From the NCBI RefSeq assembly GCF_000417875.1, contig NW_006920874.1, forward strand, positions 21,137 to 85,136: DNA of 64,000 nt, written 5' to 3'. Source of the DNA: Pseudozyma flocculosa PF-1 (lineage: Eukaryota > Basidiomycota > Ustilaginomycetes > Ustilaginales > Ustilaginaceae). The translations under genes and the position numbers were made by a program. Positions 1 through 64,000 of the stretch are shown here, piece after piece. The notes beneath the pieces were generated by a model, which did not search any database, had not been told where the DNA came from, and saw only the letters and a list, made by a program, of their open reading frames with translations. How positions within the stretch are numbered: position 1 is the first letter of the stretch; each line of letters starts with the position of its first letter.

Positions 1-527
1 GCCGCCTCAGCTGTGCGTCTCGCCGAAGGACCGCCGCACCTTCCTCTACGCACCTCCGCTTCCATTCCCATACCAGTTCCACGCGGAGCCGAAGTGAAGG
101 CCGGTCTTTGCGTCTCGCTCGCCACGAAGCGCAGTTCGCTGCCTGTAGCGCCGCGCCGAGCCATCCGACGAGGCCGTGCGCAGACATGCTCCACTCTACT
201 CTGTGTCGGTCTCACCTCGGCCCCGACTGACGGTCGATGCCATGCGATGCGATGGGATCCAACAGGACGCGGACGCCAAGAGTGGCGTCGGCCGCGTACG
301 AGATCCTTGGCAGCTGCGTGCGTGCGTGCGTGATGGTGGTGGAGATTGTCCAAGGTTCTAATGAGGGGGAGCGCGGGGGTCTATGTACATTAAGGCTAAC
401 GCGGGCCAGCAACGATGTCGGAGAGCGTGCGGTGATGCCGTCGATGCCGGTGCAAGGCTGCTTGGGGTCCGATCCGAGGGGTGAAGGCGGCGCTCGAGCA
501 GCGACCGTGTCAAGGACCTGCTCCGCT
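1..527. other. Left edge, no supported gene
   Basis: Downstream flank of ROT1. Several short open frames exist on both strands, but none shows a recognisable domain, codon bias or splice pattern that I can support. Another gene may enter from the left edge. I see nothing firm here. Confidence 0.4.
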
Positions 528-1692
528 TCACAAGCCGTACACCTGCAGAGGACACGAGGCGTCGAGGATCGACATTGGGCAGAGAATCGGCCGGAAAGAG
601 TCAACACACCGTCTCGGCAGGGATCCGGACCAAAGGGCGGATCGATGGAGCGCGCAGGCGGGCCGACTCACCGAAACGTAGAGCTTCTCCGTGGGCAGCA
701 TCTGCGGAGGGCGGTAGACGAGGTTCATGTTGGTGCGGCGGTTACCCCACGGGTCGGTGAGGCGCAGCGACTTGACGGGGACGCCCATCACCTGCTCGTA
801 CCACACCTCGGCTGTCGCCCAGATCTCGCGCCTGCCGAGTTAGAAGAGACGAGAGGGGGGAGGATGTCGATGGCGAGTCAGAGGACGAGCGATTCTCTGG
901 CAGTACCGGAGAACGGTGGGTCGTCGATCGACGGCCTAGCAGCGTCACTCACTCGTTGTAGGCCAGCTCGGTCGTGTTACCCCCCGAGCAGCTCGAGGAG
1001 ACGAGCTGGGCGCCCTCGTGCCAGAAGGGCGTGAGGATGAGGGTGCCGTTGGAGAGGACCTCGTACGTGCCGTGCTGCCAGATGAGCTGCGAGCCGACGC
1101 ACTGTGGCTTGCGGGCTGCGCGGGGAGGAGAGGGCGTACGAGTCGAGAGGCGAGAGCGAAGAAGGGGTTGATTGGGCAGCGATGGAGTGCCGGAGAGCGG
1201 AGGCGGCGCAGGCGAAGAGACAGCGGTGAGCGCGGCGGCACACCAAGACAGAGAGGAGCAGAGGAACGAGGACGGCGGCGACTCACGATTAGGCTGTGCG
1301 AGGTACATGCTCTGCTCCCAGAAGCCGTCTGCGCTGAAGCTATACGAGATGCCGCGAGCGGGCGGTGGTGTAAAGGTGCGGTTGGCGGGCCAGAAGAAGC
1401 CCTGCGATCGGGAGGGGCGGGAGGAGACGGCAGAGGAGGGAGAAAACGGGGAGGCAAAGAGAGTGAGCAAGCTGCGCCAAGCTGAGAGACGACGGGGCCC
1501 GAATGAAGGAGGCCAGGGACGCACCAGCCCGGTGAGGACCTGATGGGAGCCGCTGGACCAGGTGCCGACGAGCTCGTTTGAGTTTGAGGTGTCGATGAGC
1601 TGCCAGTCCTGCACCACTGCTGCCGCGCGCTGTACGCAGCAGAGGGCGAATGCCAGCAGGCCGAGTGCGATGGTGCGGGTGGGAGCGAGCAT
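528..1692 (-). CDS. ROT1: ROT1, ER protein for beta-1,6-glucan synthesis and protein folding
   Basis: Rot1 is an ER membrane or lumen chaperone-like protein needed for cell-wall beta-1,6-glucan synthesis and glycoprotein folding. Five exons on the minus strand read 1692-1525, 1401-1287, 1115-953, 831-672 and 542-528, giving 206 residues; the introns (123, 171, 121 and 129 bp) have GTGAGT or GTGCGT donors. A hydrophobic signal peptide covers about residues 1-25. The family hallmarks GTWSSGSHQV, GISYSFSADGFWE, IWQHGTYEVLSNGTL and YRPPQMLPTE follow in order. The start was chosen because the signal peptide begins there. The last four-codon exon is the weakest part: yeast Rot1 (256 residues) has a longer C-terminal tail with a membrane anchor, not seen here, so the 3' end could differ. 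It is transcribed away from the KRE6-type gene. Confidence 0.85.
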
Positions 1693-2218
1693 CGGTCGTA
1701 CGTCGATGTGGGTGTGTGCCTGGACCGAGGTGGTAAGGATTGGTTGGCGCGAGGGGTGGATGACGGTCAAGCAGTCCGCCAGCAGAAGGGGAAGGAGAAG
1801 GCGGTGAGGATGCTACGTGGCAACCGAGGCGGGTCGGGCGAGGATGGAAGTGTAGATCGAGGGACGGGCCCGGGTGAGATGGTGATGGTGGTGGTGGTCG
1901 ATGCAATCAGAAGCGCTGACGGAGAGCGAGGGAGCGGGAGGAGGGAGGAGGGAGCGGGAGGAGGGAGGAGGGAGCGAGAGGGTCCGCTCGTCCCGCAAAC
2001 GTGGTGTATCGCACGACAGCGCAGCATCCGGCCCCTTGGCTGGGCAGCCCAGACCGCAGCCAAGCCCGGCTGCCAGGACGATCAAGCAAGCGAACGACCT
2101 TTGGCGGTGCGTGTGCGACGAAAATAACACACACGACCAAACGAAGCTACGGTTGTGCGGGCGTGGTGCGGCGGTTGGCGGCGGCGGTTTGAGGTCGCCC
2201 GGCGGCCAGGGTGCGGAT

Positions 2219-2280
2219 GCCAGCCCAGCCAGCCCAGCCAGCCCAGCCAGCCCTGCCAGCCCAGCCTGCCTGCCTGCCCC
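2219..2280. repeat. CCAGC/CCAGCC simple repeat
   Basis: Imperfect tandem CCAGC-CCAGC units ending in TGCCTGCC. Purely a simple repeat in the ROT1-KRE6 intergenic region. Confidence 0.8.
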
Positions 2281-3230
2281 TTGCCGGCGCATTGGCGTTG
2301 CCGCTGGTGGTCCGGGGCCTGGCCGGGCGATTGCGCAAAGATCGCCGCGAATTTCCTGCATCCCTGCGGGCAAGCACCGCTATCAAGTCCAGTTGGAAAT
2401 TTCCAAGGGCGACCGGCCTCAGGCCTCAGGCCTCCCACCGAGGCAGGCCGCTAGGGCTAGCGAGGCACGGGCGCGCCGCCGGGACGCCGAGGCACGCACG
2501 CACGCGGTTAAACCCAGCCTGCGCCGGTTTGCAAGTTGAGCAGCATTTTCGGGCCAAAGCGACAAAATTCTCCGTTGCGTGGCCAGGACGCCGCAGAGGC
2601 CGGCCTCGCCCTCTCGCACACTCGCTCTTGCCTTGCTTGCCCTCTCGATCCACGTACTGTACGGCACACGCCATGCGGCGCAACGCTGTTCTCCCGGACA
2701 GGCCGTTCACCGAAGAAGAGGTAGGTGGGCCTCGATGGAGCATAGCCTCTGACATCGAATGAGACTGCCAGCAGGCTAGGGGAGCAACCGACCCCTGCGC
2801 GGCTGACATGGCCCGGGGGCGGAGCGCCGATTGTTTGATGCAGGGTTCCAGCCTGGCTCAGGGGGGCCAGGCAGCCAGGCAGCCAAGTCCGGTCAGGGCT
2901 CGGGCCTCTTTGGGCGTGTTGCATGCAAGGCCTTGCACCGAGCGCAGCGAATTTCTCAACCACGCATACGAATCGGCGGCGCAGCGTTGGCAGCGCAGGC
3001 CGGGCCAGGTGCACCAACGTCGGCGGCCCAGTTTGGTGCCGTCTCTGTGGAATCGGTATCGGAATCGAGCCGTCAGCTGGCGGTTCCATGCCGATGCGCT
3101 CTCGGAGGGGCCGGATTGCTCCACCTCTTCGAGGTCAGTAGTCTCGCTCGGAAGGGCCGCGATCGAGACGTGCTGCGGAGAGGCCAGGCTCAACGGCAGG
3201 GCGGTCTGTGACTACTGCGGTTCAGAGGCC

Positions 3231-3284
3231 GGTGCTGGCGCTGGCGCTGGTGCTGGTGCCGGTGCCGGTGCCGGTGCCGGTGGT
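3231..3284. repeat. GGTGCC/GGCGCT six-base tandem repeat
   Basis: About nine copies of a six-base unit (GGCGCT drifting to GGTGCT and GGTGCC), giving runs of Gly-Ala or Val-Pro in translation. It lies 0.6 kb upstream of the KRE6 start. Confidence 0.85.
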
Positions 3285-3860
3285 AGGGCGGTTCAAGAAT
3301 GCGTATGGGCCGGTTGGGTCTCTTGATGCCGCCGTCACCGCCCGCTCCGCCCCGCCGGCCGGCCGACGGTCGACAAGCTCTGCGCCCATTAATGGCCGTC
3401 GGCCTACGTATCGAAGTTGCGGTTCCATCGCCGAGTCAAGCAGAGAGGGCCACCTGGCCAGCCAGGCGCAGGGAGCGAGCGACAGCGGACCCGCTACCCA
3501 CGGCTCTGAGCCCAGCCTCTCCCTGCCTCAGCTTCTGCCGCACCCTCTCTCTCTCTGGTCGTCTCTGCTGCACCATCACCACCACCACCGCTGCCACCAC
3601 CACTGCCGCCAATCTACCGCCGCACCGCGTCCTGCCTTGCCGCCGACTTTCCTTTTCCCATTCGACCCGGCCCTCTCGCTCTCTGTAGACCACCGTTCTC
3701 TATCGGATCTCTCCCTGGACCACCACCGACACCATCACCACCGACACCACCACCCACACCACCACCCTCCCCTCCCTCCCCTCCCTCGATTCCCGACTCG
3801 GACTCTCACCACCACTTTCCCTGATCTGCCGCCGCCGCGTGTAGCCTGCCCGTCTCGACC

Positions 3861-6066
3861 ATGAGCTACGGCCGAGTGCCAGGCACCAACATGGGCGCCC
3901 ACAGCGGCCTCAACACGCCCACCGGCTCAGAGGCCTACTCGGCATCCCACCACTCGGCATCCGAAGAGTACAGCGTCGATGCCACCCAGCTCTACAAGGA
4001 CTACGACGAAGAGGACGACTACCTCCACTCGAGCCCCTACAAGGACGAGCGCTACTCGTTTGTCCAGGGCTTCTTCCATCTCCGCGGCTTCCTCAACATT
4101 GCCACCCTCGGCCTCATCGCCCTCGCCCTCCTCATGCTCTTCCTCGGCTACCCCGTCATCGCAAACGTCGAGAAGATCTTCAGCACCAAGCCCGACACCA
4201 ACGCTCCGCAGCGCCAGTCGAACGTCGCACAGCGCGGCCTCATCGACCCGGACACGGACCCCAGCTTCTACAAGCGCACCTATGCCCCCGACGGCTCAAA
4301 GTGGCACCTCGTCTTTAGCGACGAGTTCGAGCAGGAGGGAAGGACCTTCTGGCCGGGCGAGGACCCCTACTTTGAGGCAGTCGACATCTGGTACTGGGGA
4401 ACCGGAGGTGCGTAGAGGGTCATCGTGCGCGCCACAGAGCCCTGGCTCGCCCTTCGCCATCGCAGCCGCCGCCTCCGCTGACTGCTCACGCTCTCCAACA
4501 TTGCTTGGTCCCTCCGCACACCCCCGCAGACTACGAGTGGTACTCGCCCGAGGCGGTCAACACCACTGGCGGCGCCCTCGTCATCACCCTCGACGAGTAC
4601 GAAAAGAACCAAAAGAACTTCCGCTCCGGTATGGTCCAATCGTGGAACAAGGTCTGCTTCCAGGGCGGCTACGTCGAGTTTTCCGTCAAGCTGCCCGGTA
4701 GGCACGACGTCGCAGGCTACTGGCCCGGTCTCTGGACCCAGGGCAATCTCGGTCGGCCCGGTGAGTCCAACGTTCATCGCTCATCAAGGGCGGCCTCCGC
4801 CGCCGCGCCGCACCGCGCGTGCAGAGGTACGACTCTGCCGCCGCGAGGCAGAGCGGCATGCTGATTCGGATGCTGAGCGCGCTTCCCTCCTTTTCCGACA
4901 CCACAGGCTACGGTGGCACCAACGAGGGCATGTGGCCGTACAGCTACGACTCGTGCGACACGGGCATCCTGCCCAACCAGACCTACCTCAACAAGACGGG
5001 CCCCGCCAAGGCGAAGAACGCCCACGGCCAGTACTCGTACCAGTACAACTATGACCTCTCGTGGATGCCCGGCATGCGCTTCCCGTCGTGCACCTGCCCC
5101 GGAGAAGACCACCCGGGACCCAACAACAACGTTGGCCGCTCGTCGCCCGAGCTCGACATCCTCGAGGCCAACATCAACCTGGCAGAGAAGCGCGGCCAGT
5201 CATCGCAGTCGCTCCAGATGGCTCCGTTCGACGTCGACTACTACTACGGGAACAAGACGGGCGTCAACGTCGAGATCTACGACACCGAGCAGACCAAGCA
5301 GAACGACTACACCGGAGGTGAGTGAGCGCCGAGACGCCGGCGGGACAACCTGACGGCCGGTCGGGCGGGCGGATCGACGCGCTCGCTTGCGAGGTGGGCC
5401 CGTCATGCCCAAAGATCTTCCTCGATGCTGAACCGACGTGCTCGCATTGCTCCCGTTCGCAGGCCCGATCCAGGAGTCGATCTCGGCGCTCAGCCTGGTG
5501 CCGGACAAGGCGTACCAGCTGAGCGAGCCCAGCGAGTACACGACGTTTGGCGTGCAGTGGGAGCCGGACTGGAACGGCGACGGCAAGGGCGCCTACGCGA
5601 CCTGGATCATGGACGGCAAGCCGACGTGGACCGTCTATGGCAACGCCATCGGCCCCGTCCCGGAGCTCGACATCGGACAGCGCCTCATCCCGCGCGAGGC
5701 CATGGTGAGCAGGCGGCCGGCGACGAGGCCCAATCGCTACCCGGCCGCCATCCGCTCCGACACAGTACACTGACCTCCTCGGCCGTTCCTCCCTCCCCTC
5801 TGGCAACACAGTCGCTCGTGATGAACGTGGCCATCTCGCAGAGCTTCCAGCAGCCGGACTGGGACAACATGCCGTTCCCGGGCAAGATGGAGGTCGACTA
5901 CGTGCGCGTCTACCAGCTCGACGGCCGGCCGGACCGAGTGACGTGCGACCCGGACGACTACCCGACCTACGACTACATCCAGCGCAACAAGGACATCTAC
6001 TTTAACCCCAACATCACCGTGTTTGACAAGGCAAAGATTCCCAAGAATAAGCTGACCGGCTGCTAG
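3861..6066 (+). CDS. KRE6: KRE6/SKN1-type beta-1,6-glucan synthesis protein (GH16)
   Basis: A type II membrane protein of the Golgi/ER pathway needed for beta-1,6-glucan formation in the cell wall. Five exons read 3861-4407, 4530-4760, 4907-5317, 5463-5704 and 5812-6066, all with GTGAGT/GTGCGT-type donors and CAG acceptors, giving 561 residues. The N-terminal cytosolic tail is Ser/Asp/Tyr-rich, a single membrane segment lies at about residues 77-100, and the lumenal GH16-like SKN1 domain follows. The glycosidase-type signature is E341-L-D343-I-L-E346 with flanking GYGGTNEGMWPYSYDSCD and WDNMPFPGKMEVDYVRVYQ. It is shorter than yeast Kre6 (720) mainly in the N-terminal tail. Skn1 versus Kre6 orthology cannot be told from one copy. 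It pairs divergently with ROT1, which acts in the same pathway. Confidence 0.95.
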
Positions 6067-7404
6067 GGAGAGTAGATAGACGACGAGGGGTGGTAAAAGA
6101 AGAGGGGGCGGAGGAGACGCGGTGAGACGCGCGATTGCCCGCATCTGTACATATCTCGCACATCAGCATCCCCTTGGCGCCAATCCTCAATGGACACTTG
6201 AGCTCTTGACCTGGATGGAGCGACGACGGCGGTCAGCGCGCGGCTCAGTGAGCTGGTATGTACCATGGCGGCGGAGGGAGGCAGAGGGAGGGGGTTCATC
6301 CCGACCGTCTGTCTGTGCGACAGTGGTACGACGCCGAGACTGCTTGCACCACAGCTGCTCGAGGCAACGCTGCTTGCCACTTGTTCTGCCTCTTGTTTGG
6401 ATCGACCCTGGTGGTTGTAGGAGATACCGCAGGGCCCAGGATGGGTGGAGTCGTTGCCATGTTGCAGCGTCTCGAGCGGGTGCGCTCGTCGGACGGTATT
6501 GACAGGGGGAGACCCTCTCGGCATTGGGCCGTCATCAGCCAAGCAGGACCGGCCATCACGGTCGACAAGCGGCTTGAGTGCAAGCAGGCTTGCGCTCACG
6601 CTTCAGTCAAGGTTGCAAACCGAGAGGCAACAGCAGAGCTGATGCACTGCCCCTTGCAAGCTGTGTGCTGCTGCATCAGCTGAGCTGGTGCATGAGCCTG
6701 CCAGCATGTCTGTTGAGGTGAAGTACAAAAACATGTGACTGGGCAGCAAAACAGATGCCCTGGACTGCATTGTGTGTGCAGTGCATGTTTCAAGTACATG
6801 AGCAAGGTGCTTCCTTGTTGCTGTTGTGTACAGCAGCAAGACTGGGACGGCTAGATGGGCTTTGTGGATGATGTACATTTGGCCAGCACCACCATCATCA
6901 GTCTCTTGGATACCAAACAGGCAGACAGGGCTGCTCAGAACAAGCAAGGCCTCACCAGCTGCATCAGCCTGCTGTTGTTGGCAGCACAGCAAGCAATGTG
7001 CCTGGACACAAGGTGTGTCACCTCAGCTTCATCCCCATGCTTATCCTTTGCTGCAACTGCTCATTGCTGCTGTTGATCACGACTATGGCTGCAGAGATCT
7101 CCAAGACCCTGTTGATGTCTTGGGTCATCCTGGGGTGAAACTTGAGGGTGCTGTTAAAAGTGCTCATGTGTGTTTGGCTGCAGCCTACAGCAGATGCAGG
7201 CTGGTGCTACAGGCCTAGGCTGACGGCAGAGGCCCTTTGCTGCACCAAGCTTGCTGTTGCTAGAGGAGTCTTGCGGATACGTGTCTGGGCTGTTAATTTG
7301 GCCATGTGACCGTTGAAGTTGCGTTCAATTTACCTGGCGAGCACGCCGTATTTTGACCTGGGTCCTAACAAAAAATCCATTTCCCTTTTCTTTTTTTGGT
7401 GCAG
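6067..7404. other. KRE6 3' flank and CpG-poor decayed repeat DNA
   Basis: After the KRE6 3' flank (to about 6590), bases 6590-7260 change character. CG dinucleotides become rare while TG and CA are abundant, in contrast with the CpG-rich surroundings. This is the footprint left when methylated transposon DNA is mutated C to T. A short frame at 6855-6875 reads MGFVDDV, which resembles the catalytic FVDD box of LINE-type reverse transcriptases, but no other RT box supports it. The intron 3' end for the next entry lies at 7364-7404. Confidence 0.5.
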
Positions 7405-7563
7405 CAGGGCGGCGCTCCTCAGACTGGCAGCGCTCCCCAGACTGGCAGCGCTCCTCAGACCGGCAGCGCCCCCCAGCCTGTCCCCACTCCCAACTCAGAG
7501 CCGGACTCGGAGCCTGCCCGCGAGACTACCGCCCACCCCGTTAAGGAGGAAGACACCCACTAG
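7405..7563 (+). CDS. Orphan terminal exon, Pro/Gly/Glu-rich C-terminus
   Basis: A clean intron 3' end (CTAAC branch point at 7364-7368, long T tract, GTGCAG) is followed by an open exon of 52 codons and a TAG stop. It encodes a tandem GSAPQT repeat and then an acidic tail ending KEEDTH. No upstream exon can be recognised, because the sequence before it is the CpG-poor decayed block. It may be the end of a gene whose 5' part was lost or displaced by an insertion. The protein family is not recognised. Codon and CpG usage are normal here, unlike both flanks. Confidence 0.35.
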   Translation, partial: QGGAPQTGSAPQTGSAPQTGSAPQPVPTPNSEPDSEPARETTAHPVKEEDTH

Positions 7564-8389
7564 GTACCCTTCCCTCCTTCCCTCACGTCTTCTATGATTC
7601 CGACACATGTCATGTAATATTATCGCAACGAGCCTGCAGGCCTCATCCGCCACACCCTCACCCGTACCGCTTGACCTCCTGTCACCCAGCCAGATGGCTT
7701 GACTTGGAAGCTGACCTCCAAGACCTGAGCCAGAGGTCAATGACTTGATTCAGTCACTTGACTCAGCCACTTGACTCAGCCACTTGACTCAATGGCACAA
7801 GATGGCCTTGACCTGATGAGATGGATGTCACCTTGCACATGTCATGCCAAAGCTGCACTGCACACACATAGCCATCAGCCAGCACACTACTAGCTCTGTT
7901 TCAAAGGGCTGATGCATCAGTCTGCTGGAAAATGACGAGGCTCGACATCAGGCCTATCGGAAAACCACACAGGCTGCGCGTTGAGCGCTCATCAGGGCCT
8001 GGAAAGCGGGCAGAGGCGAGAGGGTCCTGCATCAGTCCTTTCAAAGGGTCCTGCATCAGTCCTAGCCTTTGAAGGCGTCTTGCATCAGTCCTTTGAAGGC
8101 GAGCCCAACACTGTGGAGCAGACGACCAACACTCAGCAGCACACACACACACACACACACACGCACACACGCACGCCCCGCCGTGCTTCTTCTTCTCACA
8201 CCGCCACCCCCCATCTCCACCTAACCCAGCTCCAACTCGACCGCTCGACGCACCTCACCACACAACCACTACCTCCGCCTCCATCCCTTTGCCATTCCAT
8301 ATCCGTCGCACCCGTCGCACCTGTCGCACCTGTCGCACCCGTCGCACCCGTCGCACCACTCAACGCATCATCACCTCCCGCCAACCACG
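7564..8389. promoter_or_regulatory. PKR1 upstream region with several short repeats
   Basis: Bases 7640-7970 are again CpG-poor. They contain 3-4 copies of AGCCACTTGACTC (about 7735-7795). Bases 8025-8100 repeat CCTGCATCAGTCC three times. An (AC)n microsatellite lies at 8141-8172, and about six copies of a nine-base GTCGCACCC/T unit lie at 8307-8358, directly before the PKR1 start. These units presumably sit in the promoter or leader of PKR1; no TATA box was seen. Confidence 0.5.
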
Positions 8390-9161
8390 ATGTCGGCACC
8401 ATCCTCATCCGATCCACGGCCCCCCGTCGAGCCGCCATCCGCGGCTGAGGGCGCGGGCGCCAGCATCGATGAGGCAGGGCAGGGACAAGGGGGAACGGTG
8501 ATGGACGCCATCTTCGCCTCGCTCTTCCAGCCGGGCCTCAACACGACGACGCAGCGCATCATGAACTTTTCCTTCTACGGCCTCTTTGTCTCGCTCCTCG
8601 CGCTCCTCTTCCTCTCGAGCGGCAACCCGCACGTCATCGCCCTGCTCGTCCTCAGCGTCGGTCTCTATGCCGGCGTCAACTGGTACGTACCATGCCCTCG
8701 CTCGTCCGTCTTTGCTTGCCCGTCTTCGCTCGCTCGCTCGACCGTCCGACCGCCCGTTTGGTCGCTTGCCAGTATGTTCGCTTGCCCGCTCGGTCGCTTG
8801 CCCTCTCCGTCGCTCGCCCGTATGGTCGCTCGCCCGTATGGTCGCTCGCCCGCTCGGTCGCTTGCCCATTCGGTCGCTTGCCTGCCCTCGTTCGCCCGCC
8901 TGCTCGCCCACTTGTCCATTGGCGGACGTCAGCCAGGCCGGACCGCCGACCACTCCAGCTCAACTCGCCCACCAAGCAGTCCCGACTGACCTCCTAGCCC
9001 TCCTCGCCGACCGCCCGTCCTATCATGACAGGTTCCTGCACGAGCTCGAGAATCTACCGCCGAGTGCGCTCAAGATCCAAGAGATGCCGCAGGACAGCAA
9101 GGAGGCGAAGGCAGAGGGGACTACGGCGACGATATCCAGCCGGGAGAAGAAGGACCTCTGA
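8390..9161 (+). CDS. PKR1: PKR1, ER membrane V-ATPase assembly factor
   Basis: Pkr1 is a small ER membrane protein that helps assemble the Vo sector of the vacuolar H+-ATPase. Two exons, 8390-8682 and 9032-9161, give 140 residues, close to yeast Pkr1 (122). A Ser/Pro/Gly-rich N-terminus is followed by the family block ASLFQPGLNTTTQRIMNFSF, two adjoining hydrophobic segments (about residues 63-77 and 80-96) and the NWFLHELENL motif. The intron (donor GTACGT, acceptor ATGACAG) splits Trp98 in that motif. The C-terminus is charged and lysine-rich. The 349 bp intron is unusually long for this window and filled with a minisatellite. The gene is convergent with the dynein gene; 344 bases separate the stops. 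Confidence 0.85.
8690..8925. repeat. Minisatellite in the PKR1 intron
   Basis: Imperfect tandem units of about 16 bases around GGTCGCTTGCCCG / TATGGTCGCTCGCC fill most of the single PKR1 intron. The units differ by a few substitutions each. Confidence 0.8.
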
Positions 9162-9505
9162 TCTCGGCCCTGTTCGCTCGGCACTCCTCCTCGATACCCT
9201 CCTCTCGCGCTGGTGCACAGCTCGCCGCCGTCGCTCGCTCGCTCGCCCGCACGCCCGCTGGCCCGCCGCCCGCTCGCGCTACCGCTGCAGGCCTTCTCCA
9301 TCTCCGCGTGGTCTGAAGCCCACTGGCCGCCGCGCACCCGCACTTGACCACCCTCTTCTTCTCCAGCGCAGGTGGCCAGGCCGCTTCCGCAGGCCTCGAC
9401 GACATCGTTGCAGACACACACGCACGCACGCACGCACGCAAATGGTCTAAACGCCCCACACAGCTCTGTGGCAATCTCGTTTGTCGCACTCGACGACTCT
9501 GCATC
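9162..9505. other. Convergent 3' region between PKR1 and dynein gene
   Basis: Holds the two 3' untranslated regions. Repeated GCTCGCCCGC units lie near 9230-9280 and an (ACGC)n run at 9419-9440. No gene seen. Confidence 0.5.
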
Positions 9506-12500
9506 TCAGCCGCGCTCGCTCGAGCCGCCTCCCCTCTCCTTGGCCGGCGTACCCTGCCCGCCCGTCCCGCTCCCGCCGCTGCGCTGCGAGCGCGACGGCC
9601 GCAGATCCCGTCCCAGCATGCGCATCGACGACCCAGACGGTCCCTTTTCCTTGAGCACTGCATCACCGCGACCATACGAGGAGAGAACAAGGGAAAAGAC
9701 GAGAGCGTTGCGCCGAGATGGTCAGCGGCGTGGACAGCACTGCGCAGCGCTCCGCTCCGGCCCAGGGGCAGCCGACGGCCTCGGGACCACTCACGGCTCT
9801 GGAAAAACGTGTGGAGCACCTCGCTCTGCTTGGGGTTGTTCGGATCGTTGATGTCGCCCAGGCTCGGCGACGCGCTGCCCCCCGCTAGCGCCGGGCTCGT
9901 CGGTCGGCTGCTCGACGAGCGGCCTCCCAGCCCCGCGCCGCCTCCTGTAGGGCTGCCAATGTCGGCCGCCGATCCACCGCCGCCCGTCGAGATGCCCGCC
10001 AGCAGCGACGCCGCATCCTTTCGGGCGCTCGCGCTGCTCGAGCTGATGCCGTCCCTGCCCGAAGCAGTGTCGCGCCGAGACGGTCCGGCGACGCGCGCAG
10101 GCCTCGACGACGCCGAGCTCGAAGACGCATTGGCTCCCGTCGAGCTCGAGGAAAAGCCGTCCTCCATCGACGCCGCGCGCTCCGACAGCAAACGATCGAT
10201 GCCCGGTAGGCTGAGCCCTGACCCGGCCATCGGGCCCACGCCCATGTGCATTCCCGGACCGTCCTGCTCGGCCGCGGGCGACGTGGCCTCTGCGCCGTTG
10301 CCGCGTGCGCCATCGGCTGCGGACGTAGCGGCGGCGAGCTGGGCGTTCTGCTTGGCGAACTTGAACCTTGGATCTGGGTCCTTTTGGAGCGTGGCGTAGT
10401 GCTGCCCGAGAAAGTCCTGCTCGTCCGGCTGCTTGACGCGGCTTGCGAGGATGTGCGGCGGAGGGCCGGCCTCGTAGTCGGCGACTATGTCCTCGTACAG
10501 CTTGACGGCGCTCCGCACGCGATCCTCGGCATCCCGCTCGATCTCCTTGTCCAGCTGGTCCTCTGCGTCCTTGTCGCCCTTGGGCAGCCTCCGCGCCCGC
10601 CGCAGCCGCTCAAACTCGCAGTCGTACTCCCAGCCCCGCGCCATGCCCTTGCAGTCGAAGCCGTCGCGGAGCGCACGGATCTTGCCCCACGAGTCCCATC
10701 CGCTGGGCACGAGCAGCGTGTCCCTGTCGGTGGTGATGGCCCGGTAGGGAAACTTGAACTCGGTCGAGCCGCCGGCCGCGCCGATCGTCGCTGCTCCTGC
10801 CGCAGAGGTGCCCGCCTTGCCGTCGGTGGCGGCCGCGCCGTTGGCCTGCGCCGCTGCTCCCGGAGCCGCCAGGTGCGGCGTAAAGAGGCGGTGGAGGATG
10901 TAGGAGCGGAGGATGTCGAACGACTGGGGCCGCGTGTGGCTGGTGAAGAAGAGGGCGGCGCCGTACTTCATGCAGACGGTCCGCAGCACCTGCTGAATGT
11001 AGTCGAACTGCTCCTCCTTGAAGTCCTTTTCGCGCTCCAGCTTGGCGATCAGGTCGGCCTTGGTGCAGGTGACGACGATGGGCACGCCCCAGTTCTCGGT
11101 GAGCATGCCGTCGGTGAGCGGCAGAACTTCGTCGTCTTGAAGCGCTGCGCTGAGCATCGACGAGGGCGGCGGCAAGATCGTCGTCGTCCCGATACCTTCG
11201 ATGCCGTTGGTTGTCGAGGCGTCGCCGCTCGGCTGTGGCTCGACGTAGTGCCGCAAGTAGGCCTCCACTGGAGAATGGCCGATGGACATGGCGAGGCAAG
11301 CGATGGATGTTGGATAGTGTCAGACGATGTCGTAGCGCCAGGCTGTCTGCAAAGCAGGCCTCCATCGGCAGAAGCAGCGGCACTCACATCGTTCCCGCAT
11401 CTCGTCGAGTGCCACCTGCGTCCGGCTCCACTTCTGCACCTCGTGGGACCGCTTGCTCAGGGACCCGCCGCTGGCGCTGTCGACGAGCTCGCGAAGGACT
11501 TCGAGCCAGTTGCGCAGCTGGTCGAGAAAGGTCCATGGCTGCTCCCAGTCCAGCGTGATGAGCACCAGCGAGTCTTGGAGCGCATCGATGGACGCATGGG
11601 GCTGGAAGAGGCCGTTGACGCGGCCGGAGCCGGCGGTGACGCCTGCCGAGACAGCCGCTGCCAATGCGGCCATGGACGACGAGGCCTGCTCTGCCGTCGT
11701 CAACCCTATCGGCGCTGGCAGGGCAAAGGGCAGCAGCGAGGTGTAGGCGGGGTCGGACGAGGGCAGCGTGTGGACGCCAACCCGTGCGACGACCTCTGCA
11801 ACGAGCGGAGGAGCAATGAGCAAAGCAGGAGAGGAGCAGGGACCGGGTCAGCTTCGTTCGTAGGACCACCGCAGGCAGATCGGTCTGCCGGCCAGCGTCA
11901 TCCGCACCGTACTACGACCAGCGCAACCTCGGCCCACTCACCATCCTTGTCCTTTTCGTCGGCCACCTCAAAGTAGCTGTATCCCAGGCCAAGATCGCCG
12001 GCGCTCCTTTCCGACAGCTTGTCCCTCGACGTCGCTGCGACGGTGGCCGCCGCGTCCTTGTCATCGCCTGAACCGACCAGCGGTGTTCTCGCTGCTGACG
12101 CTCCTGCGGCCGAGGACGATATCAGGCCCGATGGAGAAGCAGACGCCAGCGACGACAGCAGCGTGCTCTTGCCGGTCTGTGGCTCTCCTGATGTGAGCGA
12201 GGGAAGGAAGGGAAACGGGGCAGAGGGAGGTGAGCAGGCTGAAAACGCCGACAGCGGCGCTGATGCCCGATCGAGGGGCGGCACCCACCTAGGAGGATGA
12301 CGTTCTTTGTGACGATGGCCTTTTTACTCTTGACGCTGTTGAGGATGCTGCTCCAAAGATCCTGGTTCTGCTCGGACTCGGCGGTGCCGTTTGGTGCAGG
12401 AGCTGACGCCGAGTTGGAGTGCTGCTGTGCTGGCTCGTCGTGCTGCCGATGCGGCACTGCTGCGGCGGATGGGGTTGGTGTGTCGAAGCTCGTCGTAGTT

Positions 12501-12553
12501 GCGCCATTCGCGAGTGCGTTGGGCTGCGCTGCCTGGATGCCGAGGCCGTCCAT
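9506..12553 (-). CDS. Cytoplasmic dynein light intermediate chain
   Basis: A subunit of cytoplasmic dynein that stabilises the heavy chain and binds cargo adaptors. Five exons on the minus strand, 12553-12289, 12187-11942, 11795-11388, 11267-9795 and 9657-9506, give 847 residues; every donor is a GTGAGT/GTGGGT type. The Ras-like domain starts with P-loop GEPQTGKS (residues 89-96) and includes LVLITLDWEQPW, EAYLRHYVEP and IVVTCTKADL (the NKxD-like box) with FTSHTRPQSFDILRSY. Ser/Ala/Gly-rich linkers make it longer than animal chains (about 500). The C-terminus keeps the adaptor-binding helix VLHTFFQSLLKEKG, split by the last intron. Read without splicing, the fourth exon runs into a false 722-residue frame. 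No symbol is given because fungal names vary. Confidence 0.92.
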
Positions 12554-15500
12554 GATGTCGCCAGGTGGGTCAGGTGCGCTCGGTAGGAAGAGGGTGAGTG
12601 GGTATCGCCGAGCTCTGGAGGCGAGTGGATGCTACGAGCTTGGATCCGCGGCTGCAAAAGATTCGATAGCTGGCCGCTTGGCCCAGCCGAGTGGCGATAC
12701 GTAGGCAAGATGGTGAGTGGGTGGTGGTGGTAGTCGTCGTGGTGATCGTGGTCGTAGGAGCGTTTGCTGGGGGCGGCGGCGGCGGCGGGCCGAGACCAAC
12801 ACGCACGGCTGCGCCTGCGCCCACACTCACACGCGCAACCAACAGCAGAGACCAGCAGGCAGGCCAGCAAAGGCAGGCAGGCCAGCCAGCCTCCGCGCTC
12901 GGTTCACGCCCCATTTTTTCCAGTCCATCGGGAAGGGGGCCCACACTGCCCCCGATGCATTTTGCATCGGCAAGATTGGCCCACGCTTCCGCCCGCATCC
13001 CCTCCCTGGTGCCCGCCCCTCGCCACCTCTGATCTCGTCCATTCTCCCTTAGGGCCGCGTACTGCTCCGCACAGGTACCGCAAGCACCACCACCACGGCG
13101 ATCCTCGTACAAGCTCGATACGGGCGCAACGCCGACACAACGCTGGCCTGCGAGCAGATGTATCCCAATTCGGACCAGCCAGCTGCCAATTGACCGCGCC
13201 CCGGGCATCAAGAACAAGCGCATCAGCGAGCGCCGCAGCATTTGCTGTGGTTGGACCGCAACGCTGCGGCACCTTGATCCTAGATCCATAGAACAGTGGA
13301 TCGCAGGGTGAGCGGGCGCCTGACGACGTGGAAGCGTCTGCGGGACAAAGCTCGAGACGTACGATGCCGGGGCCGAGACGCGGGACAGGCGGCATCCACA
13401 GCGCAGTCGGGATCGAGCGGATCGAGACGGGTCCTCCAGCCGATGGCTCAGCTTTCGATGTGAGTAGTACCTGCACCACGCGCGACTGACTCGGTGACGA
13501 GCGGGCAGGTACGTAGACGAGAGACAGAGAGGCAAATGCGGCGCCGATCGCGCGAGCCGGCCCCCTCGCCCCATCCCAGCAAAGGCGTAACCCGTGAGAC
13601 AAGGACGCGGCCAGGCTGTCTCACCCGTAGCGTCAGGCACCTCGCTCGCCAATCGCCACGATATCGAACCAGTATCGTACCAACAGAGATCGGGCCGATG
13701 AACCAGACGCAGCGAGAAAACAATCCTCGGCCCTTGGCGGCGGGCGAGGAAGGAAAGGCCGGGGCAAGCCTTCAAAGCAGACGATACTACTGTACCGACT
13801 TGCTTCTCCCAGGCCGCGCGATGAGCTGGGAAGCAGTCGTCACGACCGCAGCGGCTCATAAGTCTCCTCGACGGCAAGGACCGTACATACCAGAGGGCCA
13901 GGCAGGAGCTCGGCGTGGAAGAGGACGTGGGGCACCCCGAGGGTAGGAGCATGGTGTCCGAAGATCGACGATGACTCTGCTCGCCGCAGGTCGAGGCCTA
14001 GACCGCGCTTCGATGCTGGCGGCCAAAAGAAGCTTTCTGGGTCGCCCTCTGCCTCTCAGGCACATGTCCAAATGTCCGCCACTGCGATCCGTACGTCTTG
14101 CTTCCGAAGAGACAGGGACGGGGCGGGTCGCCGGTACTGTATCGGCCATGACTGGAGTCCGCGCACAACAGAGGGGCCGGCCTTAGACTGGAGGATGCCG
14201 GCGAGATCGTGCAAACCGTTTCCGAACCCGGCTTGGCGAGCAGGCAGGCCAGAGCCCGCCACTGACGCCACCACCACCGACCGCGGCGACGTCGACGGGT
14301 TCAGTCGAGGTCCATACATAACCTTCCTGCTGCTGCCAGTCCCTGGCCAAGAAGCGGCGTCAGGCGGCAATCACCGGTACGAGGCTAGGGCATCGCACCA
14401 ATCCACTCGGCAGGCCTCTCACAGTCAGCAGGCAAAGCCGGATCCTGCCCATCGTCGCACGCGGTGTGGCGTCGTTCGCAACGGATGCGCTCTTACCAAG
14501 GCAGGATGCCCGACAATGGCGCGCTCTGGTCGTAGGGTCGCCAAGCTGGATTGTCGCCTTGACCTCTGACGTGCGTTGGTCGAGGATGCTCGCGCTGATG
14601 TCGATGGGTCGTGGACCCCAGGGTTGCGTGGGGTCCGTTGAAGGGCCAGGGTAGCGTCATGGCCTCTTCTCGCCCGGTACAGCCGCCAGCCCTGCGACAC
14701 CGCCACGAGGGCGGGCGGCATCTTGTCCGCGCGCCCGAGATCAGCTAGACTCGCCTCGTCTCGATGAAGAAGCCAGAGCGGCGCAGGCCGTTGCGCAGGT
14801 GGCGTCGCAGCGTCCTCCCGTGCGTTGCGCTGAGCGGCGACGATCGAGGCACGAAATCAATGAGATCGATCCAGGTACGGTGCGGGCAGTAGCCTTGACC
14901 GATCGTGGGCATCTCGAGATGCTGACTCGGACAATGGCCGCGGCCCCCGGCCACGTCGACTACAGTAGACCTTTCGAGCGCAGCGGCAGTTGGCCGATAC
15001 GGAACGATGAAACAGCAGTAGTCAACAGCTCAGGCAATGATACCCGCCTGTGATCGATGATGATCGTTGCTACCTCGACGGTGGCGGGCGGGATCGCACA
15101 GCTCGGATGCCAAGTGGGCAGGGTGTCCATGTCGTTGCCGCCCAGGCCCAGCCACGCCTGCCCGTTGGATCCGTCCAACATCATCATCGATGTTCCATTT
15201 GCCCCCATCTCGTCGTGACTCGACCAGGTATGGAAGCCCCTTCTGCCCGCAGGGAAGAAGGGCAAGGCAAGACGAACCGAGAGCGACGGTGGCAAGTCAG
15301 TCCCGCACGGCATGCAAGGAGGAGGTCGGCATCAAAACGTGTGAGCGGCAAGTTTGCCTCAAGCCATCCGGCGGTGGCTTGGGTGGAGCGCGCGCGGCAT
15401 CGGACGAGGTGGACGTTTCGAGGTGACGTCTCTGGACCCTGCCATCCGAGGTCATGCCAGGCCGGCTGCTGGGGCGGGGGTCCCGAGCGAACCCTGACTG

Positions 15501-15603
15501 TGCGATTCTCGGCGCTGAGCCTTTGTTTTGAGCGGGGATCACGGACGCAGGCGCCGATTTAGAGCTCGTCTCTGGGCCCGGTGCCCTTCCGCTGTGGTGC
15601 CCG
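12554..15603. other. Gene-poor intergenic DNA left of the gap
   Basis: Upstream of the dynein gene there is a GTGGTGGTAGTCGTC-type purine/pyrimidine repeat (12717-12780). The rest of this 3 kb has many overlapping open frames on both strands typical of GC-rich DNA, including a 460-residue one on the minus strand, but none has a recognisable domain or splice pattern. I see no supportable gene. Confidence 0.4.
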
Positions 15604-15883
15604 NNNNNNNNNNNNNNNNNNNNNNNNNNNNNNNNNNNNNNNNNNNNNNNNNNNNNNNNNNNNNNNNNNNNNNNNNNNNNNNNNNNNNNNNNNNNNNNNN
15701 NNNNNNNNNNNNNNNNNNNNNNNNNNNNNNNNNNNNNNNNNNNNNNNNNNNNNNNNNNNNNNNNNNNNNNNNNNNNNNNNNNNNNNNNNNNNNNNNNNNN
15801 NNNNNNNNNNNNNNNNNNNNNNNNNNNNNNNNNNNNNNNNNNNNNNNNNNNNNNNNNNNNNNNNNNNNNNNNNNNNNNNNNNN
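15604..15883. other. Assembly gap (N run)
   Basis: A run of 280 undetermined bases. Apparent open frames that cross it are artefacts. Confidence 1.
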
Positions 15884-17551
15884 CCTCGGCGGTATTCATC
15901 GTCGATCATCGAGGTCGACCGGCTGCAACGTACGACGAGGTTGCGTTGCCGCTGGCGGATGGTTCTAGACCCTGCTCGGCTCTATCTCTGGCTGCTGTCC
16001 TCCGATGCGGCTGGAACAACCTGCTGCTCGCTCAAGAGGAAGCAACAGCAGCGGCCTGTAGGAGCATGCTCAATGGCGGCGGCTGCTCTGCTGTGCATCC
16101 GGCTCTTCGTCCCGCAGAGGGTGGATCGATGACCCCCGACGCCATTGTCAGGCACTCACACTGGCCAAGCAGGCAGGCGATCTTGCGCGGAATGGCGGGC
16201 AACCTGAAAGCGTACAGTTACCGATCCACAAAGGAAGCGAGGGCAGCGGTGCGATATCAGCCCACTCTAGACCTCGGACTCCAGTTTTGCAGGACATCCC
16301 TACCTTTCATCCGATCTCGTGTATGGAGGACGGTCGACTTCCGCGGAGCCGAGGATGGCGTGCGGCTAAGAGCGGGCCAGGACAGACCATCTTTGAGCGC
16401 TGGGTCAAAGACAGTGGCAAGGCTGCGATGGCGTGGCCCGTTGTGCGGCGATCTCTGTGGTCGGCGAGGCTCGACCGGGACAGGGCCATGTTGCCGCTGC
16501 TGTCGCTCCCGGGAGGTCGGGAGGGGAGCGGGCGGGCGGCCGGGCGGGCGGGCAGGCGGCGGTGGTGGTGGTCGGGGCGGCGGTTGGCGGGTGGCAGAGC
16601 GGGCTCCAGGGCCATCGCCGATTTCCGTGCACACCCAAAAGAGAACCCTGACCTGACCTGCGCGTCCATCCGAACCAGCAGGCAGAGGGAGAGGCAAGGC
16701 CGGGCAGGGCAGGCGATTCACGTCATCCGGTCCCGTCGCCTTCATCGGGCTTGGCCGACGGCCCCCTCTGGCCAGCGTCACCCGCTCTCGTCGAGCTCGA
16801 CGCAGCGAGCAGGCGATGAGGCCTCGCCGGGCTAGGGCCTCTGGTATGTACCTACGACAGCCTGCTGACGTTGCACCAGCGCGAGCAGGCAGGTCGCATC
16901 CAGGTACGCTCGGGATCGAGTGGTGGCGGGCTAGGCACGCTAGAGATCCGGGGGGCCACGCAGCGCCAAACAAAAAGGCAAGAGGTGTGGCGGGTGCGCC
17001 GGCTGGGTGGATGGGTCGGGTGGTCGCCGTGCTCATTCGGCAGCGAGGCAACTCTAATTTGCGCCGCGTGCATAACGAGGGGGCCAGGCCCAGGGCAGCG
17101 CAGGAGGCGGGGCAGCGCAGTGCAGGGCAGCAGGCCCACGAGCATCAGCGCAGCGGCATCCCAGCTTGGGCTGCCCACCTACCTTGTGTAGCAGCCCGCA
17201 GCGCCCCTACGCCTGCCTACGCCTTCGCCTTCGGGATCGCCACCGGGCGGAGGGCGAGGAGCCCGACCTCGTCGTCCTTCTCTATCCCTCTCTTCCTCTC
17301 GTCTTCTCGTCCTCTCGTCCTCTCGTCCTCTCGCTCTCGCCCTCACGCACTCTTTTCCACTGCGCTCCATCTCGCCCTCTCTCGACACTCGCCGACTTGC
17401 CTCTCTACCGTCCCAACCACCAACCCCGCCCGCATCCCCAGCTGCCATCTTCGAACCCACCCTATCCAACGCTTGCCGCTTACCATCGACTGCTCGACCT
17501 GCCGACGCTCTCCCCTGCCCCAGCTTCACGCCAGCAGCACGGCCACCAGCC
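15884..17551. other. Gene-poor DNA and CT-rich leader
   Basis: No supported gene. Bases 16520-16590 are strongly G-rich (runs of GGGCGGGC then GGTGGTGG) and could form a G-quadruplex. Bases 17275-17345 hold CTCTCGTC repeats, a CT-rich tract typical of the promoter or leader, just before the start at 17552. Confidence 0.4.
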
Positions 17552-19525
17552 ATGCACCAACCGCCCAGCCTCAGCGTTCCGGCGGCTCAGCAGGCCAACC
17601 GGCCAGAGAAGACATCCCACAGCTCCAGCCACGGCCGTAGCCCCAGCCCCAGCCCCAGCACCAGCACCAGCGCCAGCGACAGCGTGGGCAACAGCGGCGA
17701 GCACGGAAGCGGTCCTGGCACCGGCATGCAACCTGGCCACGCTAGCCGACCGGCCAAGGAGACAGCCTGCTTCCTCCGTCGGGCCCTCCGCCCCTCGCTC
17801 GACCACCGCGCCACCAGCGGCTCTTCCGACGGCAAGCAGCACCGCTTCAAGGCCCTCGCCACCCCGCCACCTCTGCACCAGCAACCGCATACGCCGTGCA
17901 ACGTCACCTCGGCACTCCCGTGGAGCGACGAGCTCGGAGGCGTCCCGCCTGCCCCTCGGGGTCCATCGCGGGCCGAGCTGAACCGATCCGCCTCCTCGAC
18001 ATCGCACCTCGGTCGCCTCTACGGAACGAAGCCGCCTCCCCTCGTCGGCACTTCCGAGGTCCTCGCGGGCAAGCGCAAGGCTCCGGACTCGACATCCGAC
18101 CGGAGCGACCGCGCCAAGCGCTGCCGCCAGCGACTGCTGACTGTGGCAAAGAAGGCCGCCAGACGCATCGACCTCCCCGCTCAGGCCACTGCGGGTTCCT
18201 CAAAGCTCACCAAGCGCGCACTCGACAGGCTATCCGAAGAGATCCGGTGCGAAGAAGACGAGGCGGCCATGCGCGAGTCCATGCCCGACTGGGGCAAACG
18301 CCCCCTGCAGTGCCGCCGCGCATCGTCCGAGTCGTGCATCACCCTCGAAGAGGTCGTCGAGCGCTCCCACCACTCTCGCTGGCAGCAGATCAAGCGGCGC
18401 TCCTCGCTCACCACCGCCAGCGCCTACAACGACCGCTTCCGCTTCGCCCCTCCAGATGCTGCAGACGGCCATCACCACGGCCTCGCCCAGCAGCCCGGGC
18501 CGAGTCTGGTCCCGAGCAGCGCGGTCGGCGCCACCGACGATGGACGCGACGACCCACTGCCTCAGCTCAGCCTGCTCTCGGCCACCGAGACCGCTCCAGT
18601 GGGGTGGCGATGCCCCAGCGTCAACCTTCGCGACGCGCCGGCGGTGTCTACCTTTCAGCCGGAGCAACAGCGCTTTTGGCCGCTCGTCGACCACCAGCTA
18701 GACTACACGGGCGCGCGGATGCTCTCCGCCGCCATGTCGGGTGCCATCAGCGCTTCGTCGCCTGCCGCCTCTGCCGCCTCGTCAGCCCGCAAGGCGGTGG
18801 GTCACGAGCCTCCTCGGCAGTCGGACGGGTCAAGGACGGTTCCAGCAACGCCCTCCAAGGCGACAAGGGCAGCACCACGCACAGACTCGATCGTCGCCGC
18901 CGACGTCGTCAAGGAGCCCCCGCGCCGGGCCGAGACGGTGCACGCCTCGACGTCCTCCTTCTCGCCAAGCCCGCACAGCGACGACCCGACCGTCAGCTCC
19001 GGCTCGCAGTTCTCGAAGCTCGAGTGCGGAGGACCGTCGTACAAGCCCGCCGCGTACGCCTGGAAGCGCTCGATCAGCGCCGGGCCGGGCCCGGTCGGCA
19101 GCACGGTCGGCAAAGGTGCCGTACCGCCATCATCGACGCTGGCCAGCATCATGGCGTACAGCCGTCGGCAGGCGGCCGAGTCTCGCCTTAGCCAGATGAG
19201 CCAGGTGGGCAGGGGCCTGGAGCGGGAGGCGTCGTCGTCGTCCGAGAGCGAGGGCGACTGCACGCCTCGACAGCTCCGCTTCAACGCCATTGTTGCACAG
19301 GCGCGCGAAGGTGCCAGGAAGGGCGCGGCCCGTCCCGTCGGCGACGACGACATGGCCATCACACCGGACTCGGATGTCGGCGGCGAGCCGCTCGGCGCAC
19401 CCGCGGCGCTATCGCTCGGGGATCTGCAGCCGACAAAGAAGGTCGCGGGGAGGAGCTGGGCGGCTGTGCCCTCCGACTACTTCGGCGACTGGGACGCCTC
19501 CGCGCAGCGGGCGAGGCTGGCCTAG
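17552..19525 (+). CDS. Uncharacterised 657-residue Ser/Pro/Ala-rich protein
   Basis: A single uninterrupted reading frame with an ATG after a long CT-rich leader, the longest intronless gene here. The family is not recognised. The N-terminus holds Ser-Pro and Ser-Thr repeats (about residues 30-45). A basic bipartite patch near residues 170-210 (KRKAPDSTSDRSDRAKRCRQ then AKKAARR) resembles a nuclear localisation signal. A block around residues 228-300 is charged and may fold (KRALDRLSEEIRCEEDEAAM to RSHHSRWQQIKRRSSL). The C-terminal half is Ser-rich and disordered, with short ordered islands (FNAIVAQAREGARKGA, PSDYFGDWD). This pattern suggests a regulatory or scaffold protein of the nucleus or cytosol, but no function can be assigned. 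No membrane segment or signal peptide is seen. Confidence 0.65.
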   Translation: MHQPPSLSVPAAQQANRPEKTSHSSSHGRSPSPSPSTSTSASDSVGNSGEHGSGPGTGMQPGHASRPAKETACFLRRALRPSLDHRATSGSSDGKQHRFKALATPPPLHQQPHTPCNVTSALPWSDELGGVPPAPRGPSRAELNRSASSTSHLGRLYGTKPPPLVGTSEVLAGKRKAPDSTSDRSDRAKRCRQRLLTVAKKAARRIDLPAQATAGSSKLTKRALDRLSEEIRCEEDEAAMRESMPDWGKRPLQCRRASSESCITLEEVVERSHHSRWQQIKRRSSLTTASAYNDRFRFAPPDAADGHHHGLAQQPGPSLVPSSAVGATDDGRDDPLPQLSLLSATETAPVGWRCPSVNLRDAPAVSTFQPEQQRFWPLVDHQLDYTGARMLSAAMSGAISASSPAASAASSARKAVGHEPPRQSDGSRTVPATPSKATRAAPRTDSIVAADVVKEPPRRAETVHASTSSFSPSPHSDDPTVSSGSQFSKLECGGPSYKPAAYAWKRSISAGPGPVGSTVGKGAVPPSSTLASIMAYSRRQAAESRLSQMSQVGRGLEREASSSSESEGDCTPRQLRFNAIVAQAREGARKGAARPVGDDDMAITPDSDVGGEPLGAPAALSLGDLQPTKKVAGRSWAAVPSDYFGDWDASAQRARLA

Positions 19526-19705
19526 ATGGCCGTCGCCCAGATACCGTCCGTCGTCGCTTTCCCCCATCTGGGCTTCTCGCTCCCCCGTTCATCCCCCTCG
19601 TCCTCGTGTTCGTCCTCGTCCTCGTCGCACCGGATCATCTCGCCTGTCCGCCGAACGAACGGCCCTGCAATTCGTATTCAAAGCAATAGAAATATGGTTC
19701 CTAGG
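19526..19705. other. 3' flank of the 657-residue gene
   Basis: Presumed 3' untranslated region with CCTCGTC repeats (19598-19625) and AT-richer sequence with AATAGAAATA near 19684. Confidence 0.4.
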
Positions 19706-20456
19706 TGGTGGTACCAAGACGTCCGTGAAGGCACCTTGGCGGTATTCTAGCCCCGCCTTGGCTGCTCTGCCGCCAAGGTGCCGCCCAACCGCATCTTGAC
19801 GCCTCCTTGGCGGTAGTACCCGCCAAGAGGAGGCTGGCATCCCGCCAAGACAGCTGCCAACATCGTCGGCGGTTCCGATGACCCTTCGGTGCAACTTCGG
19901 TGGGTCATCAGGAAAGCACGCTCGGCTGGGCACTTTGTGGCTGTGCAGGCGGTAATCCTGACAGATGACCAACGAGGCTCAGAGGCTTGGGGTCAGGGGA
20001 TATAAACCCACCTTGACCTACTTTGCTCCGTTCCCTTCTCCCCACCATCTTGTCTTTCCCTGCAGCACCTGTATTTTATCAATGGCATGTGGTTTTGGCC
20101 CTCGGAACGCGATCCCCCCACTGACTGGTTGCGGCTGCTGATAGTCCTCCCTGCATTGCTCTGCACCATTCAGGCTGGCACACGCTGTTACTCTGCTTTT
20201 GAGTCGTTGCTTCTTGAAGTGGCTAAGTAGTGCGTATTGTAGCTGTAGAAGCATCGCAGTGGTCTTGCAATTGATGGTACTTGAGCATCTGCAGAGCAGC
20301 CCGCCCAAGCGGACATTAGAGGACGGCTGCCAAGATTGTACTGGCAGGCAGGCTCAGCCAAGGTCAACTTGGCAAGCTCTCCAAGATCCTGCCACGGTAC
20401 TCATTGCGGGACGACCGCCAAGGTGCCTGCCAGGGTCGACTTGGTAGGTACCGCCA
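19706..20456. mobile_element. Possible solo LTR with CCGCCAAGG palindromes
   Basis: A block with imperfect terminal inverted sequences, TGGTGGTACC at the left and GGTACCGCCA at the right, that also begin with TG and end with CA as LTRs do. Inside are at least eight copies of CCGCCAAGG or its complement (19728-19850 and 20300-20430) and a TATA box (TATAAA, 20001-20006) followed by a CT-rich tract. No matching target-site duplication was found, so the boundaries are uncertain and the LTR call is an inference. No coding part is attached. Confidence 0.4.
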
Positions 20457-21010
20457 CGAGCCACGTTTTTACTGCTTTGATTGTTACAGGTCCTCGCGAG
20501 TCCCTTCGCACGCCGCTTCGGAATCGGCTCTGCTCTATTGCCTGCCCGACGGCCAGCCAGCCGGCTCATTTCCTCTCCAGCCAGTCTGGAGGAGCAGAAG
20601 TGCTCGGCACAGGCGATCTCACGGGCCGTCGGCGCACACAGACAGTCTCGACTGGTTGGGGATTTTGGAATTTTTTGTCGGGTTTTGGTGGATGAGCTCG
20701 GTGGCTCGGTAGCTAGGTCGTGTACAACATACAAAGACGATGCGGAGGGGCTCGGCCGATACTCGGGACAGGAGGCTGCTAGACTAAGGGGAAAACGGCG
20801 CGACGAGGGGGTATGGAGCGAAGCGGGGTGGGGCTCGCTGCTTTTTGGATCCTCGACCGTCCGGCGCCGCCTCGATTCGAGTCTTGGTTGTTTGAGGGTC
20901 GTATTATGGTCTCGGCGCGTCGATGCTAGTTCTTGCTATGTATGGCGCGTGCGGCTCTTGTATGTAGGTGGTAGCGACGCGTCGCGCTTGTGCTGTTCTC
21001 GTGTCTGTCG
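20457..21010. other. Flank between the possible LTR and element E1
   Basis: Holds no supportable gene. In minus orientation it receives the last exon of the E1 tail (from 21011 downward). Confidence 0.4.
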
Positions 21011-21774
21011 TCTGGGGGAGGCGAAAGAAGGAGGAAAGGAGAGCGGTTTCTTTGTCAGGGGAAAGCGTATAACCGGCAACGCCTTGCACGCTTGCAAAAG
21101 GCGACGCCTCTGCACGCTTGCAGAGGCTACGGGGGCGCAATTGGGAGCTGGCCAGGCTGGGTGGCAGGTCGGCTGGGCCAACAGCGACTCTGCGGGGTGC
21201 CGACGTTACCTGGTGAGCATAGGGATAGCTATACTCACTGTATTCTGGATCGGTCCCGGGCCAGCTCGACTTGAGAAAGAAGACCTGGGAGGTGGCTGAA
21301 GAAAGAGGAGCGACGAGTAGATTTTTTGTCAGGGAAAAGCGTATAACCGGCAACGCCTTGCACGCTTGCAAAAGGCGACGCCTCTGCACGCTTGCAGAGG
21401 CTACGGGGGCGCAATTATAAGCTGGCCAGGCTGGGTGGCAGGTCGGCTGGGCCAACAGCGACACTGCGGGGTGCCGACGTTACCTGGTGAGCATAAGGTA
21501 GCTATACTCACTGTGTTCTCTGTCCGTCGGCTGGTTGGGAAAAGACCTGCAAGGTGGCGAAAGAAAGAGGAGCGACGAGGAGTGGATTTGTTGTCAGGAA
21601 ATGCGGATGATGGCTAGGCCTTTGCATGCTTGCAAGAAGGCAACGCCTCTGCATGCCTGCAGAGGTGACGGGGGCGCAACTATGGGCTGGCCAGGCCATG
21701 AGACAGCTAATTGTGGGGCCAGCGACGCCGCTAGGTGCCTCCTCAGACGTGGCGAGCATATCGCTATACTCACT
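21011..21774 (-). repeat. E1 tail: three tandem exon-intron units
   Basis: Read on the minus strand after the E1 stop codon, three tandem units each start with GTGAGTATAG, carry a CTGACAAA branch-type motif and end in a pyrimidine tract plus CAG. Predicted introns are 21773-21547, 21511-21285 and 21238-21012, each about 227 bases by hand count. They are separated by small exons 21546-21512 (35 bases) and 21284-21239 (46 bases). The two right-hand units are nearly identical; the one nearest the gene has diverged. All splice signals are retained, so the array looks transcribed and spliced as a 3' untranslated region. The split direct repeats of tyrosine-recombinase retroelements are an alternative reading. 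Confidence 0.7.
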
Positions 21775-21817
21775 GTGTTTGATCGATCCGGGAGCGTCTT
21801 GATGTCCCGCGGCGCGC

Positions 21818-22990
21818 CTAGGCATCCTCGAGCCTGAGACCGTGGCAGCGGAAGACCGGGTGCCTGCCATTGCAAGCGAGGCACTTGTGAGAGCGCCCGC
21901 AGCGTTGGCCTGCGCAGCGGTTGAGGTTGAAGTTCTTGCACACCTTCGGGCGGGCGCGCTGCGCGTCGCGCTGGGCCGGGTTGTTGTTGTTGCTGCGCGG
22001 GTCGATGGGACGGAGGTGTGTGTTGGAGAAGTCGGCGTCGATGGCGGCCCATTCAGCGCCGCTCGCCGTGCCCAGGCGACGGCGGCAGACAGCGAGGTGG
22101 TAGCCGACCACACCGCGCCACTCGTACAGGCTCGAGAACACGATGATGTGTTCGAGGTGCGCAAGGAGGCCCGGGGCCAGGTCCGGCTGCTCTCGGCTGC
22201 CGACGAGGAGCACAATGCCGACGTAGGTCGACCACGAGTCGCAGAGAGCGCCGATGCAGCTCAGAGCCTGGAAAAGGGGCTCGTCGGCTCGCTCTCCCTG
22301 GTCGTTGCGCGCCGGGTGATGCTGAGGGCGGTACGCGGGGTTGACGAGGATGGCGAGCTGCTCGGGAATGAAGCGGTTGTCGGCGATGGCCTCGACGACA
22401 TCGCGAGGGACCCAGGTGTACCTGGCGATGGCTGTGCTGATGGCCCCGTTGCCATCGAGCTGCTGGGGAGGCGCCGTGGTCGCGGGCTGGGCGTCGAGCC
22501 TGGTGAGAATCATGTCGAGGGCAGCTGACTGTCTGTCGATCTTCGAGGCCAGCGTAGCTTGGCCGGCCTCTTGCTGGTCCAGGCGCTTCTGGATGCCCCA
22601 GATGGCGACGTCGGTGCGGTCGGTTCGGCAGGAGGCGGCGCCGGGGCTGTTCATGTGACCATACGGGAGGTCGACGTGGCGGCAGGGGGTGTCGTCATTG
22701 TCGTTGTTGTCGCGGCCGTAGTCTGAGCGGCCGGGCGTCATGACGCGACCCTCCTGTCCGCTGTGTTGGTAGTCGTGCCTGTCGTGGCGCGGCGTCTCGT
22801 CGTAGTGGCGCTTGGTGGCGACGGGCGAGCGAGATCGGCGGCGTCGGAAGGCCGGGGTGGGCGTCTCGTAGCGGAAGGGGCGTCCGCGGATGTCGAGGGG
22901 CCTGTCCATGGGGCTGCCGTTGTCCGAGGGGGATGCCATGGTGCCGGTGTCGTCGCCCTGGCCGGTGAAGTACTTGATCAGCGGGAGCAT
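21818..22990 (-). CDS. E1: Gag-like protein with CCCH plus CCHC zinc module
   Basis: A 390-residue protein. The N-terminus is Arg/Asp/Asn-rich and disordered. The middle (about residues 190-320) has the helical block LAPGLLAHLEHIIVFSSLYEW and VVGYHLAVCRRRLG, which resembles the Gag-like domain of basidiomycete DIRS-type retroelements. The C-terminus ends with CKNFNLNRC, four residues, CGRSHKC, LAC and NGRHPVFRC, that is a CCCH finger joined to a CCHC knuckle that should bind nucleic acid. The leader has two introns (23430-23321 and 23073-23021), so the ATG at 22990 is the first in the spliced message. No reverse transcriptase or recombinase lies nearby: it is either a domesticated Gag gene or a Gag-only element. 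It shares promoter and tail design with E2-E5. Confidence 0.7.
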   Translation of the reverse strand: MLPLIKYFTGQGDDTGTMASPSDNGSPMDRPLDIRGRPFRYETPTPAFRRRRSRSPVATKRHYDETPRHDRHDYQHSGQEGRVMTPGRSDYGRDNNDNDDTPCRHVDLPYGHMNSPGAASCRTDRTDVAIWGIQKRLDQQEAGQATLASKIDRQSAALDMILTRLDAQPATTAPPQQLDGNGAISTAIARYTWVPRDVVEAIADNRFIPEQLAILVNPAYRPQHHPARNDQGERADEPLFQALSCIGALCDSWSTYVGIVLLVGSREQPDLAPGLLAHLEHIIVFSSLYEWRGVVGYHLAVCRRRLGTASGAEWAAIDADFSNTHLRPIDPRSNNNNPAQRDAQRARPKVCKNFNLNRCAGQRCGRSHKCLACNGRHPVFRCHGLRLEDA

Positions 22991-23708
22991 CGTGGTGGCG
23001 TCGCCTGGCTGTCCGGGTGTCTGTTGAGCGAGAAGGAATGCAGAGCAAGGCGGCCGAGGTAAGCGATACTGACTGGAGCCGACGATGACGAACGACTGTG
23101 AAGGGCGACGTACGGGAGTGACAGGGCTTGCGGCGCTTCGAAGGAGCTTGCGGCGGAGCGAAAGTAGACGGCTTGAGGCGTGACTGCAGGCGGAAGAGGA
23201 CGAGCAGCAGAAGCGTGAGCGAGACTGAAGGCGACCGGCGGCGGAGGCTGTGGACTGATGCTCACTGTACGAGGAAGAGGGCGACCGACGATGCTCGAGG
23301 CTTGATGAGATCCCGGGCGGCTGCACGCAGAGACGAGGGTAGGCAACGAGGGCAGAGGGGTGAGCGACACTGGGAGCGACGAGCGAGCCGGCATGGACGG
23401 GAGCAGATGGCCACGGCGAAGGATACTCACGAGACAATAGGCCAAGCGTCGGTAGCTGAGAGCTCGAAGCGCAAGCGTCGGCGCGTTGGTGCGCGGTGGT
23501 CGACGAGGCTGGGTCGGACGCTGAGAAGGGAGGTCGGTCCGGGGAGGCGGGGCTGGGGCCCGACCGAAGAGAAGGCGAAGGTGGGTCGGGCTGGGGAAGG
23601 AGAGGCTGGCCGGAGGAGAGTCGTCGAGGGAGGATAGTTTGGTAGGAGCCGGAGATAGCTGATGATTGTGGTGGATTGAGGGGAAGAGGGAAAACGGTTT
23701 GGAGGGCC

Positions 23709-23716
23709 CCTTTTAA
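23709..23716 (-). promoter_or_regulatory. E1 core promoter motif TTAAAAGG
   Basis: TTAAAAGG on the minus strand, followed by a pyrimidine-rich leader containing CTCAATCCACCACAATC. The same motif and leader type precede E2, E3 and E4. Confidence 0.6.
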
Positions 23717-23937
23717 GCCTTTCGAGGGGAGTCAGTCGTCGCTGGAGCAGGCTGTCTTTTGCTGGGGAGCGAGGGGGATTTTGCCCAGCAGAGCAGGCCC
23801 AGCGGCGCTGGAGGACGGGCACGCACCAGGGCACACAGGGCAGACGCGGTGGGTCTGGGGGGCTCTCTCTGGCTGCCTTGGAGCGGACGCTGCTATGCTG
23901 CTCGAAGGAGGGCAGGGCACTCGAGGGAGGAAGACCA

Positions 23938-24175
23938 GCTCTTCCTTCCACGCCGTCGCGGCAGCTACTTTTCGCTCTGACTCGAGCGCTTGCTCGACCT
24001 TCCACGTCACCTCCTCGAGGCCTGCTGCTCTGCCAGCTTCGCCTTGGAAGGCCCTCTCTTCCTTCCACGTCGTCGAGCGGCGGCCACCTTCCGCTCTGAC
24101 TCGAGCGCCTGCTCGACCTTCCTCGTCAGCTCCTCGATCGGCGGCTACAGCCACGCTGCATTTGTGTGCCTGAGG
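23938..24175. repeat. E1 upstream tandem repeat with TGACGTGG motif
   Basis: Two copies of a unit of about 119 bases starting CTTCCTTCCACG and containing CGCTCTGACTCGAGCG and TGCTCGACC. The first copy holds CCACGTCA (24002-24009), the complement of the bZIP/CRE-like TGACGTGG that also lies upstream of E2, E3 and E4. A regulatory role is an inference. Confidence 0.6.
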
Positions 24176-26400
24176 CGGCTACCTTCCACTGTGAAACAGG
24201 GGGCGTTGCGAAGAGCTCGGACAGCGAATACACGCGGATTCGGGTGGTCTCTGTATATTCCTAATCGGGACCGGGGCGGATCGTGAGTGTCGAGGGAGGG
24301 GCAGCCTGGGCGGTCGGATTATCGAGGGTTAGGCGGCCTGCGCGACCTGGGCGAGGGCAGTTGGCAGCGGGCAGGGAAGCAGGGAAGCAGGCAGGGCAGC
24401 GGCAGTGCACCTTGGAACACGACGCGAGTCCTCGACGCGTCCCGACCGGAGCGGAAACCGGGAGAGACTTCGGTTTCGGGACAGACGGCCACGCCAAGGC
24501 ACAGGCGAGGGCATGCCGCGTGGCAGCGGGAACCCTGGGTGGGACGCGACGGGCGGATGTACCACAGCTACGTAGCCGCCCCGGGAATTGGTCTCAGCCG
24601 AGGCGGAGAAGCCGCGAGCGCTTGCGCGCGCCCTCGTGTCCCTCGTGCAACCATGCAGCGGACTCCGTGCAGCGGTGGGCGTACAGCGATACAACCGATC
24701 GTGCGCATGCCCCGAGTGCCCCGACCTGATCAGGCAGGCCAACCAACCAGCCAGCAGGCAGGCAGACGGCCTCACTCCCTGCCCTGCCCCGACCTGGCAC
24801 AATCGGCCGTGAAAGCCGTCGTGGTCGTCGCGTCGAGGATACTGGCACCAGGCAACCAGACAGGCCCTCGCTCTCTGCCTGCCTCGGTCTCGCCCTGGTC
24901 CTCCTCGTGTGCTGTGCTCTGGGCGGAGCGGCGCCTCCCTTTCCCTTGGATTACCCTCTCTAGCATCGCCGTCCAGCCGCATCACCCCCCTTTGTGCACC
25001 ATCGCGCTGCGCAGCACCAGTGATGCCTTGAACGGATCACGATCGCGACGCTGCTTTCACGCCTGGTCCCGGGGTCATGCTGGGTCAGACGCCCGTGCCA
25101 AAGTACCGCTGCGCGACTCGGCCCGGCACGGGCAGCCTCAGCCAGCTGGTACCACCACGGCCCCCAGGGCTCCAGAATGCTCGTGAGAGCCGTACGTGCG
25201 TGCACCCCTCTCCTGCCACTGCTCACTTCTTCTTGACCGTGCTCCGGCCTTGCTGCTGCTGCCGCTGCTCCAGCACAGCCACCTGTTCCTGTGCGCAGCC
25301 AGCTCGACATATATACAGGCCGTTTGGGGGCTGCTGCTGGCCGAGCCTGGATGGTCCCTCCCCTTCTTTCACACTTCATCCTCCGCCCTTGACCCAGCAC
25401 TGCTCCCTCGTTCGTCGGCCGCTCTGAAGCCCAGGCCGAAAGGATGGGCACGGCACCACCTGGAGAGCAAGAAAAAAAAACCCCCCCGGTAGGCGCAAGG
25501 TAAGACCTGGAGAGGACCCCTTGCGAGAAAAAGGACGGGCACGATACGGCGGAGCACGGCACAGCAAAAACTCGAGCAACAGCGGCGCTGCAGCTGTGCA
25601 GGCAGACTGCTCAAGCCACGTAGCCCCATGCATGGTTCTCACGCCTTGCCCGAAGCAAGGAGGGCAGCGCATGAGTGGCCTGGCCGGTCTATGGCGCCAA
25701 CGGGCCCAGGCTTCCTCTCGCACTCGGACGAGAGCCGACGGACAACACAGGGCCGTAGCACCGCCTCGACCGATCGGATCCGCTTGCACGCCGCGTCGCG
25801 CTGGGACGGGCCAGGGCCGGCTGCCCTGCTGCCCTGCTGCCCTGTCGCCCGGCTGCCTGGCTTGCCGGTCTGCCCCATCTGCCCCATCTGCCCTCGGAAG
25901 CGAAGAAACGGCGACGATGCAAATTCTCACGGCCGAGACCCTCCAGAAGGCTTTCACGGCCGAGACCCTCTAGACGGCCTGCAAAGACCCTCCAGAGGAG
26001 CTCTCTGCTGCGGTCGGGAGCCGGGCTCGATGATCCCGAAGCTGGGCGGATCCGTGACTGGCGGGCCAGGGAGCCACGCCCTGCTCCCGGCCGGCAGACC
26101 AAAGGCTCGGGACCGACCATTGTTTCCGCATCCGTGGCGCTCGAGGCTGGCCGACTGACTGGCCGGCTGGCTTGATGGCCGGCTGGCTGGCGGCAGACAC
26201 TCCCAGCGGCTCGCCTCTCTCTGACCGGCTCGGCCCTCTTTCTCGGCCGGCCGCCAGAGTCCCACCAGCGACAACCCACCTGCGATACCGAGAATCACGG
26301 CCACCGGGCGAGGCTGCCCCCCTCTCAGTCCATCGCATTGCCACCTACAGCGACGGAGAGCTGGCCTACGCCCCGCTGGGACCCCCGGTGCGGTGCGCTT
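24176..26400. other. Unassigned DNA upstream of E1
   Basis: No supportable gene. Notable points: a TATA-like CATATATACA at 25308-25317 with a CT-rich tract after it and an ATG at 25444 whose short frame runs to a GTAAGA donor near 25500; an A-run followed by a C-run at 25471-25488; and a short repeat CACGGCCGAGACCCTC at 25929-25971. These could be the 5' end of another element, but no downstream exon was found. Confidence 0.35.
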
Positions 26401-28929
26401 GAAGAGGCCCCTGGCGAGTGATTTAATTTCCGTATTTTTGAGTTTTAATTTTTTTTTTTTTTTCCTGAAGGCTGGGCTCTGTCCGCGCTTGGGCCCCGCC
26501 GCGCGTGCATTTTCCAACCCACCATTGCCTCACCCCAGCCACCGCTTTGATCACCACCACCGCCACCACTACCGCCAACACCACATCCGCTCTCGCTTGA
26601 TGCGTCTTTCGCCTCTCCTTCGCCCTCTTTTCGTCTGGTCCGTCGATGCGCCGTTTCTTGGCCCTACTGTGAGTACCTCGACTGGGCTGCACCAGCATCA
26701 CGGTTGCAGACCTGTCCTGCTCTTGCTCGCTTGCTCACTCGCTCGCCGCTATCCGACTCTTTCTGGCTCCTTGCACCTTCCGAATGGACCACCTCATCCC
26801 TCTGAGAGCACACGCCATTGCCCCAGCACGTCGCCCTGCAAGTCTTGAGGGCCGCCCCAGGCCGCTGCCCATCGCTAGATGTCGTACGTCACACCATCGC
26901 CTCGTCCCGCGAAGAGCGGACACCGCTCTGACCACGCCAGCGCCGCAGCACGTCGAGGCAGAGGCAAAGATCCAGCAGTCCGCTCCATTGCTGTTTGTCG
27001 TGACCAGTCCACCGGACTCGTCCGCTGATCTCAACATCTGGCTCTGTCTAACGATCTCTCATTGACCGCGCTCTGTTTCCGGTTCCTCTTGCCTGTGTCG
27101 CAGCCCTTCCAGGTGACGACTTCTACCGCTTCGACTGGCTAGCACTCTCGGCCTTCCGCCGCTCTCCTCTCAAGCCGCCGACCGGCCTTCTGGCGGCCTC
27201 GTCATCCTCATCGGCCCTGATATGGACTCCATCGCAACGAGCCGGCACGGGCGGGCAAGAGGGCGGCGGTGTGCCGTCAGAACATCTAGGGCGACAAGGT
27301 AATGTGAGTGACGCCGCATCGAGACCCATTCCCACCGGCCGCGTCGGGCAACAGGACATCCAGGGCGGCAGGGCAACGTGAGGGACGCCGCACCGAGAAG
27401 TGCTGACACCGGCCGCGTTCATAAGACCGATGTCGCTCAAAGCACGGAGAATCGACGCAGGTCACACGACAGCTACACAACCGGTGGCGGCATGGGATCG
27501 ACGTCGAGAAAGTGGCGGTAGTCAACAGCACAGAGTCATTTGAGTCAAGGGGATTGGCAGCGATCCAGAGCCTTTGGCGACGCAGTTCCCAGCGGACCGC
27601 TACGTCTAGGCCGGGATAGCGCCGGCGGCGTCCGCGGCCGCGCTCGCGGCAGCGCGAGCCATGATGAGGCGACGGACACACAGAACTGAGAGAGACGCAG
27701 CACCGAGGGAGACCGCGGCTTCGAGGGCAACGCGGGACGACCGCGGGGCAGAGGGCACCGCCGCATCAAGGAGGGCGCAGCACGAGGCAGAACGCGGCAT
27801 CGAGGGCAGCGCAGGACGAACGCAGGGCGGAGGCCACCTCCGCATCAAAGAGGGCGCAACACGGAGGGGTGCCGCGGCTGCAACGGCCAAGCAGGTTGGT
27901 CGCAGGACAGAGAGCATCACCACATCGAGCGAGCGGATCCAGCGCCTCGTCGACTCCACCGAGACGATGCGCATCCGCAACGGCGCCCCTGTCCCCGTCA
28001 AGTCTCCCTTCGGAGTCAACCAGGATGCTCCATCGTCGTTGTTGTTGTCCTCGCCGCCGTCGGTAAGTGAAGCCGACCCGTCGTTGTCGTCGCTGACCGC
28101 ACCACCAACAACGTCATCGATAAACGAGAAATAGAAGCAGCTCCGCGCCAAGCTGGCCTATCCCCAGGGCCCGGTCACCTCGGCGTTGGCTGCCGGTGCA
28201 AGAGCAGACGCTGTCGCACCCTCTCGCCTCAGCGCCGGCCATCCCGATCCAGCCGTAGGCACGCATCACGCCAATCCGCGACAGGGCCCAGCCCAGACGA
28301 CATCGACGTCGACGTTGACCACGACAACGGGTGACGATATCGAGGTGTGGGACCGCCGGTGAGGGCGATGAAGGTCGGCCTCCAACTCGGCCGGTCGCAA
28401 GCCCGCGCTCGTTTGCCACTGCCCATGCGCCTGCCCGCCACCGGACCAGCCGTTGCCCTAAGCCGTCCGAGAACCGCCTGAGCGCTCCATCCTCAAAGGG
28501 ACTGCCCGTCATTCATGCCCATGCTCAAGATACCATCACTGGCCCCCAACCCCGCCGCTACGTCGATTCGTGCTTTGCTTGGGCTCTGCTTCTTCGACCA
28601 TCCCGTGTCCGCCGCACGGCCACCCTTGTTGCTATGCCCGACGAAGCGCCGCAGGCGGTTCGCCTCCGGCTGCCTCGCCCTGCCTTGCTTCCCCTCTGCT
28701 TGTCTTCACAGGTCCAAGGAGCAGACCACGGAGCGGACACTTCCGATGAGGGCCGACTCTTGGGACGGCGCCGGCCGCCGCGACGAGCCCGACGTGTCCC
28801 CACGCCGAGCCCTTGCACCACCCGAGCTGGCCGCCCCTCGCTGCGGAGCCCAGTGATGCGACACGCCCGCCCACCCCTCCTGCTGCGCACGCAGTCCTAG
28901 CGCCCTGCCGTTCCGTCGTTCAAGCGTTT
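26401..28929. other. Repeat-bearing DNA left of the DIRS copy
   Basis: A T-run (26447-26463) precedes a CCACCACCG-rich leader and an ATG at 26599 whose frame reaches a GTGAGT donor at 26669; no second exon was identified. Bases 27270-27420 hold two copies of a 75-base unit and 27690-27860 two copies of an 80-base unit with CGCATCAA/GAGGGCGCA. A 157-residue open frame (27661-28134) covers the second array and then reads a Ser-rich segment; it might be a decayed Gag, but no motif proves it. Confidence 0.35.
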
Positions 28930-29735
28930 CGCGGAAGCCCTCCTCGCTGGCCGCATCACCATCTTGCCGCCTCGCCTCACCGCCGCTGTCCCTGACAGCC
29001 TCTTCCACCCCTCCGACCAACCTGCCAGAGTCAGGTTCATGCAGCGCGCTTTGGATTCGCTGGTGCTACCTCGTCGCCGACTACTCCAACCGCTACGCCG
29101 CTCACGTCAAGCTCGGCGCCGTCCGGCTCGGCGTCCGCCGGGGCTCTGCCGGGCCGCTCGACCCCGAGACCGAGGCACAGTACCCCCGCTTCGCCAAGTT
29201 GCCCATGGACAAGCAGCGCCTCGGACATATCCGATCAGAGGCTGAGCAGCGTCTGGTCGCAGGACGCATCGACAAAGTCGACCCGGCTTCCCGGGGTTCA
29301 TCATCCCGAAGCCGGTCGAACTCTGCCTCAACTGCTTGTTCGGCTCGGCCCCTGAGGGCAGTGATGCCGCTGCGCCTGTCCGCGTCATGGCGGTGAGCTG
29401 CCGGGCGATCGGCCTCGCCGTTTCTCATGCCAAGGCCTTCTGGGTTACGACTCTCGTCGATGCTCTCGGCATCCAGGTCGACACGGAGCGCCAGACCATC
29501 GGCATCACGGACACCGCCTGCCTCCTAGAGCGCAGGCTGGCCTTGTGCTGGACTCGCAGCGTTTCACTGGCTTCCTCCCTTGCGTCGCGTCACGCAGGTC
29601 ATCTCGTACGCGCGCGCCTTCCCGCAGCGGATCTACACCGCCACACAGTGCTGCACCATCTACATGACGCCGTGCCGGCGCATCTGGGCCCAGGCGGCTG
29701 CCGAGTTCGGCTGATGGAGTGCCCCGCTGGCTACC
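28930..29735 (+). pseudogene. DIRS-type retroelement copy A, internally deleted
   Basis: Pieces in three frames match copy B at 36.3-37.4 kb. ALLAGRIT then VPDSLFHPSD (about 28939-29013) is followed after a frameshift by a linker with KLPMDKQRLGHIRSEAEQRL, and then directly by SDAAAPVRVMAVSCRAIGLA and LGIQVDTERQTIGITDTA (29361-29516), the thumb/RNase H-side of the reverse transcriptase. The catalytic core present in copy B is missing between them, so about 600 bases were deleted. Frameshifts and stops make it non-functional. Confidence 0.65.
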
Positions 29736-31507
29736 TGGCCAGGCCATAGCCTTCTGACGCACCGAAGAGGACTGCAGCCGCTGGGTCCCACAGCACCGAG
29801 TCAGTACCGAGAGCGTATCGTTGCAATAGACATCGCTACGAGTGAGCTGCGCAGAGTCGCATTGCTCATGTCAGCCCATCCAGTGTCGCAAACTCGATCG
29901 TTCGGGCGCGGCCGTCCTTAGGCTACCGTCACAGCGTCTCATCTGCCCGGCCAGCGCCACTCATAGCGCTGGACTCGTGACGACGGGCTGTGTGATCCGG
30001 CCGCGGCTCTACCGGCCCCGGAGCCCTGTATCAGCACCCGACCCATCCCGCCTTTACACGGCCATTCCCTTGTTCTCGCCGCGATGTCTGGCCATGTAGG
30101 ATCTGCTCGAATCGTACCAAGCAGCGTCGTCACCGACCGTCGGACCTCGATGCATTTCAGGCCGACCGCTTCGTCCTGGCTCTTGGCCGCTAGCACAGGT
30201 CGCGCCGCTCGCGGTCCTACGCTATCATCGCTCCGCAGATGCCGGCAGGCTCGGCCTGGCCTCTGTCTGTGATGCCATTGAGGTCGATCCGACATTGCTG
30301 GGGTGCCTGTGATTGTGGAAGTCTTCTTAGGTCGACTCGACGTCGGAGCGACAAGCTTGCAGAGCTGTCGAGGCCCGATCGGCACTCGAGGCGAGAATGT
30401 GCGCGGTGACACGTGTCGGTCTCTTGACGAACGAACCGATGACGCCTGGGACAAGGCGGGCATGACGCAATGTTGCGAGAACGGCAGCGCGAGAGACGGC
30501 CAAACGAGATGCGTCCCTGCAGCCTTACGAGACAATGCGCAGCCTCGAGAAAGGAGAGACGCGCGCGGTGAGTCGACGATTGCCCCAGCGCTGACTCGCT
30601 GTGTAGGAGCGAGGATGGAGAGGCACGGTACTTGCCGACGCTAAGACGAGGAGCGGAAATCAACGAGGAGAGAGGGTTGTGAGACTGCGCATCGGCACGA
30701 CAGAAAGGAAAGCGGAAGGGAGAGAGGAGGTTCGTGTCAATACTGTGTCTCGCCGGACGCGAAGCTCAAAGCGCGCAAAGGGCCAAACAAAGGACCGGGA
30801 GCCAGACGCATGGCTTCGCTTCTACGATGCCGTCGCGATCGACTGGCAAGGATCCCTCGGTGCTCATGAACGGCGGTGGAAAGATGCGGGTTCGTCGAGC
30901 AAGCTGGCCTGTGGTCGTTTCAACCGTCCGAGGGCGCATCCCGAGGTTTCGCCGACCAAGGGGGTCCCGCTGCTGCTTCATCGGCTTGATCGCAAGGGAA
31001 GAGGGGCTCGGGGTGCAGAATATAGGCACGCCTCTCTGGCAGACCGGGTAAGCAATACGAGCGGTGCAAAGAGGAGTTGGTGGCAGTCGAGGTGGTGGTG
31101 GCGGCGTGACAGTGTGTCGAGGCGAGGGTGGGGTGATGCTGGGCCAAACCTCTTATCCCTCTTCGACCAGCCTCGGACCCTCCGAATGCTGCTGCCTCCT
31201 TGGTCCGACTCGAGGTGGTAGGCTCGAGTGTGCCGTGCACGGCTTCTCGCGACGGCATTACTGCCCAGCCCCGAAGCGACGGCGGGCCCGTCCCGAAGAT
31301 GACGACGGCTTTGGGCGGAAAAGGCGCAAGCAAGCTACGGGAGTGCCGAGCTGGTCGGGTCCACCCCGCGCCCGCCGCACTACGCCCGATGGCTGGCCTC
31401 GCCTGCTGCTCTTTGACACGAGGACCGGTCTCGCCTCGCGTCCAGCGAAGGCACGCTGTTGACCTCGTGCACAGCCTCGGCGACACGATCGAGTACGGAT
31501 GAGACAG

Positions 31508-31590
31508 AGAGGAGGAGGAGGAGGAGGAGGAGGAGGAGGAGGAGGAGGAGGAGGAGGAGGAGGAGGAGGAGGAGGAGGAGGGAGGGGAGG
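31508..31590. repeat. (GGA)n microsatellite
   Basis: About 24 uninterrupted GGA triplets, then GGAGGGGAGG. A polypurine tract able to form triplex or G-quadruplex structures. Confidence 0.95.
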
Positions 31591-31805
31591 AGGAACCGTA
31601 ACCGTAACCAGGCCGCTTTGCCCCCTGACTGCCTGACGGCGCAGCCGCTGCGTCTAACTACTGTAATTGAACGCGGCTCTGCCCGTCGGGATCCGGTATG
31701 GTTCCGAAGGCGCAACAGTCGGCTCCGACCCGCTTCTCCCGGCCGAAGCAGCAGCGGAGGGTGCAACGCAGCCACAGCGCTCGAGTGAGCGAAGGACAGG
31801 GGCCG

Positions 31806-31857
31806 AGGTCGAGGTCGAGGACGAGGACGAGGTCGAGGACGAGGTCGAGGTCGTTCC
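31806..31857. repeat. GAGGTC/GAGGAC six-base repeat
   Basis: About nine copies of GAGGTC or GAGGAC in tandem. Simple repeat outside any supported gene. Confidence 0.85.
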
Positions 31858-33538
31858 GGCTGACGGCTGGCAGGTCGAGCGCCACTCGTGCTTGAGATTG
31901 CCGCTACCTAGAGGCTTGGAGGGCGGCCAGGTCGAGGACCGGCGGTCCGTCGTCCGCCTCGACGCCAAAGACGGGCGGGCCGGTGGGCATGCATGCAGCA
32001 AGGGTCCACCTTGGCTTCGGAGCTGGCGTCCCGGAAAATTAAATTTCGGCAGGCCGGCAGTCAGGCGGGCATGCATCAACCGGCCGGACGGCACCAGCGA
32101 GCAGCTGCAGGCTAGGCTGCATAGGCTAGGAGCCTGTCCGACGCCGTCCGGGTAGTTGGGCGCAGGTAGGTGGATGTTGCCTCGACGCTCACCCTACCTA
32201 CTGCCAGCGCGCCGGGGGTTCTGAAGCCAAGGCGGAGAGACCCTGCCTCTATCCTTGCGAAGCCTCGGCCTTCTTCGGATCCGCATCCGTAGCAAGAAAT
32301 GCCCTTGCCAGCCTGCCTAGTCGCCGGCATGAGGGCTGCCCGGCCGCGAGGGGGTCCGAGCTGCATGGGGCGAAAAAACCGGAACGGACGAAGCGCGTTG
32401 TTAAGCTTGCTTTAGCGTGGGGCGCGCGGCTTCCTTCTGACCGCCCATGCACCGGCTGGCCAATCGAAAGTCGGGTCGGGTCCGCTCCTCACGAGCCTGG
32501 CCGCCTACATACAACACTAGTGTCTCCTCCTCTCCTCTTGCCCACCACCATTGTCGCTTTCGACCCTCGTACTGCTGCCTGCCAAGACCACCGTACCCTA
32601 TGCATCCTCTCGCCACCTGTCGGCCTCAGGTTCGTGTGTACCCGAGGGCGCCGCTAGCGTTGCAGCGGCACTACTCATGCATCCGTGCCGCTCGCTGACC
32701 TCGGATCGCCCCCCTTCCCTCTTTCTTGGCCGCACAGATCCCTCATCGTGTGCCACGCTGACATCCGCGCGGTCTTCTTTTGGCTCGATCTTTGCCCCGG
32801 CTGGCGTCCTTCTTCGGCCCCGATGTTCCGCTGCAGGGGTCACAGGTGTGCGACTTGATCCCCCGCCAAGATTTGGTCCGATGGCTCCGAGCGCTGCCAT
32901 GAGCAACCGAGACCAACACCACACCCTGGCCTCGGCCGCTCGACGCCGCCACCGGAGCTCAGAAGGATGCTTGCCGCTCTCGCTCAAGCCTGCTTTACAT
33001 GCCACATGCACGCCACTTTCTGCTCGCCCATACAGCCGAGCTCGCCGCTTGGTTGCCCTTCATACGAGCAGCACCGCTCCCACCGGACCGCACCGCCTCG
33101 ACGCTTCTTTCATCCAGCAGGGGGGTCCGTAAGGTTTCTTCGCCATCTATCGCGCACCCAACCTGCCAGTACCACGCCCTTTTCATCTTCGCTCCGCCCT
33201 GCCCATGGCCGCTGCCAGCAAGCCTGCATTAGCTCCGGATCAGCAGAGCCGGTGGCTCCTTGCCACAAACTAAGCTCGACGCGTTGAGTTTATGGCCGAA
33301 GCAGCGACCATCGGACACGGTCCTTGCGCCCGGACGCTCACCTCGCGCCCAGGTACTCTGCCCCATCGGTCCGTGTTCTCATCCTGGCAAAGCGCTGCGA
33401 CCGGGCGCAACCTGCCCTTATATAGACCGACATCCTGACCGTCCACCCTCTCCATCCCCTCCAACCGGCCCATCTTCCCGCTTCTTCCGTTTGCTCCAGC
33501 CAGATCAACGAGTTCCACCTATCGTCTCGTCTCCCGCC

Positions 33539-35565
33539 ATGCCGCTCCCAAACAAGGTCGACATCCTCATCGTCGGCGCTGGACCGTAGGTGCTCCGACG
33601 TCGTCTCCCTGCCGCCGCTACGTCGGATGCTCTGCTGAGCTGATCCGTCGCGCCCTCTGTCCTTGACCACGCAGCGTCGGAACGGCCGCGGCCTGCGCCA
33701 TCCTCAACAACATCGACGCCGAGGCGCGCTCCGACTTCAAACTGCTCATTGTCGATAGCAACGAGTCGATCAACAGCTTCTCGCCTACGCACTCCCGGGC
33801 CATCGGGGTTCACGCTCGCACCTTTGAACTTCTCGCCGAGACGGTCGACGATCCCCAAGCTCGCGAGCAACAGGTCGGCGTGCGCGGAAGGCAGCAGATC
33901 CCTCTGGTCAGCGACCCAAGTAGCCCCCCGGAGCGGACCGACAGTGTCACCCGCAGTGTGAGTGCGAGCCGTTGTGGCCATGCCTGCTTCTGCACCGCTC
34001 GGACTCAGTTCTGATCCTCGGTCCATACCTGGCCCCTCTCGCTGCCTTTGTAGCTTCTCGAGCGTGGCAACCTGTTGACCAAGATCACCTTCAGGTCGGC
34101 GGGCAAGACCAAGCCGCTAATGACGATGGACTTTCCGGGCGCGCTGCGCGACAGCCAGTACCAGCAGTTCTGCATCATCTCGCAGCGCCTCACGGACGCC
34201 ACGCTGCGAGCCCGACTTGCCACCCTCGGAGGCTGTATCGAAGGCGGCTGGAGTATCGCCCATCTCGAGCGACGAGGCAAAGCGGCGCCAGTGGCCGTCA
34301 CGCTCGAGCACGACAAGCTCGGCAGCCACGAGGTCGAGGCCGACTTTGTCATCGGTGCCGACGGTGGCCACAGCCTCGTACGCCAGCTCGTCGGGCTCGG
34401 ATTCCCCCGTTCCTCCATGGTGCGTAGCTTGCTCGCGCCAAGATGGGGCCCGCAGCTGATGGTGGAACCGCTCACGCTCCCCACCCGCTTCCTGTTCCCT
34501 CGCCCTTATCCGCGCCGCAGAAACAGCCCCTACTGCTGGCCGAGATCCGTACGGCCGATCCGCAGTGGCCTTACAGCTATCCGGAGCTCGGCTACGACGG
34601 CCTCGAGGGCTGCCAAGCGTACTGCAAGCAGGGCCTCGGCATCTCGATCCCCATGACTGGCAACTGGATGCGGATCGCTGCCAGTTTCCTGCCCCCGGGC
34701 TTCCAGGAGGTCTATCGCCGCACCACGGGCAAGGGCATCGGCGGGCACGAGGAGGGTAACCGACCAAGCATCGAGCAGCTGCAATGGACGATGGACCAGT
34801 ATCTGCCCACGGGCGCCGAGTGGCGAGAGGGCGCCGAGAAGAAGGAGGGTCTCCGCCCGGGAGACATGTGAGTCCCCGTCGCCGGCCGCCAGCGAGGCTG
34901 GTCGAGCACTGGCGCAATCGACCGTACCCGAGGCTAACCTTTGTGTCATCTTTCCTTGTTGCCCAAACCGCCGCGCGCAGCGTCGAAGTCAGGTTCGCGA
35001 CGACGTTCAAGGTGCACCACGGCCTCGTGAAATCCTATGTCGACCACGAGACCGACAGGGTGGTTCTGATCGGCGATGCGGCCCACGTGCACAGCCCAAT
35101 GGGCGGGCGCGGACTCAACACGGGCATCCAGTGAGTGCTTCGACCTCTTTGCCCCGTCTCGACCCTGCCTCGCTGGCCTTTGGGGGGGAGGTCATCGTGC
35201 TGATATTTCTACCCCCGTTCCTCGGCATCTGGTGTCGAACGACCGCCTCCAGGGATGCCGCTACGCTCTCCATGGCGCTTCGCCCCTTTTTCCGCACCTC
35301 GGCACTTGCAGCCGCGTCGGAAGAGCGCTCGGCCGCGCTGCACGCCTGGGCGCAGGAACGACGCCGGATCGGCCAGATCTGTATCCGCGAGTCGAGGAGG
35401 CAGATGTCCTTCGCCCTCGTCACCAACCGCCTCCTCCAGCGTCTGCGCAACCTCGCTGTCAGCCTGCTAGCCTACTTCCCCTCCATCACGCGTGGCATCA
35501 TCCGAAGCGCCGCAGGTGTCGAGTTCAGGCCCCCGGCCTGGAAATCGCCGCTCCTTGCTGCATGA
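33539..35565 (+). CDS. FAD-dependent aromatic monooxygenase (phenol hydroxylase-like)
   Basis: A class A flavoprotein monooxygenase that would hydroxylate an aromatic or polyketide-like substrate with NAD(P)H and O2. Six exons, 33539-33585, 33675-33957, 34054-34419, 34521-34867, 34981-35130 and 35253-35565, give 501 residues. It has the N-terminal Rossmann dinucleotide motif GAGPVG (residues 13-18), then HSRAIGVHARTFELL, the central DFVIGADGGHSLVRQLVGL motif (DG box) and the second FAD motif IGDAAHVHSPMGGRGLNTG with Asp380. The C-terminus is a helical ERR-rich segment without a thioredoxin-like domain. No signal peptide, so cytosolic. A TATA box precedes it. The gene stands alone among transposon fragments, so a metabolic cluster is not indicated; substrate unknown. 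Confidence 0.87.
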
Positions 35566-36310
35566 AGGGGTGCCGATCGATGCCCTCACTTGCCACTCCT
35601 CCCGCGTATCATTGCGAGAAAGGAATAGTCGCCTTGCCACGGTTCAGTCTGAATGACGCGGATTTGGCACGAGAAGCGTAGAGCGCAAGGAGGGATGCGT
35701 GGCTGCAAGCGCCAGCCGCTGACGACATCACATCGGCCACTGTGGTCCTGGAATGGCGTGGCAAGCTGCAGAGGTGCTTCGGTCGGGGCGTCGGCCATCG
35801 CAGCAGGGCTGCAGTCGGCCATCTTGCGGAATCGCTGCGCGGTGCTCCATCGCGGTGGTGCCGAGGTCGGCCATCGAGCCTGTCGCACCACCGCTCCGTG
35901 CCAGCGGCAGTAGCTTGACCATGCCTTTGTGTCGCAAGCATTTCATCTAGGCGACCTGCGGACAAGGAAGCAGCGGCGCAATTGCTGGCGGGGTGAGAAG
36001 GTCGTGGCAGGCAAGCATCGACGCAGCACGAGGGCACGGGCATGGGCGGGCGTGCGAGTTGCTCGGGCGTTGGTCGGGGTTGGGCAGCAGTCGGGGTTGG
36101 GCGGCAGTCGAGGTCGGGAGAGAGCGAGTCGCAGAGGCAGCTGCTGCGGATCCGTTAGCATGACGGCGGCGCAAGAGGGTCGAACTGGTGCTTGATAGCT
36201 CAGGCACAAAAGCGTCAATGGCGGTAGGTCGATGCTGTCGGGCAGGTCGACGTTGGCGATGGTGGTGCTGCGAGGTCGGATGGATAGATCGGCAGCGGCG
36301 GCTGCAGCAA
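35566..36310. other. Flank between monooxygenase and DIRS copy B
   Basis: No gene seen. Contains two copies of GTCGGGGTTGGGCRGCAGTC near 36070-36110. It is probably the 3' remnant of the minus-strand DIRS copy, but RNase H and recombinase motifs are not recognisable. Confidence 0.35.
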
Positions 36311-37420
36311 AGGCCGCGGTTCGCCGCGGTGTAGATGCGCCGCAGGAAGGCGAGGCCGTGTGGGATGACCTGCGTGACGAGCTGCAGGAGGGCAGCAACC
36401 CGCTGTCCGTCCAGCGGCGAGGCGTATCTGCGGTCCAGAAGGAAGGCGACGGAGGCGAGGATGCTATCGCGGCGATCGTCCGTGATGGCAACGGTCTGGC
36501 GCACTGTGTCGACCCCGATACCGAAGATCCCTAGGCGCGTCGAGCCCCAGAACGTCTTGGCTAGGGGAAGGGCAAGATCCAGAGCGTGGCAAGCCATCGC
36601 CAGCGCGCGGACGGGCGCGGCTGCGTTCCAGCCAGGCGATACCGCGCCGAAGAGGTCGTCGAGATCGTGCTCGACCGGGTGCGGTGTAAACGACGCCATG
36701 ATCCAGTGCGGCATCTCGGCGAACAGGTCGAAGAGAAGAGGCGAGCTCTTGCCTCCAAAGGTGAGGACCGTCTCGGCGAAGAAGTGGACGTCGAGCATCC
36801 GGCCGAGGAGGCGGGCCTGGAAGAGCGCGGCCACGATGTGCGCAGGAAGGCATCGACCGCATCGCCTTCCCACAGGCGGCAGCCGAGGTTGGCGGCCACG
36901 TAGTCCAGCACCGCGGCCAGCGTGACATCTTGGATCGCCGTTGACGAGCGGGCGACGCCGGGGTTGACCGAGGGTAGGCCAGAGCCTGGAGCGCGCAGGT
37001 GGGAGAGGTGGTGGATGATGCGCAGCTTCGTTGACCTGGGCTTGGGGACGGTACCGATGGGGGGGCAGACTAGCCGCCAAGACTCCGGGTGGAACTCGAC
37101 GAGGCAGATCTCGGCGAGGCGCTGCGCGACCTCTGCGCGGACTTTCGCCAGGCCCTGCTCGTCCATGTGCAGGTCGGCGGCGCGCTCCTACCACGCCTCG
37201 CCTTCGGGTAGGCCGGCGTAGCCGAGGCGGATACTGTGTTGGATGGCGCCGAGGACTGCGTCCGCGGTGCGGCGGTCGGGGTAGTCGGCGAGGAGGGAGC
37301 TTCTGCGTTCCACGGCAAGCTGCGTGAAGCCGACGCCAGTCGTCCGGTCGGCGGGGTGGAAGAGGCTGTCGGGGACGGTGGTATTGGGGCGAGGCCAGGG
37401 GATAGAGATGCGGCCAGCGA
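36311..37420 (-). pseudogene. DIRS-type retroelement copy B, reverse transcriptase
   Basis: Minus-strand reverse transcriptase broken by a stop at 37188 and a frameshift near 36860. In order it reads GRISIPWPRP and VPDSLFHPAD; then WRLVCPPIGTVPKPRSTKLR and DVTLAAVLDYVAANLGC; then the catalytic box HDLDDLFG, intact with both Asp residues; and RLGIFGIGVDTVRQTVAITD with LLQLVTQVIPHGLAFLRR. The last two are the thumb motifs typical of DIRS-group elements. It lies downstream of the Gag part at 37744-38760, in the same orientation. Confidence 0.75.
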
Positions 37421-37743
37421 GCAGCGCTGGCACGCCTCGCTCGACTGGGGGCAGGTCGAGAGGGGACAGATGCGAGCGCCTCGAGGGTGTCGGGCGGTTG
37501 CCCTGCGAGCCTGAGGGCGCGGCAGACGGGGTAGGCGAGCTCGTTGCGCCACCACGCTTGGCAGTACCGGGCGGCCAGCTGTGGTGGTGCGAGGGCACCG
37601 CGGGAGGCACCTCCGAGCTCGTCGTGGCCCCCGGCGTGGTCAGAAGGGGACGGGCCGGCGAGTGGAAGGGTGCTGGAAGTGCTGCTGAGGCCGCGCTGCC
37701 GAGTCCGGTAGAATCCAAGGGCGCGCTCCGCGGCGGCGGGCGG
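37421..37743. other. Gag-RT linker of DIRS copy B
   Basis: Low-complexity Pro/Ser/Ala-coding sequence between the Gag stop and the reverse transcriptase. No separate gene. Confidence 0.4.
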
Positions 37744-38760
37744 CTAGTTGGTGAGGGTGCCACGCTTCGAGGGGGCGTCGCAGCGCCTCCAGGAATGGTC
37801 GGACTGGCCGCACTGGTGGCAGACGTGCTTGCGCTCGCACGGGTCGGCCTGGCAGCGACCAGAGTGCCAGTTCCAGCAGACGTTGTCCTTCGGCGAGCTG
37901 GAGGCCGGCGCCGGGTGCTGCTTCCTCTTGCTGAGGCTGAAGCTGGGGTCCGGGGGCGGCGCCGTGGGCTGGGCCTTGCCGAGAACGCCGGAGAGCCTGG
38001 GGACGTAGAGCTCGTGGTCCAGATGGGCCCACACCGCTGCTGGGGCAACGGTGTAGCGGGCGCAGCAGACGCGGAGAGTGTTGTCGGAGACGCTGTCCCA
38101 CGAGAACGTGGCGTCGAGGTCGGCCAGGTGGTCCCGAAACTTGAGGAGCGCAGCGCTGAGGGAGCGGCCCTGCGAGGCGGCCGTGCGGACGGCGGCGTCG
38201 ACGTGCCACACCCTCGTCCCTCCTTGCGACTTAAGGCGCGGATGGCGTTGGACTGCGTCTGCGTGGTGATAGCCAAGCCGTTGAACCGGACAGTCGTGGC
38301 TTCCGGGGCGGCGTCGACGGTCCAGGCAGCGTCGGCGAGGTGCAGCAGGTCGTGGGCAGGGTGCGTGTCTGCGTACAGATCCGCAGAGATCCAGGGGAAC
38401 AAGGGCTTGTGGAACGTGCCTGACTCACCAGCCGTGGGAGCCAGGGCAGGCGGGCTGGGTGGCGCGGTGAGTGGGGTTGGTGGCGAAGCGGCAACGACGC
38501 CTGGCAACGAGACGGCCAGACGGACGAAGTCGCCGCGCAGCTGGGCGTGGAGGTCTTGACGCAGCTGGGCGAAGGCGACCGGTAGCTCCGAGGGGGCAGT
38601 GGGCGGCGTCTGAGCCTGGCGTAGCTGCTCGACCTCGGCCTGTAGGGCGAGGATACGTGCGCAGTCCGCTTCGGCGCGCTGGCTGGCGGAGAACGGGCTC
38701 CTGTTGCTGGCAGGTGCGTTCGGCAGCGGCCTCGTCGGTGGTGCGCTGGACGGCTACTTT
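37744..38760 (-). pseudogene. DIRS copy B Gag with CCCH plus CCHC zinc module
   Basis: Minus-strand Gag-like frame, split by a frameshift near 38230. The first part carries a coiled coil (ILALQAEVEQLRQAQ) and FPWISADLYADTH. The second has RSLSAALLKFRDHLADLDATF and LRVCCARYTVAPAAVWAHLD, then the zinc module CWNWHSGRC, four residues, CERKHVC, HQC, GQSDHSWRRC, and a stop at 37744. The zinc module has the same spacing as in E1, E2 and E3, linking those genes to DIRS Gag. Confidence 0.65.
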
Positions 38761-39100
38761 CGCGACTCGGCGAGCTGCGTCTCTTGCAGCAGAGGAGCGA
38801 TGAGGAGATGACTGTGGTAGGTGCGGCAGGTGCGGACTTGGCGCCGGGGCTGGGTGGCGTGGAAGAAGTTGGCGATGGCGCGGTGCTGCTTGCAGCCAGC
38901 ACTCAGAAGGTTGGCGTCCATGCAGCGGAGCCGGCCATCGGCCAGCTGAAGCAAAGAGCCGCGGCTCGAAGGCAGCCGGGCAGAGGGGGAGGGAGCGGAG
39001 TGATGGAGGAGAGAAGAAATGAAGTGGGAGAAGGGGGCGGCGTTGGCCAAGGGCCCACGCCGCGTGGCGAGTGATCGACGACTCCAGACGCCCACACCGA
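38761..39100. other. Upstream flank of DIRS copy B Gag
   Basis: No independent gene. Short minus-strand frames here are out of frame with Gag and may be its decayed leader. Confidence 0.35.
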
Positions 39101-39868
39101 CTACGTCCCGTGCGGCAGAATCGATTCGGGCGTCCTCTCCGCCGTCATTGCGGGCCGCAAGTCGGGCAACGACAACGCCACCGATGCGGGCGTCGACGGC
39201 GGCGCCAAGTCGGGTATCCACGAGGCCTCCGAGAGGGGTGTCGACGGCAGCACCAAATGGGCGTCGACAACGGCGCAGATGCGGGTGTTGACAAGGCCGA
39301 AGAGACGAGCGTCAGCAAGGCCGGTGAGACGAGCGTCAACAAGGCCGGCGAGACGGGCGTCAACAAGGGTATCAAGACAAGCGTCGAGTGCCCGGCTGTG
39401 CTTCCCAGGGTAGCGAGCGGCCTCTGCGGCGAGCTGCGGTTGGATGAACTCGAGGACGTCGTCGGCGGTGAGCTGGATGTGCTGCGGGCGGTGGGCGATC
39501 GGCTCGGCCTGGTCGCCTGCGAGCTGTCCTGGCGCTTGAATGTCGACGGCGTCCTGGGCGCCGAGCGTGGTTCGACCGGTCGAGGTCAGCAGAGCCTCGT
39601 CTGCCGTTCGAGCATGGCGCGGCCTGGAATGGGCGCGGCTGGAATTACTGCTGCATCTGGGCGGCGTCATCGTTGGGCCAGCGAGTGCCTTTTCGGGCGC
39701 TTTTGTCTTTCCGCTCTCCTTCCCGAGCGCGCCAGGCATGGCCGCCGGATCCTGCAGTGCGGGCTTGTCGGTCATCTCTACGTCGTCGTCTTCTCTGCAA
39801 GGAGGGTGGCCGGGCCCCTCGCAAGAGGCTGACAAAAAAGCGAGCGAGCCATTTACCACTGCCGCCAT
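39101..39868 (-). CDS. Uncharacterised ORF with VDARLxGL repeats
   Basis: A 255-residue minus-strand frame from an ATG at 39868. The family is not recognised. The N-terminal half is Ala/Pro/Lys-rich and the middle reads QLTADDVLEFIQPQLAAEAA. It then has five imperfect repeats of about eight residues, LVDARLAG to LADARLFG (about 39265-39385), which could form a leucine-rich amphipathic or coiled-coil helix. It sits upstream of and parallel to DIRS copy B, so it may be an extra ORF of an element rather than a host gene. A second short frame lies before it (40318-40001) with DQLVLDALGQKAEDLVRTEA. Confidence 0.35.
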   Translation of the reverse strand: MAAVVNGSLAFLSASCEGPGHPPCREDDDVEMTDKPALQDPAAMPGALGKESGKTKAPEKALAGPTMTPPRCSSNSSRAHSRPRHARTADEALLTSTGRTTLGAQDAVDIQAPGQLAGDQAEPIAHRPQHIQLTADDVLEFIQPQLAAEAARYPGKHSRALDACLDTLVDARLAGLVDARLTGLADARLFGLVNTRICAVVDAHLVLPSTPLSEASWIPDLAPPSTPASVALSLPDLRPAMTAERTPESILPHGT

Positions 39869-42789
39869 GGGTGGGAAGTCAAAGCGACCGGATGGCACCG
39901 TGGCGGCCGTGCGCGAGCTGGCTTGGGAAGTCGGCGCGCCGGCGGGACGTTTGTCGGCTGTCACGCCTGGGCCAATCGATGTTCCGGCCTGCTCCCTGCT
40001 CTATCCGTCTGCAAGGAAGGCGCGGTCTGTTGTGCGTGCGCTGATAGTGGCCCGATCATCGCCATGCGCCAACTGAGATGCGGGCTCGCCCGTGCTAAGC
40101 CTCGCGGTGGTGGCGGAAGCGGCGGCGGCGGGCAACGTCAGGGTAGCAGCGAAGGCCTGCGTCCGTTGAGCCGCCTCGGTCCGCACTAGGTCCTCCGCCT
40201 TCTGTCCGAGTGCATCCAAGACGAGCTGGTCACGGAGGCAAGCCTCGACCCAGGCCGCCGCCGTCACCGACAGACGACGCTGTCTCCTGCCATGGTCGGC
40301 TGCCGCCTCGATCAGCATGCGAAGGTGCTTGCGCAGGTAGCGGTCCGCCTTGCACTCAACAGAAAGCTGCTCGCCGAGGAAGCACGTCCTTCGATCTCCT
40401 GCTTCCGCAGCTGGCGGTGCACTCTTGCAGCCGGTGCCCTCGTGTCAAATGGTCGCGCGCATGTGGCAGGTGACGATGGGGCTGAGGAGGCGCGTCTTGA
40501 CCAGCGCATCTGTGCGGGGGGCAAAAGGGTGGTCGATACGGACTGCGGCGCTAAGCAGCACTGGGAGACGAGGGGGCTGAGCGGCACTGGGAGGCGTGGG
40601 TGTGGAGCACTGGCCTCTCGTAGTCCGCCGAGTGCGCCAGCTCTTTCGGGATCATCGGATCGCTGATAGCGCCGACATCGCGTGCAGGCGTGCGCATCGC
40701 TAGCAGCTCAGAGCGAGTATACCTGCGAGGGAGAGGTTCTGATGAGCAGAGAGGTTCGGGGAGCGGTGTCAGCCCATCCGTTGAAGAAGTCGACGAGAGG
40801 GTCAGGTAACGATGCCGAGGTCGAGGAGCGAAGCCCACGGATGGTAGAAAGGGAACAGGCGGACGGGCGACGAACGGGCGACGAACGGGCGGCGGACGCG
40901 GACAGACCATCGACTCGGCCGTACCGGTGGCCGAGCCACAGCCGAGTTCGGAGCCGGCTGGGCGTGGCGACAGAGCCTTGGCGACGACACCTCCTGCCTG
41001 GCTGACCTGGCTAGGAGGCGGGCCCCAGAGGCGGATCCGACGAGTGACGAGGCTTGGCAGCGAGGCCCATGCGCTGGCTTCGGCTCCGTCGAGCCGCCAG
41101 TCGGGCGAGTGTCGAGGGACTCTCCACCGAGGGAGCGTCCGGTGGGGGACGGGGGATGGGCGCCGTCAGGCAGGCTGGGGCTCGTATGCGCCCCACCTGC
41201 ACGGCGTCGGACGGGCGCGTCATTATTATTTTTTTGCCCGCCGGGGCCCTACTGGCCGGCACCAGGCGAAAGACCGCGTTGCTTTCCCCGGGAAGCCAGC
41301 TGTGGGGCTGGACCCTTTGTGCATGCCCGTGCATGCCGGCTGGCCTAGCGTAGCCTGCCCTAGCCTGCCCTAGCCTGCCTAGCCTAGCCTGCTGGTTCGG
41401 CGTAGGTTGTGCAGGCGCTCCACCAGACACAGGCAGCGGGTCGTCCGCGGGCACTTGGGAGGGACGGACGGTTGAGCGGCGCGGGCGAAAGGGCGGCTGG
41501 CGAGCCGCTAGCTAGTACGACTGGCGAGCGGGGTGCACTCAAACCAATCGGGTGCACCGACGCGCGAGCAGTAGTGGGGGCAGATCACGAGCTCGGGCGC
41601 GGCATCGGCCAGGCTGCGGTCGGCGGGTCTCAGGCACCAGGAACCAGCTGGGCGCGGACGCGTCCTCTGGACCGGCTGCCGCGGGCCTGGCCCGAAGCGG
41701 AAGCAGCAGGTCAGCGAGGCTGCGAGGCAGCCGGGACGGGGCCACGCCGTCCGCCTGCCCGAGACGTTGGCTGGGCGCAGCGCCAGATGGGCTGAGACAC
41801 CCTGTCTGGGATGTCCCTGCGCCCGCGCTGTCACGATGGGTCAGGAACGCTCCATGTCAGCCTTTGCTGTGGCGAGCGCTTCTTCGGTTCGATGAGGTCG
41901 GGCTGTGGCGTTGGATACGGGCAGGGGAACTCAAAGCGGGATCGATCGAACAACGGACCCTGCTTGTACGTGTGTGAGGCCGGTGCTCGTCGATGGGTGA
42001 GGCCGGTGCTCGTCGATGTGTGAGGCTGGTGCTCGTCGGTGTGCGAGGTACCCGGTACAGCGAGTGAGGCAAGGTGCAACGGGCATGACCGGCGCGGTGC
42101 GAGTGTGATCACCATGGCAAGAAGGCAGACAATCGACATTCGCGGATGGATGACAGAAGTGGCTGGACAGATGCGGGAGGGCCAGAGGCCGGTGCGGTCG
42201 GGAGGGTGCGGGCAATCTGCCATGCTGTTTGGGGTGGGAGCGCGTTGCGCTTCTCGAGGGACACACGCGCGCCAATTTGCCACCCGACCGCTGCATCCCG
42301 AGGATGCCATCCCGGCCTGGTGGATGTTCATATCGGCGCGTGTCGGGTAAGGGTCCAGCTTTTTTCCCGGCTCAGGTCCATCCGGCATCCGAGCAGCGCG
42401 ACCGTGGCTGCGGCGTCGTATTTCCTCGGCGGGGCAGGTGGAGGCCTGCAGTGGCGGCGCGGCGGCTGGTGGGTGGAGCAGCGACTTTCCACTCGCTCGT
42501 CCGAGGCCGAGGATGGTGCCGGATACCGCGGAGGCAGGCAAGGCTGGGCGATGGGGGGGATGGCCAGTGGCGGGCCAATAGTGTGGTATTCTTCGTGGTT
42601 CGAGATATACATTTTCGTGGTTGGGGATAGACAGGAGATGAGGGCCTACATACGAGAGGACGGGTCAGGTTCTTAGAAGACGGGACGATATCCGAGGCGT
42701 CGAGGCCTACTAACTACGCTACACTAGAGGACGGGTCAAGTTTTGAGAAGACGGGACGAGAACTACTGAGACGTCGAGCCAGATCATCT
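39869..42789. other. Gene-poor DNA with CCTAG repeats
   Basis: No supported gene apart from the short frame at 40001-40318. Bases 41345-41394 hold repeated TAGCCTGCCC/TAGCC units. Bases 41985-42050 repeat GGTGCTCGTCGATG about four times. Bases 42655-42780 hold GAGGACGGGTCA twice (42656 and 42726), a direct repeat next to the E2 3' end. Confidence 0.4.
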
Positions 42790-43906
42790 TCAGCGCGACG
42801 CGCCGGGCTGCTCGCACTTGGTCTCGGGGTGCCGACCACGGCAGATGTTGCAGATGTGGAGGCGCTTGCAAGTGCGGGGGCAAGTGTTGCGTTCCCTGTT
42901 GAAAGCGTAGCAGACCTCGTGAGTGGCGACGAGCGCGTCGAGGGTGCCCTGCAGCGTGTCGACCGTGCTGTGAAGCGTGTCGACCGTGCCGTGGAGCGTG
43001 GTGACCGTGCTGTGGAGTGCGTTGACGCTGCCGGCGAGTGTGGTGACCGTGCCGACGAGGGTGTTGACGGTGCTCTGCAGGTTGTTGCGGTGGCCCGAGT
43101 TGATGTCGCGCTCGGCCTCGAACTGCTCCTGCAGCGTTCCAATGTCCGAGAGGAGGCGCATCGTGTCCGGGACGGCCTGTTGGCGGTCTCTGTCCGCCTG
43201 CACCGGCTTGCGCACTAGGGGTCCTCGCGGAGGAGGACGGCGGCGTCGGTTCCTGATTGGAGCGCCGGCGTCGCTCCACTCAGAAACCCAAGTCATCCGC
43301 TCGCTCACCGTGGGGGCGCGGCCGTCGTCGCTGGAAGCCGGACTTGTCGAATCGGTCTCGCCGCTGGAGCTGGGAGTCTCTCCGCCCGTGACTGCCGGAG
43401 GCCTCGAGAGAGTGATGGTGAATCCCGGGCAAGGCTTGCGCTCTTTGGGCATCGGGATGTTGTGCATCTTCGCGTACATAGCGATATAAGCCTCGACGGA
43501 CGTGCTGTCCTCCGAAGCCCTGGAGGCCACGTCGGTGAAGTCGCTCGACGCGAGAGACGCGCCCGAGAACGGCGAGCCAGGAGTGGGCGTCGGGTTGGCA
43601 GGGTGGACCGTCGTGTTGTTCTCCGAAGCCTTGGGGACCACGTCGGTGAAGTCGCTCGACGCGAAAGACGCGCCCGAGGCCGGCGAGCCAGGAGTGGGCG
43701 TCGCGCTGGCAGGGTGAACCGTCGTGTTGTTCTCCGAAGCCTTGGGGACCCAGTTGGTGAAGTCGCTCCACGCGAAAGACACGACCGAGACCGGCGAGCC
43801 AGGAGTCTGCATCGCGTTGGCCTGCTGGAGGAAAGGGTGAAGTGAAAACTGGTCAACTCATACTGAACGACGAAGCCAAGAGGACGGACCAAGAACTCAC
43901 GCTCAT
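42790..43906 (-). CDS. E2: repeat-bearing coiled-coil protein with CCCH plus CCHC zinc module
   Basis: Two coding exons, 43906-43901 (Met-Ser) and 43821-42790, give 345 residues; the 79-base intron has a GTGAGT donor. The N-terminus holds three imperfect repeats of about 30 residues around TPGSPxSGASFASSDFTD and KASENNTTVHPA. A charged, proline-rich middle is followed by a heptad-repeat coiled coil made of repeated TVxTLHGT/STVDTL units (about residues 250-295). The C-terminal zinc module is CYAFNRERNTC, PRTC, KRLHIC, NIC, RGRHPETKC. It looks like a nucleic-acid binding, oligomerising Gag-type protein. No enzyme domain lies nearby. The 5' leader contains four further introns (next entry). Confidence 0.7.
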
Positions 43907-43960
43907 GGTGTGCTTGTCTGGAAGCGTGTCTGTCCTCGTGATGGGAAAGACTGTATAGAA

Positions 43961-45206
43961 CTGTGAACACACAAAGAAGAGGAGCGAGGCTTATTTTGTC
44001 AGCTTACCCCTTCTCAAATGGAGACAGAGGGACTCTTTGCCTTGACACTGAGGCGCGTTTGTTCGAGTCGCGACTCGCCAACACAAGCCCAGGCAGGTCA
44101 AGGGCCAGGACAAGCCTGGGCAAGGCAAGTCGAGGCAAATCGCGACTCAAACCACCGCGACTCAGTGCCTGCACCAGGCATCGACGTGTTATATGGCGCA
44201 GTAGGTGTCCGGACGCCGCCGATGCCGAGCCACTAATAAGCTGGTGAGGAAACTCACCTATGGACCTTCGAGTCGACTGTAAACCTGGCTACAGCCCTGA
44301 CGGACGGATTGAAGTCTGCAAACAGACAAAGAAGAGGAGCGGGGGCTTATTTTGTGTCAGCGCATCCCCTTCGAAAGAAGGAGGACCCTTCGCCTTGACA
44401 CCGAGACGCGGTTGGACGAGTCGCGGTTTGCCAAAACACGCCAAGGCAAGTCAAGGGCCAGGACGAGCCAAGGCAAGTCAAGGCAAACCGCGACGCGCCC
44501 AACCGTGCCCCCGTGCCTGCACCAGACATGACGGGGCCACCGCCATGCCGAGCCACAAGATAACGCTGACTGAGGGTAACTCACCTTTGACCGGACTGTA
44601 AACCTGGCTGTAGCCCTGGACTGCGTCTGCAAAAAGATGCGAGAAGAGGAGCGGGGGTTTATTTTGTCAGCTCATTCCCTTCTTCGAGAAGGAGTACTCT
44701 TCGCCTTGACACCGAACGAGGCGCGGTTGTACGAGTCGCGTTCTGCCAAGACACGCCTAGGCAAGTCAAGGGCCAGGACGAGCCAAGGCAAGGCAGGTCA
44801 AGGCAAACCACAACGCGCCCAACCGCGCCCCCGTGCCTGCACCAGACATGGCGGGGCCGCCGCCATGCCGAGCCACTAAACTCGCTGACTGAGCATCACT
44901 CACCTACAGGGACCTTGGAGTCGACTGTAGAACTTGCTCTAGCCCTGGATTGAGTCTGCAAAAAGATGCGAGAAGAGGAATGGGTACTATTTCGTCAGCC
45001 TACCTCTCCCCGAATCGAGCCGAAAAAGAGGGATCCTTGCCTTGACGCCGCGGTACCTCCCGACAAGCCGTACCCGTCAACTCCAGGCACGACGAGGCAA
45101 AGAGACCCGCGGCGCCTGCTCCAGGCACCGAACAAAGGCTGTACAGGACGTGGCTGAGACAATGCCCGGTGCCGGACCGCTAATAGAACTGGTGAGCAGA
45201 ACTCAC
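43961..45206 (-). repeat. E2 leader: four tandem exon-intron units
   Basis: On the minus strand four tandem introns precede the start exon: 45206-44956, 44903-44627, 44584-44316 and 44257-43961 (251, 277, 269 and 297 bases). Each has a GTGAGT donor, a CTGACAAAATA or CTGACGAAAT branch-type motif and a CT tract ending in CAG. The small exons between them (44955-44904, 44626-44585, 44315-44258; 52, 42 and 58 bases) resemble each other (CAGGGCTACAGCCAGGTTTACAG-type core). Exon lengths are not multiples of three and contain stops, so they are leader, not coding. The array appears to have grown by duplication of an exon-plus-intron unit. Confidence 0.75.
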
Positions 45207-45460
45207 CGATAAAAAGCTGTGCCAGGTGTCGTCGAGGTGTCCTGAGAGCGCCGGGCGAGATCGAGGAGGAGGCGGGGGGGTCCGAGGGTGGCCGGAGGCG
45301 CCGAAGGAGTAGTCGAGGGGGAAGAGGGGGCCTGAGGCAAGCTGAGAGCGCCGGAGGAGTCGTCGAGAGGGAAGAGGTGGTCTGAGAAGGTTGGGAGGAT
45401 AGGAAGGCGGTGGTCGATTGTTGTGGTTTGAGGGGGAGGAAGTTGCCTCTCTTCTGAGCT

Positions 45461-45468
45461 CCTTTTAA
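45461..45468 (-). promoter_or_regulatory. E2 core promoter motif TTAAAAGG
   Basis: TTAAAAGG on the minus strand, followed by a pyrimidine-rich leader with CTCAAACCACAACAATC, nearly the same as in E1. Transcription probably starts near 45430. Confidence 0.6.
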
Positions 45469-46020
45469 GCATTTCTTGGGCCTGCAAACGGCCGCCCAAG
45501 CTCACTCAGTAGGAGGGACGGGGCAAGCCAGGCAGCCTCTCTGCAACGGCCGGCCGTCGAGGGCAGGGCAGGCTGCTTCGCTGCGACGGCCGGCCGTCGA
45601 GGGCAGGCCAGGCTGCTTCGCTGCGACGCTGAGAGGGCCAGGGCAGGGCAGGCTGTCCCTCGAAGCACACGACTGCTTTCACACTCGACGTGATCCCTCG
45701 AAAAATTACGGGAGACCAGAGGATCAGTGGATCAATCGAGCATCCCGTAGTTTTTCTTTTTCCTCGGCGCGATCAAGGGCAAAGTGCCTGGGGCGAAAAA
45801 CTACGTTCACCTCTCGCTGATCCGAGAGCTCTGCGCGCACACCGACCAGCTCGAGCTGGTCTCCCGTAAATTCTCGCTGCATGGAATAGGGGCAGCGTTG
45901 CCTCGCTCGAGTCGGAGTCGACGCCGGCGGCCTCCTTGCACCCTCAAGCCACCCGAAATGGCATGCAAGACGCTGGCGCCCTCGCCCGCGTAACCCGGAC
46001 GGTTCGGCCTCGCGGCAAGT
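45469..46020. repeat. E2 upstream region with 50-base repeats
   Basis: Bases 45528-45655 hold three imperfect copies of a 50-base unit with GCAGGCTGCTTCGCTGCGACGG and CCGGCCGTCGAGGGCAGG. The remainder to 46020 shows no gene. Confidence 0.6.
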
Positions 46021-46530
46021 TTGGATTTCCTGGTCGACGGTCCTCCATTCGGGTCGACGCTCGACAAGTCTGGTCGACGCTCACAATTCGGGTCGACGGT
46101 CGACAATTCGGGTCGACGCTCTCGAGACCGTCGACCCGAATGGCAAAAAGCAGCCACGGGGCCTAGCCACCCGGCCTAGCCACGCGAGGCGGGTACAGAG
46201 ACAGGCAGACAGGGCGCAGACCCCTCTCCCCTTCCCCTTCCCCGTCCCCCGTAGTGTCTCTGCTGCCGGCCGCGAATCAGGGTCGACGCTCTGGACCGTC
46301 GACCCGAATTAGAAAAATTAGACTGCAGCCACGCGCTTGCTGGCCACGCGAGGCGGGCCCAGAGACGGGCAGAGTGCAGGCCCCTCCTCCCCTCCTGCGT
46401 GGGTCTGATCTGCTGCTGGCCGGGAATTCGGGTCGACGCTCCAGCAGACCGTCGACGCGAATCGAAAAAAATGGCGGCCACACGCCCAAGCCACGCAAGG
46501 CGGGTGCAGAGACTGGCCACGTACGCGCTC
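46021..46530. repeat. Array of palindromes with TCGGGTCGACG arms
   Basis: Three tandem units of about 160 bases. Each holds an inverted repeat with arms ATTCGGGTCGACG and CGTCGACCCGAAT around a short GCTC-GAGAC-type loop (near 46102-46140, 46275-46312 and 46425-46465), then an A-run and a GCCACGCGAGGCGGGT segment. Extra single arms lie at 46028-46110. The palindromes could extrude as hairpins or cruciforms. Confidence 0.7.
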
Positions 46531-47233
46531 GAGGTGAGCCCCCGGTGGGTCGCCCGACCTCTCACGCGCGACCCTGCCTGGCTGCTGGTGGGACCGCATG
46601 AACGGCTGGATGTGAGCTCCCCCTAGGGCGTGTTTCATTCCCTCTGCCCGTCCCGCCGCAGCAGGACTACTGAGGCAGGCCTGCCACGTCACCTCTCCTG
46701 CTCGCCCGTGGGTCTCGACGGCAGCAGGCCTGCCACGTCGCCTCTCCTGCTCGCCCGTGGTTTTCGACGGCGGCAGGACGGCGGCAGGCCTGCCACGTCG
46801 GCCTGCCTGCTCGCCCGTGGTTCGAGGATGGGGACGGGGCTCGGAGAGGGCCACCGAGCAAGCAGACGGGGGTCTGGGGGTCTGGAGCAGCTGCAGAGGC
46901 GCCTGGCCCCCCCGAAAGCACCTCTGAGGGGAGGTCCGCCGTCCCCTCATCCCGACGCGGCGCTACTGACACCATCCTCACCGTGCACACGCTCGACGCC
47001 GAAGGCATATCGGGCGGGCGAGGCCAGTCTCAATGCGCATTCGTCGCCTTGGCTGGCCGAGGCTGGCCTCGTGGAGTTCTCGGTCTCGGTCTCGGTCCCG
47101 GATCCGTGAGTGAGGCCCAAGCCGCGAGGCCGCTGGCTGCTGCTGGCCTGCTGCCCCGCTGGTCCGTTGCCCCGCTGCCTGCAGCTGGCCCGCTAGCAGC
47201 GAGTCGGGGAGGCCGGGGGCTCGCCCCGCCTGT
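46531..47233. repeat. Region with GGCCTGCCACGTC 55-base repeats
   Basis: Bases 46672-46830 hold three copies of a 55-base unit (CAGGCCTGCCACGTC to CTGCTCGCCCGTGG). The first copy contains CCACGTCA (46684-46691), the TGACGTGG motif shared upstream of E1-E4. The rest to 47233 shows no supported gene. Confidence 0.55.
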
Positions 47234-47883
47234 TTGAATTTTAATTTTAATTTTGCGGGGCTTTTTTGGCTGGCAAGCGCGGCGGGGCGCAAGCCCGGGA
47301 AGAGCGCGCCAGCGCGCGTGGCAAAGAGGCCCACAGACCGCACCTTCGCTGGATTCGTCGAGCCGCCCACCAACTTCTACGCCCAGGCGGAGCGCCGCAA
47401 CAAGCACAAGGCCATATCCAAGGCCGAGAGCGATGTCGGCAACTTCCGCGCTGAGGACGGCAGCAAGAAGGAGAAGATCATTGTCAAGAACAGGTGCGTG
47501 CCCGACCCTCGAGCGCCACCGCGTTGTCCTCTGCCCCTACCCTCCATCCCTCCCTGCGCACACTGACCCTTACCCTTCCCCCCCATCCCCTTGATTCATC
47601 CGGCCCCGCCGTCGCGCTCATCCCCGATCGGTACGACTGCACTTGCCCGCTCTGCAGGATGGCGGAGGCCAAGTTCCGGAAGCAGCGGAGCTGCGACTTG
47701 GCAGAGGGGACCACACGGGCGCGCGTCAACAAGACCCTCGACCTGCACAACAGCCAGTCCAAGACCATCACCCACACCGCCCCTGGCGAGATCGTCGCCG
47801 GCCTGTGTAACTCAGCAAAGCTGTCCAAGCTCGCCGACCCCGCCTCCCGACCGCGCCTCCCGACCGCGCCTCCCGCCTTGTAG
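47234..47883 (+). CDS. Partial two-exon gene, lysine-rich protein, 5' end missing
   Basis: Two exons joined by a good intron (donor GTGCGT at 47494, acceptor CTCTGCAG, exon 2 from 47658), ending at a TAG at 47881-47883. The readable protein includes KRPTDRTFAGFVEPPTNFYA, KHKAISKAESDVGNFRAEDG, KKEKIIVKNRMAEAKFRKQR and TRARVNKTLDLHNSQSK, highly charged and probably helical. I do not recognise the family. No ATG exists upstream in frame: the sequence meets a TTTTAATTTTAATTTT tract at 47237, so the 5' end was probably cut off by the repeat region to its left, or an upstream exon was missed. A DIRS fragment starts just downstream. Confidence 0.4.
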
Positions 47884-48129
47884 GCAAGCAAGTGGCCCTC
47901 CGCCGCGAACCCCGTCCTCGACTCTGGCCGCCTGCTCGAGCACTCAGTTGCGCACCGCGGCGACCCTTTCTCCCTGATGGTGTGGCCCGCGCAGGCGAGG
48001 CCTACTCTCAACACTCTCCCTCGCGTCCGCCTGGTGAGCACCGTGGCGCAGCTGGCGTCGGCCGGTCCCCTCTATCCCGCCTGCCGTTGTGGCGACAAAT
48101 GCTGAGCTGGTAGGCCCTCGAGCCAGGGA

Positions 48130-49020
48130 GGCCTCCTCGCTCTCATCCGGCTGAGGCCGGGCTGCTTTCTCTGGAATACCGACCTTGCCGACGCCTTTTG
48201 CCACCTCTGGGCGGTGCGACACCCAGATGGTGCATGGCTTCTCGGCTTCCACCTCGACAGCCTGTACTACCGCGACAGTTCTGTCCCGTTCGGTCCCCGC
48301 TCCGCCCCGTGGGTCTTCAACATCCTGGCCGAGGCGTTCAATCAGATGGCGGACATGTGCGGCGTTTCGTGCCAGCACTTCCTCGACCACATCTTCGGGC
48401 GGTGGCGACCTCGACGACGCCGTCGCCGCGCTGCGTATCCTGCAAGATCTCTGCCGCTCCTCGGCGTCACCAGCGCGCCGCCAAAGACCTCTCCCGGCCG
48501 GCCCTGGCCGAGGTGCACTGCTGGCAGGCCGGCCTGCGAACCTGGTCCGGAACGTCGCTCCTGGCCTCCCCCTCGCCACACCGGACCTCCGACTCTTCCA
48601 CCGATACGGCCGGCACGCGTGGCTACGGTGGTTGCGTGGTGTCTAACGGACCGGGCGGCCTACCCGGCCCTATCGCGGCAGCCCTCGACGCTTTCGCACA
48701 GCGCATCAGGGCCCGTCACTGGCACAGGCCCATGGGCTTCAAGGAGGCCATGGCCGTTTTGACCGTCGTGGAACACATCATCGCGGTCAATCTGGTCCTG
48801 CGGGCGGGGGCGCACCTTGCCCTCCATTGCGACAACGAGGGCGTCCGGCACGGCCTCCTCGCGGGCTCAGTCCGCGGCGACGCCGCTCCTGTCATCCTCC
48901 GCCTCTTCGACTTGGCCCTCCACCGGTCCTCCTCCTTCTCCTGCGTCCAAGTCTCCTCTGCTGTCAATGCTGCTGACCCGCTCTCCCGCTTCCGTCTGGA
49001 CCTGGCGTACCCTAGACTTG
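48130..49020 (+). pseudogene. DIRS-type retroelement copy C, RT core and RNase H
   Basis: Reads NTDLADAFCHLWAVRHPDGA, SVPFGPRSAPWVFNILAEAF and HFLDHIFG in one frame, then a frameshift near 48402 to GGGDLDDAVAALRILQDLC. The catalytic LDD box has changed to LDH, so the copy is dead. RNase H follows with a D-G-GG segment (AGTRGYGGCV), EAMAVLTVVEHI, LALHCDNEGVRHGLL and VNAADPLSR. It covers exactly the part deleted in copy A. Confidence 0.75.
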
Positions 49021-49925
49021 CACAGCTCTGCCGCTCAGCTCCCTCGGACGCGTCGTCGACCTCGTCTCCACCCGGTCGGCTGGCGGCTGGACGCCCCGGT
49101 CCGGGTGTTGACCGAAGCGGCGAGATACCCAACTGCGGCGACGGCGCTGCTCGGATGGATTGGCCTTGCCCGCGACATACACACCGGAACGCACACACGG
49201 GCACGCCGCGGCCCTTCGACGCTATGGCGACTTTGCCGCCCGTCGCGGCAACCCCGTCACGTTCGTCTCCACCGAGGGCCTCCTCGCCTTCCTCGCCGCG
49301 GAGTTCCTCCGGACGGGGGCAGGCGTCAAGTCCCTCCGGGCCCTCTCCTCCAATCTGCGCTCGTGGCACGTCGACGCAAGCCTCCCTCTGTTCCCATTCG
49401 CCGATCACCGGGTCCAGCGGGTCCTCCGGGGCGATGCCTGAGCCGGCGTTGCCCGTCCACCACGACAGGCCACACCATTTCCCGTGGCGCACCTCGAGCT
49501 GGCGATTGCCGGCTCCTACCGCCTCGCGCTCCCGACAGACGAGGCCCTGGCCCTGCGCGCAGCCTTTGCGGCCCTCTGAACGGCTCCCTTCGGTCTGGCA
49601 AAGTCTGTTGGTCCGGGGCCTTCTTGGCCCGCATGCACCCCTCCGTCGCTGACGTTTGCCTGGCCGCATCTGGCTGCTCGCTGCGCATCCCTGCTTCCAA
49701 GACCGACATCGGCGGCCGTGGTTTCTGGCTCATTCTATTCGCAACTGACGGCTGCACCTGTCCCACCGCCGTCCTACACGCCTCCTCGCCTGGCACGCCC
49801 AGCGTGCGGCCCAAGCCGGCGATGTGCTCTTCCGCTTCGTCGGCGGTGGCTTTGTCCGTTCCAGCTTCCTGCGCCTCTTTCGCAACTGCCTGCAGGCGGA
49901 TGTCATCAGCTTCGCCACCTCGTGA
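49021..49925 (+). pseudogene. DIRS copy C, tyrosine recombinase remnant
   Basis: A core-binding domain reads RTHGHAAALRRYGDFAARRG, TFVSTEGLLAFLAAEFLRTG and LRALSSNLRSWHVD (49170-49441). After a frameshift, part of the catalytic domain reads GAFLARMHPSVADV, LRIPASKTDIGGRG and AGDVLFRFVGGGFVRSSFLR. The expected HxxR and Tyr end of the recombinase is absent: the sequence stops at 49925, so the copy is truncated. This part identifies the element as a DIRS-type (tyrosine-recombinase) retroelement rather than an LTR or LINE element. Confidence 0.65.
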
Positions 49926-50427
49926 GTCGTAAGACCAATCTTGGCCCTAAATTTGGAGAAAGATGAAGGGGGAAGAAGCTCGGTGAAAGAGTCTGCGGGG
50001 GGTTTCGGGGCCAGGGACACGGGCAACGAAGGTGAGGCGGGCGCGCTCGGCGTCGCGAACGGAGTGATGGCGGACGTCGATGTGCTTGGACCGACCATGG
50101 GCGCCTCCGCGTTGAGGGACTGCCTGAGCTCCACTTCCTTCAGTGTGGATGACGATGGGAATGGGATTGGAGGGGATGGTCGGGAGAGGATTCATGAACT
50201 ACAAGAGGTTGCGGAACCACGCGGCCTTGCGCACGCCGAGGGAGAGGGCCATATACGGCCGTAGAGAGGTCGAAACAGTTCCCAGAGCTCGCGTGGACCA
50301 CTGTAGCCCGGGGCGGGACGGGTGTAGACGATTGTGCGGAGCTGAGCGTGAAGGAAAGCCGTTGTCACATCCCATCGTCGGACAAGCCAACCGAAGTGAG
50401 CGGCGATCGCGAGTACGAGGCGGAGGT
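49926..50427. other. Flank between DIRS copy C and secreted-protein gene
   Basis: No firm gene. A minus-strand frame (50134-49941) reads a Ser/Pro/Thr-rich segment and then SSFSKFRAKIGLTTHEVAKL; its identity is unknown and it may be part of a decayed element. Confidence 0.3.
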
Positions 50428-51005
50428 TCAGTTACTGTAGTAGGCCGTGAGGTCGTTGAGGCGATCAAAAGGGCTCGACTCGGTGCAAAGGACAGAGTTC
50501 TTGATACCGCACTCGCAGCCGGCCTCGTTGACATCGAGCTCGCCGTCGTACTTGCACAACCTGCTCGAACGTGGTTGCCGCCGTATCGTGTGCAAGATGG
50601 AGTGGTCTGTGAGTCTGTGCGCCATCAAAAAGTAACAGAGGCGAGGCCGCCACCACGGGGAACCTACCCCTGGAAGTCTCCCTTTCGCTTGCATTCCTTG
50701 CCCTGTGCATCGAGCGGGATGGCGCAGGTGACCTTGTGTCCGTAGCCTTCGGGCCCGCCTCCTTCAGCCAACATGTAGCAATCGTGCTTGTAGGCTGGTC
50801 CGATTCGTGCAAGAGGCAACGCACAATGGCAGGAGGTCAGACGGGGCCGATCGGGGAGGGAGACGACGCGAGTCGACGGCAAGGTCCACCACTCACTGCA
50901 GGGCTCCTGGATTCGTCGTCCGTGGCCTGCCTCGACGCCAGAGAGGCTGCAGAGGAGTGCGGCCATTGCGACACAGACGATCAGGTGCAAGGACGGGCGT
51001 GCCAT
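50428..51005 (-). CDS. Small secreted eight-cysteine protein (effector-like)
   Basis: Three exons on the minus strand, 51005-50897, 50794-50668 and 50560-50428, give 122 residues. A clear signal peptide covers residues 1-26 (hydrophobic core IVCVAMAALLCSLSG). The mature part has eight cysteines at 36, 42, 60, 71, 81, 94, 96 and 104, an even number suited to four disulphide bonds, with no membrane segment or GPI-type tail. Donors are GTGAGT and GTAGGT, acceptors CAG, and all exon phases fit. The family is not recognised. Small size, secretion, cysteine content and a transposon-rich setting match candidate effectors or secreted antimicrobial-type proteins, but that role is an inference. Confidence 0.75.
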
Positions 51006-53344
51006 GTTTCGTATTGCAGGGGTGGTGGGTTTCGGTGGTACAGGTGAGAAAGCGAAGCGTAGCGATGGGACGAGAGGGGTGGCGAGCAAGACGATATCGA
51101 GTGAGAGAGAGGACGAGGGAGAAGAGGACAAGGACGGTGGAAGAGGGAAGCTGACTCGGTCAGCAGCCTCCGAGGGAGTCCTTCACTGGACTACTGCACC
51201 CCGGCGGCCCGACTCGACGTCGAGGGAAATGAGATGCACCAAAAAGTCACCTCGACGCCCCGACCGAGGGCGTATTCGGTCAGCGGGCGTTGGTGCTGCA
51301 GTATCGTGTGGCGTTGAAGTGGGGTGCGTCCGAGTCTAGGGCTCGAAGGCGATATGAAGCGTGCCTTACCCCGCCGAGGTCACTCCGAGCGGGGCGTCGA
51401 GGGCGTTGTAGGAAAAAATGAAGGCCGGCGACCCAGGGCCCGTGCTACCAAGGATCTGCCGCCGTATGGACGGATACATTGCAAGGCTGGAAAGCAGAGC
51501 AGCTAGGCGGGCGTGCTTGCTCGAGACGGGCATGGCGGTGACGGCCGTCATGGTGATCAGGTAGGAGACGGACGGATGACGACGAGTGGACGCGCCTAGC
51601 CCCTCTCCCGCCCTGGCCGGCGCCAGCGGGCGACGGGCGAGGTCGAGTGGAACGGGTCCGAGCCTCGGTGCCTCCGCGCCTACGAGTCAAACTTGGCCGG
51701 CCGAGAGATAGGGTGCAGCGCCACCCACAACCCTCGCTCCCAGCTTCGCCGGCCGAGAGGCAGGCTCGAGCGCCAGCCAGCTCCCCTGCTCCCAGCTTCG
51801 CCCAGCCTCTCTCGCTACCCTGCCGACAGGCATCCTGTGGGTCGCAGAGGAAGGGCACAGCGACCCGTTGGGCTGGCCTCGTAAGGGCCGAGCCGATCCG
51901 CTCTTGGCCGCACCGTCTCGCTCCGCTCTTTGGCCCTCGCGCGCTCGCAGTCTACTCGGCCGGAGCGGCTGGACGTTTTGCGAGACCGTCGTCCGTCTTG
52001 GAGCTGCTGCGGCGCCTCGTTGGCCCCGATGGCATGGCGCAGCGCTCTGTCTCTCGGATCCCTTTTGCGGCTGTGCAAAGGCCGGGGCGAGCTCCGCTCT
52101 CTCACCACGTCGAGGTGCCGCTTTCTGATTGGTGCGGTGCGCCATATCATCGACCGCGCATGTCGCCCCGTAGCTGTGTCTAGGCCGACGATGCCAGCTG
52201 CCATCGCCATGATGCCGACGTAGGGGGACAGGGTGGCTTGCTGCCTGCACGGCATCGAGCACGATGTCACCATTTGGGTCCGAGCGATGTCCAGCTACGA
52301 TGCGGGTCCCCTCGAACAGAGATGGTGAATTGGCTGGGTGGTCCCTCGTTGGAAAAAACGGGCGAGGAGGGCACGGGGCTACCGGCCATGGCGGCCTGTC
52401 TGCACGCCTGGCTGGGTGCCGATTCTCTGCGAGGGAGGGACGCTGCCCAGGTCCTGCTTGAACTCGGAATGCAGCCGGGCCCGGCTAGAGGCTGGGCTAG
52501 GTTTGGGCCCAGCCCCAGCCCCGCCCAGCCTAGCTACCTGCAGCGCCCGTTGGGCGTGCGAGTGTGTGGCCACGCCGACCGTTCACCCATGTGGCAGGCG
52601 GCTAAGCTGGTTGCATCGTCCGGGATGCGCGCATGCATGCATGCATTTCCCGCGCCCTCTACCAACCGCCCGTCTCTGGTTGGTCTGCCGCCAAGGTCTT
52701 TCACGCTACCTAGCCTACAGCTTTGCAGCGATGCTACCTACCGCTCGCCTCTGCCAGCCTACAACCGATGGCACAGGACCGCCGAGGGGCGAGCACACGC
52801 TCTGGCCGCTGCCCAGCATCTGCTGCCCCAGCCTCGAGCACCGGCCCTCGGCCATACGCTTTCTGGCTCCGTCGTGCTCGCACACGAGTCCCGAGAGCTG
52901 TCCGTGGCTTGTCGTTCCGCCTCGCACTGCCAAAGAGATGCTGCCTGCTCCAAGGCCAAATTGTGGCGTGGGAAAGCAACGCACCGCACCGCCTCACATC
53001 GCAACGCCTGTGCAGCACCACGGCGGCCAGCGAGCCTCGTCCGCCTTCGTGATTGGACGTTTGGCGTATGCTGATAGGGCTCGCCGCCGTCCCTGCTCGT
53101 CGCAGCGGCTACTTTTCGAGTCAGAGCGCTGACGTGGAAGCCAGCAGAAGAGCGGCCACGGCGCCGCGGTCTCGGTCCTTGAGCCCACAAGCGCCCGCAC
53201 AAGGCTCAGTCTTGTCCTTCGGCCTGTAGCGCCGCTGCTGCTCCAGGAAGCTGGCACCGCCGCCAACGGCAGGGCAGCCCTGTCGCTGTGGTCCAAGGGA
53301 ACAGACGCTGATCCAACAGAGAGGAAAAAGGGCTCGTCGAAAGG
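51006..53344. other. Gene-poor DNA upstream of E3
   Basis: The promoter of the secreted-protein gene lies at the left. A minus-strand ATG at 51551 begins a weak signal-peptide-like frame (MTAVTAMPVSSKHARLAALL) ending at 51366 without a recognisable mature part. CCGGCCGAGAG units repeat at 51693-51790. The E3 upstream segment at 53101-53150 carries CGGCTACTTTTCG and TGACGTGG (53130-53137). No gene is supported. Confidence 0.4.
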
Positions 53345-53352
53345 CTTAAAAG
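53345..53352 (+). promoter_or_regulatory. E3 core promoter motif TTAAAAGG
   Basis: TTAAAAGG, then a pyrimidine-rich leader and a leader intron (53427-53520, donor GTAAGC, acceptor CTCACAG). Same layout as E1, E2 and E4. Confidence 0.6.
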
Positions 53353-53535
53353 GGGGCCAGTCGTCGTCCCATCTTCTTCCCTCCTTTCCATCACTCCCCA
53401 TCCAACCACCTCCGAGCCTCCCTTCGGTAAGCTTGCCCTCCGCCTCATCGGATCACACTCACGCCTGCTGCTAGGATCGCTGACTGCCCTTCCTCCACCC
53501 TCCTACTGGTCTGCTCACAGACGCTCGGCTTCGAC

Positions 53536-54096
53536 ATGATCGGCAACATCTTCTCCTGGGGCGCTGCCCCGAACAAGCGCGCGGCCGACCCTACCTCGTC
53601 TTCGGCATCGTCTCGCGCCTCAGCCAACATCCGACATCGCTACGAGATGCCTACCCCGGCCCAGCACCGTCACTCGCACCGCATCGACACGCTCGGCCCG
53701 CACCGCAAGTACGAGATCTCTACCAGCACCGGTCTACAGTTCGACACCCTGCTTCGCCCCACCACGGCCTCGGTCAACGGCGGGCATGTCCATGTCCTGC
53801 TCGACGAGATGTGCAAGCAACTCCGATCCCAGCCGACGTGCTTGAACGCCATGGCCGCCCAGCAGGAGTCACTCAACAAGACGGTCAAGAGGCTCAACGC
53901 CAAGGTCGCCGCCTACAGCTCCACCAAACCGAAGGACATCGGCTTTCACGAACCGCGCGACACTCCGTGCGTCAACTTCAACATCAAGCGTTGCAAAGGA
54001 TGCAGCAACCCGCACGAATGTCTTCTTTGCCGCGCGAACCACCCGGTCCACCGTTGCAAGATCGCCGCGATGCAGGAGGAAGAGCTGTCGCGCTGA
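53536..54096 (+). CDS. E3: small protein with CCCH plus CCHC zinc module
   Basis: A 186-residue protein from the first ATG after the leader intron. The N-terminus is Ala/Ser-rich and basic; residues about 55-130 may fold as helices (HVHVLLDEMCKQLRSQ, MAAQQESLNKTVKRLNAKVA, a coiled coil). The C-terminal zinc module runs from Cys145 to Cys174: CVNFNIKRC, KGC, SNPHEC, LLC, RANHPVHRC. Spacing equals that of E1, E2 and the DIRS Gag, but the Gag-like helical block of E1 is missing, so only the coiled coil plus zinc module remains. The stop is followed after 12 bases by a GTAAGT donor that opens the tail array. Probably a nucleic-acid binding protein of the element family. Confidence 0.7.
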   Translation: MIGNIFSWGAAPNKRAADPTSSSASSRASANIRHRYEMPTPAQHRHSHRIDTLGPHRKYEISTSTGLQFDTLLRPTTASVNGGHVHVLLDEMCKQLRSQPTCLNAMAAQQESLNKTVKRLNAKVAAYSSTKPKDIGFHEPRDTPCVNFNIKRCKGCSNPHECLLCRANHPVHRCKIAAMQEEELSR

Positions 54097-54108
54097 ACCA
54101 ACCATCGT

Positions 54109-55135
54109 GTAAGTTCTCCCCGGGCTTACCAGAGTGCGGCACCCGGAGACGACGGCGGGCCTCTCCAGTCCGGGATTCTGGACACGCACGCCGCCCTCGC
54201 CGATTCTGGGAACTGGACACGGTGGCGGGCCTCGCCGGGACCTTGGGCCTGGACACGCGCACCGCTGGCTGCCTCTTCGGAGGTGGTCATGCCGGCGCGC
54301 CTCGCCAGCGCTCAAGCCTGGACACGCCCGTCGCCCTCGCCAGCCTCTTGGGGTCGGACACGGCGACGAGCCTCGCCAGTTTTCCGGGGCTGGACACGCA
54401 CGCTGCCCTCGCCGACTCGAGGACTGGACACGGTGGCGGGACTCGCCAGGAGACCTTGGGGCCCGGACACGTGCGCCGCCCTGGCTGCCCCTTTCGCGGT
54501 GGTCACGCCGGCGTGCCTCGCCGGACCTCAAGCCTGGCCACGCCCGTCGCACTCTTCAGATCCCTCGAGTCGGACACGGCAGCGTGCCTCGCCAGTCCTC
54601 CTGGGCTGGACACGCCCGTCGTTTTCGCCGGCTCCCGTGCGACCTATACTGACAATATCAAGGGGGCCCCTTTTTTTATCCTGGATGGCGGATTTCTGTC
54701 ATCCAGCACGACAGGACACCTACCGATTGGCAGCAAGTCCGAGTCCACATTTGTAAGTTCTCCCCGGGCTTGCCAGAGTGCGGCACACGACTCGACGGCG
54801 GGCCTCGCCAGTTCGGGCCTGGACACGCCCATTGCCCTCGCCAGCTCCTATGAGTTGGACACGGCAGTGAGCGTGGCCAGGCCCGGTTCTCAAGCCTGGA
54901 CACGCCCGTCGCCCTCGCCAGCTCGGTTGAGTCGGACACGGCAGCGTGCCTCGCCAGGCCGAGAATAGGGCCTGGACACTCACGCTGCCCTCGCTGGCTC
55001 AATGACTGGACACGGCGGCGGGCCTCGCCAGACCTCGGGACCTGGACACGCCCGCCATCTTGACGTCTCCCGTGCGACCTATACTGACAATATCAAGGGG
55101 GCCTTTACTTTGGATGTCGGATTTCCGTCATCCAG
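54109..55135 (+). repeat. E3 tail: two tandem exon-intron units with minisatellite
   Basis: Two introns in tandem after the stop codon: 54109-54706 (598 bases) and 54753-55135 (383 bases). Both start GTAAGTTCTCCCCGGGCTT, share a TACTGACAATATCAAGG branch region, and end TCATCCAG. The exon between them is 46 bases (54707-54752). Each intron is expanded inside by an imperfect minisatellite of about 25-30 bases around CTGGACACGCCCGTCGCCCTCGCC-type units (more copies in the first). The unit is present once more after E4 (58847). Confidence 0.7.
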
Positions 55136-57436
55136 CACAAACAGGATTTCAGCCGCGCAGCAGCAAGTCCGAGCGCCCGAGCCTCACCTGGTCTTCTATC
55201 TGAAGTCGACCGCGTGTAGAAGCAACAGGCGCTATGCCGAAGCAGGTCTTTCCAAGGCCCTTTGCTCGCACGCGAGAAGGAGTCTCGCGGCGATCACACA
55301 GATCCCGCCGGGTGCTGGGCAAAAAGCGCCTGCAGCCTCGTAGCATCACGGTGGCCGGAGCCGCGTAGTGTCGTAGCCTTGTCGCACGCCGGGACCCCCG
55401 TCGTGGCAAATGTTCCGCTAGTCTGAAATGACAGAATGTCTCCGCTCTCGCCTGGCCGTTGAATCTACCTCTATCGCTGCACCCGTGTGACTGCTTGGAC
55501 GGATGGTTGCGTGTTTTGAGAAAACATACAAGGCGGCTCGGGAAGAGGGGACACGGCCGTGTCTGCTCGGACCCAGCCGTGTCCCAGCCGAGTGGATGCG
55601 ACGTCGTTCTATGTTGCCCAAGTACGAGGCTGGGATACAGGGGGATTCCATCAGCATCGAGTAGAACTGCCTTGTACACGCTTGTTCGGCCCGGTAGGCA
55701 GAGGGAGCATGCCTTTCATCGACCCAGCGAGCAGCAGAGAGGTCGAGCAGTTCTCGATGAGGGCGCGAGGCGAGGCCTACAGCGTTGGGTAGCAGCACCC
55801 ATCGAACACGAGAAGCGCCTTGGCCATGCTAAGATGGGCTTGCAGCCCTCCCAGCTTGACACTCGAGGAGCGAGTAGCAGTAGCGTCGGGGTGGCGGATG
55901 TGCCGCCTGGGCAATGTCATCGAACGTAGACCAGGATCCCGGCCCCGAAGACACTATCGCTGCCTCGGTGGCCCTGCTCGGCGACGGTGTGGCTGGGGCG
56001 GTGCGCACTGCGGATCCGTTGTGGACCTGCAATCTTGGCACTCACGTGCGATGCAGTACTCGTCCTGACCTGTCTCGTCCTCCTGGCGAGCGACGATGAA
56101 GGCCTCCGTCGTCGGGCCAGCGGGTAGATCCTCGCTGGTACCGTCGAGGCAAGACTGTGAGACGGCCACGAGCGGAAGAAGGCGTACTTCGAGCGTGCTT
56201 GGCTGCTTGCAACCCTCGATGTGATTGCCGATTACCAAGGAGAGTAGCTGCTAGCCTTACGCCTGTGAGGTGCTCCCTGAAACCTGGGATAATGCAGCCA
56301 GACCGAAGCTACGCCCAGCCTGCAGCGGCCGTTGCACATATGCGTGGGACCCATTGGCCTGCCATGTGGCAGGCGGCTACGCCGGCTGAACCGGCAGAGG
56401 GCGCGTGTGCATGCAGCCGTGCATTTGCCTGTGCGCGTCCTGCCCAGCCCCAGACTTCCTTCCAGAGCAGAGTAGTAGTAGTAGTCCTAGCCTGCTCGCC
56501 GCGCCTCTATCCCCTCCGGCGTCTGCAAGTAGCTGCCGACGATCAGCTTGCGGTGTACCCCTGTCCCTGCTTCCCACGCTGCCTCGAAGAAGCGTCCACA
56601 TGGTTCGTAGGGGCGCGCGCAAACTGAACCCTCCCTCAGCGTCGTATGACTCGGAGCGGGCATGGTGCGAAGACGTGGCGTGGCTGTGCTGCCTCCTCGT
56701 CCTCGTTCGCACGACGATCGTGGCTTATCCTCTGCAGGAACGGCTGCAGCCAACGATGGGCGCAAGCTAGAGGCAAAGCCCGGCAAGCCTCTCCGCCATG
56801 TGAAAGGCAGCCTCTGCCAGGGTGTCGTGGACCAGCCAGGTGCGGGCGTGAGAATCACACGCAGCGTTGGGACGTCGCAGCCTCGAGGCGCAGCAGCATG
56901 GTTGCATTGCGCTCGGCCTTGCGGCTGCCAGTTTTAGAGTTGGGTTCAAGATGGGTGCATCGCCGCGAAGCCACCCAGTAGTGTGTGCAGATGCCTGTGC
57001 ACTGAGCTTCACGTTACTGCTCCGGAGATCCAAAATCTGGCCAGGTCTGGATGCTGCTACAGCATTGCTCAGCCGGCTCTTGGACCCGGATGGGCATGGG
57101 TGTACGAGCAGCCACAAACGGTGTCTGCGTCCTAAGCATGTGGTCCACGATGCCACGGTATTTGCAGCTATGGCTTGCAGCTGAATTGCACAGCGGCTAC
57201 TTTCGCCGTCGAGGACGGTGCTGACGTGGAAGCCAGCTCGTAGCTACCGTCCCCCTGGGAAGCTGAAGCAGAGCCAGAGGCATCCCGCCTAAGGCGCCTC
57301 ATGGACAGCAATGGACAGCGACGTCTTGCACCGGGCCACTGCAGTGCAATCTCGTGCTCTCCACGTAGCAGAGAGCAGTCAGTGTACCGAGCTTGAGATC
57401 CCCTCTCTACGGCCTCGAGATGGGAACGGAAACGGG
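55136..57436. other. Gene-poor DNA between E3 and E4
   Basis: No supported gene. The E4 upstream segment at 57190-57240 (CAGCGGCTAC, TTTCG, TGACGTGG at 57222-57229, GAAGCCAGC) closely matches the E3 upstream segment at 53103-53145. Confidence 0.4.
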
Positions 57437-57444
57437 TTAAAAGG
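57437..57444 (+). promoter_or_regulatory. E4 core promoter motif TTAAAAGG
   Basis: TTAAAAGG, then CCCCTCATCTTTCTTTCC-type pyrimidine leader and a leader intron (57579-57695, donor GTAAGC, acceptor AACAG). Confidence 0.6.
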
Positions 57445-57735
57445 TGCGATTTTGACCTCCCCTCATCTTTCTTTCCATCATCCCTCATCTGCTCTTTCCT
57501 CTCGACGCCACAGCCCCCTCTTCTCTACTCACTCCTCCCTCTACCAAGCGTGCCTTATCCTCTCCTTCGTCCAGGCCGGTAAGCCTTGCACTTTCCCCTG
57601 GCCCCTTCCCCTGCCGCTTTTGCTTACCTCGGCGAGTGCTGACCTGCTCTTCTTCGCCGCCGCTGGTCCCCCCCTTCCGCTGCTCTGATCAACAGGTTCA
57701 GCCCTCCAGATCCCTGCGCTAGACGACACGAAACA

Positions 57736-58835
57736 ATGGGACGAGCCAAGGAGGAACGCGCACGCCTTCGCCACATGAAAAAACTCCTCCGCCGCTACGA
57801 CGTCGATATCATCCGAGACATGACGACCTCGACCTCCCGTATTAAAATCAGGTCGAAGCTCAAAACGAAAGAAAAACTGGCTCGGTCCGCCCGCCGAAGC
57901 GCTTCCGAGGCCGGTCCCAGCCACAGCGCCCCCAGGAACGCCGACAGGAACGCCGACAGGAACGCCGACACTGCCACACACTCAGCTGCCGACGATAACA
58001 CTCGCGCGAACGCAAGCAGCACCACCGACACCAACCATGCGCCTGCGCCCGAGCGCTACCCGAACGCTGCGTCCGACTTCGCGAGGATCCTCGAGCTCGC
58101 TGCGCGCACCTCGGACACGGCCGCCTGCGTCGAGATCTTCCTGCGCACCTGCGCTATGGCCGTCCGGGCCTGGTCAAGCTGGACTTCGTCGCGCAAGGCC
58201 AAGAGGGCAGCCGCGGAGGCCGAGAAGAGCAAGAACGAGCGCACGGCCGAGTCTGATGGCCAGCGCGACGCCGCGGGATCTAGCAAGGAAGCCGAGCGCC
58301 CGACCGAGCAGCCCCAGGACGACGACGAGCGTACCGACGCAGCGCCCAAGCCCAGCAGCAGCGAGGCGGCCACCCAGGAGGCCGAGGCCAAGCCCAAAGA
58401 CGCTGCCGAGACCGCCGCGTCTATCCCGGACGACCCCGGGGTCAAGAGCGAGCACGACGACGAGGACAGCGGTCCGGCGGATACCGAGGTGAGTTCGCTC
58501 ACTAGCGCAGTTGTGAGGGAGGGGCGTTCTTTGATCGCCCCCCTGGAGAGGGTTCCTCTTGAGCGGCCGCCGGCCCCCCGCTTGGAGGTCTTCGGACACT
58601 CCAAGTGCGCTCGGCACGTCGAGCCAACCAGGTTCAGCAGAGCGGGTTTCTTTGCGATGACACGTGCACTGGTCATGCTAACAAAATAAACACTCTTTTC
58701 GGCTGGCTGTTTGGCTCGCTGATCCGCTTGACGGTACGTTTGTCCGTCGAGCAGCAGCAGCACCCCTCGCAGGCTTCTACGTACTCGGCCTCGGCCGTTG
58801 CCCTTGTCTCCAACATCGAGCCCGCCGCGGCCTAG
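57736..58835 (+). CDS. E4: Ala/Glu-rich charged protein of the same gene family
   Basis: First ATG after the leader intron. Exon 57736-58488 is joined to 58755-58835 by an intron with a GTGAGT donor after Glu251, a CTAACAAAATAAAC branch region (58677-58690) like those in E2, and an acceptor in GAGCAG before CAGCAG. The protein has 277 residues; without splicing it ends at 58689. The N-terminus is basic (KEERARLRHMKKLLRRYDVD). A NADR repeat follows (three copies, residues 74-85), then a probable helical domain (FARILELAARTSDTAACVEI to MAVRAWSSW) and a long Ala/Glu/Lys-rich disordered stretch. It lacks the zinc module. After the stop, a GTAAGT donor opens one tail intron like those of E3. Function unknown. 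Confidence 0.6.
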
Positions 58836-61340
58836 ATCCATCCATTGTAAGTCTCCTCGGCCTTGCCAAGGTGCGGCACCCCACCACGGCACAGCGCGCC
58901 TCACCACTCTCCGGGGCCAGATCACAGCCGTGTACCGCCTGTACTGACGTTTGCTTTGGACGTCGGGCCTCCGCCACGAAGATACCCACAGGCAATACGA
59001 GAACCCATCGGCCGGCAAGCTACCGGCTGCACCGACGACAAAGGACCACACGTCCCCCGTTTCGGCATCGCTCCAACAAGACGTTCGTCACACCCGGCGG
59101 TTCGCCCGGCCGGATGCGGGTACATGGGACCTGCGCGTCGCCGGCCGCCCTTTGGCCAGGGCCCACCTCGGGCAGCGTTCGGCGGGACGACTCGCAGTCA
59201 CTGGGTCGTCGAGGCCCATTACCCTGATCCCCTAGTCTAGAGCACCGATCCCTTCGTATCTTGACCCAGCGAGCCGATCCGGAACATCTCGGGTGGCCTA
59301 TCGAGCTCGGCCGCAGTCCCGTAGAAATTCAAGCTCTTCGTCGTCGGCTGCCGGAACCGGGCTGTGTGTAGTGCAGGGCAGCGACCGAGCTGGCCTCACA
59401 GCGTCTGCGCTCGGGCCTTTCTGCCTGCGCTGCAGTCAGCCTGGCGTAGCGGCATGCAGGCAGAGGGCGCGGGCGTCTGGACACGGTTTCTGCCTCTCTT
59501 TGGCTGACCCTCGTTCTTGCTCCTACCCACCGGCCCACCACCTCCGTAGCCGCACCGGTATTCGCCGTTGTCCGTCGCCGCCGCTCTCGCATGCTTCCCA
59601 CTTCTGCCTCGGCCCCGTCGCCCTCATCAGATTACCGCCCGGCAGCCAATCCACCGCCCAGCCGCTCTCGCTCAACGGCCGTCTCGCGCTGGCAGCCTCG
59701 GGAGACGAACCGAGCCATCCGCATACCAGCCGTCGACACCCTGCTCAACAGCGTGCGCTCGAGATTGCCTGGCATCCTCGAAACTGGCCATACCACCCCC
59801 GCAACACCATCCCTGCATCGTTCAGCGTTCCCTTTTGCCTTGCCCCGGCCGCCAAGCTCAGCCGCCGCGCCGCTTTCCCGCCCACCGCCCTTCCAATCGA
59901 CGGAAGCGTTGGAGAGCTCTCTCCTACGTCCCCGGCGGTGGACGGCGTCGACTCGCCCTTGCGCTCCCTCGTCTCGGCTTCCGCTCCCTTTTCCGCTCCC
60001 CTGTCCGCTCCCATGCCCGCTTCCTGCCCTGCTGTTATCGCATCAACCGCATCGGCGGCGGCCTCGACAAGACCCACAACATCAACGTGGCGAGCCGCTT
60101 CGCCACCGACCCTGCTGCTCCGCCCGAGATGAGTCCTGCTGACCCTCCGCTTGCTCTCCTTGCCTCTCTCTCTTCGCCCTTCAGCCTCGCCTCTACCTTC
60201 CCCTCCCTACACCACCGTAGCAGCAGGCCCAAACTTGTCAGCAACGGCCGTGGGTTCATTCCGTGAGCACTGTTACCTGCCTGCCGGCGCACCTGCTGTG
60301 CCATTAACCGCTGTCCCGACTGACGCCTACTGCTCCGTTCCTCTTTCCTCTCCAAATCCCCTGCTGCCAATGCTGCGGCCACTCTCGCAGTGCCCTGCAT
60401 TTGCCCTTGTCCTCGCCATCAACCTGCCGACCCGCTCTGCTTCGCCTAGTCTCGCCGCGCCGTGCCACCTCGCCCTGCCACCTCTCCTTCCCACTTGTCT
60501 TGCCTTGCCGACTCGCCTACGTCCCGTCTTTGGTCCGATCCGCCATCTGTCCGAACGACGACTCAGGAGGGCTGCACCGGCTCTTCTCATCTTGGCGTGG
60601 TACCGGTATGAATGTCGCACTAACTACCGCCTTCGCCGCTCGATCCTTCTTGCCCTGCCCTTCCCTACCCTACGCGCACGCCGGGTTCAGCAGATGCACC
60701 TGTGCGTTCCGACGGCACGAACCGGCCGAAGCACACCTTCGGCTCGTCGGCCGGGGCATGAGATGATGACAGCGTGTGCTTAGGCGGTGTACAGTACGCT
60801 ACAAGCAACGGCGGTCCGATCCCAGCAGCCCGTGTACAGGACAGAGCAGGAGCGTGCTGAAGCGTCCTCAAGAAGATAGTATCGCATGTCTGGCCATGAG
60901 CAGCGGTAGGGCGTAGACGCGACCAGGATGGGATGGGGCGAAGCGCCTGACTTTCGGGGCAGGATGATCCGAGTCGTCGCCTGGCCTGGCTTGGACTGGC
61001 CATGCTGCGAGACCCAAGGCGAGGCGAGGCAAGGTGCGACACGAGCCCACGGCATGGCAGGTCCACGCATGTATGGCTTCCGACGGTGCGACGACGATGT
61101 CGGGACCTCGGTCTCAGCCCCCACGATGCAGCCCTCGACGACCGCGCCAACCCCAGAGAGACAGGAGAGGAAGATGCGATGGGCAGGCTGGGCAGATCCG
61201 ACCTTCTGCCAACTGGCATCCGTAGGGCAGCGCGGCGCGTCGGGCACGGTACGTGCGTACGCGTTCGTCGTCGAGCGGCTGGCCACGGCTGGCTGGCGGG
61301 CGCTCTGCGAGAGTGGACACGACTGCACCCGAGGAGCTCA
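58836..61340. other. E4 tail intron and unassigned DNA
   Basis: A single tail intron starts GTAAGTCTCCTCGGCCTTGCC at 58847 and seems to end near 58980, homologous to the E3 units. From 59 to 61.3 kb there are many overlapping GC-rich open frames (for example 59293-60132) without recognisable domains; part may belong to the decayed transposon on the right. Confidence 0.4.
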
Positions 61341-62655
61341 GCGTTTGCACCTGCGGCGCTGAGCTTGCCGATCCCCGTTCTGGCCAACCGTTGAAGCTCT
61401 TCATCTTTAGCTCGCCATCTGCCTGGCTTCGCAGCCTTGTCGAGACCAATCCAAGCTTTGTTGACCTCCCGAACGATTGGCGCCAGCGCACGCCTCGGTG
61501 CGGCCGCATCGACGACGTGTACGACAGCGCAGCATGGATCACTCGTACAGCCGGGCGCCGCTTCGTGGTTCACGATCTGTCTGTGCGGGTGACGCCCAAG
61601 ATCGATCGGTCTCAGCCATAGAAGAGCGGACAGACATGTAGTGTCGGCGCCATCGTCCTTCGGATTGACAACCTGCCCTCGCGGCTGCGCAACAAGATGT
61701 TGCACAGCCTCCTCGTTGGGCTACCCCTGGCTCCAGAGCGCCGCGTCATCTCCAGCACCTCATCGATCCGATAGTCGACGACCTACTCCTGCTCCACCGC
61801 GGCGTCTCAGTTCGACCTGGCGGCTGCGAAGTGGCTCGTGTCCTCCGCGCCGAGATCAACCTGTTCTGCGGTGACCGCCCTGCTCGCGGCAAGGTGTGCA
61901 GATTCCCCAGCCATGCCTCGGGCGGCTGTTTCTGCCCCTATTGTACGCTACGGCGCGATGAGATCAACGCCGCCGCCAAAGGCGCACCCCCGGAGTCCAG
62001 CGCAGCACCGACACCACAGCAAACAGGCCGAGGAGCGATCCAACAATCAGACCGCTGACCGATGCCAGGTCCAGCTTACCGGCGCCGACTACACGCCGCT
62101 GCATACGCTGCCTTACTGGTCGTTAGTGGAGCGAGCGCCGGTCGACGGGATGCATGCTGTCTTGCCCGGCATCATCAGACACCGAGCGAGCGTTCCTCGA
62201 GCGCCGAGACAGAGGCGAACATGGCTGCGGCACGGCAAGCGACGCCGTCGTCGAGGCATTCGCACGTAGCCCGCTCTTCACGATGAAGAAGGTGGACGCC
62301 ACCACCTTCGCTTCTACTCTTGTCAGCTTCGCACCGCTTTGCCCTCCGGAACCAATCCTGTTCGACATTCGACGCCACGGAGGGCCAGCACGTTCTGCTC
62401 GACAGCATGGTAACATTCCATGCCTACGTCGACCTTTGCGACTCGGTCCTCAACTCAGCGGAGTCTCGAAGGGCAGCCAGACGAGCCGACATCGAGGACT
62501 CCATCCTGGCAAAGTCGCCCTGCAGCGTCGCGAGCGACGTCGGGTGGGCCCTCAGACGAGCGAGAAAGGGCATCATGGTCGGGCTGCCTGATGCAGAGCT
62601 GGATGAAGCCGTCCGTACTCGCGCTGCCTTAGCCGACCGCCGTCGACGCTGCTAG
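61341..62655 (+). pseudogene. Decayed Tnp2-type (CACTA/EnSpm) transposase
   Basis: Fragments in changing frames follow the order of a basidiomycete Tnp2 transposase. PLKLFIFSSPSAWLRSLVET and RCGRIDDVYDSAAW (61391-61537) match the segment before the catalytic domain. IVLRIDNLPSRLRNKMLHSL and LLVGLPLAPERR (61654-61743) match the NLPPELR...LVGxIPGP motif. INLFCGDRPARGKVCRFPSH with CFCPYCTLRR (61855-61950) matches the GKVCGF and zinc segment. LPYWSLVERAPVDGMHAVLP (62108-62167) matches the PYWDPVxxxxxDPMHN motif with one Asp lost. Stops and shifts make it dead. Terminal repeats were not found. Confidence 0.6.
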
Positions 62656-63589
62656 TCAACTGGACTTAAACGCTCGTGGCGAAGACCTTGAGCACTTGCT
62701 TGAACTCGCCGATGGTTCCCTCTGCAGTGCCCTGCAGGTTGATTTCGCTATCGGCTGACTTACTGGACGACGTTGAGAGTGATCTGAACGCCGGCGGGCG
62801 CTTGACGCTAGTACCACGACCATCGACAGGAGCGCCGCTACCGGTACCAGCCGGCCGACCGCCGCCAGAAGGTGTACCGCACCCGGCAGGACGGCTGTTG
62901 GTAGGAGCGCCGTGGTCGTGCGCCTTCAAGCTGTGAATCGGCATGATCTTTGTCTCGTCGTTGTGTGTTTTGACCAGAACCGGAGGCAGGAGGCGCGGCA
63001 CAGGCGGCTGCTCGAACACGAGGGCGGCCTCGGTCCAGCCGAGGCAGGGTGTGCTCGCCTCGGTAGCGCATCGGCCCGCTCGCTCGCCGTCCGAATTTCC
63101 AAACTGATGCCGAACTCACCAAGACGGCTCCGTCAGCCTCGGGACATCGCCCCGTTCCGCCGTTGGACCGGCCCGCTGCCGCGATCGCTGCTTGTTTGTT
63201 GGTCCTTTGCCGATGCTGACGATCCTCGAGCGCACGACGATCCTCGAGCGCATCTAGGCCTCACTGCGCTAACAACCACCTCGTCCGATGGTCCAGCAGC
63301 GCCACTTCCTGTAGCCAGAACTCGGGGTTGCTGAATCCCAGCTCAGTCGAAATGGTCTTTTCCTAGAAGTCATGCATAGAATACAATAGTACGTGAGATT
63401 GCTAGAGTGCGTGAGGGAAAGTTGCGATTGAAGAGACGGTCAAGTCATGTGTACATATGGGTATGGTGAGGGGAATCCGTGACGGGGACAGAGAGGCGTG
63501 ACGGGGAACAGTGCTAGGGAACGGAACGAGGGAGAATAGGCGAAGCAGGGAAATGAGGGTCCGCTCCAAGGGGCCTCGGTGCCGTTGCT
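62656..63589. other. Unassigned DNA right of the transposase and E5 3' region
   Basis: A minus-strand frame (63019-62666) reads KTHNDETKIMPIHSLKAHDH and ends EFKQVLKVFATSV; it is plausible protein-like sequence but not recognised. Bases 63230-63260 repeat GATCCTCGAGCGCA twice. From about 63350 to 63589 lies the presumed 3' untranslated region of the minus-strand E5 gene. Confidence 0.3.
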
Positions 63590-63851
63590 CTAAGGGGCGG
63601 CGGCAGCGGCGGCGGCGGCCGGGCGGTTGTCCTGTTGCTGCGGCGAAGGAAGAAAAGGGAGAAGGTATGTTTTTTGTCAGATGAGGGTGCACCGTCAGAG
63701 AGCTCTCTGATCGCGCTGTGCGCCCGTAGCAGCCGAAAAGACCGCTGGGGGAAGCTCGGACAGGATCCGAAGCTAAGGTCGTGCTGCCGAAAATCGGTCG
63801 GACCGCGCAACACGCCTTTCTCTGGTGAATCATAGGACTCACGGGTTCAGG

Positions 63852-63886
<35 letters not shown>

Positions 63887-64000
63887 GGTTGTCCTGCTGC
63901 TGCTGCAAAGGGGAGAAGTGGAAGAGGGGGCCTTTTTGTCAGATGAGGGTGCACCGTCAGAGAGCTCTCTGATCGCGCTGTGCGCCCGTAGCAGCCGAAA
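63590..64000 (-). CDS. E5: C-terminal end of a gene with duplicated coding exons (partial)
   Basis: The last two exons of a minus-strand gene that starts beyond the window. Exon 63902-63843 reads QQQDNRT, ten alanines and PEP. The final exon 63637-63590 reads QQDNRP, eight alanines, P and stop. The intron between (63842-63638, 205 bases) has a GTGAGT donor, a CTGACAAAAAAC branch region and a CCGCAG acceptor. An upstream intron from 63903 to beyond the edge repeats the same sequence (identical over about 70 bases, 63676-63750 versus 63929-64000). The exon-intron unit has therefore been duplicated in frame, adding a QQDNR-polyalanine segment. The gene's identity is unknown because its body lies outside the window. 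Confidence 0.6.

Follow-up and report, generated by a model that had tools for sequence, protein, structure and literature searches.

A Pseudozyma flocculosa gene family linked by predicted introns with hairpinned 5' splice sites and possibly structure-gated splicing

In the account given in PMC4838235, Rpl22p inhibits splicing of the RPL22B pre-mRNA via an intron stem-loop. By analogy, the logic proposed below would likewise pair an RNA-binding protein with a stem-loop in its own intron, with the differences that many paralogues are concerned, that the hairpin sits at the donor itself and that the link between protein and hairpin is hypothetical here. The structured introns of Saccharomyces cerevisiae, as presented in PMC12350175, also carry stems on both sides of the branch, towards the donor and towards the AG. 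They occur in many unrelated genes, with a depletion of stems at their canonical splice sites, whereas in P. flocculosa the donor lies inside a stem and the introns belong to one family, with a branch motif exclusive to it genome-wide. Introners (PMC9860276) and the sister stwintrons of Hypoxylaceae (PMC8469720) are likewise groups of similar-looking introns, inverted repeats being present in some of them; compared with what those sources report, the present set shows little between-gene similarity and is restricted to one gene family, and no dispersed copies were found. On the protein side, PMC4641428 derives the EKA avirulence-effector family of powdery mildew from LINE ORF1, likewise a fungal family tied to a retroelement's first ORF, whereas the resemblance here is to the Gag of an element named E0. 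According to the description of fungal YR (DIRS/Ngaro) retrotransposons in PMC3783388, these share with E0 the order Gag then reverse transcriptase (RT), whereas the family members scanned contain no RT or recombinase domain. Searches of open-licence PMC papers turned up neither the family nor its intron class.

The window, a stretch of 64,000 nucleotides of P. flocculosa PF-1 (contig NW_006920874.1, positions 21,137 to 85,136), had been predicted to hold a five-member gene family (E1-E5) built on one cassette. The family is real, as promoter parts, CT-rich leader, zinc module and intron units were all recovered, and five members is an undercount: genes with the zinc module are spread over C6:43-227 kb and C3:1.10-1.15 Mb. 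The CCCH+CCHC zinc module is present in E1, E2 and E3, as first read. E4 and E5 lack it and are tied to the rest via promoter and intron features, so that a single Gag family fails to cover every member. Some of the encoded proteins are Gag-like or heptad-rich with the zinc module at their end, and others are short and basic; an AlphaFold2 single-sequence model of the C-terminal part of E1 had a mean pLDDT of 41 and was not used. What unites the family is a class of spliceosomal intron, as far as its sequence features identify it. E10 has the zinc module, yet its intron reads as ordinary, and E6 lacks the branch motif. Linkage to the pheromone-receptor locus of the mating type was considered and rejected, STE3 being located on C4:662 kb and the family on C6 and C3.

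Tandem exon-plus-intron units were confirmed, with three introns each in E1 and E5, four in E2 and two in E3, and E4 does have two single introns. The placement of the arrays, absent from the original prediction, varies: in E1 and E3 they follow the stop codon, in E2 they precede the ATG and in E5 they lie within the CDS. In the latter, exons of 33 and 60 nt hold one frame across three introns, and the frames of both E4 and E5 remain open once the predicted introns are removed. As E5 is not returned when E4 is used as protein query, the kinship of these two genes is judged by eye alone.

Table 1. Features of the family and of element E0, in window positions.
Feature	Position	Strand	Remarks
X28, 3'-terminal remnant of a further member	7365..7563	+	branch CTAACAAAAAAT, AG, low-complexity coding exon; no donor found
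E1 structured intron u3	21012..21238	-
E1 structured intron u2	21296..21511	-
E1 structured intron u1	21547..21773	-	starts 44 nt past stop codon
E1 CDS	21818..22990	-	390 aa; Gag-like domain and CCCH+CCHC zinc module; no Pfam match
E1 TATA-like box TTAAAAGG	23709..23716	-	followed by CT-rich leader
E1 upstream TGACGTGGAAG	23999..24009	-
E0 RT remnant	36320..37060	-	frame-broken, ends approximate; no Pfam match
E0 Gag open frame	37744..38424	-	CCCH+CCHC module; from decayed retroelement
E2 CDS	42790..43906	-	ATG 43906; heptad-like repeat and zinc module
E2 ordinary intron	43900-43822	-	one, inside CDS
E2 leader intron unit u4	43961..44257	-
E2 leader intron unit u3	44316..44584	-	no strict donor hairpin
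E2 leader intron unit u2	44627..44903	-	no strict donor hairpin
E2 leader intron unit u1	44956..45206	-
E2 TTAAAAGG box	45461..45468	-
E3 upstream block with TGACGTGGAAG	53103..53145	+	common to E4
E3 TTAAAAGG box	53346..53353	+
E3 CDS	53536..54096	+	zinc module
E3 structured intron u1	54109..54706	+	12 nt past stop; z -8.35
E3 structured intron u2	54753..55135	+	z -8.11
E4 upstream block with TGACGTGGAAG	57191..57237	+	common to E3
E4 TTAAAAGG box	57437..57444	+
E4 coding exon 1	57736..58488	+	no zinc module
E4 structured intron 1	58489..58751	+	GTGAG-TTCG-CTCAC hairpin, branch CTAACAAAATAA, hairpin ahead of AG
E4 coding exon 2	58752..58835	+	in frame; short Q/A/S-rich C-terminus, stop
E4 intron 2	58847..58981	+	11 nt past stop; start resembles E3 u1 start; folding no stronger than shuffles (z +1.24)
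E5 last coding exon	63590..63637	-	gene start outside window, ATG at C6:85795
E5 structured intron u3	63638..63842	-	u1 and u2 just outside window

The TTAAAAGG box and CT-rich leader predicted for E1-E4 are indeed common to these four genes. The box occurs in the window only at 23709 and 45461 (minus strand) and at 53346 and 57437 (plus strand), and C6:1-250000, in which 12,729 bases read N, has six copies, five of them correctly placed and oriented ahead of E1, E2, E3, E4 and the new member E8. In comparisons anchored on the box itself, similarity extends past its eight bases, with E3-E8, E4-E8, E3-E1 and the E1-E2 leaders at the 99th percentile of 900 controls. The TATA-box/CT-leader promoters of the members are related. 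The upstream TGACGTGG, claimed for the same four genes, holds for E1, E3 and E4 and not for E2, where the nearest copy, 1,223 bases off and without the longer form TGACGTGGAAG, was rejected. C6:1-250000 contains 11 copies of TGACGTGG and only three of TGACGTGGAAG, ahead of E3, E4 and E1 at 216, 215 and 293 bases from the box, start to start; those of E3 and E4 sit inside their common 43-47 nt block.

All introns were assigned by hand, E12 having come from a scan for hairpin plus branch. In this assignment, each of the 21 predicted introns, 135-598 nt long, has a GT donor, a CTRAY branch and an AG acceptor, which are U2-type features. The donor reads GTRAGT in 20 of them and GTGACT in the first unit of X164, and the 14 introns of E1-E5 uniformly combine GTRAGT, a CTRAC branch and a final AG. 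By a strict criterion, the 5' splice site lies in a hairpin in 16/21 introns and in 7/126 other GTRAGT sites of C6:1-250000 (p = 3.9e-12); when only the first intron per gene is counted and E12 and X164 are excluded, the figure is 8/9 (p = 2.5e-8). The strict count supersedes a loose one (17/21 versus 22/126), as the loose criterion admitted long loops and many G-U pairs. The introns without the strict hairpin are E2 u2, E2 u3, E5 u2, E11 and X164 u2, and the donors of E3 and E4 are unpaired at 0.33-0.61 when their flanks are folded too. Since the pairing rule of the test links a donor A to a partner T, the table of donors and partners is no independent proof of covariation. The case for covariation is made instead by the counts per donor spelling, with hairpins at 5/5 GTAAG donors (2/11 other sites) and 11/16 GTGAG/GTGAC donors (5/115 other sites), and by E7 and E8, in which GTGAG/CTCAC and GTAAG/CTTGC differ in both arms and retain the pairing. 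The hairpin alone is not exclusive to the family, as only 8 of the 34 genome matches to the hairpinned start CTGGYRARN{2,14}ACTYAC fall within it (reversed pattern, 10).

The branch CTRACAAAAWAA occurs nine times in 23 Mb, each time inside one of these introns, and its reversed pattern not at all. The looser CTRACAAAANAW gives 13 genome matches, all in the family (reversed pattern, 1); nine are at loci known by other features and four, in X28, E12 and twice in X164, at loci discovered through the CTRACAAAA scan itself. It fits 12/21 introns, the remaining nine failing even this pattern. Folding is stronger than in shuffles, with a mean z of -3.10 over the 21 introns and 10 below -3, and the signal persists per gene (p = 2.8e-5). 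Random control stretches of C6 averaged -0.01 (60 of 250 nt, lowest -1.68) and 0.28 (20 of 600 nt, lowest -2.87); seven introns (E1 u1, E4 i1, E4 i2, E5 u2, E7, E11 and E12) fall inside the 250-nt control range. The first intron of E3 folds with hairpins at its 5' and 3' splice sites and a long rod within. In E3 u1, E8, E9, E2 u3 and E2 u4, the minimum-energy fold includes a closed rod between the donor hairpin and the branch; in E9 and E2 u3, it also pairs the branch. Covariation within the E2 fold is weak: both partners differ in 8/72 pairs, and the covariation term is +1.69. The branch window is unpaired at 0.66, versus 0.35 for the intron body. Openness of an A-rich branch is expected from composition alone.

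The reading that we tentatively favour, while giving it somewhat less than an even chance, is a structure-gated and possibly autoregulated splicing of the family introns. The 5' splice site, folded into its hairpin, would be hidden, the internal fold would draw the intron ends together, the branch CTRACAAAAWAA would mostly be left unpaired and, in some genes, a second hairpin would adjoin the AG. The introns would be removed slowly as long as the donor hairpin stands, and a protein, the simplest candidates being the zinc-module proteins themselves, would open or clamp it. In E4 and E5, intron retention would give a truncated C-terminus; in E1, E3, E7, E8 and E9, where introns lie past the stop, splicing would change the 3' UTR only and would thus affect mRNA fate. 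A broader version, rather doubtful at present, would be a private splicing regulon of one smut lineage. The family would have evolved an intron code of its own, made up of a hairpinned donor, the extended branch CTRACAAAAWAA and, optionally, a hairpin at the 3' end. Its zinc proteins, derived from Gag, would read that code, which would put the splicing of paralogues under the control of a domesticated retroelement coat protein. The family-exclusive branch motif and the hairpinned donors make family-specific splicing control, perhaps read by the family's own products, testable. If the proteins do bind the hairpins, fungi would gain a splicing regulator of retroelement origin, and even if they do not, the introns are a natural series on donor structure versus splicing.

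Somewhat unlikely in our view, these could be ordinary spliceosomal introns of a fast-evolving family, their hairpins and rods just shortening the donor-branch-AG distance without any regulation. The intron lengths and the five rods between donor hairpin and branch fit this, and PMC12350175 describes zipper and downstream stems as widespread among the introns of S. cerevisiae; the same source reports canonical splice-site intervals as stem-depleted in yeast, whereas most donors are paired here, and the 135-nt intron 2 of E4 has a donor hairpin without a strong fold. It is improbable that the structure is devoid of function and simply reflects GC-rich tandem or palindromic repeats that grew in the introns and fold by their make-up. 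The introns of E3 consist of tandem repeats, the E6 and E11 introns give the same impression on inspection, and shuffling breaks repeats and inflates z, but E8 (z -6.27), E9 (-4.03) and X164 u1 (-4.30) fold strongly with no tandem array visible by eye, the repetitive E11 does not (0.11), donor hairpin and branch motif lie outside repeats, and the E7/E8 pairing outlasted changes in both arms. A stable non-coding RNA, snoRNA-like or a silencing hairpin, could be the product, with the small exons as a disposable host. This is very unlikely: several introns fold strongly and the small exons of the E1 and E2 arrays are untranslated, but the folds vary from gene to gene, the exons of E4 and E5 are coding, and Rfam gave no match at the gathering threshold in 110,531 bases from seven sources (E1-E5, E7, E8, E9, E11, X28 and X164; E6, E10 and E12 outside the search), by which the snoRNA reading was rejected for the stretches searched.

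Mobility could also account for the pattern. The introns may have come from mobile elements and spread by insertion, the hairpins being leftover element ends, as introners with terminal inverted repeats are documented in PMC9860276 and the same intron class is found at leader, coding and post-stop positions in genes with unlike proteins. We hold this as quite improbable, because the array DNA of E1 and E2, searched against the 23-Mb genome, hits its own locus and nothing else, six gene regions compared gave short matches only (E3-E4, E4-E8, E1-E3), and the donor hairpin is local, no inverted repeat joining the intron ends. Duplication also took in the exons between units, so that the amplification of exon-intron units occurred by local tandem duplication. 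That the genes themselves are non-autonomous, Gag-only copies of a still mobile retroelement is extremely unlikely. They share the zinc module with E0, which has an RT remnant, but retrotransposition would remove introns, E7 and E8 appear to be under purifying selection, no near-identical copies were found, and the 3-kb flanks of six members, searched for element ends, contain no terminal-repeat pair, barring a weak 69-nt match at E3. The original suggestion of a replicating family is not supported, given the same array matches, the same flanks and the distance of the closest protein pair found, E7/E8, at 57-59% identity. The lack of near-identical copies suggests host-resident genes, and the family does not look like an active element. 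Its derivation from Gag, also proposed, is suggested by the zinc module common to the E0 Gag and falls short of proof.

E0 is a decayed Gag and RT element at about 36.3-38.4 kb of the window, whose RT motifs we take to be DIRS/Ngaro-like. With its Gag as query, E1 scored E 0.0011 and E10 scored E 0.0015, and its RT part returned PFL1_06940 and one PF00078 protein (E 3.8e-4). Among 20 ORFs and the two E0 pieces, only a dynein light intermediate chain domain passed the Pfam cut-off; the family gave none (E1-E4, E6-E8 and E0 Gag ORFs), and the ten coiled-coil-like matches of E2 were weak and all below it. Against a set of 5.8 billion proteins, E1 found only itself among 3,233 candidates and E8 only PFL1_02204 among its 7,995 best candidates, in a search that requires shared 5-residue words and that distant relatives may therefore escape. 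We read the family as resident host genes of P. flocculosa for which these protein searches gave no relative. The E7 and E8 proteins appear to evolve under constraint, judging by a dN/dS of 0.24 (one pair, 186 codons, E7 truncated). The PF-1 gene models of E8 (PFL1_02204) and E0 (PFL1_06940) appear mis-spliced, so that annotation would miss the pattern.

The introns of the gene family first described as E1-E5, and here extended by the further members E6-E11, are characterised by a hairpin at the donor and an extended branch motif. Twenty-one introns in 11 loci were assigned by hand, the locus X28 being excluded because its donor was not found. A strict donor hairpin, with five contiguous pairs counted from intron base 1, no more than one G-U pair and a loop of 3-16 nucleotides, is found in 16 of the 21, compared with 7 of the 126 GTRAGT sites elsewhere in C6:1-250000, on the contig of the window (p 3.9e-12). 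Counting one intron per gene without the intron-bearing loci E12 and X164, it is found in 8/9 (p 2.5e-8), with E11 as the exception, and hairpins free of G-U pairs occur in 8/21 introns vs 2/126 other sites. Both donor spellings show the feature, GTAAG in 5/5 introns against 2/11 other sites, and GTGAG or GTGAC in 11/16 against 5/115. The intron starts of E7 (GTGAGTCTTTCTGGCTCAC) and E8 (GTAAGTCTTTCGGCTTGC) differ in both arms with the pairing retained. As the pairing is kept across both donor spellings and in E7/E8, the sequences argue for a function of the donor pairing itself.

The genome searched comprises 23,045,585 bases in 33 contigs, and the window covers positions 21137-85136 of contig C6. 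The branch motif CTRACAAAAWAA has nine copies, all in family introns (reversed control, 0). Its looser form CTRACAAAANAW has 13 copies, all in family loci (reversed control, 1), four of them in X28, E12 and X164, loci reached through a CTRACAAAA scan, and nine in loci already known from protein, promoter or array. This looser form is matched by 12/21 introns and unmatched in units u1 and u3 of E1, u1 and u3 of E2, both E3 introns, the second intron of E4 (i2), and u2 and u3 of E5. Eight sites combined the hairpin with CTRACAAAA when the real strands were scanned, whereas two reversed controls gave none. The start pattern CTGGYRARN{2,14}ACTYAC, covering many family intron starts, has 34 genome matches, 8 of them within the family (reversed pattern, 10), which counts against exclusivity of the hairpinned start to the family. 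E12 displays a hairpin donor, a CTAACAAAACAA branch and an AG, with no recognisable surrounding gene, and X164 a TATA box and two tandem structured introns.

Folding z-scores of the 21 introns range from -8.35 to +1.24 with a mean of -3.10, ten lying below -3 (40 shuffles each; per-gene p 2.8e-5) and seven inside the range of the 250-nt controls. These controls, 60 random C6 stretches, gave a mean of -0.01 (sd 0.96, lowest -1.68; 25 shuffles each), and 20 stretches of 600 nt a mean of 0.28 (lowest -2.87; 15 shuffles each). In ensembles computed with flanks, the donor hexamer is unpaired at 0.18 vs 0.30 at the 126 comparison sites (p 0.002, and 0.007 when computed per gene), and the branch window at 0.66 vs 0.35 for the intron body, an openness owed partly to A-richness. 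The branch is paired in the minimum-energy folds of E9 and E2 u3. A hairpin between branch and AG is present in both E3 introns, E4 i1, E8, E9 and X164 u2.

A donor inside a stem is unusual by comparison with S. cerevisiae, in which stems are depleted in intervals around canonical splice sites, according to the portion of PMC12350175 cited here. The strongest rival explanation is that the folds only assist the splicing of long introns; the same portion of that study reports distance-shortening stems as common in S. cerevisiae introns. The stem-buried donor is proposed to gate splicing of the family introns. The simplest candidate gatekeepers would be the proteins with the family's CCCH+CCHC zinc module, by analogy with Rpl22p as presented in part of PMC4838235. 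Structured introns, Gag-derived genes and tandem duplication are each known in kind, and no description of their combination, or of a branch motif confined to one gene family, was found in searches of the open-licence PMC literature.

The position of the introns varies among genes. In E7 and E8, the donor directly follows the stop codon; it lies 8 nt from the stop in E9, 11 nt in E4 i2, 12 nt in E3 and 44 nt in E1, the spacers of E4 i2, E3 and E9 holding similar words (ATCCATCC or like). All four units of E2 are located 5' of the ATG. The three introns of E5 stand between coding exons that keep one frame (QQMDNRPAAEP / QQQDNRTA..PEP / QQDNRPA..P); unspliced, this frame stops 14 residues into the first intron. 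Removal of E4 intron 1 also joins exons in frame, and the X164 frame is open across both introns and contains no ATG. Units within one gene are tandem duplicates, with identities over aligned bases of 72-93% for introns and 76-88% for exons, so conservation is not clearly higher in introns than in exons.

The TATA-like box TTAAAAGG, the CT leader, the zinc module and the tandem exon+intron units are all located where the original prediction placed them. Five of six TTAAAAGG copies in C6:1-250000 are the starts of E1, E2, E3, E4 and E8, and the sixth is near E7 in the wrong orientation. Among nine start regions (E1-E6, E8, E9, X164; E10 omitted, its upstream sequence being missing), 11/36 pairs scored at or above 15.0, the 99th percentile in a set of 900 control comparisons whose highest score, of untraced source, was 103. 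Four of the 11 pairs (E3-E8, E4-E8, E3-E1, E1-E2) reflect the box or leader, for which similarity counts only outside the box, since the box anchored the comparison. An upstream block with TGACGTGGAAG is common to E3 and E4; this word has three copies in C6:1-250000, upstream of E3, E4 and E1, and TGACGTGG is present upstream of E1. E2, E5 and E6 all carry GGTCTCCCGTAATTT between roughly -200 and -270, together with a neighbouring inverted copy, imperfect in E2. The remaining three pairs (E8 vs E1, E2, E5) are C-rich matches given no weight. E5 and E6 each have the element including GGTCTCCCGTAATTT in both orientations, and one extra AAATTACGGGA is listed in the table.

Features of the family and its surroundings (C, contig positions)
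Feature	Position	Basis or remark
E0, decayed Gag + RT retroelement	window about 36.3-38.4 kb (36320-38424)	
E6	C6 95.3 kb	zinc module, six-frame scan
E7	C6 219.2 kb	zinc module, six-frame scan
E8	C6 226.8 kb	zinc module, six-frame scan
E9	C3:1103.5 kb	protein searches
E10	C3:1122.8 kb	protein searches
E11	C3:1153.8 kb	protein searches; has stops, degraded member
Zinc module	C10:32.75 kb	protein searches, E 0.0017
Gag-like ORF without zinc module	C7:678.4 kb	protein searches; resembles part of E1 domain
Upstream element AAATTACGGGA(GACC) / GGTCTCCCGTAATTT	C6 near 66.8, 86.1-86.3, 93.3 kb (E2: window 45.7 kb)	before E2, E5, E6
Extra AAATTACGGGA	C6:162439	
E12	C6:147965-148215	
X164	C6:163606-164400	
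ORF cluster	C3:1106-1117 kb	between E9 and E10

The five predicted members are real, and their number was too low, as more modules exist on C6 and C3. Scanning C6:1-250000 (12,729 bases N) in six frames for C-x(5-12)-C-x(1-8)-C-x(3-5)-H-x(1-2)-C-x2-C-x(3-4)-H-x4-C returned seven modules, in E1, E0, E2, E3, E6, E7 and E8. A domain 5' of the module aligns among E1, E7 and E8, and in our reading of the sequences heptad-like stretches appear to precede it in E2, E6, E9 and E10. The module is absent from E4 and E5, which seem related by eye; the E4 protein as search query did not return E5. At the DNA level, E4 is tied to E3 by a 78-nt match (74%) across the starts of E3 intron u1 and E4 intron 2, the upstream block being their second match. 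The paralogues E7 and E8 are 59% identical over 186 codons (dS 1.46, dN/dS 0.24), and part of the history of the truncated E7 may have been relaxed. The PF-1 model of E8, PFL1_02204 (196 aa), matches our E8 protein at 99% over 51% covered and departs midway from the frame read here, which is taken as a mis-called intron.

E0 consists of a Gag frame with the family's zinc module followed by a frame-broken RT. Its Gag retrieved E1 (E 0.0011) and E10 (E 0.0015), so that a Gag origin of the module, as proposed for the whole family, is plausible and unproven; E4 and E5 offer no such evidence. Replication of the family was not borne out. Indeed, the E1 and E2 array DNA has no second copy in the assembly, and terminal-repeat pairs are absent from the E1-E5 and E8 flanks except for a 69-nt match (75%) around E3, taken for chance or local duplication. 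The RT part is 100% identical to PFL1_06940, the single protein annotated for E0 in PF-1, a model probably with false introns. Its motifs are, in our own reading, presumably DIRS/Ngaro-like. According to a 2013 survey (PMC3783388), Ustilaginomycetes lack Ngaro elements.

Besides these loci, the C3 cluster includes five or more ORFs, each about 380-500 aa long and paralogous by eye, with a pattern like GxGFGxVDxPLxxRxDGxYxxR. Another strain named P. flocculosa (18.7 Mb, 57% GC) is placed unlike PF-1 in the part of PMC10262431 cited here. Within PF-1, GC is lower (0.55-0.58) at window 6-8 kb and 14-16 kb and around E11, one patch holding X28.
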